DNA from: Catenulispora acidiphila DSM 44928
Lineage (GTDB): Bacteria; Actinomycetota; Actinomycetes; Streptomycetales; Catenulisporaceae
NCBI RefSeq assembly: GCF_000024025.1
Contig: NC_013131.1
Location: 5,332,001-5,396,000 of the forward strand
Reading direction: 5' to 3'
DNA length: 64,000 bases
Shown in pieces: positions 1-64,000 of the stretch (position 1 is its first letter; every line of letters starts with the position of its first letter). The notes beneath the pieces were generated by a model that saw only the letters and a list, made by a program, of their open reading frames with translations, searched no databases and was not told the DNA's origin. The position numbers and the translations under genes are program-made.

Positions 1-82
1 CGCAGCCGGATCCGCCAGGACATCCGCGGGCGCGGGCGGGCGCCGCGGCGGGTACGGGGCGGCGCCGTCGACACGCTCACTC

Positions 83-1780
83 TCAGTTCCCCGTGCCGTA
101 CTGCTTGGCGATGCCGTCGTAGAAGTCCCGCAGCTGGTTGCCGCCGGCGTTCTGCCAAGTGCTCAGCGCCGACTGGAAGTCCGCCACGCTCTTGCGGCCC
201 ATGCGCACGTCGGTGATGACCGCCTCCAGCGCCGTGCTCGCCTTCGCGGTCTGCGCCGGCTCGCTGATGTTCATCGCGTAGAACAGCGGCTTGTACGCGT
301 GCTGCACCATGTCGCCCTGCCAGGCGGCGTAGTCCTTGGTGATCTGGTTGTAGCCGGCGTTGAACGTCACCGACTGGCAGTTGGCCAGCTGGTCCAGGGT
401 GTCGGTGACGTCCTTGTTGCCCTGGTCGGTGAGGATCGGCGCGCCGCTGGTCATCGTGTAGTCCACGCCTTCCTTGCCGTACCGCGACACCAGGTACTCG
501 GCGCTGCCGAACGGCGCGGCGAGGTAGTTGGCGATCCGCAGCAGCTCCTTGACCTGCGCGTCGGAGAGCTTCTTGTTCAGGTAGGAGAACATCCCGGCGC
601 CCGGATACAGGGGCATCGTCGCCTTGCCGCCGTCGTAGGCGAAGATCTTGAAGGCCTGGCGCTCATAGGAGGGGTTGGCCGCGACGCCGCTTTGCGCGTC
701 GCCCTTGTTCCACGCCCCGGTGCCGTCGGCGGTGATCACGGTCTTGCCGGCCCAGAAGCGGTTCTTGGCCTTCGAGGAGTCGCCGGCCAGCGCGTCGGGG
801 TGGATCAGGCCGCCCTTGGCCAGGCCGTTGGCGAAGTTCAGCATCTCCAGGAACTCCGGCACCTCGTAGCCGTTGACCAGCTTGCCGGTGCTGTCGCGCT
901 TCCAGCCGGTCCGCCCGTTGTTCGCCGGGACGTTGAACAGCTGGTAGAGGAAGGAGCTGAGGTCCTCGAAGGCGTACTGGCCCTTCGCCGGGACGGTGAC
1001 CTGCTTGCCGACCGCCTTGAGGGTGTCGGCGGTGGTGACCGAGGCGGCGTCGATGCCGGCGGCCTTGAAGATGTCCGCGCGGTAGAACATCGCGCCGGGG
1101 ATGCTGGCCGCCGAGGTCCACAGCGGGATGCCGTACAGCTTGCCGTTCCACACCGCGGCCTGCCAGCCGCCGGTCGGGATCGCGGCGAGGTTCGGGTAGT
1201 CCAGCACCTTGTCGCCGCCGAGGTAGGGCGTCAGGTCCTTGAAGAACTTGTCGACGCCCTCGGCGAAGTTCTGAATCGAGGAGACGTTCCAGCCGGGCAC
1301 GTCCAGCCAGTCCGGGATGTTGCCGGAGGCGAAGCGGGTCGCCAGCATCGTGGCGAAGGTGGTGCCGTCGGACGGGCTGTCGGTGAGCGTCGCGCCCAGA
1401 GCCTGGTTCACCGCCGTGTAGTAGCTGTTCCCCGGCGCCGGGACCGAGCCCCAGATCGGCGAGACCGCCGAGTACGAGCCGCCGTTGCCGACCGCGCCGG
1501 TCACCGACTTCGGCGGGCTGGCCGGGTAGGACAGGAACGCCGGGTCGCTGGCCGCGCCGTTCGCGCCGGTGACCGAGGGGATGTCGGCGGTGACCGCGCT
1601 GCTCGGCTTGTACGTCGGCAGCACCGCCTGCACCGCGGACTTGGGCGCGACCCCGCTGGCCTTGGTCGCCGCCTTGCCGGAACCGCAGGCGGACAGCAGC
1701 GGAGCGGCGGCTATCGCTCCGCCGATCGCCGCGGAGGTCTTGAACACCTGGCGGCGGGAGAAGCCGTTCGAACTCGTCAT
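83..1780 (-). CDS. ABC transporter solute-binding lipoprotein (CUT1 family, oligosaccharide type)
   Basis: Extracellular sugar-binding lipoprotein of about 565 residues that should deliver an oligosaccharide to permeases lying beyond the left edge. The N-terminus has a twin-arginine motif (SRRQVFK), a hydrophobic stretch and lipobox LSAC, so it is probably Tat-exported and lipid-anchored. I start it at the ATG at 1780 because GGAGGG lies just upstream; an in-frame upstream ATG at 1861 would add 27 residues lacking signal character and would run through the operator. Large size (over 550 aa) is typical of binding proteins for longer oligosaccharides. It is transcribed away from the alpha-xylosidase and is preceded by three palindromic operator candidates, so it is likely induced with the xylosidase. 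Substrate (xyloglucan or xylan fragments) is inferred from neighbours only. Confidence 0.85.
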   Translation of the reverse strand: MTSSNGFSRRQVFKTSAAIGGAIAAAPLLSACGSGKAATKASGVAPKSAVQAVLPTYKPSSAVTADIPSVTGANGAASDPAFLSYPASPPKSVTGAVGNGGSYSAVSPIWGSVPAPGNSYYTAVNQALGATLTDSPSDGTTFATMLATRFASGNIPDWLDVPGWNVSSIQNFAEGVDKFFKDLTPYLGGDKVLDYPNLAAIPTGGWQAAVWNGKLYGIPLWTSAASIPGAMFYRADIFKAAGIDAASVTTADTLKAVGKQVTVPAKGQYAFEDLSSFLYQLFNVPANNGRTGWKRDSTGKLVNGYEVPEFLEMLNFANGLAKGGLIHPDALAGDSSKAKNRFWAGKTVITADGTGAWNKGDAQSGVAANPSYERQAFKIFAYDGGKATMPLYPGAGMFSYLNKKLSDAQVKELLRIANYLAAPFGSAEYLVSRYGKEGVDYTMTSGAPILTDQGNKDVTDTLDQLANCQSVTFNAGYNQITKDYAAWQGDMVQHAYKPLFYAMNISEPAQTAKASTALEAVITDVRMGRKSVADFQSALSTWQNAGGNQLRDFYDGIAKQYGTGN

Positions 1781-1847
1781 GGGACCCTCCATCGAAACGG
1801 ATGTGCGTGAAGTAGTACGGGAGTCGTACGTGAACCAGTACCGATCG

Positions 1848-1860
1848 TCGAAGCGCTTCA
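1848..1860. promoter_or_regulatory. LacI-type operator, CGAAGCGCTTC palindrome, site 1
   Basis: TCGAAGCGCTTCA, 68 bases upstream of the ATG of the solute-binding protein gene. It repeats the 12-base core found at three other positions around the alpha-xylosidase and esterase genes. LacI-family operators are typically such even palindromes with a central CG. The cognate regulator is not in the window. Confidence 0.7.
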
Positions 1861-1901
1861 ATGTTGCGTTGAGGTTAGGTCAGCCGCCCATTCGAGACAA
1901 G

Positions 1902-1915
1902 GGTGAGCGGTAACA
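1902..1915. promoter_or_regulatory. candidate pentose-regulon operator (12/14 match to TGTTAGCGGTAACA)
   Basis: The 14 bases match the operator found at 32687 and 46063 at 12 of 14 positions, and the right half (AGCGGTAACA) is identical. It lies 2 bases from the CGAAGCGCTTCG site at 1918, so two different LacI-type regulators could act on the same promoter region. Left half-site is poor, hence moderate confidence. Confidence 0.45.
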
Positions 1916-1917
1916 TG

Positions 1918-1929
1918 CGAAGCGCTTCG
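1918..1929. promoter_or_regulatory. LacI-type operator, CGAAGCGCTTCG, site 2
   Basis: Perfect 12-base palindrome in the gap between the end of the alpha-xylosidase gene and the start of the solute-binding protein gene, about 60 bases upstream of site 1. Two sites this far apart would allow cooperative binding or looping. Confidence 0.7.
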
Positions 1930-1974
1930 ACAGGGCTCTGATGTCTGTCGCTGATGTCTGTTTCCGTGTCTGTC

Positions 1975-4290
1975 TCAGTCTTCAAGCGTCAGCACCACGG
2001 TGCCGGTCTCGGCGCGGACGACGGCGCCGAGCGGATCCGGCGTCACCGCACCGCCCTCGGCGCGCACGGCGCCGACCCCGGAGAGCTGCACCCTCCAGCC
2101 GTTCACGGTACCGGAGGAGGTGACGCGGATTTCGCGGCCGGTCCTGGTCGTGGTGAACGTCGCGAGCACGGAGCCGTCGGCCGCCGGGACGACCGTTGAA
2201 ACTTCCGCGCCGTCGCCGAGTTCGGACACCCGCAGCGTGACGCCGGCGGCGTAGTCGTACTCCGGCCGGTCCTCGACCGCGCCGATCGGGATCACCGACC
2301 CCGGCCGGGCCAACAGCGGGACGCTGTCGAACCCGTGCTGTTCGCGGGCCCAGCGCGGCCCGACTACCTTCTCCCCCGTCACAAGGTGCGTCCACGTCCC
2401 CTCCGGCACGTAGTACCGCACGCTTCCGTCGGCGGTGAACACCGGCGCGACCAGCAGGTCGTCGCCGAGCATGTACTGCCGCTCCAGGTGCGTGCACGCC
2501 GGATCGTCTGGGAACTCCAGCACCATCGCCCGCATCACCGGCACACCGCCGGCGACGACCTGCTCCGCGCTCTTGAGCAGGTAGGGCATCAGGCGCGCCT
2601 TGAGCTTGGTGAAGCTCCGCAGCACGTCCACCGCTTCCTCGTCGAACAGCCAGGGGACGCGGTAGGACTCGTGGCCGTGCAGCCGGCTGTGCGAGGACAG
2701 CAGCCCGAAGGCGATCCAGCGCTTGAACACCGCCGGATCCGGCGTCCCCTCGAAGCCGCCGATGTCGTGGCTCCAGTAGCCGAACCCGGACAGACCCAGC
2801 GACAGCCCGCCGCGCAGGCTCTCAGCCATCGCCTCGAACGTGGACTCGCAGTCCCCGCCCCAGTGCACCGGGAACTGCTGCGAGCCGACGGTCGCCGAGC
2901 GGGCGAACACCAGCGCCTCGCCCTCGCCGCGCCGCTTGCGCAGCAGCTCGAAGACGGTCTGGTTGTAGTAGTAGGCGTAGAGGTTGTGCACGCGCTCGGG
3001 ATCGGAGCCGTCGGCGTAGACCACGTCGGTCGGGATGCGCTCGCCGAAGTCGGACTTGAAGCAGTCCACGCCCATCTCGACCAGCGCGTCCAGCTTGCCC
3101 GCGTACCACTGCCGGGCCTCGGGGTTGGTGAAGTCGACGACCGCCAGCCCCGGCTGCCACAGGTCCCACTGCCAGACGTCGCCGTTGGCGCGCTTGAGCA
3201 GGTACCCGGCGGCCTTCGCCTCGGCGAACAGCGGCGAGCGCTGCGCTATATAAGGGTTGATCCACACGCATATCCGCAAGCCGCGGGCCTTCAGCCGCTC
3301 CAGCATGCCGCGCGGATCGGGGAACGTGCGCGGGTCCCACTCGAAGTCGCACCAGTTGAACTCGCGCATCCAGAACGAGTCGAAGTGGAACACCGACAGC
3401 GGCAGATCGCGCCGCACCATCTCGTCGATGAACCCCCCGACCGTCGCCTCGTCGTAGTCGGTGGTGAACGACGTGGACAGCCACAGCCCGTACGACCACG
3501 CCGGAACGCGCGGCGGACGTCCGGTCAGCGCGGTGTACTTGCTCAGGATCTCCCGGGGCGTGGGCCCGTAGATGAGGAAGTACTCCAGCTCCTGACCCTC
3601 GACGCTGAACTGGGCCCGGGCCACCGCCTCGGAGGCGACCTCGAAGGAGACCCGGCCGGGATGGTTGACGAACACCCCGTAGCCGGCGTTGGTCAGGAAG
3701 AACGGGACGTTCTTGTACGCCTGCTCGCTGGCCGTGCCGCCGTCGGCGTTCCAGCTGTCGACGGACTGCCCGTTCTTCACCAGCGGGCCGAAGCGCTCGC
3801 CGAGGCCGTAGACGAAGGCGTCGATCGCCAGGTCCAACTGCTCACGGACGAAGTGCTCGCCGTCGGCGGTGTCGATCGCGGCCATCGCCTTGGCGCCGCT
3901 GCCGGTCAGCCGCCTGCCCTCGGCCAGAAAGTCCAGGCTCCAACGCGGGCCCTTGGCGATGCGGGCGGTCAGAGCGCCGGAGGTGAAGGTCAGCGCGTCG
4001 TCGTCCTCGGCGATCACCGGGAGCTCCGATTCGCCGTCCATCAGCACGAAATCAGGCTTGCGGTCCTGCCCGGCGAAGTGCGTGACGGCGACCCGGATCA
4101 CGTCGGGTATCGGCGCGCTGAACGCGACGGTGAGCGCCGGGCCGCGCAACAGGTCGTCGCGGTCGTGGAAGCGGTAGCAGGGGGCGTGGACGACCAGCGA
4201 GTCCGGACCGATCTGCCCGTCGAGCACCTGGGCGGGATAGACCGCCTGGACGCCGGGCCGCATCAGCCAGTAGCCATCGGTGAACTTCAC
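1975..4290 (-). CDS. yicI: GH31 alpha-xylosidase
   Basis: Cytoplasmic retaining alpha-xylosidase of 771 residues, the length of E. coli YicI, releasing alpha-1,6-xylose from isoprimeverose-type xyloglucan fragments. The N-terminus MKFTDGYWLMRPGV is the YicI-type beta-sandwich start. The catalytic nucleophile is the Asp of KSDFGERIP (around residue 417) and the acid/base is the Asp of WGGDCESTF (around 483), followed by the GH31 stretch GLSGFGYWSHDIGGF. No signal peptide. Start is GTG at 4290 with GAGAGG upstream. Two operator palindromes lie 32 and 99 bases upstream, between this gene and the divergent esterase. With the upstream binding protein and the esterase it fits uptake and breakdown of acetylated xylose-decorated oligosaccharides. 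Confidence 0.93.
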   Translation of the reverse strand: MKFTDGYWLMRPGVQAVYPAQVLDGQIGPDSLVVHAPCYRFHDRDDLLRGPALTVAFSAPIPDVIRVAVTHFAGQDRKPDFVLMDGESELPVIAEDDDALTFTSGALTARIAKGPRWSLDFLAEGRRLTGSGAKAMAAIDTADGEHFVREQLDLAIDAFVYGLGERFGPLVKNGQSVDSWNADGGTASEQAYKNVPFFLTNAGYGVFVNHPGRVSFEVASEAVARAQFSVEGQELEYFLIYGPTPREILSKYTALTGRPPRVPAWSYGLWLSTSFTTDYDEATVGGFIDEMVRRDLPLSVFHFDSFWMREFNWCDFEWDPRTFPDPRGMLERLKARGLRICVWINPYIAQRSPLFAEAKAAGYLLKRANGDVWQWDLWQPGLAVVDFTNPEARQWYAGKLDALVEMGVDCFKSDFGERIPTDVVYADGSDPERVHNLYAYYYNQTVFELLRKRRGEGEALVFARSATVGSQQFPVHWGGDCESTFEAMAESLRGGLSLGLSGFGYWSHDIGGFEGTPDPAVFKRWIAFGLLSSHSRLHGHESYRVPWLFDEEAVDVLRSFTKLKARLMPYLLKSAEQVVAGGVPVMRAMVLEFPDDPACTHLERQYMLGDDLLVAPVFTADGSVRYYVPEGTWTHLVTGEKVVGPRWAREQHGFDSVPLLARPGSVIPIGAVEDRPEYDYAAGVTLRVSELGDGAEVSTVVPAADGSVLATFTTTRTGREIRVTSSGTVNGWRVQLSGVGAVRAEGGAVTPDPLGAVVRAETGTVVLTLED

Positions 4291-4321
4291 GGGACTGCCT
4301 CTCGGGTCTTCGGGGTGGAGC

Positions 4322-4339
4322 GATCGAAGCGCTTCGATC
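4322..4339. promoter_or_regulatory. LacI-type operator, 18-base perfect palindrome, site 3
   Basis: GATCGAAGCGCTTCGATC is a perfect 18-base palindrome 32 bases upstream of the GTG of the alpha-xylosidase gene, where it would block its promoter. It is the best of the four copies of this motif in the window. Confidence 0.8.
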
Positions 4340-4388
4340 TAGAGCGCCGACCTGACCACCGAGCAAACGTCGGTGCTCGTCGAACTTG

Positions 4389-4401
4389 TCGAAGCGCTTC
4401 A
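4389..4401. promoter_or_regulatory. LacI-type operator, TCGAAGCGCTTCA, site 4
   Basis: Same sequence as site 1, located between the divergent alpha-xylosidase (start 4290) and esterase (start 4552) genes. It is 66 bases (about six helical turns) from site 3, centre to centre, so both could be contacted by one tetramer or two dimers and control both directions. Confidence 0.7.
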
Positions 4402-4551
4402 ATGGTTCGTCATCGTAGAGGCGTGCCGATGCGCGAAACAACACCTGGCGGAAACTTTGTTGCCCTGGGATCGACGGCGGCGGTTCGCCGGAAAGCCGCG
4501 ACGGCGGCCGATGTGTGACAGCGAAGGCGTTCGCCATTAATCTGCTCGCTC

Positions 4552-5517
4552 ATGGCCTTCGTCGACATGACCTTGAAGAAGCTCCGGGACTATCTCCCGG
4601 CGCGCCCCGAGCCCACCGACTTCGACGCCTTCTGGGCCGCGACGCTCGCCGAGGCCCGCACGCACCCCCTCGCCGCGCGCTTCGAGCCGGTGGAAAGCCG
4701 GCTGAGCACCGTCGAGGTCGAGGACGTCACCTTCAGCGGCTTCGGCGGCCAGGCCGTCAAGGGCTGGCTGACACGCCCGGCGAACGCCGCCGGTCCGCTG
4801 CCGACCGTGGTCGAGTTCGTCGGCTACGGCGGCGGCCGCGGCCTGCCCCACGAGCGCCTGGTCTGGGCCAGCGCCGGCTACGCGCACCTGACGATGGACA
4901 CCCGCGGGCAGGGCAGCGCCTGGCAGGTCGGCGACACCCCGGACGACGGACCGTCCGGCAACTCCCACCCCGGCTTCGCCACGCGCGGCGTCCTGGACCG
5001 CGACACGTACTACTACCGCCGGCTGTACACCGACGCCGTGCGCGCGCTGGAGGCCGCGCGGACGCATCCGTCGGTGGACCCGGCGCGCGTCCTGGTCGCC
5101 GGCGGCAGCCAGGGCGGCGGCATCGCGATCGCCGCCGCCGGGCTGGTCGGCGACCTCGCCGGCGTGGTCACGGACGTGCCGTTCATGCAGCACATCCGGC
5201 ACGCGACCGAGATCACCGACGGCTACCCGTACAAGGAGATCGCAGAGTTCTGCAAGGTCCACCGCGACAAGGTGGAGCGCGTCTTCGACACCATCTCCTA
5301 CGTCGACGGCGTGAACTTCGCCGCGCGCGCCAACGCCCCGGCGCTGTATTCGGTGGCGCTGATGGACGACGTGTGTCCGCCCTCGACGGTGTTCGCTTCC
5401 TTCAACCACTACGCCGGGCCGAAGGAGATCGAGGTGTATCCGTACAACGGGCACGAAGGGGGCGGCGCCCATCACGTCGCGCGCGCCCTGGAATTCGCGC
5501 AGTCGGTGGTCGGCTAG
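4552..5517 (+). CDS. CE7-family acetyl esterase (acetylxylan esterase / cephalosporin-C deacetylase type)
   Basis: Alpha/beta-hydrolase of 321 residues, the usual CE7 size, removing acetyl groups from xylo-oligosaccharides inside the cell (no signal peptide). The nucleophile elbow is GGSQGGG (Ser around residue 183), the acid is in MDDVCPPST and the catalytic His in YNGHEGGG near the C-terminus; RGQG near residue 120 is the CE7 oxyanion motif. The start ATG at 4552 gives the canonical N-terminus beginning MAFVDM. It diverges from the alpha-xylosidase and shares its operator-bearing intergenic region, which supports a role in the same substrate pathway. Confidence 0.87.
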   Translation: MAFVDMTLKKLRDYLPARPEPTDFDAFWAATLAEARTHPLAARFEPVESRLSTVEVEDVTFSGFGGQAVKGWLTRPANAAGPLPTVVEFVGYGGGRGLPHERLVWASAGYAHLTMDTRGQGSAWQVGDTPDDGPSGNSHPGFATRGVLDRDTYYYRRLYTDAVRALEAARTHPSVDPARVLVAGGSQGGGIAIAAAGLVGDLAGVVTDVPFMQHIRHATEITDGYPYKEIAEFCKVHRDKVERVFDTISYVDGVNFAARANAPALYSVALMDDVCPPSTVFASFNHYAGPKEIEVYPYNGHEGGGAHHVARALEFAQSVVG

Positions 5518-5553
5518 CAGCGCTAGCGCCGGGTAGCCGGCAGCGTCGCCGGC
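5513..5553 (+). terminator. two small hairpins after the esterase gene
   Basis: GCTAGC (5513-5518) pairs with GCTAGC (5522-5527) across the stop codon, followed by GCCGGC (5536-5541) pairing with GCCGGC (5548-5553). No T-run follows, so this is only a possible transcription end for the esterase gene. Confidence 0.35.
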
Positions 5554-5635
5554 TCCAGCACCCCTTACCCGTCTTGCAGTCAGAGCCTTGTCGACCACGG
5601 TGTCGCCGGGGTGACCTGCGGGCGTCGCCAAGATC

Positions 5636-5673
5636 CCTTGCAAGTTTCAGAAAGATGACGCAAGGGCGTTGAC
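5636..5673 (+). promoter_or_regulatory. maltose-type operator and possible -35 box of the amylase gene
   Basis: CCTTGC (5636-5641) and GCAAGG (5660-5665) form an inverted repeat; the left arm is part of the palindrome CTTGCAAG (5637-5644), followed by TTTCAGAAA. Streptomyces amylase and malE promoters carry similar CTTGCA repeats recognised by the LacI-family maltose repressor (established for MalR/Reg1; similarity judged by eye). TTGAC at 5669-5673 is a plausible -35, but no convincing -10 follows. The regulator is not in the window. Confidence 0.5.
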
Positions 5674-5778
5674 TCGGTACCGGAGCCAGGAGCAATCTTC
5701 CTGGTGCGTCACCAGGTCAGCGGCCGCGACCCCGCGCACCCCCGATGATTCCCGACGATGTCGAAAGGCTCATCATCT

Positions 5779-7995
5779 ATGAGTTCGTCCCCACGAACGC
5801 GTCCCCGCGGCCGGTCCTCAGGCCTGGTCGCACTGGTCGCGGCGGGAGCGCTGGCGCTCGGCGCCATCGCTTTCAGCACGTCTTTCAATACCGCGTTCGG
5901 CGCTCCGTCCGGCTCGGCCGCCGCCGCTGCCGCCGACGCGGCGTCCAACGACGTGATCGCGAACCTCTTCGAGTGGAACTGGCCGTCGGTCGCCACCGAG
6001 TGCACGACGGTCCTCGGGCCGAAGGGCTACGGCGCGGTGCAGGTCGCGCCGCCGCAGGACTCGATCCGGCTGGCCGGGTCCACCCACTCCTGGTGGGACG
6101 TCTACCAGCCGGTCGGCTATGACCTGAACAGCCGGATGGGCACCGAGGCGCAGTTCGCCTCGATGGTCTCGGCGTGCCATGCCGCCGGGGTGAAGGTGTA
6201 CGCGGACACCGTCATCAACCACACGGCCGGGGCGAATCAGACCTCGACCGATTCCTACGGCGGCGACTCTTTCAACCCGGCGACCTACACGTACGGCTCG
6301 ATGGGCTACACGAAGTCCGACTTCCACTTCGACCCGCCGTGCCCGAACTCCGACCTGAGCATCCAGGACTGGAACAGCGTCGCGCAGGTCCAGGAGTGCC
6401 AGCTGCTGTCGCTGTCGGACCTGTACACCGAGCAGGATTCCGTCCGCTCCACGCTGGCCGCCTACCTGAACAAGATGGAGGCCTACGGCGTCGACGGGTT
6501 CCGGGTGGACTCGGCCAAGCACATCGCGCAGGCCGACATGGCCGCGATCTTGAGCAAGGTGAACAACACCGCCGCCGGCGTGCGGCCGTACGTCATGCAG
6601 GAGGTCTACCCCGGCAGTAGCGGGCAGCTCGCACCGGCGGCGTTCGAGGGCAACGGCAACGTGCTGGGCTTCGACTACGCCTACGGCATCCGCAGCGCGT
6701 TCCTCGGCTCGATCACGAACCTGCGGACCTTCGGCCAGGGCTTCGAGCCGTCCGGTTCCGACGCGGTCATGGTCGCCAACCACGACCTGGAGCGCAACGG
6801 GACGTCGCTGAGCTACAAGGACGGCGCGGCCTACACCCTGGCCACCGAGTTCGAGCTCGCCTACGGCTGGGGCAGCACCCCGTCGGTGTACTCAGGGTTC
6901 GACTTCAGCAACAGCGACCAGTCGCCGCCGGCGGACGCCAACGGATTCGTCACCAACACCGTGTGCGGGACCGGGGCGTGGGAATGCCTGGACCGGAACC
7001 AGGGGGTCGCCAACCTGGTCGGGTTCCACAACGCCACGCGCGGGCAGGCGGTCGGGAACTGGTGGACTGACAACAACAACGCGATCGCGTTCTCACGCGG
7101 GTCGGCGGGCTGGATCTCGGTGAACAACGAGGGTTCGACGGTCAGCTCCAGCTACCAGACCGGGCTGCCGGCGGGGACGTACTGCGATCTGGTGCATGGA
7201 AACTTCGCCAATGGCTCGTGCACCGGGCCGACGGTAGTGGTCAGTGCCTCGGGGACGGCGACGGTGAGCACCGCGGCCAAGGACGCGGTGGCGATCGACG
7301 TCAATGCGGTGGTCGGGTCTTCGGGACCGCCGTCTTCGTCCTCGTCCGCGCCTTCGACGTCGCCGTCCACCTCGCCTTCCACGTCGCCGTCCTCGTCCGC
7401 GCCGCCCGCCGGACAGGTGGCCGAGACGTTCGCGGTGACCGGAGCGCCGAGCACCGCACCGATCTACCTGGTCGGATCGCTGTCTGCGCTGGGCAGCTGG
7501 GCTCCGGCGTCGGCGATTCCGCTGACGCAGCACGGCTCGCAGTGGTCGGGGACGGTCACGCTGCCCGCGTCCACGGCGTTCCAGTACAAGTACATCGCCA
7601 AGGACGCCGGCGGGAACGTCACCTGGGAGCAGGATCCGAACCACAGCGCGACCACCGGCACTTCCGGCGCGACACTCACCGACACCTGGCACGGCGCGAG
7701 TTCGGCCGTGAGCGCCACGTTCTCGGTGAACGCCACGACGTGGGTCGGGCAGAACGTGTATGTGGTCGGCTCGATACCGGCGCTGGGCAGCTGGAACCCC
7801 GCGAGCGCGATCGCGCTGTCCTCGGCGGCCTATCCGGTGTGGCGCGGGACGGTGACGCTGCCCCCGAACACGGCGGTCGAGTACAAGTACATCAAGAAGG
7901 ATCCGGACGGCACGGTCGAGTGGGAGTCCGGCGCCAACCGGACGTACACCTCACCGGCGTCGGGAGCCGTGACGTTGAGCGACAGCTGGAAGTAG
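5779..7995 (+). CDS. secreted GH13 alpha-amylase with two C-terminal CBM20 starch-binding domains
   Basis: Extracellular endo-alpha-1,4-glucanase acting on starch, 738 residues from the ATG at 5779 (AAAGG upstream); an ATG at 5758 would add seven residues. The signal peptide covers roughly residues 1-45. The catalytic domain has the four GH13 regions: DTVINH, GFRVDSAKH (nucleophile Asp), QEVYPG (acid Glu) and VANHD. A Ser/Thr/Pro linker near residues 515-545 is followed by two CBM20 domains in tandem (about 550-640 and 645-738), each with the VGSLSALGSW or VGSIPALGSW starch-site motif. Classical Streptomyces amylases carry one CBM20; a second copy is unusual but not unique. Monocistronic, ending 20 bases from the convergent exporter gene. 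Confidence 0.95.
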   Translation: MSSSPRTRPRGRSSGLVALVAAGALALGAIAFSTSFNTAFGAPSGSAAAAAADAASNDVIANLFEWNWPSVATECTTVLGPKGYGAVQVAPPQDSIRLAGSTHSWWDVYQPVGYDLNSRMGTEAQFASMVSACHAAGVKVYADTVINHTAGANQTSTDSYGGDSFNPATYTYGSMGYTKSDFHFDPPCPNSDLSIQDWNSVAQVQECQLLSLSDLYTEQDSVRSTLAAYLNKMEAYGVDGFRVDSAKHIAQADMAAILSKVNNTAAGVRPYVMQEVYPGSSGQLAPAAFEGNGNVLGFDYAYGIRSAFLGSITNLRTFGQGFEPSGSDAVMVANHDLERNGTSLSYKDGAAYTLATEFELAYGWGSTPSVYSGFDFSNSDQSPPADANGFVTNTVCGTGAWECLDRNQGVANLVGFHNATRGQAVGNWWTDNNNAIAFSRGSAGWISVNNEGSTVSSSYQTGLPAGTYCDLVHGNFANGSCTGPTVVVSASGTATVSTAAKDAVAIDVNAVVGSSGPPSSSSSAPSTSPSTSPSTSPSSSAPPAGQVAETFAVTGAPSTAPIYLVGSLSALGSWAPASAIPLTQHGSQWSGTVTLPASTAFQYKYIAKDAGGNVTWEQDPNHSATTGTSGATLTDTWHGASSAVSATFSVNATTWVGQNVYVVGSIPALGSWNPASAIALSSAAYPVWRGTVTLPPNTAVEYKYIKKDPDGTVEWESGANRTYTSPASGAVTLSDSWK

Positions 7996-8015
7996 CGCGG
8001 GTCGGCGTACCCGGC

Positions 8016-8666
8016 TCAGTGGGCCTTCGCAGTGGCGTGCGAGGGCCCGCTGACCGCCGCCGCGACCCCCAGCCCGATGTACACGCAACCGGCGACGATC
8101 TGCTGGCGCCGCACCACCTTCGGCTTGCGCAGCAGCGTCTGCGCGACGCCGCCGGCCAGCGCCGCGTAGCAGCAGTCGCTGACGAGCGTGATCGCGACGA
8201 CCAGCGTGCCCAGGATGAGCATCTGCACGGCGACCGCGCCGTGTCCCGGGCTCACGAACTGCGGCAGGAAGGAGAAGAAGAACAGCGCCGCCTTGGGATT
8301 CAGCACCCCGACCACCACGCCCTGCCCATACAGCCGGGACAACGGCTTGGGCGCCACATCTCCGGTCTCAGAGGGCAGCGACCGGTCCAGCAGCCGCCGC
8401 ACCCCGAGGTACACCAGGTACGCCGCACCGGCGAAGCGCACGACGTCATAGGCGATCTCGGACGTCGCCAACAGCGCCGAGAGCCCGAAGGCCGCCGCGA
8501 TCACCAGCGCCTGATTCCCACACGCGACGCCGAGCCCCGAGGCCATCCCGGCCCGCCGGGTCTGGTCCACGCTCCGCGTCACGATGAACACCACCGCCGG
8601 ACCCGGCACCAGCGCGAAGATCAGCGCCGCACCCGCCACCAGCATGAGTTGCGACATCGTCACCAT
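8016..8666 (-). CDS. LysE/RhtB-family amino acid exporter
   Basis: Inner-membrane exporter of 216 residues, the family's usual length, with about six predicted transmembrane helices. The N-terminal segment FALVPGPAVVFIVTRS contains the LysE-family PGP motif, and the central GVLNPKAALFFFSFLPQF is the second family signature with the conserved NPK. Start ATG at 8666 is supported by GGGAGGT immediately upstream. Substrate cannot be told from sequence; homoserine, threonine or a related amino acid is usual for the family. It stands alone between the amylase and the ROK regulator and shows no link to sugar use. Confidence 0.88.
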   Translation of the reverse strand: MVTMSQLMLVAGAALIFALVPGPAVVFIVTRSVDQTRRAGMASGLGVACGNQALVIAAAFGLSALLATSEIAYDVVRFAGAAYLVYLGVRRLLDRSLPSETGDVAPKPLSRLYGQGVVVGVLNPKAALFFFSFLPQFVSPGHGAVAVQMLILGTLVVAITLVSDCCYAALAGGVAQTLLRKPKVVRRQQIVAGCVYIGLGVAAAVSGPSHATAKAH

Positions 8667-8809
8667 CAGACCTCCCGAGCCACCGGGCGCGCTGCGGGGT
8701 CACCGCGCCAGGGGGGTGATTATGCGCGGTGGGGTGAAGGCGGGCCAGTGATTTTCCACCGCGCGAGAGCGAAAGCACGGCAAGCGCCCTGCGACGGCGG
8801 AGCGCATCC

Positions 8810-9985
8810 TCACGCCGCGATCGGCGGCGGCGCCAGCGGCTCGGAGATCCCCGTCGCGAAGTAGCGCGCCTCGATCGCGTCGAGGGCGACGCGCACCGCG
8901 CCGAGCACCACCCACTCGGCGTCCAGGCTGGAGGCGACGACCGGCGGGACCCGGATGCAGTCCCGTTCCAGCTCGGCGGTGAGGCGGTCCAGGACCAGGT
9001 CGGCCGAGCGGGAGATGCCGCCGCCGAAGACCACCAGCTCCGGGTCGAAGGTGAGGACCAGGGCCGCGATGCCGCCGGCCAGGGCGCGGACGAAGCGCTC
9101 GGTCGCCACCAGGGCGGTCGGGTCGCCGGCGCGGGCCCGGGAGAAGACGAATTCCGCCGTCTGCTCCAGGCGGACCTCTTCGTCCAGGCCTGAGAAGCCC
9201 AGCAGGTGGGTCGGCGCCTCGGCCCAGCCGGAGGAGGGCAGGGCGCCGATCTCGCCGGCGGCGCCGGTGTGCCCGCGCAGCAGGCGTCCGCCGACGAAGA
9301 CGCCGTTGCCGGTGCGGAAGCCGGCGTGGATGTAGACCATGTCCTCGACGTCGCGGCCGGCGCCGCGCCAGCGTTCGGCCAGCGCCGCGGCGCGGCCGTC
9401 GTTCTCGGCGACGACCGGGCAGCGGACGGTGTCGGCGAAGGCGGCGGGGATGTCGATGCCGGTCCAGCCGGGCAGCGCGACCGACAACGCGACGCGTCCG
9501 GAGTGCTCGATGACGCCGGTACTGGCCACACCGAGCTGGCTGAGCCGAGCCGGTTCCAGTCCAGCGGCAGTGCACGCCTCGGTCAGGGTCGCCTTCGCCG
9601 AGGCGAGCCGTTCGGCGGCGGGGGTGGACGGGCTCACCGTGATCCGGCTGCGGCCGCGCACCTCGCCGTCCAGGTCGGCGACCAGCGCGGTGATCGCGTG
9701 GGCGCCGATGTCGAGCCCTGCGACGCTGCCGGCTTCGGCCCGGAAGCGGAAGGCGCGCGCCGGGCGTCCGACGCCGTTCGGCTCGGCCGGCGCCACCGCG
9801 GCGACCCAGCCGATCTCGGTGAGCTCGTCGGCCAGCGTCTGCACGATCGGCCGCGACAGCCCGGTCTGCCGGGCCAGCGCGGTGAGCGGCTGCGGCCCGG
9901 TCCGGCGCAGCGCGTCCACGACCGACAGCAGCCGCAGCCGGCGCAGCAGCACGGCGTCGGCGCCGTTGACACTCAGCTCAGTCAT
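8810..9985 (-). CDS. ROK-family transcriptional regulator
   Basis: DNA-binding sugar-responsive regulator of 391 residues. Residues 10-75 form a winged helix-turn-helix (LTALARQTGLSRPIVQTLADEL). The sugar-kinase fold follows with a phosphate-1 motif (GLDIGAHAITALVADLDG) and the ENDGRAAAL segment. The cysteine-rich zinc motif of most ROK kinases and repressors is absent: after GHTGAAGEIGALP there is no CXCG. I start at the ATG at 9985 (GGTGG upstream) rather than 27 bases earlier. It is divergent from the importer operon starting at 10253 and is the obvious candidate to control it. Confidence 0.87.
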   Translation of the reverse strand: MTELSVNGADAVLLRRLRLLSVVDALRRTGPQPLTALARQTGLSRPIVQTLADELTEIGWVAAVAPAEPNGVGRPARAFRFRAEAGSVAGLDIGAHAITALVADLDGEVRGRSRITVSPSTPAAERLASAKATLTEACTAAGLEPARLSQLGVASTGVIEHSGRVALSVALPGWTGIDIPAAFADTVRCPVVAENDGRAAALAERWRGAGRDVEDMVYIHAGFRTGNGVFVGGRLLRGHTGAAGEIGALPSSGWAEAPTHLLGFSGLDEEVRLEQTAEFVFSRARAGDPTALVATERFVRALAGGIAALVLTFDPELVVFGGGISRSADLVLDRLTAELERDCIRVPPVVASSLDAEWVVLGAVRVALDAIEARYFATGISEPLAPPPIAA

Positions 9986-10252
9986 CTTCCACCCCGGACC
10001 GTCCCGCCCCACGCCGTCGAATATTCACCATGGCAGGGATAATCAAATCACGCATCGGGCGCCCGCACCAGATGATCTGACCAGACTGTGACCTGCCGCT
10101 CGGCGGCTAAATCAGGGCATGGAGGGCGAATCAGGCCACGATTCGTCACGCGGGCTGCGTGCTTCGGGGCGCGGGGGTTGACACGTCCTCGCCTATTAGT
10201 AACACTCGCCGCAATATTAATCCCCCGCTCGACGCGATCAGGGTGATGAGAC
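9986..10252. promoter_or_regulatory. divergent promoter region between ROK regulator and importer operon
   Basis: This gap is AT-rich compared with its surroundings. TTGACA at 10178-10183 is a clear -35 for the importer operon, with an AT-rich tract (ATTAGTAACA and CAATATTAAT) following at 10196-10220; no single -10 stands out. CGAATC (10127-10132) and GATTCG (10140-10145) form an inverted repeat that could be an operator. No gene seen. Confidence 0.5.
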
Positions 10253-11509
10253 ATGGGCATACGCACAGTGGTGGCGGCGTCGGCGGTTCTCGCGCTGGCC
10301 ACTTCGACGGCCGCTTGTTCGAGCAGCGCGAGTTCCTCGGCGAGCGCCGGCAAGGTTTCCCTCAGCTACGGGGTCTGGGACGCGACGCAGGTCCCGGCCA
10401 TGCAGAAGATCATCGCAGCCTTCGAGGCACAGAACCCGACCATCACGGTCACCATCCAGCAGACGCCGTGGGCGGACTACTGGACCAAGCTCCAGGCGGC
10501 CGCCTCCGGCGGTTCGGCGCCCGACGTCTTCTGGATGAACGGCCCGAACTTCCAGCTCTACGCCGCCAACCACGTCCTGCGGCCGCTGACCGACCTGCAC
10601 CCGGACACCTCGGTCTACCCCCCGGCGCTGGCGCAGCTCTACCAGTACAAGGGCGTGCAGTACGGGCTGCCGAAGGACTTCGACACCGTGGGGCTCTGGT
10701 ACAACAAGGCCATCTTCGACGCCGCGGGCGTCGCCTACCCCACCACCGCCTGGACCTGGGCTGATTTCCAAGCGGCGGCGAAAAAACTCACCGACCCCGC
10801 CAAGGGCGTCTACGGTGTCGGCGCCAACCTGGAAGGCCAGGAGAACTACTACGACACGATCTACCAGGCCGGCGGCTACGTCATCTCCCCCGACGGCAAG
10901 AAGTCCGGATACGCCGATCCGGCCGGTATCGCCGGGCTGAAGTTCTGGACCGATCTGGTCGCGGCCAAGGAGTCGCCGAGCCTGAAGCAGATGACGGACA
11001 CCGCGCCGCTGAACCTGTTCGAGTCCGGCAAGCTCGCCATGTACTGGGGCGGGTCGTGGGACGCGAAGGCGTTCGCCGCGAACGACTCCACCAAGACCGC
11101 CGTCGACGTGACCGCGCTGCCAGCCGGGGTGAAGAAGGCGACGGTCATCCACGGCCTGGCCAACGTCGTCTTCACGCACACCTCGCACCCGGCGCAGGCG
11201 GAGAAGTTCGCCGCGTTCCTCGGCTCGCAGGCGGCGGCGCAGATCGAGGCGGACACCGGGACCGTGATCCCGGCGTACAACGGCACACAGCAGAGCTGGG
11301 TCAAGGCATACCCGCAGTACCACCTCCAGTCCTTCTTGGATCAGCTTCCTGACGCGGTCCCGTACCCGATCTCCAAGGACACCGCGGCCTGGAACACCCT
11401 GGAGACGAACGTCCTGACCAAGGCCTGGGACGGCAGCGAACCGATCGACAAGGCCGCCGGCGACCTCGCCACGCAGATGAACGCGGCGCTGGCCAAGGAG
11501 GGTCCGTGA
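10253..11509 (+). CDS. ABC transporter solute-binding lipoprotein (CUT1)
   Basis: Sugar-binding lipoprotein of 418 residues, first gene of an importer operon. The signal peptide ends in ATSTAAC, with the Cys near residue 22 as the lipidation site. The fold is of the MalE-like cluster (KVSLSYGVWD near the mature start, NDSTKTAVDVTALP later). The stop codon overlaps the GTG of the next gene by 4 bases (GTGA). The ATG at 10253 is preceded by AGGGTGATGAG. The substrate is unknown; the downstream galactosaminidase-like enzyme suggests an amino sugar or galactose oligosaccharide (inference). No transporter ATPase is encoded here, as usual in actinomycetes, where the shared MsiK-type ATPase serves many CUT1 systems. 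Confidence 0.88.
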   Translation: MGIRTVVAASAVLALATSTAACSSSASSSASAGKVSLSYGVWDATQVPAMQKIIAAFEAQNPTITVTIQQTPWADYWTKLQAAASGGSAPDVFWMNGPNFQLYAANHVLRPLTDLHPDTSVYPPALAQLYQYKGVQYGLPKDFDTVGLWYNKAIFDAAGVAYPTTAWTWADFQAAAKKLTDPAKGVYGVGANLEGQENYYDTIYQAGGYVISPDGKKSGYADPAGIAGLKFWTDLVAAKESPSLKQMTDTAPLNLFESGKLAMYWGGSWDAKAFAANDSTKTAVDVTALPAGVKKATVIHGLANVVFTHTSHPAQAEKFAAFLGSQAAAQIEADTGTVIPAYNGTQQSWVKAYPQYHLQSFLDQLPDAVPYPISKDTAAWNTLETNVLTKAWDGSEPIDKAAGDLATQMNAALAKEGP

Positions 11510-12402
11510 GCGCGGCGGGCGCCAGAGCCAGACGCACCGAGACCGCTTGGGCGGCGTTCTTCCTAGCTCCTACCGCAATCGGGCTGGGCGTCTTCTACCT
11601 GTGGCCGGTCTTGCAGACCTTCTACTACAGCTTCACCACCTGGGGTCCGTTCGGCGGCCACACCTTCAGCGGCCTGACCAACTACCGCGCGCTGTTCCAC
11701 GACCCGGACCTGCGCTCGGCGTTCGCCAACACCCTGTGGTACTGCCTGCTCGGACTGGCCGGCGTCCCGATCGCGCTGGTCCTGGCGGCGGTGCTGGCCC
11801 GGCCGGGACGCCGCGGCGTCGGCGTCTACCGCGCGCTGCTGTTCCTGCCGGTGGTGACGATGCCGGTCGCGGTGGCGATCGTGTGGCGGTGGCTGTACGC
11901 CGGGGACTACGGGCTGATCAACACCCTGCTGGGCAAGATCGGGATCCACGGGCCCTACTGGATCAGCGACCAGCACACGGCGCTGATCGCGGTGGCCGCC
12001 GTCGGGCTGTGGTCCAGCGTCGGCTACACGATGGTGATTCTGATGGCGGGGTTGGAATCCATCCCGCGCCAGTACTACGAGGCGGCGCAGATCGACGGCG
12101 CGGGTCCGGTCCGGCAGTTCTTCGCGCTGACGCTGCCGCTGCTGAGCCCGAGTCTGTTCTTCGTCACCGTGCTGTCGGTGATCGGCACGCTGCAGACGTT
12201 CGACCTGGTCTACGTCCTGATCGGCCAGACCAACCCGGCGCTGCCGCAGACCAGGAGCGTGGTCTACCTCTTCTACCAGGACGCGTTCGTGGACAACAAC
12301 CGCGGGTATGCCGCCGCGATCGCGTTCCTGTTGCTGCTGGTCACCGTCGCGCTGACCGGGTTCCAGTTCCGGCTGCAGAAGCGGTGGGTGCACTATGCGT
12401 AG
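11506..12402 (+). CDS. ABC sugar transporter permease, MalF type
   Basis: Membrane permease of 298 residues with about six transmembrane helices. The family's ATPase-contact loop is visible as YYEAAQIDGAGPVRQFFALTLP (residues about 190-211) with the conserved EAA...G pattern. It starts with GTG overlapping the previous stop (GTGA) and overlaps the next gene by 8 bases, so it is translationally coupled on both sides. It would pair with the product of the next gene as a heterodimeric channel for the sugar delivered by the lipoprotein. Confidence 0.9.
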   Translation: MSAAGARARRTETAWAAFFLAPTAIGLGVFYLWPVLQTFYYSFTTWGPFGGHTFSGLTNYRALFHDPDLRSAFANTLWYCLLGLAGVPIALVLAAVLARPGRRGVGVYRALLFLPVVTMPVAVAIVWRWLYAGDYGLINTLLGKIGIHGPYWISDQHTALIAVAAVGLWSSVGYTMVILMAGLESIPRQYYEAAQIDGAGPVRQFFALTLPLLSPSLFFVTVLSVIGTLQTFDLVYVLIGQTNPALPQTRSVVYLFYQDAFVDNNRGYAAAIAFLLLLVTVALTGFQFRLQKRWVHYA

Positions 12403-13217
12403 CCGCCGGGGATCGATCGGGGCGCACACGTTCCTGGTCGCGGCGTGCGTAGCCATGGCCGGGCCGTTCGTGTGGGAGCTGCTGACCTCGTTCAAGACGC
12501 TGACCGAGGCCACGCGCGTGCCGCCGACCTGGCTGCCGCCGCACTGGCACGGCTCCAGCTACAGCTCGGTGTTCGACACCGTGCCGTTCGGCGGGATGCT
12601 GGTCAACAGCGTCATCAACACCCTGGCACGGACCGCCGCGCAGCTGCTGTTCTGCTCGATGGCCGCCTACGCCTTCGCGCGGCTGCGGTTCCCGGGGCGG
12701 AGCCTGCTGTTCGGGCTGTTCCTGTCGATCCTGCTGGTGCCGAGCCAGCTGCTGATCATTCCGCAGTATCAGATCATCGAGAACCTGCACCTGCTCAACA
12801 CCCGCACGGCGCTGTTCCTGCCGGGGATGTTCAGCGCGTTCGGGACCTTCCTGCTGCGGCAGTTCTTCCTGGCGATGCCGCTGGAGCTGGAGGAGGCGGC
12901 GCGCCTGGACGGCGCCGGACCGCTGCGCGTCTATTGGAGCGTCATGCTGCCGCTGGCCCGGCCGGGACTGATCGCGCTGGGGATCCTGACCATGATCTGG
13001 TCCTGGAACGACCTGCTGTGGCCGCTGGTGGTGAACACCGACCCGCACAAGATGCCGCTGTCGGCGGGGCTGGCCTCGCTGCAGGGGCAGTTCATGACGG
13101 ACTATCCCGGTGCTGATGGCCGGGGCGCTGATGGCCACGATCCCGGTGATCGCCGTCTTCGTGGTCCTGCAACGACGGGTCATCGAGGGCATCGCCCTGA
13201 CCGGAACGAAGGGATGA
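12395..13217 (+). CDS. ABC sugar transporter permease, MalG type, with a one-base frameshift near its 3' end
   Basis: Second permease of the importer. The intact part (about 238 residues from the ATG at 12395) carries the EAA loop LELEEAARLDGAGPLRVYWSV and ends in the normal MalG-type WSWNDLLWPLVV and LQGQFMTDYP segments. At 13104-13110 the sequence reads TATCCCGG; dropping one C restores the expected C-terminal reading, which then continues to VLQRRVIEGIALTGTKG and stops at TGA 13215-13217. As given, the frame instead runs without a stop into the following oxidoreductase, making an artificial 699-codon fusion. Corrected length is 273 residues, normal for the family. A sequencing error or a recent mutation are both possible. 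Confidence 0.82.
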
Positions 13218-13219
13218 GG

Positions 13220-14494
13220 ATGTCGGAGCTGAGGATCGGCGTGGTCGGTGCCGGCCAGCGGGCGAAGCTGGCCACGCACGCGCACCGGCCGGGGGTCGCG
13301 CGGGTGGTGGCGTGCGCGGATCCGAGCCCGCGCGGGCAGGCCCACGCGCGGCAGTTGTTCGGCGAGGACGTAGCCCTCTACGAGGACTGGCACGCGCTGC
13401 CGGCCGGCGAGCTCGACGCGGTGTTCGTCCTGACCCCCGACCATCTGCACGCCGCCCCCGCGCTGCACTTCCTGGACGCCGGGGTGGCGGTGTTCGTCGA
13501 CAAGCCGATGGCGATCACCCTCCCCGACTGCGACGCGCTGCTGGCGAGCGCCGCCCGGACCGGGACGCGGCTGTACATCGGGCACAACCTGCGGCATCTG
13601 CCGATGCTGCGGCGGATGCGGGAGCTGATCGAGGACGGGGCGGTCGGCGAGGTCAAGGCGGTGTGGTGCCGGCACTTCGTGGGGCACGGCGGCGACTACT
13701 ACTTCAAGGACTGGCACGCCGAGCGCGCGAACACCACCGGGCTGCTGCTGCAGAAGGGGGCGCACGATCTGGATGTCATCCACTGGCTGGCCGGGGGGTA
13801 TTCGCGGGAGGTCGTGGCGCTGGGCGGGCTGACGGTTTACGGCGCCAATCCGCATCGGCGTGCTGCGGAGAACGGTTCTGGGTCTGGTTCTGGGTCTGGT
13901 TCGGGCTCCGGTTCCGACACGGAGTCACTCATGTCGGATTGGTTCGACGTCGGGGCGTGGCCGCCTTCGCAGCTGCGGGACCTCAACCCGGTCATCGACG
14001 TCGAGGACCTCTCGCAGATGCTCACGCGCCTGGACAACGGGGTCTTCACCAGCTACCAGCAGTGTCACTACTCCCCCGACTACTGGCGCAACTACACGGT
14101 CATCGGCGATGCCGGACGGCTGGAGAACTTCGGCGACGGCATCGACGGGGACCCGGCGGAGATCCGGGTGTGGAACCGGAAGCGGTCGGGCTACCGCTCC
14201 GACGCCGACCTGGTCATCCCCATCTCGGATTCCGCACCCGAAGGGCTGCACGGCGGCGCGGACAGCGCGCTGGTCGCCGAGTTCCTGCGGTTCGCCGCGG
14301 TCGGCGGCCCGACCGAGACCTCGCCGGTGGCGGCGCGCGAGGCGGTGGCCGCGGGGGTCGCCGCGACCGAGTCGCTGCGCTCCGGCGGCGTTCCGGTCGC
14401 GGTGGCCGCGCCTGATCCGGCGGTCGCCGCACACTTCGCCGAGTCTGCAGGGCACCACCGCCGGGTCTCCTCGATCCCGGCGTCCACCTTGTGA
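13220..14494 (+). CDS. Gfo/Idh/MocA-family NAD(P)-dependent oxidoreductase
   Basis: Cytoplasmic sugar or inositol-type dehydrogenase of 424 residues. The Rossmann motif GVVGAGQRAK opens the protein; TPDHLH and FVDKPMAI (the family's EKP-like catalytic Lys) follow near residues 75 and 100, and GAHDLDVIHWL near 185 is the active-site His motif. I start at the ATG at 13220 because GAAGGGA lies upstream at good spacing; an ATG at 13214 would overlap the corrected permease stop as ATGA and is equally possible. Residues about 219-232 are a Gly-Ser repeat that interrupts the C-terminal beta-sheet domain. It is the fourth gene of the importer operon, probably acting on the imported sugar. Confidence 0.87.
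   Translation: MSELRIGVVGAGQRAKLATHAHRPGVARVVACADPSPRGQAHARQLFGEDVALYEDWHALPAGELDAVFVLTPDHLHAAPALHFLDAGVAVFVDKPMAITLPDCDALLASAARTGTRLYIGHNLRHLPMLRRMRELIEDGAVGEVKAVWCRHFVGHGGDYYFKDWHAERANTTGLLLQKGAHDLDVIHWLAGGYSREVVALGGLTVYGANPHRRAAENGSGSGSGSGSGSGSDTESLMSDWFDVGAWPPSQLRDLNPVIDVEDLSQMLTRLDNGVFTSYQQCHYSPDYWRNYTVIGDAGRLENFGDGIDGDPAEIRVWNRKRSGYRSDADLVIPISDSAPEGLHGGADSALVAEFLRFAAVGGPTETSPVAAREAVAAGVAATESLRSGGVPVAVAAPDPAVAAHFAESAGHHRRVSSIPASTL
13874..13915 (+). repeat. 12-base tandem repeat encoding a Gly-Ser run
   Basis: GGTTCTGGGTCT is repeated about two times exactly and continues degenerately, giving seven consecutive Gly-Ser pairs inside the oxidoreductase. The codons are T-rich compared with the rest of the gene. 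Length change in steps of 6 or 12 bases would keep the frame, so this is a candidate variable-length tract. Confidence 0.85.
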
Positions 14495-14520
14495 GTCCCT
14501 CTTGGGAAAAGGAGAGCACG

Positions 14521-16155
14521 ATGCATCTGCTCCGCACTCTCAGACGTCCTCCCGGCCGATTGCTGGCCGGAGCCGCCGCGTTGGCGTTGGCGGGGTTCGG
14601 CTTGGCGGCGCCCGCGGCTTCCGCGAGCACTGCGAACGCTGCGACCGTCTCGACCGTCTCGACGGCTAATGCCGCTCATGTTGCTGGCATAGCGACCGTG
14701 CAGCACGTCGGCGTTCCGGCGTACTTCAACCCCAGTACCAGCTACTGGAGCCAGATCGACCAGAGCGGCTCGGCTGTCGGCATCGCGATCGCCAACCCCA
14801 ACAACGGTCCTGGCGCTTCCTTCGACCAGAGCTACGCGAACGCCATCCAGGCGGCCAGCTCCGCCGGCGTCCGCGTGATCGGCTACGTCGACACCGGGTA
14901 CTTCGGCACGACCGGGCGCACCACGCGCGGCGGGCAGACGACCACCGCGGCCTGGACCACCCAGGCCGAGGCTGACGTCGACAACTGGTACAGCTGGTAC
15001 GGCAGCTACGGGCTGTCCGGGATCTTCTACGACGACGCGCTGAACGACTGCGGCACGAACAACGCGCACGTCGCGCTGTATCAGGCGGTCGGAGACTACG
15101 TAAAGCAGCACCATGCCGGCGCTCTGACCGCCGACAACCCGGGCACGGCTGCCGACCAGTGCTACGCCTCGGCCGCGGACGTGCTGGTGATGTTCGAGGG
15201 CACGTATGCCTCGTACACCGGCTGGACGCCGCCGGCGTGGGAGCTGAGTTCGGGCAATCCGAACCAGTTCTGGCACCTGGTCTACGACACCCCGACCCAG
15301 GCCAACATGGAGAACGCGGTCAGCCTGAGCAAGCAGCGCAACGCCGGGTATCTGTACGTCACGAACGACAACCTGCCCAATCCGTGGGACACGCTGCCGA
15401 CCGGGACGTACTGGAGCGACGAGCTGGCGCAGACCGGCGGCGCGGGTGGTGGCGGCGGCGACAGTACGCCTCCGACGGCGCCGTCGGGGCTGCGGGCCGG
15501 GTCGGTGAGCGCGACCGGGGTGACGCTGACGTGGTCGGCGTCGACGGACAACGTCGGGGTGGCGGCGTATGACGTGTATTCCGGGTCTTCGGTCGTGGCG
15601 ACGGTTTCGGGGTCTTCGACTACGGCGACGGTTTCGAACCTGAGTCCTGGTACTGCGTACACGTTCGCTGTTAAGGCGCGCGACGCTGCTGGGAACATCT
15701 CTAGCGCCAGCACGTCGGTCTCGGTCACGACGTCTTCGGGTGGCGGCGGGGGTTCGTGCACTCCGGTCGCGGGTTCGGGCAACATCACCAACTTCTCGGC
15801 TTGTATGACCGCCACCACCGAGACGTTCCAGGCGACGTTCACCACGGCGGTCAGCCTGCACCACGTCTTCATCGACAGTGACAACAACCAGGGCACCGGC
15901 TTCCAGCTGCCGTCGCCGTCCTCGACACCGCTGGGCGCGGACTACATGATCGAGAACAACATCCTGTACCGCAGCCTGTCGCACGGCTGGAGCTGGACCC
16001 CGGTGAGCGGAGTGAGCCCCAACATGACGCACAACGGGAACGTCTACAGCTGGAGCATCCCGCTGAGCGCACTGGGGACTTCGGCGACGACTCAGCGGGC
16101 GGTCTTCAACGGCAACACCTTCTACACCGCACCGATCACGTTCAGCCGGGGCTGA
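14521..16155 (+). CDS. secreted Spherulin-4/GH135-like hydrolase with fibronectin type III domain
   Basis: Secreted protein of 544 residues. Signal peptide about 1-36 (ends near AAPAASAS). Residues about 55-310 match the Spherulin-4 fold related to GH135 (Aspergillus Sph3, which cuts alpha-1,4-N-acetylgalactosamine polymers): VPAYFNPSTSYW, IANPNNGPG, VIGYVDTGYFG and the acidic GIFYDDALNDC. A Gly-rich linker leads to an FN3 domain (about 332-415, beginning PTAPSGLRAG), another Gly linker and a C-terminal domain of about 110 residues that I do not recognise. AAAGGAG supports the ATG at 14521, 26 bases after the oxidoreductase gene, so it belongs to the importer operon. It ends overlapping the convergent kinase gene by 14 bases. 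Exact substrate is inferred. Confidence 0.78.
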   Translation: MHLLRTLRRPPGRLLAGAAALALAGFGLAAPAASASTANAATVSTVSTANAAHVAGIATVQHVGVPAYFNPSTSYWSQIDQSGSAVGIAIANPNNGPGASFDQSYANAIQAASSAGVRVIGYVDTGYFGTTGRTTRGGQTTTAAWTTQAEADVDNWYSWYGSYGLSGIFYDDALNDCGTNNAHVALYQAVGDYVKQHHAGALTADNPGTAADQCYASAADVLVMFEGTYASYTGWTPPAWELSSGNPNQFWHLVYDTPTQANMENAVSLSKQRNAGYLYVTNDNLPNPWDTLPTGTYWSDELAQTGGAGGGGGDSTPPTAPSGLRAGSVSATGVTLTWSASTDNVGVAAYDVYSGSSVVATVSGSSTTATVSNLSPGTAYTFAVKARDAAGNISSASTSVSVTTSSGGGGGSCTPVAGSGNITNFSACMTATTETFQATFTTAVSLHHVFIDSDNNQGTGFQLPSPSSTPLGADYMIENNILYRSLSHGWSWTPVSGVSPNMTHNGNVYSWSIPLSALGTSATTQRAVFNGNTFYTAPITFSRG

Positions 16156-17065
16156 TGCCCGGCCGGGACGCGTAGGCGACGGCCTGCTCCCACGACGGCT
16201 GAGCGGCAGTACCGCCGACAGCTTGCGTGGACAGAGCGCCGCACGCGCAGCCGACGGCGAGGGCCCGATCGAGGTCCTCGCCGTTGAGCACGGCGGCGAG
16301 GAACCCGGCGTCGAAGCTATCGCCGGCGCCGACGGTGTCCACGGGCTCGAGCGGCGTGAGGCGCGCGGTGTGAGTTTCGGCAGCGCGGCGGGCTACCGCA
16401 CCGTGGCGCCCACGTTTCACCACCGGTGTGCCAACGCCGGCCGCAGCGAAGGCAGCCAGCGCTTCATCAACGGTGGCGGCGCCCGTCAACGCCAACGCCT
16501 CGGACTCGTTAGGCAGCACATAGTCGCAGACCTCGAGCAACCCGGCCGCAAGCCGCCACCGACCGGCGGGGTCATGATTAGTGTCCAGCGAACAGGTCGC
16601 CGCCGCACCACGAAACAACTCGGGAAGCCGAGCAGCCAGCCTCGGCTGCAGGAAGTACGACGCCGCATGGATATGCCGCGCCCGAGGCAGCTCACCCGGC
16701 TCGAACTCGGCAAGACACCCCGCAGCCGTGAGAATCGCCCGATCCCCACCAGGCCCACCAAGACAAACGGTCAGCGCCGTAGCCAACTCAGGATGCCGGA
16801 CAACAGCACCGACATCGACCCCCGCCGAACTCAACGCGTCGAGCACAAAATCCCCGGCAGCATCCCGCCCCACCACCGCAGCCAGCGCAGTAGAGACACC
16901 CAACCGCGCAGCACCATGCGCAACGATGGCCGCCGACCCCCCAAGCGCCAGCGTGCCAGACGCCACAAGAGTCTCCGCCTGCCCATACGGCGGAACCACC
17001 GGCGCCCCCGCAACCAGCACATCAGGATTCGCATCACCGACGACCAGCAGATCAAAACCACTCAT
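16142..17065 (-). CDS. PfkB-family sugar kinase
   Basis: Cytoplasmic ribokinase-like kinase of 307 residues. The N-terminal GGSAAIVAHGAARLG is the first PfkB signature region, and VDTVGAGDSFDAGFLAA near residue 240 holds the second signature with the catalytic Asp and anion hole. Start ATG at 17065 has GGAG upstream. It is the last gene of a minus-strand cluster with a GH4 glycosidase, an AgaS-like isomerase and an ABC importer, so a role in phosphorylating galactosamine, N-acetylgalactosamine or a tagatose-type intermediate is likely (inference). Its end overlaps the convergent Spherulin-4 gene. Alternative: adenosine or fructose kinase, less fitting to context. Confidence 0.85.
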   Translation of the reverse strand: MSGFDLLVVGDANPDVLVAGAPVVPPYGQAETLVASGTLALGGSAAIVAHGAARLGVSTALAAVVGRDAAGDFVLDALSSAGVDVGAVVRHPELATALTVCLGGPGGDRAILTAAGCLAEFEPGELPRARHIHAASYFLQPRLAARLPELFRGAAATCSLDTNHDPAGRWRLAAGLLEVCDYVLPNESEALALTGAATVDEALAAFAAAGVGTPVVKRGRHGAVARRAAETHTARLTPLEPVDTVGAGDSFDAGFLAAVLNGEDLDRALAVGCACGALSTQAVGGTAAQPSWEQAVAYASRPGISPG

Positions 17066-17194
17066 CTGAGACTCCAGAACAAGGCTGCTGATTCAAAAGC
17101 ACGAGCCCGCTCATCGGCCGCCAGTGCAGACTCTCTGCGCGGCGATCCTCGCTGCTTCTCGCCGCGCTGTGCCTGACCAGTCTGCGAACTCTCC

Positions 17195-18526
17195 TCACCC
17201 CCCACCGCCCCGCGCCGCGAGCGGGCTCCGCCGCAATGGCTCCGGCAGTGCGTCTCCGTGGGCGGTGACCATGGCGTCGCAGAGGTTCCAGATCTGGTCG
17301 ACGGTCAGGGTTGCGGCTGTGGCGGGGTCTGCCATTGCGGCGTGGCGGATGTGGCGGGGGTCGCCTTCTACGGCGGCGGCTACTACTAGGTCGACTACGT
17401 TGAGGAAGTGGCGGTTGGGGGCTGCTAGTTGGGGTGGGAGTGCTCCTACGTGGTGGGGGTGGATGCCGAGGCGGTCGAGGGTTGCTGGGACTTCGACGGC
17501 GGCTGCTTCGGGGAGGTTGCTGATCAGGCCGGTGTTGGGGGTGGTGACTTGGATGGTGCGGGGGGTGCCGGTGGCTAGGCTGTGGATGACTTGGGGGGCG
17601 TATTCGGCGGCGTCGCTTTCCCAGCCGTTGGCGGGGTCGCCGCCGTCGGTGATGACTTTGCGGAGTTCGCGGTATTCGGCGAGGTTTTCGGCGCTGATGT
17701 CGATGTAGTCGCCTACGGGGATGCGGAGGCGGGTGATTTCGGTGTCGTGGCCGAGGTACCAGGGGACGTATTCGGAGGAGTGCTCGCTGGTCTCGGTCGG
17801 GTAGTAGCCGAGGCGCTGGTACATGTCGACGCGGACGCGGCGGGCCAGGTCCGGGCTGGCTGCTATGGCGGCGTCCAGGGCCGGGTAGAGGTCGCGGCCT
17901 TGGTGCTGCCAGCGCAGGATCCAGGCTTGGTGGTTCACGCCGGCGGACAGGACGTCGACGTCGTCGTGGGGGATGCCGATGATGTCGCACAGGCCGCGGA
18001 CGGTCCAGTACACCGAGTGGCACAGGCCTGCGACCTTCAGCTTCGGCGCGATCGTGCTCAGGTACTGGATGTTCATGGCCATGGGGTTGGTGTAGTTCAG
18101 CAGCCAGGCGTCGGGGCAGACCTCGGCCATGTCCTGCGCCAGGGATCGCAGGACCGGGAAGGTGCGCAGGGCGCGGAAGATGCCGCCGACGCCGAGGGTG
18201 TCGCCGATGGTCTGGCGCAGGCCGGCGGCGGCGGGGATCTCGAAGTCGGTGACGGTGGCCTGGTGGCCGCCGACGGCGATCATGTTGACGACGGCGTCGG
18301 CGCCGGCCAGGGCGGCGCGGCGGTCGGTGGTGGCCGTGACGGACACCTCGGCGCCGAGGGTGCGCGCGGCGTGGTCGGCCAGCGCGGCGGCGACCTGCAG
18401 CCGCTCGGGGTCGATGTCGTGCAGCGCGATGGCCGCGCCGGACAGCTCGGGGTAGGACAGGATGTCGTGCAGCAGCTGCCGGGTGAAGACCACCGAGCCG
18501 GCGCCGACGAAGGCGATGCGGATCAC
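17195..18526 (-). CDS. GH4 NAD/Mn-dependent glycosidase, alpha-galactosidase type
   Basis: Cytoplasmic glycosidase of 443 residues using the GH4 oxidation-elimination mechanism. IAFVGAGSVVFTRQLLHDIL is the NAD-binding start close to MelA alpha-galactosidases. The metal-binding Cys is in GLCHSVYWT (around 173) and the His in AGVNHQAWIL (around 202), as in MelA. Start is GTG at 18526; a GGGAGG lies 17 to 22 bases upstream, so a slightly different start is possible. The combination with AgaS-like and PfkB proteins suggests it cleaves imported alpha-linked galactose or galactosamine oligomers rather than melibiose; that is inference. GH4 also contains glucuronidases and phospho-glycosidases, so specificity is open. 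Confidence 0.85.
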   Translation of the reverse strand: MIRIAFVGAGSVVFTRQLLHDILSYPELSGAAIALHDIDPERLQVAAALADHAARTLGAEVSVTATTDRRAALAGADAVVNMIAVGGHQATVTDFEIPAAAGLRQTIGDTLGVGGIFRALRTFPVLRSLAQDMAEVCPDAWLLNYTNPMAMNIQYLSTIAPKLKVAGLCHSVYWTVRGLCDIIGIPHDDVDVLSAGVNHQAWILRWQHQGRDLYPALDAAIAASPDLARRVRVDMYQRLGYYPTETSEHSSEYVPWYLGHDTEITRLRIPVGDYIDISAENLAEYRELRKVITDGGDPANGWESDAAEYAPQVIHSLATGTPRTIQVTTPNTGLISNLPEAAAVEVPATLDRLGIHPHHVGALPPQLAAPNRHFLNVVDLVVAAAVEGDPRHIRHAAMADPATAATLTVDQIWNLCDAMVTAHGDALPEPLRRSPLAARGGGG

Positions 18527-18577
18527 GCGGGATTCTCTTTCGGGAGGTCGGGAGGTCGGGAAGTCAGGTGGAGAAGA

Positions 18578-19492
18578 TCAGGCCGAGGCCGTGGATTGGG
18601 AAGCAGCCGAAGCACCCTGCGGGCGCAGGATCACCGAGCGGGTCAGATGCCGCGGGGCGTCCGGGTCCAGACCCCGGCGCACCGCCAGCTCCAGAGCCAG
18701 GCGCTGCGCCTGGACCAGCGAGGCGAGCGGGTCGAGGTCCTGATGGATCCACATCCCGCCGGTGGCGCCGACCTGCTCGGCCAAGCCGTCGGGGGCGGCG
18801 CCGAACATCCAGACCGCGGACTGCTCGTCGGTGATCGCGATCGGGCCGTGCCGGTAGTCCATCGCCGGGTAGGACTCGGACCACGCCAGTGCCGCCTCGC
18901 GCATCTTCAGCGCGGCTTCGGCGGCCAGACCGGTGGTCCAGCCCGCGCCCAGGAACGTGAACTGCGTACGGTCGGCGACCCCCTCGGGCAGCGGTTCGCT
19001 GACAGCTGAGGCGGCATCGGCGATCGCGCCCGACACGTCCTCGCCGAGGTGCGCGCGCAGCAGGATCAAGGTCGTGGTGGCGAAGCGCGTCTGCACCACC
19101 GAGCGCTCGTCGGCGAAGTCCAGGACGACCGCCGTGCCGGCGAGCGCCGGAGCCGGGGAGTCCGCCACGCCGGTGATCAGCGTGGTCGGCGCCGTGGCGG
19201 CGGCGAGCACGTCGAGGACCTCGGTCGTGGTCCCGGACCGGCTCAGCGCCAGCACCCGGTCGTACTCGCGGCCGCCCGGCAGCTCGGAGGCGGTGAAGGC
19301 GTCGGTCTCCCCGGCGCCGGAGGCCTCGCGCAGCCCGGCGTAGGCCTGCGCCATGAACCAGGACGTCCCGCAGCCGACGACGGCCACGCGCTCGCCGGGC
19401 TCGGGCAGGCCCGCCGCCGTGGCGGCCAGGTCGGCGGCACGCTGCCAGCTGCGCGGCTGGTCGGCCAGTTCGGCGGTGACGAAGGAAGACAT
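18578..19492 (-). CDS. SIS-domain sugar phosphate isomerase/deaminase, AgaS-like
   Basis: Protein of 304 residues with two SIS domains resembling the isomerase half of GlmS. The first phosphate site is VVGCGTSWFMAQ (about 38-49) followed by ALSRSGTTTEV (about 82-92); the second SIS domain shows LGAGWTTGLAAEAALKMREA and the GlmS/AgaS-type ESYPAMDYRHGP. There is no glutaminase domain, so it does not make glucosamine-6-phosphate from glutamine; deamination and isomerisation of galactosamine-6-phosphate (AgaS) is the likely reaction. It lies between the ABC permease genes and GH4 in the same direction. Confidence 0.8.
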   Translation of the reverse strand: MSSFVTAELADQPRSWQRAADLAATAAGLPEPGERVAVVGCGTSWFMAQAYAGLREASGAGETDAFTASELPGGREYDRVLALSRSGTTTEVLDVLAAATAPTTLITGVADSPAPALAGTAVVLDFADERSVVQTRFATTTLILLRAHLGEDVSGAIADAASAVSEPLPEGVADRTQFTFLGAGWTTGLAAEAALKMREAALAWSESYPAMDYRHGPIAITDEQSAVWMFGAAPDGLAEQVGATGGMWIHQDLDPLASLVQAQRLALELAVRRGLDPDAPRHLTRSVILRPQGASAASQSTASA

Positions 19493-19580
19493 GGGGCTGA
19501 CTCCGTTCAGGCAGGGCGAATCAAGCAGGGTGAATCAGGCGTCGTGGTTCAAAACAAGAAGGTGAGAAGGGGCAGGCCGC

Positions 19581-20396
19581 TCAGCCCTTGAGCCCGGACA
19601 TGCTCATCGTCTGGACGAACTGCCGCTGGGCGATCAGGAATCCGAGGATCAGCGGCGCGGTCGCCACGACGTTGCAGGCCATCAGCTCCTGCCAGTCGAT
19701 GTGGTGCGCGCCCTGGAAGTTGATGAGCCCGAGCTGGATCGTGAACTTCGACGGGTCGTTGATCGCGATCAGCGGCCAGAGCAGGTCGTTCCAGGAGTTC
19801 AGCAGCGTGAACACCGCCAGGGTGGCCAGCGCCGGCCGGGCCAGCGGCAGCACGATGCGGAAGAACACCCCGAAGGTCGTCAGCCCGTCGATCCGCCCGG
19901 CCTCCTCCAGGTCCTTGGGCAGCGACAGGAAGAACTGCCGCATCAGGAACACCCCGAACGCCGAGGTCAGGAAGGGGACGAAGGCGGCGCCGAGGGTGTC
20001 GATGAGCCCGAGGTGGGTGAACATGAAGTAGGTCGGGATCATCAGCATCTGCGTCGGGATCATGATCGTGGCGACCAGCGTCACGAACCCCACGGTCCGC
20101 CCCCGGAACGACAGCCGCGCATAGGCGTAGCCGCCCAGGGAGCACAGAATCAGATGGCTGACGATCGCGATGCTCGACACGATCGCGGAGTTCAGCATCC
20201 ACCGCCCGACCGGCGCGTCGCGGAACAGCCGCACGTATCCGCTGATGTGCAGCGCGGACGGGAAGAATCTCGGCGGGAAGCGGTTGATGTCGGCGTTCGA
20301 GGTGAGCGAGGCCAGCAGCATCTGCAGCAGCGGCAACAGGAACACCAGGGACAGCGGCATCAGGAGCAGGTGCCAGCGGCTGAATTTACGGCTCAT
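19581..20396 (-). CDS. ABC sugar transporter permease, MalG type
   Basis: Permease of 271 residues with six predicted helices. The EAA loop is LPKDLEEAGRIDGLTTFGVFF, and the C-terminus ends in the usual QRQFVQTMSMSGLKG. The ATG at 20396 overlaps the preceding stop (TGATG), so it is coupled to the partner permease. A longer in-frame reading extends upstream through the partner gene but is only a shadow. Confidence 0.92.
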   Translation of the reverse strand: MSRKFSRWHLLLMPLSLVFLLPLLQMLLASLTSNADINRFPPRFFPSALHISGYVRLFRDAPVGRWMLNSAIVSSIAIVSHLILCSLGGYAYARLSFRGRTVGFVTLVATIMIPTQMLMIPTYFMFTHLGLIDTLGAAFVPFLTSAFGVFLMRQFFLSLPKDLEEAGRIDGLTTFGVFFRIVLPLARPALATLAVFTLLNSWNDLLWPLIAINDPSKFTIQLGLINFQGAHHIDWQELMACNVVATAPLILGFLIAQRQFVQTMSMSGLKG

Positions 20397-21418
20397 CAGA
20401 AGGCCTCGATCTTGCTGCGCCGGGCGTAGGCGAACAGTCCCAGGGTGATGACCAGCGTGGCGCCGAACAGCGTGTAGGCAGCTGCCGAGCCGTATCCGTA
20501 GCGGGAGAGGTTGAACGCCTGGTTGTAGATGAAGTACACGATGGTCTGGCTGGCTCCCAGCGGTCCGCCGTGCGTGGTGGTCAGGATCAGCTCGAAGATC
20601 TGCAGCACCGAGATGGTCTCCCAGACCCCGACGAACACCGTGACCGGCGCCAGGCTCGGCAGGATGACGTGCCGGAACTGCTGCCAGCGATTCGCGCCGT
20701 CGATGCGCGCCGCCTCCAGGCAGTCGGTCGGGATGTCCTGCAGCGCGGCGAGGTAGACGATGACGGAGAACGCCAGGTCGGTCCACAGATAGATCAGGGC
20801 TATGACCCACATGACCTCGTGCCGGTTGGCCAGGAACCCCTGCTGCGGCAGGTGCAGCACCCGCAGCAGGTTGTTCGCCAGCCCGAACTGCTGGTCGAAG
20901 ACGAAGTTCGCCAGGATGCCGGTGGCCGCCGCCGAGACGACCAGCGGCACGAACAGCGCGGTGCGGTAGAAGGCGATGAAGCGGATCTTGCGGTTCAGCG
21001 CGATCGCCAGGAACATCCCCAGGACCAGCACCACCGGGACGTACAAGACCGTGAACAGCACGGTGTGGTTCACAGCGGACCTGAAGTCCGGGTCCTGCGC
21101 CATCAGACGGTAGTTGTCCCAGCCGATCTGGCGCGCCGGCGTGATCCCGTTCCAGTGCTCGCGGGAGATCAGGAACGCCCAGGCGGCGGGGAACAGCGTC
21201 AGGCCCAGGATGATCAGAGTCGCCGGGGCGGCGAAGGACCAGCCGGTCAGGTTGGCGACGACGCGGCGGCGGCGGGCGGTCCACTTGGGTTTGGCAACTG
21301 TCGCTGCGTCCCCGACCGCTCCGTCTCCGGCCTCTGCGACCGGGGCGTTCCGCGCGTTCCGGCGCCGGCCCGCGGCCCCGGACTTCTCATGGTCGGAGAT
21401 CAGGATTCCGTGTTTCAT
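20396..21418 (-). CDS. ABC sugar transporter permease, MalF type
   Basis: Permease of 340 residues. A charged cytoplasmic N-terminal extension of about 55 residues precedes the first helix; the EAA loop is CLEAARIDGANRWQQFRHVILP. It is 9 bases from the solute-binding protein gene and overlaps the next permease gene by one base. The ATPase partner is not encoded nearby. Confidence 0.92.
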   Translation of the reverse strand: MKHGILISDHEKSGAAGRRRNARNAPVAEAGDGAVGDAATVAKPKWTARRRRVVANLTGWSFAAPATLIILGLTLFPAAWAFLISREHWNGITPARQIGWDNYRLMAQDPDFRSAVNHTVLFTVLYVPVVLVLGMFLAIALNRKIRFIAFYRTALFVPLVVSAAATGILANFVFDQQFGLANNLLRVLHLPQQGFLANRHEVMWVIALIYLWTDLAFSVIVYLAALQDIPTDCLEAARIDGANRWQQFRHVILPSLAPVTVFVGVWETISVLQIFELILTTTHGGPLGASQTIVYFIYNQAFNLSRYGYGSAAAYTLFGATLVITLGLFAYARRSKIEAF

Positions 21419-21427
21419 CGGGACGCC

Positions 21428-22756
21428 TCAGTCCGCTTGCGCCAGCGCGACGTCCGCCGCCTTCGCCGCGTCTTGCAAGGCCGACTTGGGATCCCCCTGA
21501 CCTTGCAGCACCTTGGCGATCGCCTGTCCGACAGCCTGGGACAAGCCGACGTAGCCGGGGACGGTCGGCCGGGCGGTCGTGGCGTTCTTCAGGTTGTCGA
21601 AGAGTGTCTGCGCGCCGGGGTACTGCTTGGCGTAGTCCTGGAACTCCTGGCTGCCGGCCTCGCTGCTGCGCAGCGGCAGGTTCCCGGTGGCGAGGTTGAA
21701 CTGCGGGTCGGTCTGCGCCGAGGTCAGCCACTGCGCGAACTGGTAGGACCAATAGGTCCGGTTGGCATCGTGGTGGTCGTACAGGGTCCACAGGTCCGGG
21801 CCGGATATCGTCTGGTGGCTCGTGCCGTCGAAGGAGGGCAGGTAGGTGACGCCGTAGTCCAGGTTCGCTCCGACGTTGTCCGACAGCTGCCACGGCCCGC
21901 TCATGATCATGCCGATCAGGCCGGACTTGAACAGGTCGGCGTACTTCTGGTCGTCCTGCGATAGGTACACGGACTTGTCGGTCACAGCCATCTGCTGCAG
22001 GAACGTCAGGGCTGCCACACCGGCGTCGGAGTCGAAGGCGGCCTTGCTGTTGTCGGAGTTCAGGACGGTGCCGCCCTTCTGCCACAGCAGCGGCCAGAAG
22101 TGCCAGGTGGTGTCCTCGGTCCCGGAGACGGAGTAGGCGGTGCCGTAGACGTTCTTCGCCGGGTCGGTGAGCTTCTTCGCCGCCGCCCGGAAGTCGTCCC
22201 AGGTCCAGGTGTTCGTGGGCTCGGACAGGCCCGCGGCCTGGAACAGCTTCTTGTTGTACATCAGCGCCAGGTTGTCCACGACCGCCGGGAAGCCGATCAC
22301 GTGCCCGTTGGGCGTCGCGGTCTGCCGCGCCGCCGGCGGGAACTCGTCCCACTTCACCGCCGGGTCCTTGACCTTGTCGGTGATGTCCAGGGTGCGGCCG
22401 GACAGCTGCATCTGGGTGGCCCAGCTGCCGAAGTTGTAGGAGATGTCCGGGTAGGTGCCGCTGGTGAAGGCGGCGATCAGCTTCGGCAGCAGCTGGTCGG
22501 TGGTCGGCGCGCCGGGCGAGATGTCGACGGTGACGTTCGGGTGCGCCGCGTGGAACTGCTTGGCCAGACCCTCCAGCAGCTTCTCGGGGTTCACGTCCTG
22601 TCCGGTCCACACGGTGATGGTGACCGGCTTCGTCGGATCCGCCGGCGCCTTCGAGGACGAGGACGCCGAGGAGGAGCACGCGGCGGTCAGCGCCAGCACG
22701 GCGGTGGTGGCGGCCGCGGCGGCCGAGCGAAGGGTTCGTGCCGTTCTTGGATGCAC
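21428..22756 (-). CDS. ABC transporter solute-binding lipoprotein (CUT1)
   Basis: Sugar-binding lipoprotein of 442 residues. Signal peptide about 1-26 with lipobox LTAAC followed by a Ser-rich linker. MalE-like features include WTGQDVNPEK at the start of the mature fold and SGPWQLSDN near residue 290. GTG start at 22756 with GGAGGT at good spacing. First gene of a minus-strand operon with two permeases and AgaS-like SIS, GH4 and PfkB enzymes, transcribed divergently from the DeoR regulator. Probable ligand: galactose/galactosamine oligosaccharide (inference). Confidence 0.9.
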   Translation of the reverse strand: MHPRTARTLRSAAAAATTAVLALTAACSSSASSSSKAPADPTKPVTITVWTGQDVNPEKLLEGLAKQFHAAHPNVTVDISPGAPTTDQLLPKLIAAFTSGTYPDISYNFGSWATQMQLSGRTLDITDKVKDPAVKWDEFPPAARQTATPNGHVIGFPAVVDNLALMYNKKLFQAAGLSEPTNTWTWDDFRAAAKKLTDPAKNVYGTAYSVSGTEDTTWHFWPLLWQKGGTVLNSDNSKAAFDSDAGVAALTFLQQMAVTDKSVYLSQDDQKYADLFKSGLIGMIMSGPWQLSDNVGANLDYGVTYLPSFDGTSHQTISGPDLWTLYDHHDANRTYWSYQFAQWLTSAQTDPQFNLATGNLPLRSSEAGSQEFQDYAKQYPGAQTLFDNLKNATTARPTVPGYVGLSQAVGQAIAKVLQGQGDPKSALQDAAKAADVALAQAD

Positions 22757-23176
22757 GGGAAGACCTCCAAGACATCAGAGAAGGAGACGAGGGGTGGGGT
22801 CATTCAAGGACTCCGCACACCGAACTCACAAGATCCACGCACGTTTCGCTCACCGGGGATGCTCGAACGCGCGCGGAAGGGCGCGTTGAGCAAGTCCTTG
22901 GCAGCATCGCCGGCGCGCGCGTAGCATCAGGGGGCATCGCCGCGGAAACGCGACGTCAGAGGTACGCCCATCCGGTATGTCGGCAGCGCCGCGAGCCCGG
23001 ACCGAGTCGCCAGGACCGCCGGCCGCCCGCGCCGGGGCTTTCCGAGGCGGGGTCGTGCCCACCAGCACTGTGGAGCTCACCGTGAGCCTCATCGATGCCC
23101 GATCGGCCCTTCCCCCCGCGCGATCAGCGCACTCACCTCATCCCGGCGCGCCGACCCGCCCCTGACGGGCCCGCCG
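22757..23176. promoter_or_regulatory. 420-base divergent control region between binding protein and DeoR regulator genes
   Basis: No convincing coding sequence: the short reading frames here have no ribosome site or recognisable content. It should hold the promoters of both the importer operon and the regulator. I could not identify a clear DeoR operator; CGTTTCG (22843) and GGAAACGCG (22943) are weak complementary motifs only. Confidence 0.5.
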
Positions 23177-23986
23177 ATGACCGAACTGCAGAGCAAGACC
23201 CCGCACGCCATGCACCGCTCCGACCGCGTCACCGCGATCCTGGACCGGCTGGCCTACGGCGGCACCGTGGACGTCACGACCGCCGCCCGCGAACTCGGCG
23301 TCTCCGTGGCGACCATCCGCCGCGACCTGACCCTCCTGGACGACCAGAACCTGCTGGTCCGCACCCGGGGCGGCGCGGTCGGCCGCGACGTCGCCTACGA
23401 GCTGCCGGTCCGCTACCGCGACAACCACGGCCGCGCCGCCAAGCAGGCGATCGCGCGCATGGCCCTGCGCGCCCTGGCGCCGGGCCGCCACGTCGTGGCC
23501 GTCAACGGCGGCACGACGACCAGCGAGGTGGCCCGCCTGCTGGCCACCCGCACCGAGCTGACGGTGGTCACCAACGCGCTGAACATCGCCGGCATCCTGG
23601 TCAACCGCCCGAAGGTGAAGCTGGTCGTCACCGGAGGCGTGGCGCGCTCGAACTCCTACGAGATGGTCGGGCCCTGGGCCGAGACCATCGTCGGCCGCTT
23701 CAACGTGGACACCGCCTTCATCGGCATCGACGGCATCAGCGCCGCCAGCGGCCTGTCCACCCACGACGAGGTCGAGGCGCACACGAACGCGGTGATCATC
23801 GGCCGCGCCCGGCGCGTCGTGGTGGTCGCCGACGGCTCGAAGATCGGCCGCACGCACCTGGCGCACGTCGTCGGCCTGGACGCGATCGACCAGCTGGTCA
23901 CCGACGCCAGCGCCGACCCGGCGGAGCTGCAGGCGATCGCGGCTCAGGGGGTTGCGGTGCGGATCGCGGAGCCGGTGCGGCGGTGA
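23177..23986 (+). CDS. DeoR-family transcriptional regulator, AgaR-like
   Basis: Repressor of 269 residues. The N-terminal winged helix carries VDVTTAARELGVSVATIRRD (about 35-54), the DeoR signature, and the C-terminal sugar-phosphate sensor domain contains AVNGGTTTSEVARLL and DTAFIGIDGIS, the phosphate-sensing motifs of this family. DeoR proteins usually respond to a phosphorylated sugar of the pathway they control; here that would be a galactosamine/tagatose phosphate. It is divergent from the importer-GH4-SIS-kinase operon. Start at ATG 23177 lacks a strong ribosome site; the ATG at 23210 is an alternative. Confidence 0.88.
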   Translation: MTELQSKTPHAMHRSDRVTAILDRLAYGGTVDVTTAARELGVSVATIRRDLTLLDDQNLLVRTRGGAVGRDVAYELPVRYRDNHGRAAKQAIARMALRALAPGRHVVAVNGGTTTSEVARLLATRTELTVVTNALNIAGILVNRPKVKLVVTGGVARSNSYEMVGPWAETIVGRFNVDTAFIGIDGISAASGLSTHDEVEAHTNAVIIGRARRVVVVADGSKIGRTHLAHVVGLDAIDQLVTDASADPAELQAIAAQGVAVRIAEPVRR

Positions 23987-24056
23987 GGCGGTGAGGGGCG
24001 GGGCGGTGAAGGGCGTGGCGGTGATGAGTGAGGCGGTGCAGGGCGGCAGCATGGCA

Positions 24057-24087
24057 GACCGGCAGCCCGATGATCGGGCTGCCGGTC
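24057..24087. terminator. bidirectional hairpin terminator
   Basis: A perfect 15-base inverted repeat (24057-24071 and 24073-24087; arms begin GACCGGCAGCCCG) lies between the convergent DeoR and beta-helix genes. It is the strongest hairpin seen in the window and can stop transcription from both sides. Confidence 0.85.
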
Positions 24088-24113
24088 ATCACACCACCGG
24101 TCGTTCGCCTCGC

Positions 24114-25532
24114 TCAGCAGGACCCGGAGAAACTGCTGTGTGCGTCCAAGCCGGTAGCGGCCCGATAGGCGCTGAACCCGGTGTAGGTCGTCGCGTGCCA
24201 GCCCCACTGCGCCGTGGCGGCGCCCGCCGCCGCCGCCGCCGAGTAGCGGTTGGCGTCCACGACGTCGCCCTGGCCGGACGTCGACCGGGCGACGGTCCCG
24301 ATCAGCAGGGTGCCGGGACCTGCGGCGCAGATGGTGTTGCCGGTGATCTGGTTGCCGGACTCGTGGTACTGGATCAGGAACTCCGGCGAGCCGTCGTGGT
24401 CGGTGTTGTTGTTCCGCAGCGTGTTGCCGGTGAAGGTGTTCGCGAAGGAGCGGCCGGTCTGCACTCCCCCGCAGTCCTCGCCGCCGTCGCAGTAGCCGCC
24501 GGTGGTGATGCCGACGTAGCGGCTGTCGCTGACCGCGTTGCCCTCGACGGTGACGTGGTCGGCGGCTCCCCGGGCGTTCTCGGCGGCCACCTCGATGCCG
24601 ATGTCGTCGCCGCGCACGCTGTTGCCCGCGATGGCGATGTGCGTGCCGCCGTCGACGTAGACGCCGTCCGCGCAGTTGCACCAGCCCTCGGGCGACCAGT
24701 AGGCGGGATTGCCCTCGGAGACGATGTTCTCCACGTCGTTTCCGCTGATCACGCCGTCGCGGGCGCGATTCAGGTCGGTGTAGCGGTAGGAGGGCGGGAG
24801 CGTCGGCTCGAAGCCGATGGCGTCGATGCCGATGTTGTTGTCGTCGTGGATGTGGTTGCCGGTGATGCGCCAGCCGTCGACGTTGCCGTTGACCACCACC
24901 GATTCGCTCGCTCCGAGCTTGAGGTGGTCCACTTCGTTGCCGTCGATGGTCAGGGTGCTGATCGGCCGGGTCGGGGAGTCGCCGTAGGCGGCGATGCCGT
25001 GGGCGTTCATGTCCATGCTGCCCAAGGTGCCGTTGTCGTTGCCCATGGCGTGCACATGGTTGCCGGCGATCGTGACGCCGGTGTCGCCGCCGTGGACGTA
25101 GATCCCGATCGGCATCGCGGCGATGTCGGCGCTGCGATAGCCGGTGATCTCCAGTCCGCGCACCGTCACCGCCGTGCTGCCGGCGATGTCGACCATCGCC
25201 GAGCGGCCGGTCGGTACGGTCAGCGAGGAGCCGTCGAGGACGGGATGCTCGCCGGAGGCCGCGGTGAGCGTGATGTTCTTCGCGTTGTGCAGGCTGACGC
25301 GCTGCGCGTACCTCCCACCGCGCACCACCACCGTGCCGCCGCCGCTGGGCAGCGCGGCGATCGCGTGCTGGATCGTGGCGAACGGTGCGGCGAGGGTGCC
25401 GCCTGCTGAGTCGGAGCCGCTGGGCGCGACGTAGACGGTCGAGGTCGTATCGGCCTGCGCGCTCACCGGTACCGCGACCACCGAGAAGACAAGCGCAGAC
25501 AAGGCCGCGAGGCCCAAAGCATGTGGCTTCAT
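24114..25532 (-). CDS. secreted right-handed parallel beta-helix protein
   Basis: Secreted protein of 472 residues: signal peptide about 1-27 (ends SAQA) then a mature protein starting TVYVAPSGSDSAGGT, the usual opening of bacterial pectate-lyase-like beta-helices. Repeated turns such as ITGNHIHDD, IAGNSVRGD, VEGNAVSDS and FTGNTLRNN, spaced 22-30 residues, mark the parallel beta-helix (PbH1/NosD-like). Several Cys (CNC near 290, CDGGEDCGG near 350) may form disulphides. Such proteins are polysaccharide lyases, epimerases or hydrolases; no catalytic residues can be assigned. It shares a 180-base divergent promoter region with the GH114 gene, so it may act on the same extracellular polymer. Confidence 0.75.
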   Translation of the reverse strand: MKPHALGLAALSALVFSVVAVPVSAQADTTSTVYVAPSGSDSAGGTLAAPFATIQHAIAALPSGGGTVVVRGGRYAQRVSLHNAKNITLTAASGEHPVLDGSSLTVPTGRSAMVDIAGSTAVTVRGLEITGYRSADIAAMPIGIYVHGGDTGVTIAGNHVHAMGNDNGTLGSMDMNAHGIAAYGDSPTRPISTLTIDGNEVDHLKLGASESVVVNGNVDGWRITGNHIHDDNNIGIDAIGFEPTLPPSYRYTDLNRARDGVISGNDVENIVSEGNPAYWSPEGWCNCADGVYVDGGTHIAIAGNSVRGDDIGIEVAAENARGAADHVTVEGNAVSDSRYVGITTGGYCDGGEDCGGVQTGRSFANTFTGNTLRNNNTDHDGSPEFLIQYHESGNQITGNTICAAGPGTLLIGTVARSTSGQGDVVDANRYSAAAAAGAATAQWGWHATTYTGFSAYRAATGLDAHSSFSGSC

Positions 25533-25712
25533 ACCGCCCAGAGCCTGGGCACCGCACCGTCGGGCGTCAACGAAAACTCAATCCTCATGAGCGATTCGAC
25601 CCACTCGCTCACTCCGGCTGCGCGTTTCCCATCCACACCTCGACGCTGCCGCGGGACCCCTGCTAAGAATCGCCCCGAACACGAGAACAGCCACCATTCT
25701 CGAGGAGGAATC

Positions 25713-26585
25713 ATGACCCTGACTCCCACCGCCAAGCGCATCACCTCGGCAGCCGCCGGGCTCGCCCTGGTCGCCGCGGCGACCGCAGCCCTGGCGCCGT
25801 CCGCGAGCGCGACACCGGCGCTGCCGAGCCCGGCCGCGTGCAACGGCTGCTGGCACCCGAGCCTGCAGACGTCGTGGAACTGGGTGCTGTCGACGGTACC
25901 GACCGCGCCGTTCCGCAATGTCCAGATGTACGACGTCGACGGCTTCAACAACACCGCCGCGAACGTCTCCGCGCTGCACTCGGCGGGGATCAAGGCCGTC
26001 TGCTACCTGTCCGCCGGGACCTACGAGAACTGGCGCCCGGACGCCTCGCAGTTCCCGGCGGCGGTCCTGGGCAGCGGCAACGGCTGGCCGGGCGAGAAGT
26101 GGCTGGACGTCCGCGAGATCCAGAAGTCGAACAGCGCGCTGCGCAAGATCATGGACGCCCGCCTGGACATGTGCCACCAGAAGGGCTTCGACATGGTCGA
26201 GCTGGACAACGTCGACGGCTACAGCAACAGCACCGGCTTCTCGCTGACCGCCGCCGACCAGCTCTACTACAACGCCACCCTGGCGAACGACTCCCACGCG
26301 CGCGGCATGAGCGTGCTGCAGAAGAACGACAATGAGCAGATCCCACAACTGCTGCCGTACTTCGACGGCGCCCTGAACGAGCAGTGCAACCAGTACAAGG
26401 AGTGCACGACCGCGCAGAACGGCGACTACGGCTACGACCAGTACGTCGCCAAGGGCAAGCCGGTGTTCCAGGCCGAGTACAAGCTGGCGACGTCGTCCTT
26501 CTGCTCCAAGGACAACGCGAACAACTTCAACGGCGTGCGGTTCGACATCGACCTGGACGACAAGACCTTCCAGGCCTGCCGCTGA
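25713..26585 (+). CDS. secreted GH114 endo-alpha-1,4-polygalactosaminidase
   Basis: Secreted glycosidase of 290 residues, single-domain. Signal peptide about 1-29 (ends PSASA). The mature domain shows the GH114 pattern: WNWVLSTVP, MYDVDGFNN, AVCYLSAGTYENWRPD, WLDVREI, GFDMVELDNVDGYSN (acidic catalytic pair region), SVLQKNDNEQ and FQAEYK. Characterised GH114 enzymes (Ega3 and bacterial PelA-type relatives) cut alpha-1,4-galactosamine polymers. GGAGGA at 25704 fixes the ATG at 25713; a longer in-frame reading upstream has no signal peptide logic. It stands next to the galactosamine-type import and catabolic cluster. Confidence 0.85.
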   Translation: MTLTPTAKRITSAAAGLALVAAATAALAPSASATPALPSPAACNGCWHPSLQTSWNWVLSTVPTAPFRNVQMYDVDGFNNTAANVSALHSAGIKAVCYLSAGTYENWRPDASQFPAAVLGSGNGWPGEKWLDVREIQKSNSALRKIMDARLDMCHQKGFDMVELDNVDGYSNSTGFSLTAADQLYYNATLANDSHARGMSVLQKNDNEQIPQLLPYFDGALNEQCNQYKECTTAQNGDYGYDQYVAKGKPVFQAEYKLATSSFCSKDNANNFNGVRFDIDLDDKTFQACR

Positions 26586-26590
26586 TCGCG

Positions 26591-26670
26591 CGGCGCCGGT
26601 GCGCACCGGCGTGGGCCGGTGTGGGCCGGTGTGGGCAAGCCGCGCCGGTCCGCGCCGGTCCGCGCCGGTC
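26591..26670. repeat. short GC-rich tandem repeats after the GH114 gene
   Basis: Two exact copies of GTGGGCCGGT (26611-26630) plus a partial one are followed by three exact copies of CGCGCCGGTC (26641-26670). No hairpin with a T-run is present. Function unknown. Confidence 0.8.
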
Positions 26671-26711
26671 TGATGAACCCCATCGGGCGGTTACCTCAGT
26701 AACCTCCCGAT

Positions 26712-27938
26712 ATGCGCCTCCTGATCGTCGCCGGCCTGGCCGTGATGCTGGCGTGGACCTTCGCCGCACGCCGGCTGGCCCGGTGGCACGTCTCCGGTCC
26801 GCTGTTCATGGTGGCCGGCGGCGTGGTCGCGGGGCTCGCCGGCGGGACCGGCTTCGCCGCGCGGCTGGACACGCACATCGCGGAGCGAGTCGTCGAGCTG
26901 GTGCTCGCCGTCCTGCTGTTCGTGGATGCCACGGTGGTGCGCGACGGGTTCCTGGCCGGGGAGCGGGGCGCGGTGGTGCGGCTGCTGTTCCTCGCACTGC
27001 CGCTGATGGTGGCCGCGACCTTCCTCGTCGGGCTGCCGCTGCTGCCCACGCCGTCGTGGGCGGTGGTGTTCGTGGTGGCCTGCGTGGTGCTGCCGCTGGA
27101 CTTCGCCACCGCGCCGCACCTGCTCAAGGACCGCAACCTGCCGCTGTGGGTGCGGCACGTCCTGACGATCGAGAGCGGCTACAACGACGGCTTGTTCTCC
27201 CCCGCCTTCGCCTTCGCGATCCTGCTGATCGGCGAGTCGGGGCACGGCGGCTCGCCGGAGGACGCGCTGGGCCAGGCGTTCCCGGCTGCGGCGTACGCGG
27301 TGCTGGTCGGCGTCGGCTTCGGCACGGTCACCGGCACGGCGCTGCGTCGTGCGGAGCGTAAGAGCTGGTCGAGCTCTGAGTCGGGGGGCATCGCGGCGCT
27401 GCTGCTGCCGGTGGTCACCTACTCGATCGCGGTGTCGGTCGGCGGCAACGGGTTCGTGGCCGCGTTCCTGGCCGGCATTTCCTACAAGCGCGCCCGAATT
27501 GGCTTCCGCGGCGAGCAGGCTCAGCTGCCGGAATCAGAGTTCGCGAACGTCGAGGCCCTGGGCACGGTCGCCTCACTGATCGTGTGGTTCGTCTTCGGCG
27601 CGGTCGCGGTCCTGGTGTTCGAGGACGGCGTCCCCGCCTCGGTGATCCTGTACAGCATCCTGGTACTGACGATCGTGCGCATGCTCCCGGTATACGCCGC
27701 GATGCTCGGCACCAGCGCGACCCTCCTCGACCGCACCCTCCTCGGCCTGGTCGGCCCACGCGGCACCACCTCGATCGTCTTCGGACTCCTCGCCTACAAC
27801 GCCACCCGCGACGAGGACGCCGACCTGACCCTGTCCACGATGACGATCGTCCTCCTCGGCAGCCTGCTGCTGCACGGCGTCGCAGTGCCGCTGGCCGCCC
27901 AACGACTCCGCTCCGCCAACGGCGCCTCAGTAGACTGA
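26712..27938 (+). CDS. cation/proton antiporter (CPA1, NhaP-like)
   Basis: Polytopic inner-membrane antiporter of 408 residues with about 11-12 helices, expected to exchange Na+ or K+ for protons. VLPLDFATAP corresponds to the half-helix crossing and ESGYNDGLFSP (about 155-165) carries the Asn-Asp pair that binds the cation in CPA1 proteins. GPRGTTSIVFGLLAY near the C-terminus is also a family motif. There is no C-terminal regulatory domain. A monocistronic gene preceded by tandem repeats. Confidence 0.87.
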   Translation: MRLLIVAGLAVMLAWTFAARRLARWHVSGPLFMVAGGVVAGLAGGTGFAARLDTHIAERVVELVLAVLLFVDATVVRDGFLAGERGAVVRLLFLALPLMVAATFLVGLPLLPTPSWAVVFVVACVVLPLDFATAPHLLKDRNLPLWVRHVLTIESGYNDGLFSPAFAFAILLIGESGHGGSPEDALGQAFPAAAYAVLVGVGFGTVTGTALRRAERKSWSSSESGGIAALLLPVVTYSIAVSVGGNGFVAAFLAGISYKRARIGFRGEQAQLPESEFANVEALGTVASLIVWFVFGAVAVLVFEDGVPASVILYSILVLTIVRMLPVYAAMLGTSATLLDRTLLGLVGPRGTTSIVFGLLAYNATRDEDADLTLSTMTIVLLGSLLLHGVAVPLAAQRLRSANGASVD

Positions 27939-27985
27939 ACCCATCGACGACGCGAGCACGTTCCGTCACGGAGCTCGAGGAACAC

Positions 27986-28774
27986 TTGAGCACTTTCGAT
28001 GACGACGATCCGGACGACATCGGCTTCCTGGTGGGTGTGCTGGCGGTCTTGGCGACGACCTGCAGCCAGGGCGCGGTCGACGTTCTGCGACCTACGTCAG
28101 CGAAAATGGGGCGTGGTGCTGAACACGGTTCTGTACACCGAACCGATGGACGCCCTCGCCAGCCGAACCACCGCCGAGATGCGGGAAACGAGCGACGGCG
28201 ATGAGCCGACAGCATGCCGAGCGCGCCGCAGCCAAAGACAAGCCGTACCGAGAACAGCTGCCATCGATGGCTGATCTACCTCGCAGCGAACTTCTCGACA
28301 TCGCGCTCAGAGCACCAATCAACGCCGATACGCACTGGAAGAACTCGGGCGGCGAGGCGACCCGACAGTCCTGGACCTCGCCGAGGACCCCGCCTTGCGT
28401 AACGCAGCCGGATGGATCCCCGGCGCGCCTCAGGCACTCAAGCATCTGGGCGCCTTGGCGATACCGCGTGCCAGGCGCTGGGTTGCGGACGCCGCCATGG
28501 CTCCGCTGGGAATCGACGTCCTGGCTGCAACGACGACGACCTGTGGTCGCACGCCGAGACCGCCGCCGAAGGCCTGGGCAGGCTCCACGTCGCCGAAGCC
28601 GCACCCCTGCTGCAAGCGGGATGGGAGCGAACCATCCATTCCCACGCCCGAGCACCATTCCTCGCAGCACTCCACCGCTGCGCACCGCAAGCCGCCCAAA
28701 TCCTCGCCGATGAGGGGCGCGACGACTGCGAGCCTGCGGTAAGAGAGATCGCCGCCGCCATCGATGAGTCCTGA
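27986..28774 (+). pseudogene. degraded gene region with at least three frame breaks
   Basis: Protein-like segments follow one another in changing frames. Frame A from TTG 27986 gives STFDDDDPDDIGFLVGVLAV, which breaks near 28090 into KWGVVLNTVLYTEPMDALAS. A second piece starts at ATG 28201 (MSRQHAERAAAKDKPYREQ), breaks near 28370 into VLDLAEDPALRNAAGWIPG, and breaks again near 28535 into DDDLWSHAETAAEGLGRLHV, ending at 28774 in AAAIDES. The last part is rich in short Ala/Leu helices, like a HEAT-type solenoid. I do not recognise the family. Codon bias persists in each segment, which argues for recent decay (or sequencing errors). Confidence 0.5.
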
Positions 28775-28817
28775 TCGCCCGCCCGCCGCCCGATAGTCGC
28801 AAGCGAGGGCATGAGCT

Positions 28818-28851
28818 CGGCGGTCGCGACCGGTGAGGATCGCGACCGCCG
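28818..28851. terminator. hairpin terminator for the ribose-type transporter operon
   Basis: CGGCGGTCGCGA (28818-28829) and TCGCGACCGCCG (28840-28851) are perfectly complementary with a 10-base loop, just past the stop codon at 28862 of the permease gene on the minus strand and after the degraded region on the plus strand. Confidence 0.8.
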
Positions 28852-28861
28852 GGTGTGCGCC

Positions 28862-29881
28862 CTATCTCTGGATTCTGCCGAAGAACCTGGCTCGCAGGCG
28901 GTCGAGCAGGATCGCGGCGCCGAGGACCGCGCCCTGGACCACCGTTTGGTAGTAGGTGTTGACGTGGAGGGCGAGGAGGCCGTTGGCGATGAACTCCAGG
29001 AGGATGGCGCCGGCGGCGATGCCGACCATGCGTCCTTCGCCGCCGAACAGGGATACGCCGCCGACCACGGCTGCGGCGATGGCGGTCAGTTCCCAGCCGC
29101 TGCCGACTGAGGGGTCCGCGACGTTCATGCGTCCTATGACCAGTACGCCGACGACGCCGGCGAGGACGGCGCTGGAGACGTAGGCGCTCGTCACGCGGCG
29201 GGCGACGGGGATGCCCGCCAGTCGTGCGGCTTCGCGGTTGCCTCCGACGGCGTAGATCTGCCGGCCCACGTAGGTTCGCTCCAGTGCGAACCAGGCGATG
29301 GCGACCGCGCCGAGGAAGAACAGGGCGGGGACCGGTACGCGGCCGATGTAGTACTGGCTCAGGTTGCTGAACAGGGGATCGATGCCGTTGATCGGTGTGC
29401 CGGTGGTGATCGCCAGCGCCAGGCCTTGGGCGACGGTGTAGGTGACCAGCGTGATCACGAAGGGCGGCACGTTCAGCCGGGTCACCATCGTGCCGTGCCA
29501 CAGTCCGACCCCCGCGCAGATCACCAGGGTCAGGACGATCGCCACCGGCGCCGGCAGGCCCTGGTTCACGTTGAACCAGGCGGTCAGGATGCCCGCGAGG
29601 CCTGCCAGCGCTCCCACCGAGAGGTCGATGCCGCCGGTCAGGATGACCACGGACTCCCCCACCGCCAGGATGCCGACCTGTGCCAGGTCGCGGCCCATCA
29701 CCTGCAGGTTGCCGACGGAGGTGTAGGTCGGGGCGTTGGCGGCGATGATCGCGAACACCAGCACGCAGGCGACGATGACGCCGGCCTCGGGTGATTCGGC
29801 GAGCTTGCGCAGCAGCCGGGCGGCGGCCGGCTGTCCGCGCGGGGGCGCCTCCTCGGGGGTCAGGGTGCTCTGTACTGTCAT
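28862..29881 (-). CDS. ABC sugar transporter permease, RbsC type (CUT2)
   Basis: Permease of 339 residues with about 8-10 helices. Family motifs are ESVVILTGGIDLSVGALAGL (about 77-96) and AVGGNREAARLAGIPV (about 220). The ATG at 29881 overlaps the ATPase stop as ATGA. It forms the channel of a three-gene ribose-type importer with the ATPase and binding protein upstream. No pentose enzymes are adjacent; shared operators link it to the arabinose genes. Confidence 0.92.
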   Translation of the reverse strand: MTVQSTLTPEEAPPRGQPAAARLLRKLAESPEAGVIVACVLVFAIIAANAPTYTSVGNLQVMGRDLAQVGILAVGESVVILTGGIDLSVGALAGLAGILTAWFNVNQGLPAPVAIVLTLVICAGVGLWHGTMVTRLNVPPFVITLVTYTVAQGLALAITTGTPINGIDPLFSNLSQYYIGRVPVPALFFLGAVAIAWFALERTYVGRQIYAVGGNREAARLAGIPVARRVTSAYVSSAVLAGVVGVLVIGRMNVADPSVGSGWELTAIAAAVVGGVSLFGGEGRMVGIAAGAILLEFIANGLLALHVNTYYQTVVQGAVLGAAILLDRLRARFFGRIQR

Positions 29882-31500
29882 GGTGCGTCTCCGTGTTCTG
29901 GCACGTCTTGCGACGCGTCCTCCGACACCTCTTCCGACATCTCTTCCAACACCTCGTCCGACATCGGCACGACCGGGGCGGTGCCCGCGGCGGCGGTCAT
30001 GATGCGCTCCTTGGTGGCCTCGGCGCGGTCGATCACCTCGACCAGCCGGCCGTGGTTCAGCACCGCGACGCGGTGGCAGATCCACAGCAGCTCCTCCAGC
30101 TCGGAGGAGGCGACCAGCACCGCCATGCCGCGCTCGGCGGCGCGGTCGATGAGCTCGTAGATCTCGGCTTTGGCGCCGACGTCGACGCCGCGCGTGGGCT
30201 CGTCCAGCAGCAGCAGGCGCGGTTCGGTGGCGAAGGCGCGGCCGAAGATCGCCCGCTGCTGGTTGCCGCCGGACAGGGAGCCGATCGGCTGGTCGACCGA
30301 GCGCATCCGGACGTTGACGCTCGCGGTGATCCGCTCGGCCTCGGAGCGCTCGCGCCGGGGACCGAGCAGGCCGCGGGAGCTGATGCGGCGCAGGATCGGG
30401 ATGGTGACGTTGGCCCGGATCGGGGCGAACACCACCAGGGACTGTTCCTTGCGGTCCTCGGGGATCATCGCGATCCCGGCGGCGGTGCCGTCGCCTGGAC
30501 CGTGCGGGCGGTACGCGGCGCCGGCGATCGTCATCGTCCCGCCGGTGGCCGGTTGCGCGCCGGCGACGGTGTGGATCAGCCTGCTGCGGCCGGAGCCCAT
30601 CAGCCCGGCGACGCCGACGATCTCCCCGGCGCGCAGATCGAGGTCGACCGGGCCCAGCCCGTCGGCGGTCAGAGCGCGCAGCGACAGCAGCACCGAGGTA
30701 TCGGTCGGCTCGTCCTTCGGCCGGGAGTGCGTCACCTCGCCCCCGACCATCTCCCGGATCAGGCGCTCTTCGCTGGCCTCGCCCGGCTGCAGGTCGGCGA
30801 CCAGGCGTCCGTTGCGCAGGACCAGGACGCGATCGCTGACCTCGCGGACTTCGTCGAGCCGGTGGCCGATGAACAGGACCGTGCCCCCGCGCGCCGCGAG
30901 CTCGCGCGCCAGACGCAGCACCTGGGCTCCCTCGACGGGACCCAGCGAGGAGGTCGGCTCGTCCAGGATCAGCAGCTTCGGCCGCCGCCCCCACGCCTTG
31001 GCGATCTCGATCATCTGGCGCGTGGGCACCGGCAGGGTCCGCACCTGGCGCCCCACCGGGATCGCCGTGGCGGACAGCCCGATCTCGCCGAGCATCTCCC
31101 TGGCTTCGCGGCGCAGCGCCGCCCGGTCCACCAGCACCCGGCGCCGGGACCCGCGCGGACGCCGTCCCAACAGCAGGTTCTCGGCGACAGAGAGCTGACC
31201 GACCAGCGGGAACTCCTGGGAGACCATGGCGATGCCGAGGGAGGCCGCGGCCTCGGTGGAGCCCGGCACGAGCGCCGAGCCGTCGATCTCGATCTCGCCG
31301 CCGTCGCGCCGCACCGAGCCGGACAGCGTGCCCATCAGCGTGGACTTGCCGGCCCCGTTCTCGCCGACCACGCCGACCACCTGGCCGGCGTACAGATCCA
31401 GCTCGGGCAGGTCCAGCACCCGCACCGGGCCGTAGGACTTGTGGACCCCCCGCAGCCGCGCGGTGACCGCGCGGCCGGGGGCGTCGTCGAGCGCTGCCAT
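29878..31500 (-). CDS. ABC sugar transporter ATPase, RbsA type (tandem ATPase)
   Basis: ATPase of 540 residues with two nucleotide-binding domains. First half: Walker [10 protein letters not shown] and Walker [12 protein letters not shown], but its signature region reads PVPTRQMIEIAKAW instead of the usual LSVGQ type. Second half: the degenerate Walker A GLMGSGRSR typical of RbsA, signature LSGGNQQ and Walker B LLLLDEPTRGVDVG. The C-terminus has an acidic tail of about 40 residues rich in Glu/Val. It is 2 bases from the binding protein gene and overlaps the permease gene by 4. Confidence 0.93.
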   Translation of the reverse strand: MAALDDAPGRAVTARLRGVHKSYGPVRVLDLPELDLYAGQVVGVVGENGAGKSTLMGTLSGSVRRDGGEIEIDGSALVPGSTEAAASLGIAMVSQEFPLVGQLSVAENLLLGRRPRGSRRRVLVDRAALRREAREMLGEIGLSATAIPVGRQVRTLPVPTRQMIEIAKAWGRRPKLLILDEPTSSLGPVEGAQVLRLARELAARGGTVLFIGHRLDEVREVSDRVLVLRNGRLVADLQPGEASEERLIREMVGGEVTHSRPKDEPTDTSVLLSLRALTADGLGPVDLDLRAGEIVGVAGLMGSGRSRLIHTVAGAQPATGGTMTIAGAAYRPHGPGDGTAAGIAMIPEDRKEQSLVVFAPIRANVTIPILRRISSRGLLGPRRERSEAERITASVNVRMRSVDQPIGSLSGGNQQRAIFGRAFATEPRLLLLDEPTRGVDVGAKAEIYELIDRAAERGMAVLVASSELEELLWICHRVAVLNHGRLVEVIDRAEATKERIMTAAAGTAPVVPMSDEVLEEMSEEVSEDASQDVPEHGDAP

Positions 31501-31502
31501 CG

Positions 31503-32651
31503 TCAGCTGATCCCCAGCTGCGTCTCGAGCGCCTGGTACGCGGACAGGTCCGCGGAGGTCACCAGGCCGACGCCGGAGCTCAGCGTCGATCCGTCGGACT
31601 CCAGGAAGGGCTTGACGATCGCCATCGTCGCGTCCTTGCCGAGGACCTTGTCGGCGGCCAGGATGTAGGCGCCGGTGTAGCCCTGCTGGTAGGGCATCTG
31701 GACCACGGTGCCGGAGATGACGCCGGACTTGATGAAGCCGAGCGTCTGGGCGTCGGAGTCGTCGGAGACGATGTGGACGCTGTTGGTCTTGCCGGCGGAC
31801 TGCACCGCCTGCGCCAGCGCCGGGCCGTCGTAGGAGTAGACCCCGTACAGACCGTTGACGTCCGGGTTGTTGGCCAGGATGGTCTCGGCGTCGGAGGTCG
31901 CGGTGGCCGCCGACAGGTTGTCGTTGACCTTCTGGACCACGGTGATGTTCGAGCCCTTCAACGCGTCCTCGAAGCCCTGGATGCGCTGCGTGGCGTTGGC
32001 CGCGGTCAGCGAGCCGACCAGCACCGCGACCTTGCCCTTGCCGCCGAGGACCTGCTTCATCGCCTCGCCGGCCTGCTGCCCGGCGGTGTAGTTCGGCGTG
32101 CCCAGGTACAGCGAGGCGGCGTCGGTGCCCGGCAGCGGGGAGTCGATCGCCAGGACCGAGACGCCGTGCTGGACGTCGGTGTGGATGGTCCCGGCCGCCG
32201 AGGTCGGGTCGATCGCCGAGATCGCGTAGCCGGTGATGCCCTGCGAGCGCAGGGTCTCCATCTCGGAGTTCTGCTCGGTGAGCTTGCCGTTCGGCGGGGC
32301 GAAGTAGGTGCAGTGCGAGCCGGACAGGCCCAGGTCCGAGCAGCCCTTCTGGAAGCCGACCTGCCCGGCCTTCCAGTAGTCGGCGGCGACGTTGACCACC
32401 ATCGCGATGTTCACCGAGGACAGGTCCTTGCCCGCCAGCGCGGTCTTCAGCGCGGCGTCGAGCTTGGCGAGGTTGTCCTGGTTGAAGGTGACCGAGCCGG
32501 CGAGCGCCGGCGGCGCGGCGGAGCCCGAGGCACCGGAGGTGCCGGCGGCGGGCGCTGAGGTTCCCGACGCGTTCTTCGAGCAGGCCGCGGCCGAGGCCAC
32601 GAGCAGAGCGGCCGCGAAGGCGGCGGTGATGCGGAGTTTGCTGGTGCCCAT
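31503..32651 (-). CDS. periplasmic-binding-protein-like sugar-binding lipoprotein (CUT2)
   Basis: Type I binding protein of 382 residues for a monosaccharide. Signal peptide about 1-23 ending SAAAC, an imperfect lipobox with Ala at -3, followed by a Ser/Gly/Ala linker. The fold shows AISAIDPTSAAGTI, VSVLAIDSPLPGTDA and GLYGVYSYDGPALAQAV, common to RbsB/YtfQ-like proteins. First gene of the operon with RbsA/RbsC-type partners. The operator TGTTAGCGGTAACA lies 36 bases upstream of its ATG. Sugar unknown; a pentose or furanose is likely given the shared operator with the arabinose genes. Confidence 0.9.
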   Translation of the reverse strand: MGTSKLRITAAFAAALLVASAAACSKNASGTSAPAAGTSGASGSAAPPALAGSVTFNQDNLAKLDAALKTALAGKDLSSVNIAMVVNVAADYWKAGQVGFQKGCSDLGLSGSHCTYFAPPNGKLTEQNSEMETLRSQGITGYAISAIDPTSAAGTIHTDVQHGVSVLAIDSPLPGTDAASLYLGTPNYTAGQQAGEAMKQVLGGKGKVAVLVGSLTAANATQRIQGFEDALKGSNITVVQKVNDNLSAATATSDAETILANNPDVNGLYGVYSYDGPALAQAVQSAGKTNSVHIVSDDSDAQTLGFIKSGVISGTVVQMPYQQGYTGAYILAADKVLGKDATMAIVKPFLESDGSTLSSGVGLVTSADLSAYQALETQLGIS

Positions 32652-32686
32652 CCTCGTTCAGATCCTTTCCGGAATCGTGCAGAGAG

Positions 32687-32700
32687 TGTTAGCGGTAACA
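32687..32700. promoter_or_regulatory. pentose-regulon operator before the ribose-type transporter
   Basis: TGTTAGCGGTAACA, identical to the site in the araB start at 46063. It lies between the transporter operon and the end of the LacI regulator gene upstream, where it would control the transporter promoter. Confidence 0.8.
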
Positions 32701-32764
32701 TTCGACGCCGGCGAACGGCGACACATCCGTGGTGCGTGGTGCGTATTTCGGTGAAAGGTGCCGG

Positions 32765-33844
32765 TCAGGGTGCGGGACGTGCGGTGGACGCACGCACCAC
32801 CAAGCTCGGGTCGATGGCGGCCACCGGTCCCCCGGGCCGCTTGCCGGCGCCGGGGTTGGCGGCCTTGCCGAGCTTGCTGGGACTGCCGACCTTGCCGATC
32901 CTTCCGATCGAGCGGATCAGGGCCAGCAGCGCGCGCCGCCCCAACTCGTCGAAGTCCTGGCGCACGGTGGTCAGCGCGGGTCCGAAGAACTCGGCGTCCG
33001 GGATGTCGTCGAACCCGATGACGCTGACGTCCTCGGGAACCCGGCGGCCGGCCGCCTGCAGGGCCCGCATGAGCCCGAGCGCCAGATGGTCGTTGGCGCA
33101 GAACACCGAGGTCACGCCCGGATCGCGGACGATCTGCCGCCCGAGGTCGTACCCGGTCCGCGCGGACCAGTCGCCCCCCTTGAACGGCTCGGCCACCTCG
33201 GCGCCCCGCACCGTCAGCGCGCGCCGCCACCCGGCCTCGCGCTCCTGGGCGTCCAGCCAGGTCCGCGGTCCGGCCAGGTGGTGCACGGTCCGGTGGCCGA
33301 GGTCGAGCAGGTAGGACGTCGCCCGCTCGGCACCGGCCTCGTTGTCGACCGCGACCGCGCTCAACGCCGCGTGCACACCGCATCCGACCGCGACCAACGG
33401 CACGTCGGAGGGCATGTTCGCGAGCGCACTGACCGCGGTGGTCTGCGGCGCGATCACGATGATCCCCTCCACCGCCTGATCCCGCAGCCGCTCCACCGCC
33501 TCGAACACCGACCGCCGGTCCATGGCCGCCAGGGCGGCGACGGTGACGAAGTAGTCGTGCTGCTTGGCCGCCTGCTCGATGCCGTAGAGCATGGACGCCG
33601 GACCGTACAGCGTGGTGTTGAAGCTGATCACGCCCAGAGTGTTGCTCCGCCGCGTGACCAGCGTCCGCGCCGCCGCGTTGGGCCGGTAACCCAGCTCCCT
33701 GATCGCCCCCAGCACCCGGTCCCGCGTCGCGGGCCGCACGTTCGGCCGATCATTGAGCACCCGCGACACGGTCTGCTGAGAAACCCCCGCCACCCGGGCC
33801 ACATCGGCCATGACCGGCGCACGGTCCCCGACGACGTTCTGCAC
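32765..33844 (-). CDS. LacI-family transcriptional regulator (paralogue 1)
   Basis: Repressor of 359 residues. The HTH is ADVARVAGVSQQTVSRVLND (about 13-32) with hinge YRPNAAARTL; the ligand domain has LGVISFNTTLYGP, LLDLGHRTVHHLAGP and VIGFDDIPDAEFF. A low-complexity insert (GKVGSPSKLGKAANPGAG) precedes the C-terminal DPSLVVRAST. GTG start at 33844 with GGGAGG upstream; the ATG at 33811 is an alternative. It is very similar throughout to the regulator at 46209-47249. It is upstream of, and probably controls, the ribose-type importer and its own gene (operator at 34002). Confidence 0.9.
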   Translation of the reverse strand: MQNVVGDRAPVMADVARVAGVSQQTVSRVLNDRPNVRPATRDRVLGAIRELGYRPNAAARTLVTRRSNTLGVISFNTTLYGPASMLYGIEQAAKQHDYFVTVAALAAMDRRSVFEAVERLRDQAVEGIIVIAPQTTAVSALANMPSDVPLVAVGCGVHAALSAVAVDNEAGAERATSYLLDLGHRTVHHLAGPRTWLDAQEREAGWRRALTVRGAEVAEPFKGGDWSARTGYDLGRQIVRDPGVTSVFCANDHLALGLMRALQAAGRRVPEDVSVIGFDDIPDAEFFGPALTTVRQDFDELGRRALLALIRSIGRIGKVGSPSKLGKAANPGAGKRPGGPVAAIDPSLVVRASTARPAP

Positions 33845-34001
33845 AGAGCTTCACACCTCCCGGGCCGACATGCGGACGAACGGATCCGTGCAAGAGGGCT
33901 GGAACAGCCCGATGGCGTGGGCCGGAACGGCCCGATAGCGAGGCAGAGCCCTGCCAGGGCCCTACCATCGCCGAGCATGAGCGTTGCGGTGCGTTGACGA
34001 T

Positions 34002-34015
34002 TGTTAGCGCAAACA
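34002..34015. promoter_or_regulatory. candidate autoregulatory operator of the LacI regulator
   Basis: TGTTAGCGCAAACA, 12 of 14 positions equal to TGTTAGCGGTAACA and palindromic with centre GCGC. It lies about 160 bases upstream of the regulator's GTG start. Confidence 0.6.
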
Positions 34016-34118
34016 TCCGGAGCGTCAAGAGTCCGTAACCTGATCGCCACCAAGGCGGGATGGGGCTGTGGGGCGGCGGGAAGGGCGAGTGCGGTCGGGC
34101 AGTGGGTTTTGAGAAGTC

Positions 34119-34342
34119 TTTTACGGCTTCGCGCACGGTTTGACGGCCTCGCAGGGAGGCGCAGTTCGGTGGAAGGTGGCTGGCTCGCGTCGGCGGCCGC
34201 CGCGTTTGGTGGATGCCTGAGATCAAAAGCAGGCGCGGAAGAAGCACCCTCCACGACCGTCGGCCGCCGGGGGAAGTTACGGCGCTCCACCGAACCGCGC
34301 CACCCGGCGAGGCCGTCAAAACCATGCGCGAAGCCGTGAAAA
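34119..34342. mobile_element. MITE-like element: long imperfect terminal inverted repeats without a gene
   Basis: The left arm (34119-34173, starting TTTTACGGCTTCGCGCACGG) and right arm (34286-34342) are inverted copies of about 55-57 bases, near 88% identical by eye, enclosing 112 bases with an inner hairpin (GCCTG and CAGGC around 34214-34233). No reading frame inside looks real, and no target-site duplication is clear. This could be a miniature transposable element or a strongly structured intergenic repeat. Confidence 0.6.
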
Positions 34343-34389
34343 TCGCCTGTCAGGCCACCGACAAGCCGCACCCGGCGAGCGTCGGCCGC

Positions 34390-35238
34390 TCACCCCGCCA
34401 TGTGCCGCCGGCGCAGCTCCCCGCACAGCCCGACCAGGGCGCGGGCTCGGGCGAACTCGGTCGGGGTGAAGTCGAGGGCTTCGCGGGTGACCAGGAGGGT
34501 GCCGCCGCTGGGGTCGGCGAGGGTGATGAGAGTGCCGGCGCAGGCGGGTTCCTGGACTTCGCGGGGGTCCCAGGTGACGGCGCAGTGGCCGAAGAGGTCG
34601 TGGAGGGCGATGGGGAGTCCGGCGTCGCCGGCGGCCAGGCGTGCCGCGAGGGTCAGGACTCTGGCGGGGGCGTCGGTGAGGTCGTCGCGGGCGGCGCGGT
34701 CGATGAGACCGACCTGTGCGCCGCCGGCGGCGACGGCGGCGGCCAGGGTCGCGGCGTCGACGGCGGGTGGCACGTCCACGAGGAACTCGTCGAGAACTCC
34801 TTCGGCCAGGGGGTGGACCTGCAGGCCGACGATGTTGGCGCCGACGGCGGCCAGGCGTTCGCACACCGCGGCCAGACTGCCGGGGCGGTCGCGGACCGCG
34901 GCCCTGATGCGCCACAGGTTCAGGTCGTCGTGCCATTCGGCGAGGGCGGTGTCGAGGCCATCGGCGCTGCGGACCGAGACGAAGGGCGTGGTCGCGCGCA
35001 GCCGCCCCGGTCCGTGGACGCGCCACCACCACTGCAACACCGACGCCCCGAGCAGCGCGGCACCGAGCGCGATCAGCAGGCTCCATCCGTAGTGCCGGCG
35101 TCCCAGCACCTCGGTGAACAGCCCTGCCGTCCCCACGGCGAGGAACAGCACGGCCAGCTCGATGATCTCCCGCCGCCAGCTCCACTCCGGGCGGTGGCGG
35201 CGACGGTCACTACCGGGTTCGCGACGAGAAGTCTTCAT
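34390..35238 (-). CDS. membrane-anchored ACT-domain protein
   Basis: Protein of 282 residues. A basic N-terminus (about 1-24) is followed by two transmembrane helices (about 25-45 and 50-70), then a cytoplasmic part with an ACT-like domain (about 107-180: WRIRAAVRDRPGSLAAVCER, then VGANIVGLQVHPL). The rest (about 190-282) is a GNAT-like or unassigned region beginning VLTLAARLAAGD and containing LHDLFGHCAV. ACT domains bind amino acids and usually control enzymes; attachment to a membrane hairpin is uncommon. Ligand unknown. It is monocistronic. Confidence 0.65.
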   Translation of the reverse strand: MKTSRREPGSDRRRHRPEWSWRREIIELAVLFLAVGTAGLFTEVLGRRHYGWSLLIALGAALLGASVLQWWWRVHGPGRLRATTPFVSVRSADGLDTALAEWHDDLNLWRIRAAVRDRPGSLAAVCERLAAVGANIVGLQVHPLAEGVLDEFLVDVPPAVDAATLAAAVAAGGAQVGLIDRAARDDLTDAPARVLTLAARLAAGDAGLPIALHDLFGHCAVTWDPREVQEPACAGTLITLADPSGGTLLVTREALDFTPTEFARARALVGLCGELRRRHMAG

Positions 35239-35321
35239 GCCGCGAGTGTCGCGGAGTCCTGTTGCGTGATCAGGTCCGACGTGTCACAGCCGCGTGAAAC
35301 CCGTGTTCAGAGGCATCGGCC

Positions 35322-35933
35322 CTAGATCGTCGAGCGTCCCAGGAAGGTCAGCTCGCCCGGGTCAGGGACGACGATCTCGTGGAAGCCCACCCGGTTGTAG
35401 AAAGCCCGCGCACCGGTGTTCGCCGTGGACATCACCAGGTGGACCCGCTTCGCCCCGGCCTTGTCGAGCGCCGCGAACAGGGCGGTCAGCAGTCTCCTGC
35501 CATACCCGCGCCCCTGGTAGTCGGGCAGCAGGTCGATGTGCAGGTGCGCCGGGTACTCGGCGAGCGCCGGGTTCAGCATGAGCTCGGGCTGGTGCAGAAA
35601 CGCGGTCATCACCGCATCCGGCGTGCCCGGCTCCCCGCCCGGCAGCGGATGCCGCTCGGCGACCGTCGGCAGCCACTTGGCCCTGAAGTCGCGGACGAAC
35701 CGCTCGGTGTCGCTTGTTCCCACCACGTATCCGACAGCGCGCCCGCCGTCGTCGAGCACGAAAGCCAGATCGGGTTCGAGCGTGGCATACGGCCCGGCGA
35801 ACAGGTCCGGCAGCAGATCCTGATCCCGATAGACACCGCGCGCGTCGCCTCCGGCATCACCGGTCCGCATGCAGATGTCGTACAGCGCATCCCGGTCTTC
35901 AGACCGGTATGGACGGATAGCGGGTAAGGACAT
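35322..35933 (-). CDS. GNAT-family N-acetyltransferase
   Basis: Acetyltransferase of 203 residues. The acetyl-CoA pyrophosphate loop is LPDYQGRGYGRRLL (about 135-148), followed by LVMSTANTGARAFYNRVGFHE, the standard GNAT C-terminal motif B. The N-terminus IRPYRSEDRDALYDICMRTG resembles the GNAT domain found next to O-GlcNAcases. AGGAGG upstream of the ATG at 35933. Substrate unknown; no functional link with its neighbours. Confidence 0.88.
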   Translation of the reverse strand: MSLPAIRPYRSEDRDALYDICMRTGDAGGDARGVYRDQDLLPDLFAGPYATLEPDLAFVLDDGGRAVGYVVGTSDTERFVRDFRAKWLPTVAERHPLPGGEPGTPDAVMTAFLHQPELMLNPALAEYPAHLHIDLLPDYQGRGYGRRLLTALFAALDKAGAKRVHLVMSTANTGARAFYNRVGFHEIVVPDPGELTFLGRSTI

Positions 35934-36010
35934 GGAGCGAGCCTCCTAGTGGCCGGTGCGCACAAGATTCCTCACCGTAGCGCGCGCCACCCACGCGGCG
36001 CCCCCGCGTT

Positions 36011-36730
36011 TCAGCGCGTGGCCTGCTCCGCGACCAACCCCGAGACCCGCGCCGTCCCCAGGTGCCCCTCGTCCATCGCCTTGTACCGGTGCGACCAGGG
36101 GTGCCGCATGTCAGGGGTGTACAGATGCGGCGCCGCCCCGTAGCGCTTGGCGTGGTACAGCGCGACATCGGCGCACCGCAGCACATCGGAGAAGGCATCC
36201 TCGTTGGCCGGCACCGCTATCCCGGCCGAGGCGCTCGGCACGAGCGTCACCGTCCGGCTTTCGTCCAGCTTCAGATACTGCGGAGCGCCCAGCGCGCACA
36301 CGATCGCCCGGACGTCCCGCACCACAGTCGCGGCATCGGTCGAGGGCAGCAGCAGCACGAATTCGTCGCCGCCCAACCGGAAAGCCCGCGCGCCCACGTC
36401 CCGGCACGCCGCCGCCAGCCGCTCCCCGACGGCGACCAGGTGCGCGTCGCCGACCTGGTGGCCCCAGGTGTCGTTGACCGTCTTGAAGTCGTCCAGATCC
36501 AGCAGCGCGGCCGCCGGCGGGCGCCCGGCCAGCGCCGCGTGCTGGTAGTGGTGCCGCGCGGCGTGGCGGTTCGGCAGCCCGGTCAGCGCGTCGTGGTCGG
36601 CGAGCCAGCGCGCGTGCGCGGCCTCGCCGGCGGCCCGTCGCAGCCGGCGCCGCATGGCGGCCACGCCCGCGAGGAAGCCCGACGCCCCCGCGGACGGGAC
36701 CGACAGCAGCGCGACTAGTGAAGGATCCAC
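36011..36730 (-). CDS. GGDEF-domain diguanylate cyclase, short membrane-anchored form
   Basis: Protein of about 239 residues making c-di-GMP. A hydrophobic segment (about 4-24) may anchor it; the GGDEF domain starts at HDALTGLPNR, continues with LLDLDDFKTVNDTWGHQVGD and carries an intact RLGGDEFVLLLP. There is no RxxD inhibitory site five residues before GGDEF, so product feedback at that site is not expected. I start at GTG 36730, 17 bases after the DUF5999 gene; longer readings pass through that gene in another frame. The C-terminus is about 70 residues longer than needed and has no recognised domain. Confidence 0.8.
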   Translation of the reverse strand: MDPSLVALLSVPSAGASGFLAGVAAMRRRLRRAAGEAAHARWLADHDALTGLPNRHAARHHYQHAALAGRPPAAALLDLDDFKTVNDTWGHQVGDAHLVAVGERLAAACRDVGARAFRLGGDEFVLLLPSTDAATVVRDVRAIVCALGAPQYLKLDESRTVTLVPSASAGIAVPANEDAFSDVLRCADVALYHAKRYGAAPHLYTPDMRHPWSHRYKAMDEGHLGTARVSGLVAEQATR

Positions 36731-36746
36731 CGCGGGTTCCCGGGTC

Positions 36747-36986
36747 TCACGATCGCCGGTGCGGCGCCACGGACGAGCCGTCCGGAAGCAGCTCGCCGGT
36801 GTCGTCGAACAGGACCACCCCGTTGCACAGCAGCCCCCACCCCTGCTCGGGGTGGCTGGCGACCAGGTGCGCGGCCTCGCGGTCGGAAGCCTCGGCGGTC
36901 GGGCACGGCGGGCGGTGCTCGCACGTGCGCTGGGCGGGAAGGACCGCGGCACGGTGTGCCGGCTCGGTGTCCTTCGTGGCGATCAT
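36747..36986 (-). CDS. DUF5999-type small conserved actinobacterial protein
   Basis: Small cytoplasmic protein of 79 residues. CEHRPPCPTAEASDREAAHL and EQGWGLLCNGVVLFDDTGEL are typical of the short Cys-containing DUF5999 proteins common in Streptomyces. AGGAGG lies 5 bases from the ATG at 36986, which is much better than the longer start at 37058. Function unknown in the family. It precedes the GGDEF gene by 17 bases and is probably cotranscribed. Confidence 0.82.
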   Translation of the reverse strand: MIATKDTEPAHRAAVLPAQRTCEHRPPCPTAEASDREAAHLVASHPEQGWGLLCNGVVLFDDTGELLPDGSSVAPHRRS

Positions 36987-37127
36987 GATGGCCTCCTGCG
37001 TGGCCGGCCTTTCTGCGCGGGTGGGGTCGAAACGGGGTGGGAGTGTGAAAACGCCCACTCATGAGGTTCAACCGTCACCCGGGTGGAGATCAATAAGTAT
37101 CCAATTTTGCAGGGGTACGTAATTTAA
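36987..37127. other. AT-rich gap between regulator and DUF5999 gene
   Basis: This 141-base gap, between the end of the LuxR-type gene and the start of the DUF5999 gene, is unusually AT-rich at 37091-37130 (AATAAGTATCCAATTTTGCA, TAATTTAATCAA). It should hold the DUF5999-GGDEF promoter and the end of the upstream transcript. No hairpin terminator is obvious. Confidence 0.45.
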
Positions 37128-40049
37128 TCAACCCCTTTGGCGTTCCCGGCCCCGTAAAACGCTCGCGACGCCGGCCCTGGTGGTCCCCAGTTTCCGCAGC
37201 ATCCGCGCGACGTGCTGCTCCACGGTGCGCGGGGACAGGAACAGCGCCTCGGCGATGTCGTGGTTGGTCGCGCCGCCGGCGACCAGCTCGGCGACCTGGC
37301 GTTCGCGCGGGGACAGCTCGTCGCCGTAGCCGCGCCGTCCGCGTCCGGCGGCCTTGACCAAGCCCAGGTCACGCAGGGTGTGACGGCAGCGCGCGGCATC
37401 GTGCGCGGCGCCGAGGCGGTCGTAGGCGGCGAGCGCCTCGGTCAGCCGGACGCCGGCCGCTTCGCCGTCGCCGGAGGCGCTGAGCGCGACGCCGAGCCGC
37501 TCGCAAGCTTGGGCCGATTCGTAAGGACGTCCGATGTCGGACCACTGCTGCCGGGCGGATTCGAAGTCGCGCACCGCGGCCGCGGCATCGTCGCTCCCGC
37601 GCTTCAGCAAGCCGCGCGCCAGGCACAGCTCGGCAGTGGCTGCCGGAGCGTCCCGGTCCCGGAGTCCGTCCTCGGCGTCGGCGACCAGCCGCTCGGCGGC
37701 GTCCCGGTACCCGCACGCCAGCGCCGCCTCGACGGCTGCCGGGACCAGCCCGCTGCCCCGAGCCCACGCACCGGCCCGCCGCAGCGTCGCGACCGCGGGC
37801 TCGGCGATCGCCCACGCGTCCTGCTCGGCGTCAGCGGCCAAGCGCACGGCGATCAGCCCCGCCGCCGCGCGCAACCCCGCGGTGACCTGCGACTCCATCT
37901 CGCCGTAAGCCGCGGCGGCGGTGAACAGCTCCGCCGCGCGGGCTCGCAGTCCGCGCGCCGCCGCCACTTGCCCGACGGTGAGCGCCTCGTCGGTCTTGGC
38001 CATGGCGATGTCCGGGTATTCCGAGCACAGCCCGGTGAAGCGGTTCTCGACGTCCTCCCAGTCCCCGGCCAGCGCGTCGAGGCGCAGCAGCGCGATCCTG
38101 CTGTAGCACTCCATGCGCGGGAAGCTCACGCGGGTGGCCAGGTCGCGGCTCTCGTGCAGCATGCGCGCGGCGCGCCGGTCGTGCCCGAGCTCGATCGCCA
38201 GCTCGCCGGTGTTGTACAGGGCGCGGACGCTCTGCCGCATCACCTCGTCGTCGGCGCTGGTGCGGGGCAGCTGGTCGGTGAGCGCCCACACGCCGGGGTC
38301 CCCCTCCCGGGCCAGCAGCGTGAGCCGGGTGGCCTGCGCCGCGGCGCTCACGGCCGGGTCGGGGCACCGCGCCGCCTCGGCGTCGGCGCGCTCCATCCAC
38401 TCCCAGGCCCGCACGCCGTTCTCGTCGCGCTCGTTCATCGCCAGCGCGACCATCGCGCGCGCGGCGCGGTCGGGGCGGTCGGCGAGCTCCTCGGCGGCGC
38501 GTCGCACCTCGCGGAAGCCGGCGCGGTCCCCGGCGTGGTTGACCATCAGCAGCCCGAGCGAGAGCCGGATCTCGCCCCGGGTCGCGATCGGCAGCTGCGG
38601 GTCGGCCAGGATGCGGCGCAGCGCGCGGGCGTCGGTGACGTAGTCGACGCCGTTGACCGCGATGACGCCCAGCGCCAGGGCGGCGCGCGAGCGCCGGTCC
38701 CCGGCCACGCCGGGCTGCTCCAGGATCTGGTGCAGCAGCGCCGCGGCGGTCCCGGAGTCGCCGAGCCCGATCGCCTGCCACGCGGCCGCCTCCGCGCGCT
38801 CCAGCCAGGCCTGCGGGTCGCCGAGGTGCTGGCTGTGGTGGGCGATCTGGACCAGCGGCGGCGGGGACCGGGTCTCCAGCACGGCGATGGCACGCCGGTG
38901 CAGGCGGGCCCGCAGCGGTCCGGGCATCTGCTCGTAGGCGACGCGCTGGGCCAGGACGTGCCGGAAGAAGTAGCGGTCGGTGTCGGTCTCCTGCAGCACC
39001 GCGACGCCCAGCGCCTCGGTGAGGCCGCGCGAGGCCTGCTCCGGTTCCAGGTCGGCGACCCGGGCCAGCAGCTGCTCGGCAGCCGGCACGTCCAGGACGG
39101 CGGCGGCCTCGACCACGGTCCGCGCCGCCGCCGACAGCGCGCTCAGACGCTCGGTGAACGCCTCGCGCAGCCCGCGCGGCACCTCGGCGTGCGCCAGATC
39201 GTCCAGGAGGCTGCCGGGCGGATCCGGGCCTTCGCCGGGACCGCGTTCGGCCAGGGTGATCAGGTCTTCCTCGGCGGCCAGCGGCAGTCCCTCGCTGCGC
39301 TGGTACAGCACGGTGCTCAGCTCGACGGTGGCGTGCGGGCCCAGGGCGGCGTGCGCCAAGGCCTGCACGTCCGGTCCCGACAGCGGGTTCAGGTGGATCG
39401 CGGCGCCGCTGACGCCGGGCTGGCGGCGGTAGGCCGGGCCGAGGACCGATCCGCCCGGCGGCAGGTCCTCGTTCCGGTAGGTGAGCACCAGGCTCAGCTG
39501 CTCGGGCATGTCCCGGGTGAGCAGCAGGAGCAGTTCGCGGGTGGCCTCGTCGATCCAGTGCGCGTCCTCGACGACCAGGACCGCCGGTCCCAGCGCGGCC
39601 AGGAACGAGCGCAGGCCGTTGACCAGCTGGAAGCGCTTGGCGTGCGCGTCGGCGGCCGGGCGCGGCGCCGCCGGGAGCCGCGCGGCCAGATCGGGCAGCA
39701 GCGGCGCCAGCACGCCGGCGCTCGGCGGCAGGTCGGCGACCGGCGGCAGCCAGTCGCCGGCCTTGCGCAGCGCGTCGATGACCGGGCCGTAGGGGTAGGG
39801 CTCGCGCAGCGGGTGGCACAGCCCGGTCAGCACCCGGCGGCCGGCGGCGGCCACGGCGGCGGCCGCCTCGTGCACCAGCCGGGACTTGCCGATCCCGGCC
39901 TCGCCCTCGACCAGCACCACCGCCGGGGGATGCCGGACGCCGGCCAGCAGCAGCCCGAGCTCGCGCTCGCGCCCGACGAAGGCGAAGCCCGCTCCGGACC
40001 ACGCGACGGTCTCGGTGTGGTCCTCGGCGTGCCGGGAGGGAACCGCCAC
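37128..40049 (-). CDS. LAL-type LuxR-family ATPase transcriptional regulator
   Basis: Large regulator of 973 residues, typical for the family. The N-terminal AAA-like ATPase has GREREL, Walker A GEAGIGKSRL (about 48-57) and Walker B VLVVEDAHWID (about 158). A long helical, TPR-like middle region follows. The C-terminal LuxR HTH is LSPRERQVAELVAGGATNHD through FLSPRTVEQHVARML, about residues 908-965. GTG start at 40049. Related MalT/LAL proteins sense a small molecule by the ATPase part and activate sugar or antibiotic genes. The target cannot be told; the adjacent sugar O-acetyltransferase may be one. Confidence 0.9.
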   Translation of the reverse strand: MAVPSRHAEDHTETVAWSGAGFAFVGRERELGLLLAGVRHPPAVVLVEGEAGIGKSRLVHEAAAAVAAAGRRVLTGLCHPLREPYPYGPVIDALRKAGDWLPPVADLPPSAGVLAPLLPDLAARLPAAPRPAADAHAKRFQLVNGLRSFLAALGPAVLVVEDAHWIDEATRELLLLLTRDMPEQLSLVLTYRNEDLPPGGSVLGPAYRRQPGVSGAAIHLNPLSGPDVQALAHAALGPHATVELSTVLYQRSEGLPLAAEEDLITLAERGPGEGPDPPGSLLDDLAHAEVPRGLREAFTERLSALSAAARTVVEAAAVLDVPAAEQLLARVADLEPEQASRGLTEALGVAVLQETDTDRYFFRHVLAQRVAYEQMPGPLRARLHRRAIAVLETRSPPPLVQIAHHSQHLGDPQAWLERAEAAAWQAIGLGDSGTAAALLHQILEQPGVAGDRRSRAALALGVIAVNGVDYVTDARALRRILADPQLPIATRGEIRLSLGLLMVNHAGDRAGFREVRRAAEELADRPDRAARAMVALAMNERDENGVRAWEWMERADAEAARCPDPAVSAAAQATRLTLLAREGDPGVWALTDQLPRTSADDEVMRQSVRALYNTGELAIELGHDRRAARMLHESRDLATRVSFPRMECYSRIALLRLDALAGDWEDVENRFTGLCSEYPDIAMAKTDEALTVGQVAAARGLRARAAELFTAAAAYGEMESQVTAGLRAAAGLIAVRLAADAEQDAWAIAEPAVATLRRAGAWARGSGLVPAAVEAALACGYRDAAERLVADAEDGLRDRDAPAATAELCLARGLLKRGSDDAAAAVRDFESARQQWSDIGRPYESAQACERLGVALSASGDGEAAGVRLTEALAAYDRLGAAHDAARCRHTLRDLGLVKAAGRGRRGYGDELSPRERQVAELVAGGATNHDIAEALFLSPRTVEQHVARMLRKLGTTRAGVASVLRGRERQRG

Positions 40050-40135
40050 GTGATCACCCGTTCAGATTCCCTCCAAAGTAGAACAAGAGGTGGTCTTCGG
40101 CCACGCGGGCTCCCTCCCCGGCCGGCGGCACGGAG

Positions 40136-40735
40136 CTACCCCTCGGCGGTGCGGGTTTTGAGATCCTCCTCGGTGATCTCCCGCAGCACCCGGCACGGCG
40201 TCCCGACCGCGACCGTCATCGCCGGGATGTCGTGGCTGACCACACTGCCGGCGCCGATCACCGAGCCGTAGCCGATCCGGACGCCCGGCAGGACCACAGC
40301 GTTGCTGCCGATCCACACCTTGTCCTCGATGACGATCGGCTCGGAGAACCGCCCGAAGTCGGCGCGCCGCGAGGGGTGCACCGGATGACCGGTCGTCGTC
40401 AGCGTGACGCTGGGCGCGATCATCACGCCGTGCCCGATCCGGATCTCCACGTCGTCGACGAACGTCAGGTTCACGTTGCCGAAGAAGTCGTCGCCGAGGT
40501 GGACGTTGCTGCCGAACCCGGCGTGGAACGGCGGGAGCAGGACCGTGCGCTCCCCGACCGATCCGAGGATCGCCTCCAGCAGCGCCCGGCGCCGGCCGGG
40601 GTCGCCGGGCGGGGTGTGGTTGTACTCGAAGATCTCCTCCGTGCGACGCTGCGGAGCCTGGAACGCGGCCTCGGTCTCGGTGTAGACCAGGCCCAGCCGG
40701 ATGCGTTCCAGGACTTTCTCATGGTGTTGCGACAC
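40136..40735 (-). CDS. maltose/galactoside O-acetyltransferase-like hexapeptide transferase
   Basis: Left-handed beta-helix acetyltransferase of 199 residues, the size of Maa/LacA, acetylating a sugar 6-OH from acetyl-CoA. N-terminal Maa domain (about 5-60) then hexapeptide repeats: IRIGHGVMIAPSVTL, IEDKVWIGSNAVVLPGVRIG, IGAGSVVSHDIP. The catalytic His is in TTTGHPVHP (about 115). Divergent from the sedolisin gene. Biological substrate unknown; the family usually detoxifies non-metabolised sugars. Confidence 0.88.
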   Translation of the reverse strand: MSQHHEKVLERIRLGLVYTETEAAFQAPQRRTEEIFEYNHTPPGDPGRRRALLEAILGSVGERTVLLPPFHAGFGSNVHLGDDFFGNVNLTFVDDVEIRIGHGVMIAPSVTLTTTGHPVHPSRRADFGRFSEPIVIEDKVWIGSNAVVLPGVRIGYGSVIGAGSVVSHDIPAMTVAVGTPCRVLREITEEDLKTRTAEG

Positions 40736-40859
40736 TTACGGGTGCTCCGTTCCTTGCGAGCATTGACTCTCCTTGGCAAGGCTCGCATATTCCACGGTGG
40801 GGAGCTGTCGATGCGACAGATGCCCGCAAACAGACCATCTTCTGCCGTCTGGAGGCGAT

Positions 40860-42149
40860 ATGATCGATCGTTTCACCCCGCCCGCCGCGAGATTCCTGCG
40901 GCGCTCCGGCGCCCGCGTCGCAGCGCTCGGCGCGGCGTTCGCCCTCGTCCTGGCGGTCACGGCGCCGGCGGGCGCCGAGGCCGCCGGCGCGAGCGCGGCT
41001 GCCGGCGCCCGGCCGGCCGCGTCCCCGATCGTCCCGTTCGGGTGCGCGAAGGTCGTCACGGGCAAGGCACACTGCCTGGGGCAGGGGCGGCTGATACCGA
41101 ACGCCTCCGGGAGCCCGACCAGCTCCGGGCTCAAGCCCGCGGACCTGATAGCGGCGTACAAGCTCGCCGGGACCAACGGCGCCGGGCGGACCGTGGCGAT
41201 CGTCGACGCCTTCGACGACCCGAACGCGGCCGCGGACCTGGCGGCGTACCGCAGCGCCTACAACCTGCCGGCGTGCACCGCGGCGAGCGGCTGCTTCCAG
41301 AAGGTGAACCAGAGCGGGCAGGCCTCGCCGCTGCCCGCCGCGGACTACGGCTGGGCGGAGGAGGAGAGTCTGGACCTTGACATGGTCTCGGCGATCTGCC
41401 CCGGCTGCCACATCCTGTTGGTGGAGGCCAGTGGCGCGGACACCGCCTCGCTGACCACCGCCGAGGACACCGCGGCGGCGGCGCCCGGCGTGGTGTCGAT
41501 CTCCAACAGCTGGGGCGCGGCGGAGGACAGCTCGACGCTTGCCGCCGACGCGCACTTCAACCACCCCGGCAAGGCGATCACCGCCAGCTCCGGTGACAGC
41601 GGCTACGGCGTCAGTTGGCCGGCGGCCTCGCAGTACGTCACCGCGGTCGGCGGCACCAGCTTGAGCGCCGCGTCCAACGCCCGCGGCTGGACCGAGACCG
41701 CGTGGTCCGGCGCCGGCAGCGGCTGTTCGGTGCAGGAGCCCAAGCCCTCGTGGCAGACCGATTCGGGCTGCGCGCACCGCACGGTCGCCGACGTGTCCGC
41801 GGTCGCCGACCCGAACACCGGCGTGGCCGTGTACGACACCGCGAACAGCTGCGGCGGCGGGGCGTTCTGCGACCTGCTGCTGGCCCTGGGCCTGGCCACC
41901 GGCGCCGACGGCTGGGTGCAGGTCGGCGGGACCAGCGCGTCCTCGCCGATCATCGCCTCGGTCTACGCGCTGGCCGGGAACACCGGATCGCTCGTGTACG
42001 GCTCCCAGCCGTACAAGAACGCCGGATCGCTGTTCGACGTCACCAGCGGGAACAACGGCACGTGCACGCCGGCGTACCTGTGCACCGCCGGGACCGGCTA
42101 CGACGGCCCGACCGGGCTGGGCTCGCCGAACGGGACCGGGGCGTTCTGA
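40860..42149 (+). CDS. secreted S53-like (sedolisin) serine-carboxyl peptidase
   Basis: Secreted endopeptidase of 429 residues, acting in acid medium if it behaves like its family. Signal peptide about 1-42. The catalytic Glu-Asp pair is EESLD (about 168), the oxyanion Asp in SSGDSGYG (about 245), and the nucleophile Ser in GGTSASSP (about 363). There is only a short pro-region compared with sedolisins that carry about 180 residues. GGAGG lies just upstream of the ATG at 40860. Stands alone between divergent and convergent genes. Confidence 0.88.
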   Translation: MIDRFTPPAARFLRRSGARVAALGAAFALVLAVTAPAGAEAAGASAAAGARPAASPIVPFGCAKVVTGKAHCLGQGRLIPNASGSPTSSGLKPADLIAAYKLAGTNGAGRTVAIVDAFDDPNAAADLAAYRSAYNLPACTAASGCFQKVNQSGQASPLPAADYGWAEEESLDLDMVSAICPGCHILLVEASGADTASLTTAEDTAAAAPGVVSISNSWGAAEDSSTLAADAHFNHPGKAITASSGDSGYGVSWPAASQYVTAVGGTSLSAASNARGWTETAWSGAGSGCSVQEPKPSWQTDSGCAHRTVADVSAVADPNTGVAVYDTANSCGGGAFCDLLLALGLATGADGWVQVGGTSASSPIIASVYALAGNTGSLVYGSQPYKNAGSLFDVTSGNNGTCTPAYLCTAGTGYDGPTGLGSPNGTGAF

Positions 42150-42187
42150 GGCTGCTGTCTTCCGGTTTCCCGCGCGCGATGAATCAC

Positions 42188-42221
42188 GGTGCCGCTCCGG
42201 CTTCCCGCCCGGAGCGGCACC
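42188..42221. terminator. bidirectional hairpin terminator
   Basis: GGTGCCGCTCCGG (42188-42200) and CCGGAGCGGCACC (42209-42221) pair perfectly with an 8-base loop, between the convergent peptidase and araA genes. Confidence 0.85.
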
Positions 42222-42228
42222 GCTGCTG

Positions 42229-43722
42229 TCAGAACCCCTTCGCCAGCCGGTAGTAAGCCTGATTCCAGCGCTGCTCCCGCGCGAACTGCCGCACCTTCGT
42301 CTCGGCGTCGATGACCAGCAGCTCGACCCCGACGATCTCGGCGAGGTCGCGCAGCACCTCGGTCCCCAGCGCCGAGGAGTAGACCGTGTGGTGCGGCGCG
42401 CCGGCGATGAGCCATGCCTCTGCCGAGGTCCGCAGATCCGGACGCGGAGACCACACGGCGCGCGCCACCGGCAAATTCGGCAGCGGCTCGGGCGGGGCGA
42501 TCGTGTCGATCTCGTTGGCCACCAGGCGGAAGCGGTCGCCGAGGTCGGCCAGTCCGGTCACGAACGCCGGGCCGGGCGCGGCGTCGAAGACCAGGCGGAC
42601 CGGGTCCTCGCGGCCGCCGATGGACAGCGGATGCAGCTCCAGCCTGGGCCGCTCCCCCGCGATCGACGGACAGACCTCGAGCATGTGCGCGCCCAGGACC
42701 AGACCGCGCTCGCCTTCCAGGTGGTAGGTGTAGTCCTCCATGAAGGAGGTGCCGCCGGGCAGCCCGGCCGCGGCCGCCTTCAGACCGCGCAGCAGGGCCG
42801 CGGTCTTCCAGTCCCCTTCGCCGCCGAAGCCGTAGCCGTCGGCCATCAGGCGCTGCACGGCCAGACCCGGGAGCTGGCGCAGGGCGCCGAGGTCTTCGAA
42901 GTTCGTGGTGAAGGCGTCGAAACCGCCCTCGGTGAGGAACTGCCGCAGGCCCGCCTCGATGCGGGCGCCGTAGCGCAGCGAGGCGTGCCGCTCGCCGCCG
43001 GGCAGCAGTTCGGGGGCGACGTCGTAGAGGTCTGAGTACTCGGTGACGAGCGCGTCCACCGCGTCGTCCGGGGCGGCGTGAACGGCCTCGGCCAGCGTGT
43101 TGACGCCGTAGCCGTTCACCGAGACCCCGAAGGTCAGCTCGGCCTCGACCTTGTCGCCCTCGGTGACCGCGACGTCCCGCATGTTGTCGCCGAACCGCGC
43201 CAGGCGCAGCGAGCGCAGGGCGGACGCGGCCAGCGCGGCGCGGGCCCAGTCGCCGACACGCGCGGTGACCGAGGGGTCGGAGACGTGCCCGAACACGGTT
43301 TTGCGCGGCACGCCGAGGCGGGTCTGGACGTGCCCGAACTCGCGGTCGCCGTGCGCGGCCTGGTTCAGGTTCATGAAGTCCATGTCGATGCTGTCCCACG
43401 GCAGCGCGCGGTTGGCCTGGGTGTGCAGGTGCAGCAGCGGCTTGCGCAGCGCGTCCAGACCGGAGATCCACATCTTGGCCGGGGAGAAGGTGTGCATCCA
43501 GGCGATCACCCCGACGCAGTCGTCGTCGGCGTCGGCCTCCAGCATCACGCGCCGGATGGCGGCGCTGTCGGTGAGCACCGGGCGCCAGGCGACCGGCACG
43601 GGTATCGCGCCGCCGGCGCCGAGCCCCGCGGCGACTTCCCGCGACTGCTCGGCGACCTGCCGCAGCGTGTCCTCGCCGTACATGCCCTGCGAACCGGTGA
43701 GGAACCAGATCTCGGCGGTCAT
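42229..43722 (-). CDS. araA: L-arabinose isomerase
   Basis: Converts L-arabinose to L-ribulose in the cytoplasm; 497 residues, the usual length. Starts [17 protein letters not shown], the family N-terminus. The Mn-binding residues are present: Glu in FTTNFEDLG (about 303), Glu in FMEDYTYHL (about 329), His in [10 protein letters not shown] (about 345) and His in GAPHHTVYS (about 444). The ATG at 43722 overlaps the araD stop by 4 bases. Last gene of the arabinose operon. Confidence 0.96.
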
Positions 43723-44414
43723 CGGTGTGCGTCTCCTTCGGCGGCGGACCGGTCCGAGGACTGGCCGTAAACGTTCTGATAACGGTCGTACAGGGAGGCG
43801 ATGTCCTGCTCGCCGATGGGCTGCGGACGGCCGTGCGCGCGGGCCAGGTGGACCGTGCGGGCCACGTCCTCGGTCATCACCGCGGCCTTGACCGCGGCCT
43901 TGGCGCTGCCGCCGACGGTGAACACGCCGTGGTTGCGCATGAGCACGGCCGGGGACCTGCTGCCGGCCAGCGTCTCCACGATGCCGCGGCCGATCGAGTC
44001 GTCGCCGATCAGCGCGAACGGCCCGACCGGGATCTCCCCGCCGAACTCGTCGGCCATCGCGGTCAGCACGCACGGCACCGCCTCGCCGCGCGCCGCCCAC
44101 GCCGAGGCGTACGTGGAGTGGGTGTGCACGACGCCGCCGACCTCGGGCATGTTCCGGTAGACGTAGGCGTGCGCGGCGGTGTCGGAGGACGGGGACAGGT
44201 CGCCCTGGACGACCTTGCCGTCCAGGTCGCAGACGATCATGTTCGCCGGCGTCAGGTCGTCGTAGGAGACCCCGGAGGGCTTGATGACCAACAGGTCCTC
44301 GCCGGGGACGCGCGCCGAGACGTTGCCGGCGGTCCACACCACGAGCTGGTAGCGGACCAGCTCGGCGTGCAGGTCGCAGACCTCGCGGCGGATCCGGGCT
44401 ATGTCGGTGCTCAC
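43719..44414 (-). CDS. araD: L-ribulose-5-phosphate 4-epimerase
   Basis: Class II aldolase-fold epimerase of 231 residues giving D-xylulose-5-phosphate. Zinc ligands are His-His in VVHTHSTYA and His in [17 protein letters not shown] binds the phosphate. GTG start at 44414 overlaps the araB stop as GTGA. Translationally coupled between araB and araA. Confidence 0.95.
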
Positions 44415-46081
44415 TGCGGGGAACCCTTCGTCTCGGAGCCTGTCGCGGAGGCGAGCGCGGCGTTGCGGATCTTGCGCAGCCGGTGCAGCGCGCCGCCGCT
44501 GGGCCCGAAGGCGTCGTGCAGGGCGCGGTACTCGGCGAACAGCGCGTCGTAGGCGTCGGCGCGCGCCGGGTCCGGGACGTAGGCGCCGCTCTCCACGGCG
44601 CCCATCGCCTCGGCGGCGGCCGGCACGTCCGGGTAGGCACCGGCGGCGACGGCGGCGTGGATCGCCGAGCCGAGCGCCGGCGCCTGATCGGAGAAGGCCA
44701 CGGAGACCGGGCGGCGCAGGATGTCGGCGTAGAGCTGCATCAGGAAGCTGTTGCGCTTCAAGCCGCCGGCGACCACGAACTCCTCGACCGGGACGCCGCC
44801 GGCTTCGAAGGCCTCGACGATGACGCGGGTCCCGAACGCGGTGGCCTCCAGCAGGGCGCGGTAGACCTCCTCGGGCCGGGTCGCCAGCGTCAGCCCGACG
44901 ATCACCCCGGACAGGTCGTGGTCGACCAGGATCGAGCGGTTGCCGCCCATCCAGTCCAGGGCGATCAGGCCGTGTCCGCCGACCGGCTGGTCCGCGGCGG
45001 CGGCGGTCAGCGCGTCGTGGTCCTGGCCGGTGAGCCGGGTCCACCAGGCGAAGATGTCGCCGACCGCGCTCTGCCCGGCCTCGTAGCCGAAGTGGCCGGC
45101 GCTGATGCCGCCGTCCACGACCCCGCAGATGCCCGGGACGTCGGCCAGGATCGTGCCGTTGAGCACATGGCAGGTCGAGGTGCCCATGATCGCCAGGAGC
45201 TTGCCGGGTTCGACGGCGCGCGCCGCCGGTGCGGTGACGTGCGCGTCGACGTTGCCTGCGGCGACGGCGATGCCGACCGGCAGGCCGGTCCACTGCGCGG
45301 CCTGCTTGCTGAGCCCGCCGACGCGGGAGCCCAACGCCGCCAGCCCGCCGGGATACTCCAGGCGCGTGGCGGGGAAGTCGGCGAAGCGCGGATCCAGCGC
45401 GGCGAGGAAGTCAGTGGACGGATAAGCACCGTCCTGGAAGATCCCCTTGTAGCCGGCGGTACAGGCGTTGCGGGACTCCGTGCCGGTCAGCTCCCAGACG
45501 ATCCAGTCGGCCGCCTCGATCCAGCGTTCGCAGCGTTCGTAGACCTCCGGCGCCTCCTGCAGCACCTGCAGCGCCTTGGCGAACTCCCACTCGGAGGACT
45601 GCTTGCCTCCGTAGCGCGGCGCCCAGGCTTCGCCGCGCTCGGCGGCCAGGGCGTTGATCGCGTCGGCCTGGCGCTGCGCGGCGTGGTGCTTCCACAGCTT
45701 CGGCCAGGCGTGCGGGACGCCGGTGAGGCCTTCGGTCTCACACAGCGGCGTGCCGTCGGCGAGGGTCGGCAGCACGGTGCACGCGGTGAAGTCGGTGGCG
45801 ATGCCGATGACGGCGGCCGGGTCGACGCCGCCGGCTTCCAGCGCCGCCGGAACCGCGACGCGCAGCACCTCGCGCCAGTCCTCAGGGTTCTGCAACGCCC
45901 AGTCCGGCGGCAGCGGGCCGGTGCCGTCGGGGAGCCGGCGGTCGATGACGCCGTGCCGGTACTCCACGACCGCGCTGCCCACTTCGCGCCCGTCGCCGAC
46001 GCGCACCACCACGGCGCGCCCCGACAGGGTCCCGAAGTCGACACCGACGGCGTACTGCTCGATGTTAGCGGTAACACTCAC
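44411..46081 (-). CDS. araB: ribulokinase
   Basis: FGGY-family kinase of 556 residues phosphorylating L-ribulose. [15 protein letters not shown] is the ribulokinase ATP-domain start; [33 protein letters not shown] and [20 protein letters not shown] are the later family motifs. GTG start at 46081; no internal start would keep the ATP-binding strand. The operator TGTTACCGCTAACA overlaps codons 2-7, so a bound LacI protein would sit on the start of the gene. First of the araB-araD-araA set. Confidence 0.95.
46063..46076. promoter_or_regulatory. pentose-regulon operator inside the araB start codons
   Basis: TGTTAGCGGTAACA (plus strand) covers araB codons 2-7 (Ser-Val-Thr-Ala-Asn-Ile). It is identical to the site before the ribose-type transporter at 32687. 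Confidence 0.8.
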
Positions 46082-46208
46082 GCTGACACACTCCCACTCA
46101 TGGCCGGACGCGATCCCTCCGCGGTTCCTCGGACGCTGGCAGTTGTTGGCTGGATGGGGCTGGTGAAGAACTTAGGCGGACTGTGAAGAACGTTGGAGAA
46201 CTCAGGAC

Positions 46209-47249
46209 TCACGCACGCCGCGCGGTGCTGCGCCGCACGACCAACTCGGTCGGTATCACCGCCGCGACCGGGGAGGCCGCCGGCGCGGAGGCGCCGATCT
46301 GGTCCAGCAGCAGCGCCATGCTGCGCCGGCCGAGAGCGGAGAAGTCCTGCCGCACCGTGGTCAGCGGCGGGGTGAAGAACGCCGCCTCCGGGATGTCGTC
46401 GAAGCCGATGACGCTCACCTCCTCCGGGACCCGCCGCCGGGCTTCGTGCAGCGCCAGCAGCACGCCGAGGGCGATGTGGTCGTTGGCCGCGAAGACCGCG
46501 CTCACCCGCGGATCGGCGGCCAGCACCTGGCCGCGCTCGTACCCGGAGGCCGCGCTCCAGTCCCCGGGCAAGGGCTCCGGGACCGGCGCCCCGGCGGCGG
46601 TCAGCGCGTCGCGCCAGGCCTGTTCGCGCTGGCGGGCGTCGAGCCAGTCGGCGGGACCGGCGACGTGGTGCACCGTGCGGTGCCCCAGGTCCAGCAGGTG
46701 GCGGACGGCGGCCAGCGGGCCGTCGTACTGGTCCACCGAGGCCGAGGCGACGGTCTCGGCCGCGGACAGCGAGACCACCGGCAGCATCGCCGGCAGGTGG
46801 CGCACCACCTGGTCGGCCGGGACGTGCCCGGGGATCAGGATGATGCCGTCCACGCCCTGCCCGCGCATCCGGTCGGCGGCCTCGGCCACCGAGCGGCGGC
46901 TGGGCGAGGCCAGGCCGACCACCGAGACGAAGTAGTCGGCGTCGCGGGCGCTGCTCTCGATCGCGCTGACCATCGAGGCCGGGCCGAACAGCGTGGTGTC
47001 GAAGCTGACCACGCCGATGGTCCGCGAGGATCCGGTGGCCAGGGCGCGCGCTATGGCGTTGGGCCGGAAGTCCAGCTGCGCCGCCGCGGCCAGCACTTTG
47101 GCCCGGGTCTCGGCGCTGACCCGCGGGTGGTCCTTGAACACCCGGGACACCGTCTGGTGCGAGACGCCGGCCAGCTCGGCCACGTCGCGCAGCCCTGGAC
47201 GCCCGCCGCCGCGCACCGTCTCGCCGGCGCGCACCCGCTCCCTCGTCAA
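46209..47249 (-). CDS. LacI-family regulator of the arabinose genes (paralogue 2)
   Basis: Repressor of 346 residues. HTH LRDVAELAGVSHQTVSRVFK (about 18-37) with hinge FRPNAIARALA. Ligand domain: IGVVSFDTTLFGPASM, LLDLGHRTVHHVAGP and VIGFDDIPEAAFF, all close to the regulator at 32765. I chose TTG at 47249 because GAGGAGAG is 8 bases upstream and the HTH starts shortly after; no closer ATG or GTG has a better site. It lies between the transporter genes and araB. It should bind the operators at 46063, 51530 and 51607. Confidence 0.88.
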   Translation of the reverse strand: MTRERVRAGETVRGGGRPGLRDVAELAGVSHQTVSRVFKDHPRVSAETRAKVLAAAAQLDFRPNAIARALATGSSRTIGVVSFDTTLFGPASMVSAIESSARDADYFVSVVGLASPSRRSVAEAADRMRGQGVDGIILIPGHVPADQVVRHLPAMLPVVSLSAAETVASASVDQYDGPLAAVRHLLDLGHRTVHHVAGPADWLDARQREQAWRDALTAAGAPVPEPLPGDWSAASGYERGQVLAADPRVSAVFAANDHIALGVLLALHEARRRVPEEVSVIGFDDIPEAAFFTPPLTTVRQDFSALGRRSMALLLDQIGASAPAASPVAAVIPTELVVRRSTARRA

Positions 47250-47347
47250 CTCGACCGCTCTCCTCGTCCTTGTGCCCGTCGTCCCCGGCTGTGCGTGCCG
47301 TACGCGTCGTTCCGCGCCGGCCAGCCGCACCGAGGCGTTCGCGCAGC

Positions 47348-48586
47348 TTATCGAGCCGTCCCCGCCCGACGCTTGGCCCACACGTCGAAGGCCACCGCGG
47401 CCAGCAGGATCAGACCCTTGACCAGCATGACGCGCTCGCTGGGCGCGCCCAGCAGCGACATGCCGTTGTTGATCACACCCATGATCAGCCCGCCGGTGAT
47501 CGCCCCGACCACCTTGCCGACCCCGCCGGTCACCGCCGCGCCGCCGATGAAGGCCGCGGCGATGGCGTCGAGCTCGAAGTTGGTGCCCGCGGTCGGACCG
47601 GCCTGGTTCAGCCGCCCGGCGAAGACCACGCCGGCGATCGCGGCCAGCACGCCCATGTTCACGAAGATCCAGAAGGTGACCTTCTTGACCTTCACCCCGG
47701 AGAGCACCGCGGCTTGGGCGTTGCCGCCGATGGCGTAGACGTGCCGCCCGAAGACGGTGCGCGAGGCGACCAGGCTGTAGCCCAGGACCAGAATCGTGAG
47801 CAGGACCAACACCCACGGCAGGTTCTTGTAGCGGGCCAGCTGCACCACGACGCCCAGCACCACGAACGCCATCAGCGCCATCTTGCCGGCGAACAGCGCC
47901 ACCGACTCGACCTGCTGGCCGTAGCGCAGCTTGGCCGTGCGGGCCCGCCACTGCGAGGCGACTCCGGCGAGCACCGCGAGCACACCGATGACCAGCGTGA
48001 ACAGGTCGGCGCCGCCGAGCGAGCCGAGCCCGACGTTGCCCAGCACGTTCCCGAGGAAGCCGGTGGACAGCGTGCGGACCTGGTCCGGGAACGGGCCGAT
48101 GCCCTGGTTGCCCAGCACGGTCATGGTCAGCGCGCGGAAGACGAGCATCCCGGCCAGCGTCACGATGAACGCCGGGAGCCCGAAGTAGGCGACCCAGTAG
48201 CCCTGCCAGGCGCCGATCGCGGCGCCGGCGATCAGGGTGATCAGCAGCGCCAACGGCCAGGCCATGTGGTGGTTGACCATCAGCACCGCGGCTATCGCGC
48301 CGGTGACGGCGACCACCGAGCCGGCCGACAGGTCGATGTGCCCGGCGATGATCACCAGGATCATGCCGATCGCCAGGACGAGGATGTAGGAGTTCTGGAC
48401 GATGAGGTTGGAGACGTTCTCCGGGGTCAGCAGCAGGCCGTGGGTCAGGATGTCGAAGAGCACGACGATCGCGGCGAAGGCCAGGTAGATGCCGCTGGCA
48501 CGCAGGTTGATCTCGAAGCGGCGGGCCGGGCCGGAGCCGGTGGGAGCCGCCAGCTCCGTCTTGCTGGGAGGAGCGATGCTGCTCAT
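47348..48586 (-). CDS. mmsB: multiple-monosaccharide ABC transporter permease (MmsB/GguB type)
   Basis: Permease of 412 residues with about 10 helices. ILVIIAGHIDLSAGSVVAVT (about 75-94) and VYAIGGNAQAAVLSGVKVKK (about 283-302) are the CUT2 permease motifs; the length and IDLSAGS form follow the xylose/multiple-sugar type. Its ATG abuts the stop of the ATPase gene. Partner of the ATPase and ChvE-like protein. Confidence 0.9.
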   Translation of the reverse strand: MSSIAPPSKTELAAPTGSGPARRFEINLRASGIYLAFAAIVVLFDILTHGLLLTPENVSNLIVQNSYILVLAIGMILVIIAGHIDLSAGSVVAVTGAIAAVLMVNHHMAWPLALLITLIAGAAIGAWQGYWVAYFGLPAFIVTLAGMLVFRALTMTVLGNQGIGPFPDQVRTLSTGFLGNVLGNVGLGSLGGADLFTLVIGVLAVLAGVASQWRARTAKLRYGQQVESVALFAGKMALMAFVVLGVVVQLARYKNLPWVLVLLTILVLGYSLVASRTVFGRHVYAIGGNAQAAVLSGVKVKKVTFWIFVNMGVLAAIAGVVFAGRLNQAGPTAGTNFELDAIAAAFIGGAAVTGGVGKVVGAITGGLIMGVINNGMSLLGAPSERVMLVKGLILLAAVAFDVWAKRRAGTAR

Positions 48587-50281
<1,695 letters not shown>

Positions 50282-50310
50282 CCCTGCTCCTCGTCTGGCG
50301 ATCGGATGGA

Positions 50311-51444
50311 CTACTTCAGCTGCGCGGCCGTGTAGTAGCCGCTGTCGATCAGCACGTGCTGGTAGTTGTCCTTGTAGACGGTGCTGAAGTCCAGGACCTC
50401 GGTCGGCACGACCTTGGCGCCGTTGTTGTAGTCGGTGCTGTTGGTCGGCACCGCCTGGTTCTTCAGGACCTCGTCGGTCATCGACACCGCGAGCGATGCC
50501 AGCTTGCGGGTGTCCTTCCAGACCGTCGCGTACTGCTCGCCGGCGATGATGGACTTCACCGAGGCGACTTCGGCGTCCTGCCCGGTGACGATCGGGTAGG
50601 GCTGCCCGGCGGTGCCGTAGCCGGCGGACTTCAGCGCGGACAGGATGCCGATCGACAGACCGTCATAGGGCGAGAGCACGCCCTGCACCTTCGCGCCGGA
50701 GGAGTACGTCTTGGTGATCAGGTCCTCCATGCGCTTCTGCGCGGTCGCCGGGTCCCAGCGCAGGATGGCGACGGTGTTGAAGTCCTTCTCGCCGCTCTTG
50801 ATGACCAGCTTGCCGCTGTCCAGGTAGGGCTTGAGGGTGTCCATCGCGCCGCGGAAGAAGAACGGCGCGTTGTTGTCGTCCGGGGAGCCGGCGAAGACCT
50901 CGATGTTCACCGGAGCGGTCGGCGGCGTCGCGGCGTCGCTGCCGTCCTCCTTCTTGAAGCCGAGCCCGACCAGCAGCGAGGTCGCCTGCTGCACCCCGAC
51001 CTTGTAGTTGTCGAAGCTGGCGTAGTAGTCGACGTTCGCGGACTTCATCAGCAGCCGGTCGTAGGCGATGACCTTGATGCCCTTGTCGTGGGCCGCCTGC
51101 AGCTGGTTGCTCAGGGCGGTGCCGTCGATGGAGGCCACGACCAGGACCTTGGCGCCCATCGCGATCTGGTTCTCGATCTGGTTGGCCTGGGTCGGGATGT
51201 CGTTGTTGGCGTACTCCAGGTCCACCTTGTAGCCGAGCTTCTCCAGCCCGGCCTTGACGTTGTCGCCGTCGTGGATCCAGCGCTCCGAGGAGCGGGTCGG
51301 CATCGTGACGCCGACCAGCGCGCCGGCAGCCGAACCGCCGGAGGCGGCGGCCTTGTCCGCGGTCTTGGTGCTGGACCCGCAGGCCGCGAGAGTGGTGGCG
51401 AGCGCAACACCGGTGACGGCGGCGGCGATCTTGCTGAGGTTCAC
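50311..51444 (-). CDS. chvE: ChvE-like multiple-sugar-binding lipoprotein
   Basis: Lipoprotein of 377 residues, 30 bases ahead of mmsA. Signal peptide about 1-21 with lipobox [24 protein letters not shown] (about 44-63) and the later [20 protein letters not shown] are typical of ChvE/XylF-like sugar-binding proteins, which accept arabinose, galactose or xylose. GTG start at 51444 with AAGGAG 5 bases upstream. Two pentose-regulon operators precede it. First gene of the arabinose import and catabolic run. Confidence 0.9.
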
Positions 51445-51529
51445 GTCGCTCCTTCGGATAAGTATCGGGAGGGGGTTCGGTGCACAGGAACGAGTCGCCG
51501 CTGTCGACGACGGCTTCGTGGGACGAGAG

Positions 51530-51543
51530 TGTTACCGGTAACT
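51530..51543. promoter_or_regulatory. pentose-regulon operator before the chvE-like gene, site 1
   Basis: TGTTACCGGTAACT; the inner 12 bases GTTACCGGTAAC are a perfect palindrome. It lies 86 bases upstream of the GTG start. Confidence 0.75.
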
Positions 51544-51606
51544 CAAGGGCTGTCAAGGGCTCGGCGGGAGCCCCGAGGTCAGAAGGGTGCGCTGGTCACA
51601 GGCAGG

Positions 51607-51620
51607 TGTTATCGCTAACA
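51607..51620. promoter_or_regulatory. pentose-regulon operator before the chvE-like gene, site 2
   Basis: TGTTATCGCTAACA, one mismatch to TGTTACCGCTAACA. It is 77 bases from site 1, compatible with seven helical turns. The rest of the gap 51621-51912 holds no gene I can support; short reading frames there (for example a piece from 51741 reading AALNGIRRPRPACLLAELAA) could be decayed coding sequence. Confidence 0.7.
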
Positions 51621-51912
51621 TGACTCCGTTCGCGGAGGCTGCGGCGATCCGTGGCGGCAGGACAGAGTCGGCGGAGCCGGAGACGGCGCCGCGAGCGCTC
51701 GCCACCGGCTTCGAGGAGTCCTGGATCGGTTTCGTAGGACGTGGTGGCCGCGCTGAACGGCATCCGACGACCACGCCCGGCGTGCCTGCTCGCCGAACTC
51801 GCCGCGGTGGTCCAAGGCGTGGTCGGCGGTGTGATCGACATCAGTGTGTCGCCAAGATGGGAGTCCCAGCGGGCGTCGTGGTGACAGCCGGCGCACAAGA
51901 CAGGGACCCGGC

Positions 51913-52470
51913 ATGACAGACATCCGCATCCGCCCGGCGGCTCCGAACGACGCGGCGGCGGTCGCCCGCCTGCACGCCGACAGTTGGCGCCGCCACTATC
52001 GCGGCGCCTACGCCGACGCCTTCCTCGACGGCGACGTCCTGTCAGACCGCCTGGCGCTCTGGGAAGCCCGCCTTGCCGCTCCTGACAATGCCCTGACATT
52101 GCTGGCCGAGGACTCCGACGAGCACGCCACGGCGTTCGTCCACGTGGTCTTCGACGACGACCCGGTGTGGGGCAGCCTGATCGACAACCTGCACGTCACG
52201 CTGACCCGGCAGCGCTCGGGCGTCGGGCGGCTGCTGTTGGAACAGGCGGCCCAGGCGGCGGCTGACGCCTCGCCCACGCGCGGCCTGTATCTGTGGGTGC
52301 TGCGGCAGAACGACGCCGCCCAAGCCTTCTACCAGACGATGGGAGGCAAGATCGTGGAGGAGGCGAAGGTCGGGGCGCCGAACGGGATCGCCGGGCGGCT
52401 GGTCGGCGAGCCGGTCAAGCTGCGGGTCGCGTGGTCCGACGCCGGCGAGGTCGGGAGCGGACGCCTCTGA
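51913..52470 (+). CDS. GNAT-family N-acetyltransferase
   Basis: Acetyltransferase of 185 residues. IRIRPAAPNDAAAVARLHAD opens the family fold; the acetyl-CoA loop is LTRQRSGVGRLLLEQAA (about 94-110), followed by YLWVLRQNDAAQAFYQTMGG. The ATG at 51913 starts exactly at the conserved N-terminus. Only a weak ribosome site (AGGGACC). Substrate unknown. Confidence 0.87.
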   Translation: MTDIRIRPAAPNDAAAVARLHADSWRRHYRGAYADAFLDGDVLSDRLALWEARLAAPDNALTLLAEDSDEHATAFVHVVFDDDPVWGSLIDNLHVTLTRQRSGVGRLLLEQAAQAAADASPTRGLYLWVLRQNDAAQAFYQTMGGKIVEEAKVGAPNGIAGRLVGEPVKLRVAWSDAGEVGSGRL

Positions 52471-52486
52471 CCTTGCTGGACGCGCG

Positions 52487-53464
52487 TCACGGAGCGGTGT
52501 GCTCGAGACTGTCAGGACTGCTGTGCTCGAGAGGGCCAGGGCTGCTGCTCCGCACGACGCCGCGCATCAGGGCTCTGGCCAACGTCGCGCCCGACGCGAT
52601 CGCGACCACATGCACGACGGCCGCCACGGCCAGGTTCTCCGGCAGGGAAATGTCCGCCGGGCGCGCGATCATCAGGTAGAGCGTGATGGCCAGCTTCCAG
52701 CCGCTCCAGGCGAACAGCGATCCCGAACCGATCCAGGCCGCCGCGACCAGGAGCCATCGCGGCGTCTTGGTCCGCTCCCGGGTCCATAGCGCGTAGGTGG
52801 CCGCGCCCGCGATGAGGGACCAGGTGCCGTCGACCGCGTAGAGGGCGCGCCAGCTGGCATCGGCCTCGCCGACGTGCGTCACGCCGAGATCGGATCCCAC
52901 CGCCCAGGTCAGCCAGAACACGCCGACGGCCGCGGTGCCCAGGACCGCCGCACGCAGCCGCCGGGGATCGGCCGGGTCCACGCGGCCGGCGAACGTCGCG
53001 GGCCAGCGGCGGCGCAGGTACGCCGGCAGCCCGAGCGCCAGTCCCAGTCCCATGCCGACGAAGCCGATCTCGATCAGCGCGGCTTCCCAGCCGGGCATCG
53101 TCGCGTCATTGCTGCTCTTCGGCTTGACGTCGGCGGCGTGCGTGAACAGGGAGCTGAGCATCGCGTACGGCAGCATCGGGACCAGGAACCCGACCGCCAA
53201 CCACGCGCACAGCACCAAAGGGCGCCCGGGAACCCGCAGTCCCCACGGCCGCACCAGGCTCAGCGCCACCAGGATGCCGGCACTGGCCATGCCGATGGTG
53301 ACGGTGTTCAACACGACCCAGCCGGCGGTGTTGAACCCCGCACCGATCGGCAGCGCCCCCACCAGGGAGCCGAGCACCCACGATGCTTTGATCACCACGT
53401 ACGGCGCCAACGCGAGCGCCGCCGCGTACGCGGCGAACCGCCCGATCCGGTCCCACATTTCCAT
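52487..53464 (-). CDS. polytopic membrane protein of unknown function
   Basis: Protein of 325 residues with about eight transmembrane helices (first at about 10-30, last at about 275-298), resembling unassigned Streptomyces membrane proteins. No catalytic motif is visible. The C-terminus repeats SSPGPLEH and SSPDSLEH, an in-frame duplication. It ends 16 bases from the convergent acetyltransferase gene. Function cannot be assigned. Confidence 0.7.
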   Translation of the reverse strand: MEMWDRIGRFAAYAAALALAPYVVIKASWVLGSLVGALPIGAGFNTAGWVVLNTVTIGMASAGILVALSLVRPWGLRVPGRPLVLCAWLAVGFLVPMLPYAMLSSLFTHAADVKPKSSNDATMPGWEAALIEIGFVGMGLGLALGLPAYLRRRWPATFAGRVDPADPRRLRAAVLGTAAVGVFWLTWAVGSDLGVTHVGEADASWRALYAVDGTWSLIAGAATYALWTRERTKTPRWLLVAAAWIGSGSLFAWSGWKLAITLYLMIARPADISLPENLAVAAVVHVVAIASGATLARALMRGVVRSSSPGPLEHSSPDSLEHTAP

Positions 53465-53680
53465 GATTCCTCCCCGTTGCCGACCCCCCGTTCAAAGATC
53501 ACACCGAATACGGGCCCGCACATCAGACCGCAGGGGTAACGAAGGTGGTGGGAGGGGCATCCTTGGGAGGTAGCAGCCTTGTCATCCCGAAGGCGCACCG
53601 AGGCACAGTCGCGCCACCGGACCTGCGGAATACGTGCCGGTGACCGCCGGACCGCAGCCCCGGCGAGAGGCTGCCGTCGC

Positions 53681-53727
53681 CGCTCAGGGCTCAGGGGCTC
53701 AGCCGCTCAGGGCTCAAGGCTCAGGCC
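53681..53727. repeat. GCTCAGGG direct repeats across the LysR stop codon
   Basis: GCTCAGG-type units occur about five times between 53681 and 53727, straddling the end of the LysR gene (stop at 53714). They slightly extend or rewrite the C-terminus. The rest of the gap to 53465 shows nothing but the promoter region of the membrane protein gene. Confidence 0.6.
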
Positions 53728-54622
53728 ACTGTCCCTCGATGAACGCCAGGAACCGTGCCGCCGCCGGAGCCAGCGCCTGGTCGGTACGCCAGGTCAGGCC
53801 GACGGTGCGGCGGGCTGCCGGGGTGGTCAGGGCGATGGCGACGGTACCGCTCGGGCCGACCAGCTGCTCGGGGATGACCGCGACGCCGAGCCCCGCGGCG
53901 ACCAGGCCTTCGATGGTGGACAGGTCGGCGCTCTCGAAGGAGATCCTGGGGACCACGCCGGCCTCGGCGAGCAGGCGGTCGACCAGGGTGCGGAAGCCGA
54001 AGCCGACCGGGGTCATGACCAGTTCCTCGTCGGCGAGTTCGCTCAGGGCGACGCGCTTGCGGGCGTGCAGGCGGTGCGTCGGCGGGACCGCCAGGACCAG
54101 CCGTTCGCGGTGCAGCGGCAGCCAGCCGAAGTCGCCGGCCGGACGCGGGAAGGTCACCGCGAGCTCGGCGGCGCCGGTGCGCAGGTCGGCGAGGATGGCG
54201 TGGCCGGGCTCTTGGCTCAGCAGGACGCGGACGCCCGGGGCGTGGAGGTGGAACGCGCGCAGCAGCTGCGGGACCAGGGAGGTGCCCATCGAGTCCAGGA
54301 AGGCGAGGCGGACCACGCCGCCGTCGGGATCCAGGCGCGCCGACAGCTCGGTGGTCAGCTGCTCGTAGCGGGCGAGCAGATCGCGGGCGGCGGCCACCAC
54401 GAGGTCGCCGTTGGGATTCGGGGCGACGCCGTCCGGCGCGCGCTCGAACAGCCGGGTCCCCAGCTCCGCCTCGACCCGCGCCAGCGCTCGGGACAGCGTG
54501 GGCTGGCTGACGCCCAGGATCGCGGCGGTATCGGTCATGTGCCGGTGGTCGGCGAGAGCGACGAACCAGCTGAGATCGCGCAGCAGCACGGCGTCCACGA
54601 TACGCCGGTCGATACGCATCAC
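53714..54622 (-). CDS. LysR-family transcriptional regulator
   Basis: Regulator of 302 residues. HTH MTDTAAILGVSQPTLSRALA (about 29-48) and substrate-binding domain beginning VRLAFLDSMGTSLVP. GTG start at 54622 directly followed by ATG 54619. Divergent from the MFS exporter with 56 bases between, so it probably regulates that transporter. Confidence 0.9.
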   Translation of the reverse strand: MMRIDRRIVDAVLLRDLSWFVALADHRHMTDTAAILGVSQPTLSRALARVEAELGTRLFERAPDGVAPNPNGDLVVAAARDLLARYEQLTTELSARLDPDGGVVRLAFLDSMGTSLVPQLLRAFHLHAPGVRVLLSQEPGHAILADLRTGAAELAVTFPRPAGDFGWLPLHRERLVLAVPPTHRLHARKRVALSELADEELVMTPVGFGFRTLVDRLLAEAGVVPRISFESADLSTIEGLVAAGLGVAVIPEQLVGPSGTVAIALTTPAARRTVGLTWRTDQALAPAAARFLAFIEGQWPEP

Positions 54623-54678
54623 GCATCGAGAAGGCCCACTTCATTCATTGGACGCATCGAGCGGGCAGCGCGATCATC

Positions 54679-55920
54679 GTGCCCGTGACCACAGTCGAAC
54701 ATCAGGGACACCTGCCCGGTACCGCCGAATACCGCCGTGTCCTCACCGCCCTGTTCGCCGCCGGCATCGCCACCTTCGTCCTGCTCTACGACACCCAGGC
54801 GCTGCTCCCCGACCTCGCGCACGCCTTCCACGTCTCCCCGGCCGAAAGCACGCTCTCGGTCTCGGCGACCACCGTCGGCCTGGCCGTGGCGCTGCTGGTG
54901 TTCGGACCGCTGTCCGAAGCGCTGGGTCGCACGGTCCTGATCCGCTTCTCCATGGCCGCCTCGGCGGTGCTGGCGCTCGCCTGCGCGGCGGCTCCCACCT
55001 GGGACTCGCTGATCGCGATCCGGCTGCTGGCCGGGGTGGCGCTCGCGGGTCTGCCGGCGGTCGCCACCGCCTACCTGCGCGAGGAGATGCACCCCTCGGC
55101 GCAGGCGCGCGCCGCAGGGCTCTACATCGGCGGGACCGCGATCGGCGGGATGGCGGCGCGGCTGGTCACGGCGCCGATCGCCGAGGCGGCGGGGTGGCGG
55201 TGGGCGCTGCTGGCCGCTGCGGCGCTGTCCACGGCGTGCGCGGTCGTCGTCGCGGTCACCCTGCCGCCGTCGCGCCACTTCGTGGCGACCCGGCTGCGCG
55301 GCCGGACCGTGCTCGCGATGCAGCGCCGGGCCCTGGCGGACCCGGCGCTGCTGGCTCTGTACGCGCTCGGCGCCTGCGCGGTCGGCGCGCTGGTGGCGGT
55401 GTTCAACGCGGTGGGCTTTCGGCTCACCGCCGCGCCGTTCCACCTGGGGGTCGGGCTGGTGAGCCTGATATTCCTGACCTACTCGCTGGGGACCGTCAGC
55501 TCGACGGTGTCCGGGCGGCTGGCCGACCGGCTCGGGCGGCGGGCGATCGCGCCGATCGGGTGCGCGGTCGCCTTCGGCGGGGTACTGCTGACGCTGACCG
55601 GCTCGCTGCCGGTGGTGATCGTCGGGATCGCGGCGCTGACCGTCGGGTTCTTCGCCGTGCACGGCCTGGCCAGCGGCTGGGTGACGGCGCGCTCGCACGC
55701 CTCCGGCGCCAGTCCCAGCCAGGCCGCGGCGTTCTATCTGTTCTCGTACTACGTCGGCTCGTCGGTCTTCGGCAACATGGGCGGCCGGGCCTGGTCGGCC
55801 GACGGGTGGCCGGGCGTGGTCACGGTAGCGGGCTCGTTGCTGGGGATCGCTGGAGTACTAGCGCTGGCGCTGCGTCGGATCCCGCCGCTGGTCCCGCCGT
55901 CGCCGGCGGCCGTGCCGTGA
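54679..55920 (+). CDS. MFS transporter (YnfM-like)
   Basis: Major facilitator of 413 residues with 12 helices, probably a drug or metabolite exporter. GPLSEALGRTVLIRFSMAAS is the loop 2-3 motif A. GRLADRLGRRAIAPIG repeats the motif in the second half. GTG start at 54679. It is divergent from the LysR gene. Its end overlaps the convergent purine permease gene by 101 bases. Confidence 0.9.
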   Translation: MPVTTVEHQGHLPGTAEYRRVLTALFAAGIATFVLLYDTQALLPDLAHAFHVSPAESTLSVSATTVGLAVALLVFGPLSEALGRTVLIRFSMAASAVLALACAAAPTWDSLIAIRLLAGVALAGLPAVATAYLREEMHPSAQARAAGLYIGGTAIGGMAARLVTAPIAEAAGWRWALLAAAALSTACAVVVAVTLPPSRHFVATRLRGRTVLAMQRRALADPALLALYALGACAVGALVAVFNAVGFRLTAAPFHLGVGLVSLIFLTYSLGTVSSTVSGRLADRLGRRAIAPIGCAVAFGGVLLTLTGSLPVVIVGIAALTVGFFAVHGLASGWVTARSHASGASPSQAAAFYLFSYYVGSSVFGNMGGRAWSADGWPGVVTVAGSLLGIAGVLALALRRIPPLVPPSPAAVP

Positions 55921-57376
55921 GCGCCGGGACGGGACCGGCGACCCCGCTGCCGAGGTGGTTGAACACCACGTTCAGGGTGAACGCCACCACCACCGCGATG
56001 GTGATCGGGCTGCCGAAGACGATCTGGGCCCAGTCCGGGAACTTCTCGAAGAAGATCGAGTTCCCGAAGCGGTCGGAGGCGTAGGCGGGCAGCAGGGACA
56101 GGCCGAGCGAGGTCGCCACGATGAGCAGGTTGTGGTTGCCGTGGAACTCGGCCTTCTTCAGCGTCTGGATGCCCACGGCGGTGACGGTCGCGAACATCAC
56201 CAGCGCCGCTCCCCCGACCACGAACTCCGGCACGGCGGCCACGAACGCGCCGACCTTCGGGATCACCCCCATCACCACCAGCAGCCCGCCGGTGACCGCG
56301 GTGACCCAGCGGGAGCGCACCCCGGTCATCTGCACCAGGCCGACGTTCTCGGCGAACAGCGTGTCGGGGAAGGAGTTCATCGAGCCGCCGAGCAGCGCCG
56401 AGAGCCCGTCGGCGGCCAGGCCGCGGGTGATGTCGGCGCCGGTGAGCTCCTTGCCGGTCATCTCGGCGACCGCGATCATGTCGGCGGTCGATTCCGTGTA
56501 CGTGACCAGCATGACGATGCACATCGAGATGACCGCGGCGGCGTCGAAGCGCGGCGCGCCGAAGTGGAAGGGTGCTGCGAAGCCGAGCCAGTCGGCGTGG
56601 CCGACGGTGGACAGGTCCCAGGAGTGGGTGCGAGTACTGCCGGACCAGCTGTGGGTGAACAGGGCCAGCAGCGCGCCGATGGCGATGGCCAGCAGCGGGG
56701 CTATCTGGCCGAGGAAGCCGCGCAGGGTGCGGGCCAGGACCAGGATGCCGAAGACCACCGCGAAGGCGACCATGATGTGCGAGACCTGGCCGTAGTGCGG
56801 GTCCTCGGTGTCGTGTCCGGCGATCATCGCGGCGGCCGGACCGATCAGCGAGAGCCCGATGACGGTGATGACGATCCCGGCCACCAGCGGCGGGAAGAAG
56901 CGGATCACCTTGGCGAAGGGTTTGGCGATCAGCAGCCCGAAGACGCCGGAGCAGAGCATCGCGCCGTAGACGTAGGGCAGTCCCTTCTCGCCGCCGAACT
57001 TCGCGGCGATGGTGATCATCGGCGGGATGACGGTGAACGTCGCGCCGGCGACTACCGGCAGCCGCACACCGAACAGCGTGCCGATGCCGACCGCCTGGAT
57101 CAGCGTGGCGATGCCGGCGACCAGCAGGTCGGCGTTCACCAGCAGGGCGATGGTGGCGGCGGAGAGCTTGAGCGCGCCGCCGACGACGAACGGGACGGCG
57201 ATGGCGCCGGCGTACATGATGAACAGGTGCTGCAGGCCGAGGACGGCCAGGCGGGGCGGCGGGAGGACTTCGTCGACGGGGTGGACCGAACGCACCGGCT
57301 GAACCGGATGCGTCGGCTGGGCCGGTGGTAGCGGGGGTTTGGCACTATCGCGCGTGCCGCTTTCGGAGGTGCTCAT
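55820..57376 (-). CDS. NCS2-family uric acid/xanthine permease
   Basis: Nucleobase:cation symporter of 518 residues with about 12-14 helices. Family motifs: GLQHLFIMYAGAIAVPFVVG, TESTADMIAVAEMTGKEL (the conserved Glu) and NSFPDTLFAENVGLVQMTGV. The N-terminus (about 1-45) is Pro-rich and the last 40 residues after FNHLGSG are disordered and lie inside the convergent MFS gene. ATG at 57376 with AAGGGAG. It lies next to the allantoin operon, fitting uptake of urate or xanthine. Confidence 0.92.
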   Translation of the reverse strand: MSTSESGTRDSAKPPLPPAQPTHPVQPVRSVHPVDEVLPPPRLAVLGLQHLFIMYAGAIAVPFVVGGALKLSAATIALLVNADLLVAGIATLIQAVGIGTLFGVRLPVVAGATFTVIPPMITIAAKFGGEKGLPYVYGAMLCSGVFGLLIAKPFAKVIRFFPPLVAGIVITVIGLSLIGPAAAMIAGHDTEDPHYGQVSHIMVAFAVVFGILVLARTLRGFLGQIAPLLAIAIGALLALFTHSWSGSTRTHSWDLSTVGHADWLGFAAPFHFGAPRFDAAAVISMCIVMLVTYTESTADMIAVAEMTGKELTGADITRGLAADGLSALLGGSMNSFPDTLFAENVGLVQMTGVRSRWVTAVTGGLLVVMGVIPKVGAFVAAVPEFVVGGAALVMFATVTAVGIQTLKKAEFHGNHNLLIVATSLGLSLLPAYASDRFGNSIFFEKFPDWAQIVFGSPITIAVVVAFTLNVVFNHLGSGVAGPVPALTARPPATAGPAAGSDAAPALVLQRSPATSPLP

Positions 57377-57597
57377 GGAGGGGCTCCCTTGGCGTGAGGG
57401 GTTTATCGCTGAGCCGTGCGCGCTGTGTGTGCTATTTGTGCTGTGCTTCCGCTGCGTTCGTACTGCGTTTGTGCTGCGTGGATGCGAAGCTAGTCCGCCG
57501 CCGAACACCCGGTCAACGACAATCATCGAGTTTTTCGATGGTGGAGCAGGATTCGTACCTTCCCACAATGCAGTTCTCTGCGAAAAGGGAAATGGGC
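57377..57597. promoter_or_regulatory. promoter region of the purine permease gene
   Basis: This 221-base region contains CATCGA (57524-57529) and TCGATG (57535-57540), an inverted repeat around an AT-rich centre that could be an operator. No coding sequence seen. Confidence 0.4.
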
Positions 57598-57644
57598 ATG
57601 GCGATACCCTCGCCGTCGAATTCCTTACGGCGAGGGAATGCCAT
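57598..57644 (-). terminator. terminator of the allantoin operon
   Basis: The arms 57598-57615 and 57628-57644 (ATGGC..CCCTCGCCG and its complement) form a near-perfect 17-base stem with a 12-base loop, downstream of the alc stop. Read leftwards, a pyrimidine-rich stretch follows, as in a Rho-independent terminator. Confidence 0.75.
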
Positions 57645-57660
57645 ACCGAGTGTTTATGTG

Positions 57661-58701
57661 CTATGCGTGCTCCGCCCAGCGAGTGCGGACGGCGGTCAGG
57701 CCGGCGTCGGTGAGGCTGCCGAAGGCGCGCAGGCGTGCCACTCCCCCGTCGGGACGTACTTCCAGGCGCAGGTGCGTGACGGGGCGCGCGCCTTCGAGCC
57801 GGAAGCGGTGCTTGTAGTCGGGGAGCATGCGGGTCTGCGCGATGACCTCGAACCAGTTCGAGCCCGCTTCCTGGCCTGGGCGATCCGCACCGAGCAGGAC
57901 GATGTGATCTGGGGCGTTGCCCTTGTAGTTGGCGGTATCGATCTCGATGACGGCCGGGACGCCTTGCGCGACCAGGCGTACCTCTATCCAGTCGCCGGCG
58001 TCGTCGCGGCGGCGCGCGGTCTCCCAGCCTTCGCCCATGACGCGGGACTCGGCCGGTTTGATCAGGTTCTCGGGCGCGGAGAAGAACATGTTGGAGGCGG
58101 CCACGATGCGCGCGCCGTTGGTCAGGGCGGCGAGATCGACGGGGACACCGGCGAGGAAGACGGGGTCGGGGACGGCTTCGCCGTAGACGCGGAAGCGGGC
58201 TATGCCGCCGTCGGGGATCATGGCGAGGCGGACGTGGGTGAAGCGGCGGCCGGTGATCTCCGCCTCGAAGTGCTGCTCGGAGCCGCCGGACAGCGGGCTG
58301 GTCGGGACGATCTCGGTCCACTCGGCGGCCAGCAGGTCCGCCGGAGTCGGGAAGCCGGGGACGCTCGCTGCTTCGACGCGGGCGTGGGGCGGGTAGTTGC
58401 CGAGGAAGAAGGCGGTGTCGATGGTGACGCCGCGGATGACGCCAGGAAGGCCGAGCCGGACGATCGCCGAGTCGTGCTCCGTGCCCTCGACTCCGGGTCC
58501 GCCGGGGCGTCTGCGGCGGGTCTCCCAGCCGTCGACGACCTGGCCTTTGTGGCCGAAGGTGGCGGGTGAGAAAGTCGGCGGTTCGGGGCGGATCAGCGAT
58601 TCCTTCTCGCCGAAGAACTCGTCGTTGGCCCAGACCACGGCGCCTCCGACGTCCCGGGCGGCGAGGTCGGTCAGCTGGGTGAAGGACGGGGTGTCGCTCA
58701 T
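57661..58701 (-). CDS. alc: allantoicase
   Basis: Hydrolyses allantoate to ureidoglycolate and urea; 346 residues, the usual length. Two tandem allantoicase domains: VVWANDEFFGEKESLI with GWETRRRR in the first, and IVAASNMFFSAPENLI with GWETARRR in the second, a repeat pattern specific to the family. ATG at 58701 with GGAGG, overlapping the allB stop by 4 bases. Last gene of the operon. Confidence 0.95.
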   Translation of the reverse strand: MSDTPSFTQLTDLAARDVGGAVVWANDEFFGEKESLIRPEPPTFSPATFGHKGQVVDGWETRRRRPGGPGVEGTEHDSAIVRLGLPGVIRGVTIDTAFFLGNYPPHARVEAASVPGFPTPADLLAAEWTEIVPTSPLSGGSEQHFEAEITGRRFTHVRLAMIPDGGIARFRVYGEAVPDPVFLAGVPVDLAALTNGARIVAASNMFFSAPENLIKPAESRVMGEGWETARRRDDAGDWIEVRLVAQGVPAVIEIDTANYKGNAPDHIVLLGADRPGQEAGSNWFEVIAQTRMLPDYKHRFRLEGARPVTHLRLEVRPDGGVARLRAFGSLTDAGLTAVRTRWAEHA

Positions 58702-60029
58702 CGGACCTCCGGGTGCGTGAGGAATCCTCCGCGCGGGACGTCGGTCACCGGCTCGCCGCGCAGGTAGGTGGCACGCACGACGCCGTGCAACTCGCGTCCG
58801 GCGTAGGGCGTGACAGGGTTCTTGTGGTGCAGGTTCGCGGGGTCGACGGTGAAGGCCGCTTCGGGGTCGAAGGCCACCAGGTCGGCGTCGTAGCCCACGG
58901 CGATGCGGCCCTTGCCCGCCAGCCCGACCAGCTCGGCGGGACGCGCGGCCATCCAGCGCGCGACGTCGGCCAGCCCGAACCCGCGCGCCCGCGCACCGGT
59001 CCACACCGCCGCCAGCCCGAGCTGGAGCGAGGAGATCCCGCCCCACGCCGCGCCGAAGTCGCCGGAGTCCAGGCGCTTGAGGTCGGGCGTGGAGGGCGAG
59101 TGGTCGGACACGACGACGTCGATCAAGCCGTCGGCGAGCGCCGCCCACAACGCCTCCCGGTCGGCGGCGTCCCGGATCGGCGGGCAGCACTTGAACTGCG
59201 TGGCGCCGTCCCGGATCTCGTCGGCGCTGAAGGTGAGGTAGTGCGGGCACGTCTCGGCGCTGATGCGCACGCCGTCCGCCTTGGCAGCGGCCAGCCGCGG
59301 CAACGCTTCGGCAGCGGCGAGATGCAGGATGTGGACACGCGCGCGGTAGGCCCGGGCGGCATCGATGACATCGGCGATGGCACTGTCCTCAGCCACCGCC
59401 GGACGCGAGGCGAGGAAATCGCGATAGCGGACACTGGAAGGCGCGGCACCGAGCGCTTCGGCGTTTTCGGCATGCACGATGAGAAGTCCGCCGAACCGCG
59501 CGATCTCCCGCATTGCCAGCCGCATTTCCGCGACACTGAGCTCGGGAAACTCCTCAACCCCGGAATCGGCAAGGAAGCACTTGAACCCGAACACCCCACT
59601 GCGATGCAACGGACGCAACGCCGCGCCATTACCGGGAATCGCACCACCCCAGAACCCGACATCGACGAAGCACTTCCCCTCAGCCGCCTTCCGCTTGACC
59701 GCCAACGCCGGCACATCCACCGTCGGCGGAATCGAGTTGAGCGGCATGTCGATCAGTGTCGTGACACCCCCCGCCGCCGCCGCACGCGTCGCGGAGGCGA
59801 AGCCCTCCCAGCGCGTCCGGCCCGGCTCGTTGACGTGGACGTGCGTATCCACCAACCCGGGCAGCAACGCGGTATCGGCGAGATCGAGATCAACGCGCGC
59901 ACCGAAAGCAGCCCGATGATCGCCGACCTCCGCAATACGCCCACGCCGAACCGCAACGGCAGCAGGCCGCACACCATCAGGCAGCACAGCACGCGTCGAA
60001 CGCAGAACGAGATCGAAGGGCCCGCTCAC
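58698..60029 (-). CDS. allB: allantoinase
   Basis: Zinc hydrolase of 443 residues opening allantoin to allantoate. Metal motif DTHVHVNEPGRTRWEGF (about 43-59), carboxylated Lys in GFKCFLADSGV (about 130), then HAENAE, HILHLAA and SDHSPST supply the remaining ligands. GTG start at 60029 overlaps the glycerate kinase stop as GTGA; a longer upstream reading adds 22 residues without support. Confidence 0.95.
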   Translation of the reverse strand: MSGPFDLVLRSTRAVLPDGVRPAAVAVRRGRIAEVGDHRAAFGARVDLDLADTALLPGLVDTHVHVNEPGRTRWEGFASATRAAAAGGVTTLIDMPLNSIPPTVDVPALAVKRKAAEGKCFVDVGFWGGAIPGNGAALRPLHRSGVFGFKCFLADSGVEEFPELSVAEMRLAMREIARFGGLLIVHAENAEALGAAPSSVRYRDFLASRPAVAEDSAIADVIDAARAYRARVHILHLAAAEALPRLAAAKADGVRISAETCPHYLTFSADEIRDGATQFKCCPPIRDAADREALWAALADGLIDVVVSDHSPSTPDLKRLDSGDFGAAWGGISSLQLGLAAVWTGARARGFGLADVARWMAARPAELVGLAGKGRIAVGYDADLVAFDPEAAFTVDPANLHHKNPVTPYAGRELHGVVRATYLRGEPVTDVPRGGFLTHPEVR

Positions 60030-61567
60030 AACGCCACCCCAGCCAGCACATCGGCAGCAAGCCGCTCCAACAGCGGACCGGCATTGAGCACGCACCGATC
60101 AAGTTCAGGCTCGATACCACTGAGCGTATAGGCGGCCCGAATCCCAGCAGCCGCAAGCTCAGCCGCAGTCAGGCTGCACACCCCCGCCACCGCGACGACA
60201 GGAACACCGACCCGCGCAGCAGCACGCGCCACACCCGCAGGCGCCTTACCCCGCAACGACTGCGGATCAAGCGACCCCTCACCCGTGATGACCAACCGCG
60301 CGCCGGCAGCCTTGCCGGCGAAATCGGCGAGCTCCAGAACGATGTCGATGCCTGGCTCCAAGCGCGCGCCAAACAAGGCGAGGGCGCCGAAGCCGATACC
60401 GCCAGCCGCCCCCGCGCCGGGAGTCTGCGCGAAATCGGTACCAAGAGCCGCCCCACCCTCGCCGGACACTCGATCGCCAGCCGAAGCAGGCGCAAGATCA
60501 ATCGCCTCGCCGACGCTGCCAGCCAGGTCACCTGCCGTACCGGAGCCGAAACCCCGATCCGCTGCGGATACCTCGAGCCCTGCCGAAGCTGAGCAGGACA
60601 CCGCGCCCTCAGCCACCGGCACCGAACCAGAACCCCGACCCGCCGCAGATACCTCGGGTCCTGCCGAAGCCGACCAAGGGACAGCGCCGCCAGCCGCCTC
60701 CCCCGCCTCAGCCCTCGCCGCCGCGCCGAAGCCCCGATCCGCCACGGATACCTCGAGCTCTGCCGAAGCCGAGCGAGCCGCTGAGCCACCAGTCACCGCA
60801 GCCCCCGGCACTGGCAGCGGCACCGGGCCGGAGCCGTAGCCCCGACCTGCCACCGCGTCCTGCACTACGCGGGCCCAGTTCGCGAGCGCCGCATTGAGCA
60901 GCGTCACGTCTTCGGCTGTCGCGCCCTTTTGTGGCCCGTAGATCGCGGCCGCCCCTGACGGCCCGAGAAGCGGGTTGTCGACGTCGCTGGCGATGATCAG
61001 CTCGTTGATCGGTGCCAGGTTCGTCAGGTCGATGCTGGCCAACCGCGCTAGTGCGGCGCCGCCGGGTGGCAGCTCGTTGCCTGCCGCGTCGAGGAGGCGG
61101 GCGCCGAGTGCTTGGGCCAGGCCGGCGCCGCCGTCGGTGCAGGCGCTGCCGCCTAGGCCGAGGATGATGCGGGTGCAGCCGGCTTGCAGGGCGGCGCGGA
61201 TCAGTTGGCCTGTGCCGTAGGAGGTTGCTGACAGGGGTGCTGGTTCGCCGTGGGGGAGGCGGCGGAGGCCGGAGGCTTCGGCGACTTCGATGACCGCGGT
61301 GTCGGCGCGGACGGCGAAGGCGGCTTCGAGGGGTTCGCCGGTCGGGCCGGTCGCGCGGGTCAGGACTCGGGCGAAGCCTGCCTCGACGGCTGCCTCGACC
61401 GTGCCTTCGCCGCCGTCGGCGACGGGGATGGTGCGGATGCCGAGGGCGGGAGCTGCGCGGCGGAGGCCCGCGGCCAGGTGGGTGGTGGCCTGCGCGGCGG
61501 TGAGGGAGCCCTTGAACTTGTCCGTCGCGAGCAGGATGTGGCCGGCGGTGGACCGGGGCATGGTCAC
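60026..61567 (-). CDS. glxK: glycerate 2-/3-kinase (GlxK type) with a large repeat insertion
   Basis: Phosphorylates D-glycerate at the end of the glyoxylate route. The family start ILLATDKFKGSLTAAQA (near residue 10), PVADGGEGTVEA and GLGGSACTDGGAGLAQALG (about 125) are present, and the C-terminus has LVITGEGSLDPQSL. Usual length is about 380; this protein is about 513 because residues about 240-370 are an Ala/Gly/Ser-rich insertion containing three repeats of a unit with EVS.A.RG.G. The insertion keeps the frame. GTG start at 61567 overlaps the gcl stop; ATG at 61561 is the alternative. Confidence 0.88.
   Translation of the reverse strand: MTMPRSTAGHILLATDKFKGSLTAAQATTHLAAGLRRAAPALGIRTIPVADGGEGTVEAAVEAGFARVLTRATGPTGEPLEAAFAVRADTAVIEVAEASGLRRLPHGEPAPLSATSYGTGQLIRAALQAGCTRIILGLGGSACTDGGAGLAQALGARLLDAAGNELPPGGAALARLASIDLTNLAPINELIIASDVDNPLLGPSGAAAIYGPQKGATAEDVTLLNAALANWARVVQDAVAGRGYGSGPVPLPVPGAAVTGGSAARSASAELEVSVADRGFGAAARAEAGEAAGGAVPWSASAGPEVSAAGRGSGSVPVAEGAVSCSASAGLEVSAADRGFGSGTAGDLAGSVGEAIDLAPASAGDRVSGEGGAALGTDFAQTPGAGAAGGIGFGALALFGARLEPGIDIVLELADFAGKAAGARLVITGEGSLDPQSLRGKAPAGVARAAARVGVPVVAVAGVCSLTAAELAAAGIRAAYTLSGIEPELDRCVLNAGPLLERLAADVLAGVAL
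60550..60776. repeat. three dispersed in-frame repeats in the glycerate kinase gene
   Basis: A 47-base core (begins AACCCCGATCCGC and continues GGATACCTCGAGC) occurs at 60550, 60631 and 60730, spaced 81 and 99 bases (27 and 33 codons). All spacings are multiples of three, so copy number can change without breaking the gene. Confidence 0.8.
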
Positions 61568-63282
61568 GGCTGCTCGGGGAGGGGTTCGAATTCGCGGACG
61601 GCGTTGATCGCCGGGCCGTGGGGGGTGTTGGCTTCGCGCTCGATCATGATCTCGACGAGCACGGGGCGGCTGGTGGCCGCTGCCTGCTTGCGCGCCCACT
61701 CCAGGGTGGGGCGGATCTCGTCAGGGGCGAACACGCGGCGTCCCGAGCATCCGTAGGCCTCCATGATCTTGACGTTGTCGGTGCCGTAGTCGTCGTAGTG
61801 GATGTCGACCTGGTAGTTCATTTCGTAGCCGGCCGATGCCTGGCGGATCAGGCCGAGGTATTCGTTGTTCAGCATGATCAGGACGAAGGGGACGTCGTAC
61901 TGCGCGCCGACCGCCAGCTCCTCCACCAGGAAGTGGAAGCCGTAGTCGCCGACGATGCCGACGACCTCGGCGTCCGGCTCGGTGTGCCGCAGCGCGGTTT
62001 TCACCCCGATCGCCGCCGGGATCTCCCAGCCCAGCGGTCCGGCCTGGCCGCAGACCTGGTACCGGCGCGGCTGGTACGCCTTCTGATGCTGGCCGCCCCA
62101 GATCTGGTAGAGCCCGATCGCGGTCACGAAGTAGGTCGAGGGGTCGAAGATCTCGTTGATCTCCTTGTAGACGCGCGGCGCCTTGATCGGCACGGAGTCG
62201 AAGTCCTCACGCCGGGTCAGGGAGGTCTTCAGCGATCCGACCCGGGCGACCCATTGGGCCGGTCCGCGTCCCCCGACGCCCCGGGCCTTCGCCGCGGCGA
62301 GCAGCGCCCGCAGGAACAGCTTCGCGTCCGACACGATCCCCAGGTCCGGCTCGAACACCCGGCCCAGCTGCGTGGACTCGATGTCGACGTGGATGAACGT
62401 CCGCTCCCCCCGGTACACCTCCAGCGTCCCGGTGTGCCGGTCGCCGAAGCGGGCGCCGACGGCGAGCACGAGGTCTGATTCCAGGAACGAGGCGTTCCCG
62501 TACCGCTGCGAGGTCTGCACGCCGGTCATCCCCGCGTACAGCGGGTCGTCCTCGTCCACGGCGCCCTTGCCCATCAGCGTCACCTGCACCGGGATCCCCA
62601 GGTAGGCGACCAGCTCGCGCAGCTCCGGCGCGGCGTCGGCGATGATCACACCGCCGCCGGCCAGGATCAGCGGACGCTCGGCGGCCAGCAGCAGGTCCAG
62701 CGCCTTCTCCACGCGCGGCGCGTGCGGCTCGACCACCGGCACCGGCAGCGGCGCGTCGAGCTCGGCGTCGTACTCGATGACCTGCTTGGCGACGTCCAGT
62801 GGGATGTCGACGAGCACCGGTCCGGGACGTCCCGAGCGGGCGACGCGGAACGCCTCGCGGAAGATCCACGGCGCGGTCGCCGCCTCCTTGATCTGCACCG
62901 CCCACTTCGTCACCGGCGTGGCGCAGCCGACGATGTCGACGGCCTGGAACGCCTCCTTGTCCAGCGCCGTGGACACGGCCTGGCCGGTGATCACGATCAT
63001 CGGGATCGAGTCGGCCATCGCCGTGTACAGACCGGTGATCATGTTCGTCCCGGCCGGACCGGAGGTGCCGATGGCCACGCCGACCCGGCCGTTGGTCCGG
63101 GCCCAGCCGTCGGCCATGTGCGTGGCGCCCTCCTCGTGGCGCACGATCAGGTGGTCGATGCCGCCCTCGTCCTCCATCGCCTTGTACAGCGGCAGGATCG
63201 CCGCTCCCGGGCAGCCGAAGGCGGCGTCGACGCCCTCGGACTTCAGGACCTGCACCACCGCGTTCATCACGGGCATCTTCAT
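61564..63282 (-). CDS. gcl: glyoxylate carboligase (tartronate-semialdehyde synthase), atypical catalytic residue
   Basis: ThDP enzyme of 572 residues joining two glyoxylates to tartronate semialdehyde and CO2. Gcl-like features: GTSGPAGTNMITGLY, DKEAFQAVDIVG, RSGRPGPVLVDIPLDV, TLMGKGAVDEDDP, CGQAGPLGWEIPAAIGV and LNNEYLGLIRQASAGY. At the cofactor-activating position it reads RHEEGATHMADG, with Glu, whereas the E. coli enzyme has Val (RHVEGASHM). Start ATG at 63282. It sits between glxR and glxK, which makes this function the best call despite the substitution. Confidence 0.88.
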   Translation of the reverse strand: MKMPVMNAVVQVLKSEGVDAAFGCPGAAILPLYKAMEDEGGIDHLIVRHEEGATHMADGWARTNGRVGVAIGTSGPAGTNMITGLYTAMADSIPMIVITGQAVSTALDKEAFQAVDIVGCATPVTKWAVQIKEAATAPWIFREAFRVARSGRPGPVLVDIPLDVAKQVIEYDAELDAPLPVPVVEPHAPRVEKALDLLLAAERPLILAGGGVIIADAAPELRELVAYLGIPVQVTLMGKGAVDEDDPLYAGMTGVQTSQRYGNASFLESDLVLAVGARFGDRHTGTLEVYRGERTFIHVDIESTQLGRVFEPDLGIVSDAKLFLRALLAAAKARGVGGRGPAQWVARVGSLKTSLTRREDFDSVPIKAPRVYKEINEIFDPSTYFVTAIGLYQIWGGQHQKAYQPRRYQVCGQAGPLGWEIPAAIGVKTALRHTEPDAEVVGIVGDYGFHFLVEELAVGAQYDVPFVLIMLNNEYLGLIRQASAGYEMNYQVDIHYDDYGTDNVKIMEAYGCSGRRVFAPDEIRPTLEWARKQAAATSRPVLVEIMIEREANTPHGPAINAVREFEPLPEQP

Positions 63283-63287
63283 CGGAG

Positions 63288-64000
63288 TCAGTTCGCCTTT
63301 CGTGCGGAGCGGCCGGAACGGCCGGACAGGTTCTCGGCCACAGCCAGCAGCGCGGAGTGGTCCTGGTCGCCCAGGCCCTGAGCGCGCGCGGCCTGGATCA
63401 GCGCGGCGACCAGGCTGGTCAGCGGCAGCGCCACCTCGGCCTGCCGCGCCGCGTCCAGGGCGATGCCCATGTCCTTGTGGTGCAGGTCGATCCGGAATCC
63501 GGGCTTGAAGTCGCGGGCGAGCATCGAGGCCCGCTTCAGCTCCAGGATCCGGGAGCCGGCCAGGCCGCCGGCGAGCATGTCCAGGCCTGCGGCGGCGTCC
63601 ACGCCGGCGGCCTCCATCAGCACGATCGCCTCGGCGACCAGTGCGTACGTACCGCCGACGACCAGCTGGTTCGCAGCCTTGACCACCTGCCCGGACCCGG
63701 CCGGGCCGCACAGCGCCGCGACCTTGCCGACCGCGTCGAACACCGGACGCGCGGCGGCGAAGACCTCGGGCTCGCCGCCGACCATGATGGACAGGACCGC
63801 GTCGATCGCGCCCTTCTCGCCGCCGGAGACCGGGGCGTCCAGCACGCGCACACCCCGCGCCGCACCGGCCTGGGCGACCTCGATCGAGGTCTCGGGGCGG
63901 ATGGTGGAGAAGTCGATGAACAGCGTGCCGGGCTTGACGGTCTCGAACACCCCGCCCGCGCCGAGGACCGCCGCGGCGACGTGCGGATGCGCGGGCAGCA
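63288..64000 (-). CDS. glxR: 2-hydroxy-3-oxopropionate (tartronate semialdehyde) reductase, 5' end beyond the window
   Basis: Beta-hydroxyacid dehydrogenase, last 237 codons present; the frame stays open to the right edge, so the start and the NAD-binding motif are outside. Visible: DFSTIRPETS, DAPVSGGEKGAIDAVLSIMV (substrate site), GSGQVVKAANQLVV (catalytic Lys) and KDMGIALDAA. Reduces tartronate semialdehyde made by gcl to glycerate for glxK. 5 bases upstream of gcl; it is the first gene seen of the operon glxR-gcl-glxK-allB-alc. Confidence 0.92.
   Translation of the reverse strand, partial: LPAHPHVAAAVLGAGGVFETVKPGTLFIDFSTIRPETSIEVAQAGAARGVRVLDAPVSGGEKGAIDAVLSIMVGGEPEVFAAARPVFDAVGKVAALCGPAGSGQVVKAANQLVVGGTYALVAEAIVLMEAAGVDAAAGLDMLAGGLAGSRILELKRASMLARDFKPGFRIDLHHKDMGIALDAARQAEVALPLTSLVAALIQAARAQGLGDQDHSALLAVAENLSGRSGRSARKAN

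Follow-up and report, generated by a model that had tools for sequence, protein, structure and literature searches.

A candidate locus for galactosamine-polymer utilisation in Catenulispora acidiphila with a putative structured leader RNA

Among the polymers that make up the matrix of fungi and bacteria are galactosaminogalactan and Pel. Does the DNA analysed here, a window of 64,000 nucleotides from C. acidiphila DSM 44928, encode the means to use such a polymer, and how would its genes be controlled? In the literature searched we found no bacterial utilisation locus for galactosaminogalactan or Pel, and no paper that combined galactosaminidase, GH4 and glycoside hydrolase as whole words. The available text of one study speaks of a Streptomyces galactosaminidase activity that is still without a sequence (PMC12054363). 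A preliminary description of the window had drawn a single utilisation locus from a Spherulin-4 protein, a GH114 enzyme, a GH4 enzyme, a SIS protein, a PfkB kinase, two CUT1 importers and an AgaR/DeoR-like regulator, and profile searches of the open reading frames recovered this whole set in the interval. The set consists of two separable modules, A and B:

8810..10012, minus strand: ROK-family regulator with HTH (PF00480, 133 bits; IclR-type HTH), divergent from module A
10253..11509, plus strand: module A CUT1 substrate-binding protein SBP1 (PF01547, 148 bits)
11506..12402, plus strand: module A permease 1 (PF00528)
12395..13217 (end approximate), plus strand: module A permease 2, 3' end frameshifted
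13220..14494, plus strand: module A Gfo/Idh/MocA NAD-dependent enzyme, GFO (PF01408)
14521..16155, plus strand: module A secreted enzyme of Spherulin-4/GH135 type that also carries fn3 and a C-terminal domain (Pfam Spherulin4, PF12138, 151 bits against a cut-off of 30.2)
16142..17065, minus strand: module B PfkB kinase, ribokinase type (PF00294)
17195..18526, minus strand: module B GH4, MelA type (NCBIfam NF011657, MelA-type alpha-galactosidase, 562.5 bits against a cut-off of 486)
18578..19492, minus strand: module B SIS protein, predicted sugar-phosphate deaminase/isomerase (PF01380; similarity to GlmD and the GlmS isomerase domain)
19581..20396 (start by eye), minus strand: module B permease (PF00528)
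20396..21418, minus strand: module B permease (PF00528)
21428..22756, minus strand: module B substrate-binding protein SBP2 (PF01547)
22957..23075, plus strand: structured non-coding element, candidate cis-regulatory RNA (conservation, profile and covariance-model matches, covariation)
23082..23165, plus strand: short leader ORF of 27 codons with a GTG start, directly 3' of the element, length not conserved
23177..23986, plus strand: module B DeoR/AgaR-like regulator (NCBIfam AgaR, 180 bits)
24114..25532, minus strand: module B secreted right-handed beta-helix protein, between GH114 and DeoR, conserved in the genus
25713..26585, plus strand: module B secreted GH114, predicted endo-alpha-1,4-polygalactosaminidase (Pfam Glyco_hydro_114, PF03537, 275.6 bits against a cut-off of 27)

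The ROK regulator, the Gfo/Idh/MocA gene, the beta-helix gene and the element at 22957-23075 had not been listed in the preliminary description. The scanned ORFs of the interval contain neither an ATPase gene for the two importers nor an aldolase gene; a class II aldolase lies elsewhere in the genome. The locus probably serves the use of a galactosamine polymer, with an RNA leader in control, a reading that we develop below.

The secreted enzymes point to the substrate. The GH114 protein matches the fungal enzyme Ega3 (6ojb) at E 4e-46, and D165 and E223 of its secreted form align with the Ega3 catalytic residues, given as Asp189/Glu247 in the available text of PMC12054363; a loop Trp is aligned too, and the Asp-Glu spacing, counted on the alignment, is 58 residues in both proteins. 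The preliminary description had made its reading depend in advance on the Spherulin-4 protein lying within GH135. This protein matches the Sph3 structures 5c5g/5d6t at E about 1e-10, and its D171 and E226 align with both residues of the Sph3 catalytic pair (the paper prints Asp196; the aligned Asp counts as 166 if the Glu is 222). The two enzymes thus share sequence families and catalytic Asp/Glu with Ega3 (GH114) and Sph3 (GH135), which the same source groups with bacterial PelA (GH166) and GH191 as acting on alpha-1,4-GalN(Ac) polymers; the bacterial GH114 proteins that it reports trying were not obtained soluble and folded (PMC12054363). The beta-helix protein has no Pfam match; it is 71-87% identical in five relatives, and its AlphaFold model (pLDDT 70) finds GH136 and other beta-helix enzymes as best folds.

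Ega3, Sph3, PelA and GH191 serve polymer synthesis and remodelling, whereas the genes here sit among importers and sugar catabolism. The enzymes might nonetheless remodel a polymer of the cell's own making, the role that Sph3, Ega3 and PelA have in biosynthesis, and such loci do appear to exist: of 38 Streptomyces Spherulin-4/GH114 pairs, the loci of 24 were read, and in all 24 the pair adjoins a glycosyltransferase of DUF3492 (PelF) type together with a protein weakly similar to Agd3. Because these loci are apparently biosynthetic, a Spherulin-4/GH114 pair alone is no sign of utilisation. In this genome, however, the DUF3492 model finds no match, although it does match a Thermotoga control, and importers and sugar-catabolic genes accompany both of the secreted enzymes; we regard remodelling of a self-made polymer as very improbable.

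Gene order across genomes separates the two modules. Module B, comprising GH114, the beta-helix protein, DeoR, a CUT1 importer, SIS, GH4 and PfkB, keeps its order in all seven GH4-bearing genomes of the genus (one split over two contigs), and the three congeners that lack GH4 also lack a close GH114. Module A, comprising ROK, an importer, Gfo/Idh/MocA and Spherulin-4, adjoins module B in three of the six genomes with a close Spherulin-4 and lies apart in the other three; in G009, G017 and G021 module B is present, and a search for Spherulin-4 at E 1e-10 finds nothing. The idea of one coherent unit therefore has to be given up, the Spherulin-4 gene belonging to module A. Two genomes of the sister genus, G015 and G019, carry GH4, importer and DeoR, but the part of them that was read lacks GH114, SIS and PfkB; in a third, G013, a close GH114 has neither importer nor GH4 beside it.

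Several counts outside the genus bear on whether module B is a functional set. Among 76 named GH4 loci, GH114 occurs in 38, SIS in 32 and class II aldolase in 29; SIS accompanies the aldolase in 24, and all three occur together in 10. Each of the three was found in 0/20 random regions, so the co-occurrence across actinomycetes that had been predicted is observed. A GH114-like gene lies beside SBP-P-P-GH4 (up to 20 kb) in 13/13 Streptomyces-type GH4 loci read, a sample that shares a few records with the 76. Around 16 distant GH4 homologs, no GH114 was found within 15 kb among the matches listed. Gfo/Idh/MocA orthologs, 52-69% identical, occur in 5/76 loci (L125, L128, L136, L151 and L165). The gene content of the GH4 loci bears out the proposed logic of GH114, importer, GH4, SIS and PfkB, and an alpha-1,4-galactosamine polymer is supported as the substrate class; its source may be fungal galactosaminogalactan or a bacterial Pel-like polymer.

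The closest arrangement known to us is agl3EFGXYZ of Streptomyces coelicolor, in which a CUT1 importer is followed, as here, by three accessory genes, which we take to be SIS, GH4 and kinase. Its regulator is of GntR type, whereas the one here is of DeoR type, and we know of neither a GH114 nor an RNA element in that operon. The locus might likewise serve ordinary alpha-galactoside use, with a plain MelA enzyme and a GH114 neighbour that shares no substrate with it: the GH4 passes the MelA model, the available text of PMC3924187 describes agl3EFG as a sugar porter whose inducers are trehalose and melibiose, and GH114, SIS and aldolase are all absent from 15/76 GH4 loci; near one of these (L139) lies a gene of alpha-galactosidase A type (PF16499). 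Yet GH114-superfamily genes of differing subtypes accompany GH4 in two lineages, and the SIS and class II aldolase pair in 24/76 loci points to a galacto-configured amino sugar. We consider ordinary alpha-galactoside use unlikely.

The remaining intracellular proteins could be assigned only to broader families. The SIS domain is present (PF01380), but the protein scores far below AgaS (TIGR02815; 28.5 bits against 529.2) and below the GlmD deaminase (NF041128; 90.4 against 580), so that judged by profiles the earlier label "AgaS-like" appears loose; the regulator called DeoR/AgaR-like is there as well and falls short of the AgaR model (NF040755; 180.1 bits against 260). The GFO protein matches other Gfo domains, and the GH109 C-terminal domain PF21252 has no match in this genome or in control genomes. 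Elsewhere the genome has a second SIS operon, which reads DeoR-SIS-ROK-PfkB(1-PFK)-aldolase. Its class II aldolase (L079) is a candidate for the "missing" pathway aldolase: it fails tagatose-specific models, including the tagatose-bisphosphate aldolase model TIGR01858 (219.7 bits against 443.55), and scores above the cut-off of the broader model for ketose-bisphosphate aldolases (238.5 against 215.6). Its PfkB scores higher as 1-phosphofructokinase than as LacC. In Lentzea L100 and Actinomadura L094 a second PfkB, 1-PFK/LacC-like by eye, lies between SIS and aldolase, and we infer that L100 carries a complete galactosamine path.

In the enterobacterial aga/gam pathway (AgaS, KbaY), galactosamine-6-phosphate (GalN-6-P) is converted to tagatose-6-phosphate, tagatose-1,6-bisphosphate and trioses under a DeoR-family regulator. 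The locus here has the same pathway logic and regulator family; it differs in that ABC oligosaccharide uptake and an internal GH4 stand in place of PTS uptake and in that its SIS fails the AgaS cut-off. In the route that we infer from these gene sets, the secreted GH114 would cut a GalN-rich alpha-1,4 polymer and the Spherulin-4/GH135 enzyme of module A its GalNAc-rich stretches; the oligosaccharides would enter through the two CUT1 importers with a shared ATPase, presumably one such as MsiK. The sugar would be released by NAD-dependent GH4, possibly together with the Gfo/Idh/MocA enzyme, PfkB would phosphorylate GalN, and SIS would deaminate GalN-6-P to tagatose-6-phosphate, leaving the final steps to the 1-PFK/LacC-type kinase and class II aldolase of the second SIS operon. 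A SIS-domain enzyme of amino-sugar phosphates, as predicted here, has a precedent in Streptomyces NagS (SCO4393), a GlcNAc-6-P dehydratase that the available text reports as syntenic with dmdR1 (PMC12680351), whereas the SIS genes here adjoin DeoR, class II aldolase or GH4. Most steps have a candidate gene in the locus, and some of the encoded enzymes may be of anti-biofilm use.

Control may lie in the element at 22957-23075. It is 119 nt long, with helices P1 (22961-22969/23050-23059), P2 (22972-22975/22997-23000) and P3 (23008-23015/23041-23049), three invariant blocks and a Shine-Dalgarno GGAG at 23072-23075. We collected 74 copies, 71 of them distinct. The first ORF 3' of the element is GH114 in 49/74 rows, the element leading straight into its start; genome searches contributed 18 of the rows, and in 13 of these GH114 comes first. 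Relatives have the element in front of GH114, SBP2, a 1-PFK/LacC-type kinase or DeoR; in the window it faces DeoR, via the short ORF, and not GH114, and would therefore set the level of the regulator. Copies were absent from another 27 GH114 loci, of which 24 were PelF-linked pairs, and none was found in Lentzea, Actinomadura and Actinoallomurus loci or in the 12 genomes searched from these genera.

Covariation argues that the element acts as a structured leader RNA. Pairing holds in 99.1% of 1179 alignment cells, with 41 double-change cells against 9.9 in shuffles. In the model-fitted alignment 13 pairs of the extended structure change on both sides, a number reached by 0/500 shuffles; in the unfitted alignment only 4 pairs do so, which 29/500 shuffles reach, and no more than 57% of cells pair in the added P3 extension. 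For a 171-nt stretch, folding energy does not improve on shuffles (z +1.6 and +1.7). A test of simple Shine-Dalgarno sequestration gave no support for it, the helix occurring in 11/55 copies against 37% in shuffles. The element might instead be a DNA operator with several sites that serves the divergent DeoR/SBP2 promoter, since it lies between divergent genes beside DeoR and has three invariant blocks; against this, its orientation is fixed, leading into the start codons of pathway genes, compensatory changes fall in P1, P2a and P3, and copies precede stand-alone GH114 genes in stretches with no DeoR profile match. A DNA operator is accordingly improbable in our view.

Rfam 15 gave no gathering-score match in the window and, with the threshold relaxed to E 1, none at the element; at E 10 copy L126 stayed without a match and L117 had just two, both by chance, while two tRNAs and an L31 leader were detected elsewhere. 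With known riboswitch and leader RNA families in Rfam 15 the element shares a structured 5' leader, a junction and covarying stems, and by alignment it is a candidate new cis-regulatory RNA, a testable regulatory class. A metabolite riboswitch usually lies ahead of genes that share a pathway and has several helices that meet at a junction with invariant loops. What we find, a conserved, covarying structure in the predicted 5' leader of related genes, is of this kind, and the element is possibly a riboswitch for a galactosamine metabolite. The leader could equally be bound by a protein or act by other means, for which we see a substantial though not a prevailing chance: invariant joining regions can be protein sites too, and the Shine-Dalgarno helix is not enriched as an expression platform, whereas a junction with invariant loops before the genes of one pathway suits a metabolite riboswitch. 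We tentatively suggest, at somewhat short of even chances, that the leader RNA founds a new class of riboswitches, which would sense a metabolite derived from galactosamine (e.g. GalN, GalN-6-P or tagatose-6-phosphate) and control galactosamine-polymer use in actinomycetes, with NAD-dependent GH4 as exo-alpha-galactosaminidase. The gene neighbours of the RNA narrow its likely ligand to a handful of sugars.

Two smaller observations concern module A. The ROK regulator beside SBP1 is kept in six genomes. The second permease of its importer has a one-base frameshift near the 3' end, the frame continuing into the Gfo/Idh/MocA gene; this permease is intact in five relatives.

All the genes named in a preliminary description of this DNA were present at the places assigned to them within the genome, which is a single contig of 10,467,782 bases (the window corresponds to C1:5332001-5396000). 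To these we added four features that were absent from that description:

8813-10012, ROK regulator
13220-14494, Gfo/Idh/MocA enzyme
22957-23075, + strand, non-coding element of 119 nt
24114-25532, secreted beta-helix protein

The three secreted proteins have N-termini that, by eye, resemble signal peptides. The genes fall into a module A (ROK regulator, importer A with SBP1 and two permeases, Gfo/Idh/MocA enzyme and Spherulin-4/GH135-type enzyme) and a module B (GH114, beta-helix protein, DeoR/AgaR-like regulator, SBP2 importer, SIS protein, GH4 and PfkB kinase). Permease 2 of importer A carries a one-base frameshift near its 3' end that merges it with the next gene into a single 699-aa frame (12395-14494). 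Copies of this permease are intact in five relatives, and we rejected a permease/Gfo/Idh/MocA fusion as a frameshift artefact or mutation; the frameshift itself is either a sequencing error or a real mutation. Upstream of module A lies an alpha-amylase gene with a CBM20 domain (5758-7995), which is likely a matter of unrelated starch use. Downstream of GH114 (26712-31500) are a sodium/proton exchanger gene, which adjoins GH114 in five relatives among those read over that stretch, followed by genes of ABC ATPase and BPD_transp_2 permease type.

The genes at 10253..26585 had been proposed to form one galactosaminogalactan-type utilisation locus. Comparison of synteny in a survey of 147 genomes of the order indicates instead that the set is two juxtaposed modules, since A and B are separable across genomes. 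Every one of the seven GH4-bearing genomes of the window's genus had module B (GH114, beta-helix, DeoR, SBP-P-P-SIS-GH4-PfkB), distributed on two contigs in one case; neither GH4 nor a close GH114 was found in G011, G025 or G027. In the sister genus, two genomes (G015, G019) retained only DeoR, importer and GH4, and a third (G013) had a close GH114 with the rest of module B not beside it. Module A (ROK, SBP-P-P-Gfo/Idh/MocA-Spherulin-4) was present in 6/6 genomes with a close Spherulin-4, adjoining B in G000 (the window's own genome), G007 and G023 and standing apart from it in G003, G015 and G019. Module B was also present in three genomes (G009, G017, G021) in which no Spherulin-4 match was found at E 1e-10. 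The two modules may nevertheless belong to one pathway, because five GH4 loci (L125, L128, L136, L151, L165), from Streptomyces, Embleya and Amycolatopsis, hold Gfo/Idh/MocA orthologs (52-69% identical) and ROK and importer genes distantly like those of module A occur in GH4 loci L136 and L149.

The association of GH4 with GH114 recurs beyond the genus. Among 16 Streptomyces-type GH4 loci (60-64% identical), 13 were examined across as much as 20 kb (14.7 kb for L066), and all of these had a GH114-like gene upstream of SBP-P-P-(PfkB)-GH4; for the remaining three the reading covered 11 kb, and GH114 was found in G059 and not in G078 or G116. Sixteen distant GH4 homologs had no GH114 or Spherulin-4 within 15 kb among the matches listed. 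We then considered 76 named GH4 loci outside the genus (80 loci minus four of the window's genus; 67 of the 76 full length), a sample biased to close relatives because it represents the best 80 of 167 relatives of the GH4, and in which a few loci duplicate Streptomyces loci read before (e.g. L147 = L059, L164 = L060). Of these loci, 38 held GH114, 32 SIS, 29 a class II aldolase and 5 Gfo/Idh/MocA; SIS and aldolase occurred together in 24, and GH114, SIS and aldolase in 10, with all three missing from 15. None of the four genes was found in any of 20 random 20-kb regions. Lentzea loci had GH114 in 10/10 cases, SIS in 9 and aldolase in 7, and among them L100 unites GH114, importer, SIS, a 1-PFK/LacC-like kinase, aldolase, GH4, PfkB and DeoR; in L100 and in L094 of Actinomadura, the PfkB between SIS and aldolase has, by eye, a 1-phosphofructokinase/LacC-like start. 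A further locus, L070, is a single run of DeoR, GH114, importer, PfkB, GH4, SIS and aldolase genes. When a few proteins from some GH4 loci lacking GH114 were scanned for other hydrolases, the only one recovered was an alpha-galactosidase A-type gene in L139.

The window's genome encodes a second SIS protein (C1:6816304, 62% identical) within an operon of DeoR, SIS, ROK kinase, PfkB and class II aldolase (L079:7506-12194). Its PfkB passed the 1-PFK subfamily model, scoring higher as 1-phosphofructokinase than as LacC, and its aldolase passed the ketose-bisphosphate aldolase subfamily model; tagatose- and fructose-specific models stayed below their cut-offs. We infer that a set of dedicated deaminase, kinase and aldolase genes is a better fit to galactosamine (the tagatose branch) than to glucosamine, which glycolysis would absorb without such enzymes. 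This operon is likely the core of galactosamine catabolism.

The secreted enzymes resemble characterised hydrolases. GH114 matched Ega3 (6ojb) at E 4e-46, and residues D165, E223 and W125 of its secreted form correspond to Ega3 Asp189, Glu247 and Trp154 by manual count on the alignment. Spherulin-4 matched Sph3 (5c5g, 5d6t) at E about 1e-10 with the catalytic Asp and Glu kept. According to PMC12054363, Sph3 prefers the acetylated polymer and Ega3 the deacetylated one. At its C-terminus, Spherulin-4 bears a domain of about 130 aa (15751-16152) without a Pfam match; among the loci compared it is present only in Spherulin-4 orthologs, and it is possibly a carbohydrate-binding domain. GH4 passed the MelA model, and SIS and DeoR were similar to the AgaS, GlmD and AgaR models at scores below their cut-offs. 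NagS was also considered for SIS; the gene neighbourhood differs. For the Gfo/Idh/MocA enzyme, a GH109-like function was considered; the GH109 C-terminal domain PF21252 had no match in this genome, nor in the control genomes. The best fold matches of its AlphaFold model (weak, pLDDT 63) were the NAD-dependent glycosidases 8qc2 and 8qc8, by a marginal lead over other Gfo/Idh/MocA proteins, making an NAD-dependent glycosidase activity a lead from modelling. The beta-helix protein, which has no Pfam match and is kept between GH114 and DeoR across the genus, gave a single weak sequence match (3vst, E 1.3e-4 over 70 residues), and a fold search returned general beta-helix enzymes; it is possibly a new polymer-active enzyme.

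Spherulin-4 and GH114 also occur together in Streptomyces, with a Spherulin-4 within 3 kb of at least 38 of 81 close GH114 genes among the matches listed, but these pairs are of a different kind from the window locus. Of the 38 pairs, 24 were read, and in all of these a DUF3492 (PelF-type) glycosyltransferase gene and the gene of a large secreted protein lay in the same stretch; the secreted protein had below-cut-off Agd3 matches in two of four copies scanned. In 20 random regions the glycosyltransferase profile matched twice (374 and 35 bits) and the secreted-protein profile not at all, and no DUF3492 match was found in the window's genome. The Streptomyces loci L072-L076 and L186-L205, which carry a PelF-like glycosyltransferase, a weakly Agd3-like protein, GH114 and, in all but L076, Spherulin-4, are likely galactosamine-polymer biosynthesis clusters.

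Alignment of the SBP2-DeoR intergenic region revealed three near-invariant blocks, including a 22-mer identical in 9/9 copies of the family. Built into a DNA profile, the nine copies matched GH4/GH114 loci in Streptomyces, Amycolatopsis, Embleya and Actinacidiphila, the lowest E value being 7.5e-24. On the + strand of the window the element ends 3' in GGAG, followed by a start codon; we initially weighed an RNA encoded on the other strand and abandoned this reading, as both start sites and ribosome-binding sites lie in the + sense. RNAalifold of 52 sequences predicted a junction closed by the 9-bp helix P1, together with P3 and with P2, which bears a variable hairpin (P2a). Of 1118 cells in the MAFFT alignment, 99.4% were paired, with 31 double-change cells versus 7.6 after shuffling and four pairs changed on both sides (attained by 29/500 shuffles); the model-fitted alignment, which is biased towards the structure, gave 41 versus 9.9, and the shuffles ignore relatedness. 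With P2a and P3 extended, double changes covered 13 pairs and 90 cells versus 9.4 and 35.8, attained by 0/500 shuffles, although the P3 extension was paired in only 57% of cells. Sliding the partners lowered pairing to at most 54%. By eye, single-sequence folds contained P1, P2 and P3 in 5/7 cases, including the window copy (L056 and L144 fold differently), and a longer stretch showed no unusual fold energy. Rfam 15 had no match to the element; a control scan of other regions recovered two tRNAs and an L31 leader.

A covariance model, R1, built from 52 copies found 41 copies in 34 of the 147 order genomes and, among 394 genomes sampled from the class, eight copies in six genomes, all of the window's own order; both searches applied stricter filters, which lose weak matches. 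Eight of 36 named genomes from other groups matched, four Amycolatopsis strongly and four Actinoplanes/Paractinoplanes at E 0.002-0.04. GGAG with a start codon at 4-13 bases was present in 39/41 order copies, partly by construction because the model itself ends 3' in GGAG, so the informative part is the identity of the following ORF. Among 74 pooled rows (71 distinct sequences; 18 extra rows from genome searches, up to three of them repeats), the first ORF was GH114 in 49 and SBP2 in 6; 12 rows led into a short ORF, two into a 1-PFK/LacC-type kinase, one into DeoR and one into a GH4 fragment, and three had no ORF. The Actinoplanes/Paractinoplanes copies all (4/4) precede a 1-PFK/LacC-type kinase, recognised by its N-terminus, and the element is also found with stand-alone GH114 genes that lack GH4. 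No copy was found in 27 other GH114 loci (24 PelF-linked pairs, 3 unpaired), 20 random regions or four SIS-aldolase loci. Within the window's family the RNA faces DeoR, directly in G021 and across a short intervening ORF in the remaining eight copies.

The element is probably a leader RNA that tunes how strongly the first gene of the utilisation set is expressed. Plain sequestration of the Shine-Dalgarno sequence in a hairpin was tested and found unsupported. One locus, L071, has two copies in a single operon (14971-15074 and 16082-16189), before GH114 and again before SBP2. Two decayed-looking copies (L248:5781-5889 and L215:8058-8160) were also seen, one divergent from a SIS-aldolase pair and one before a GH4 fragment.
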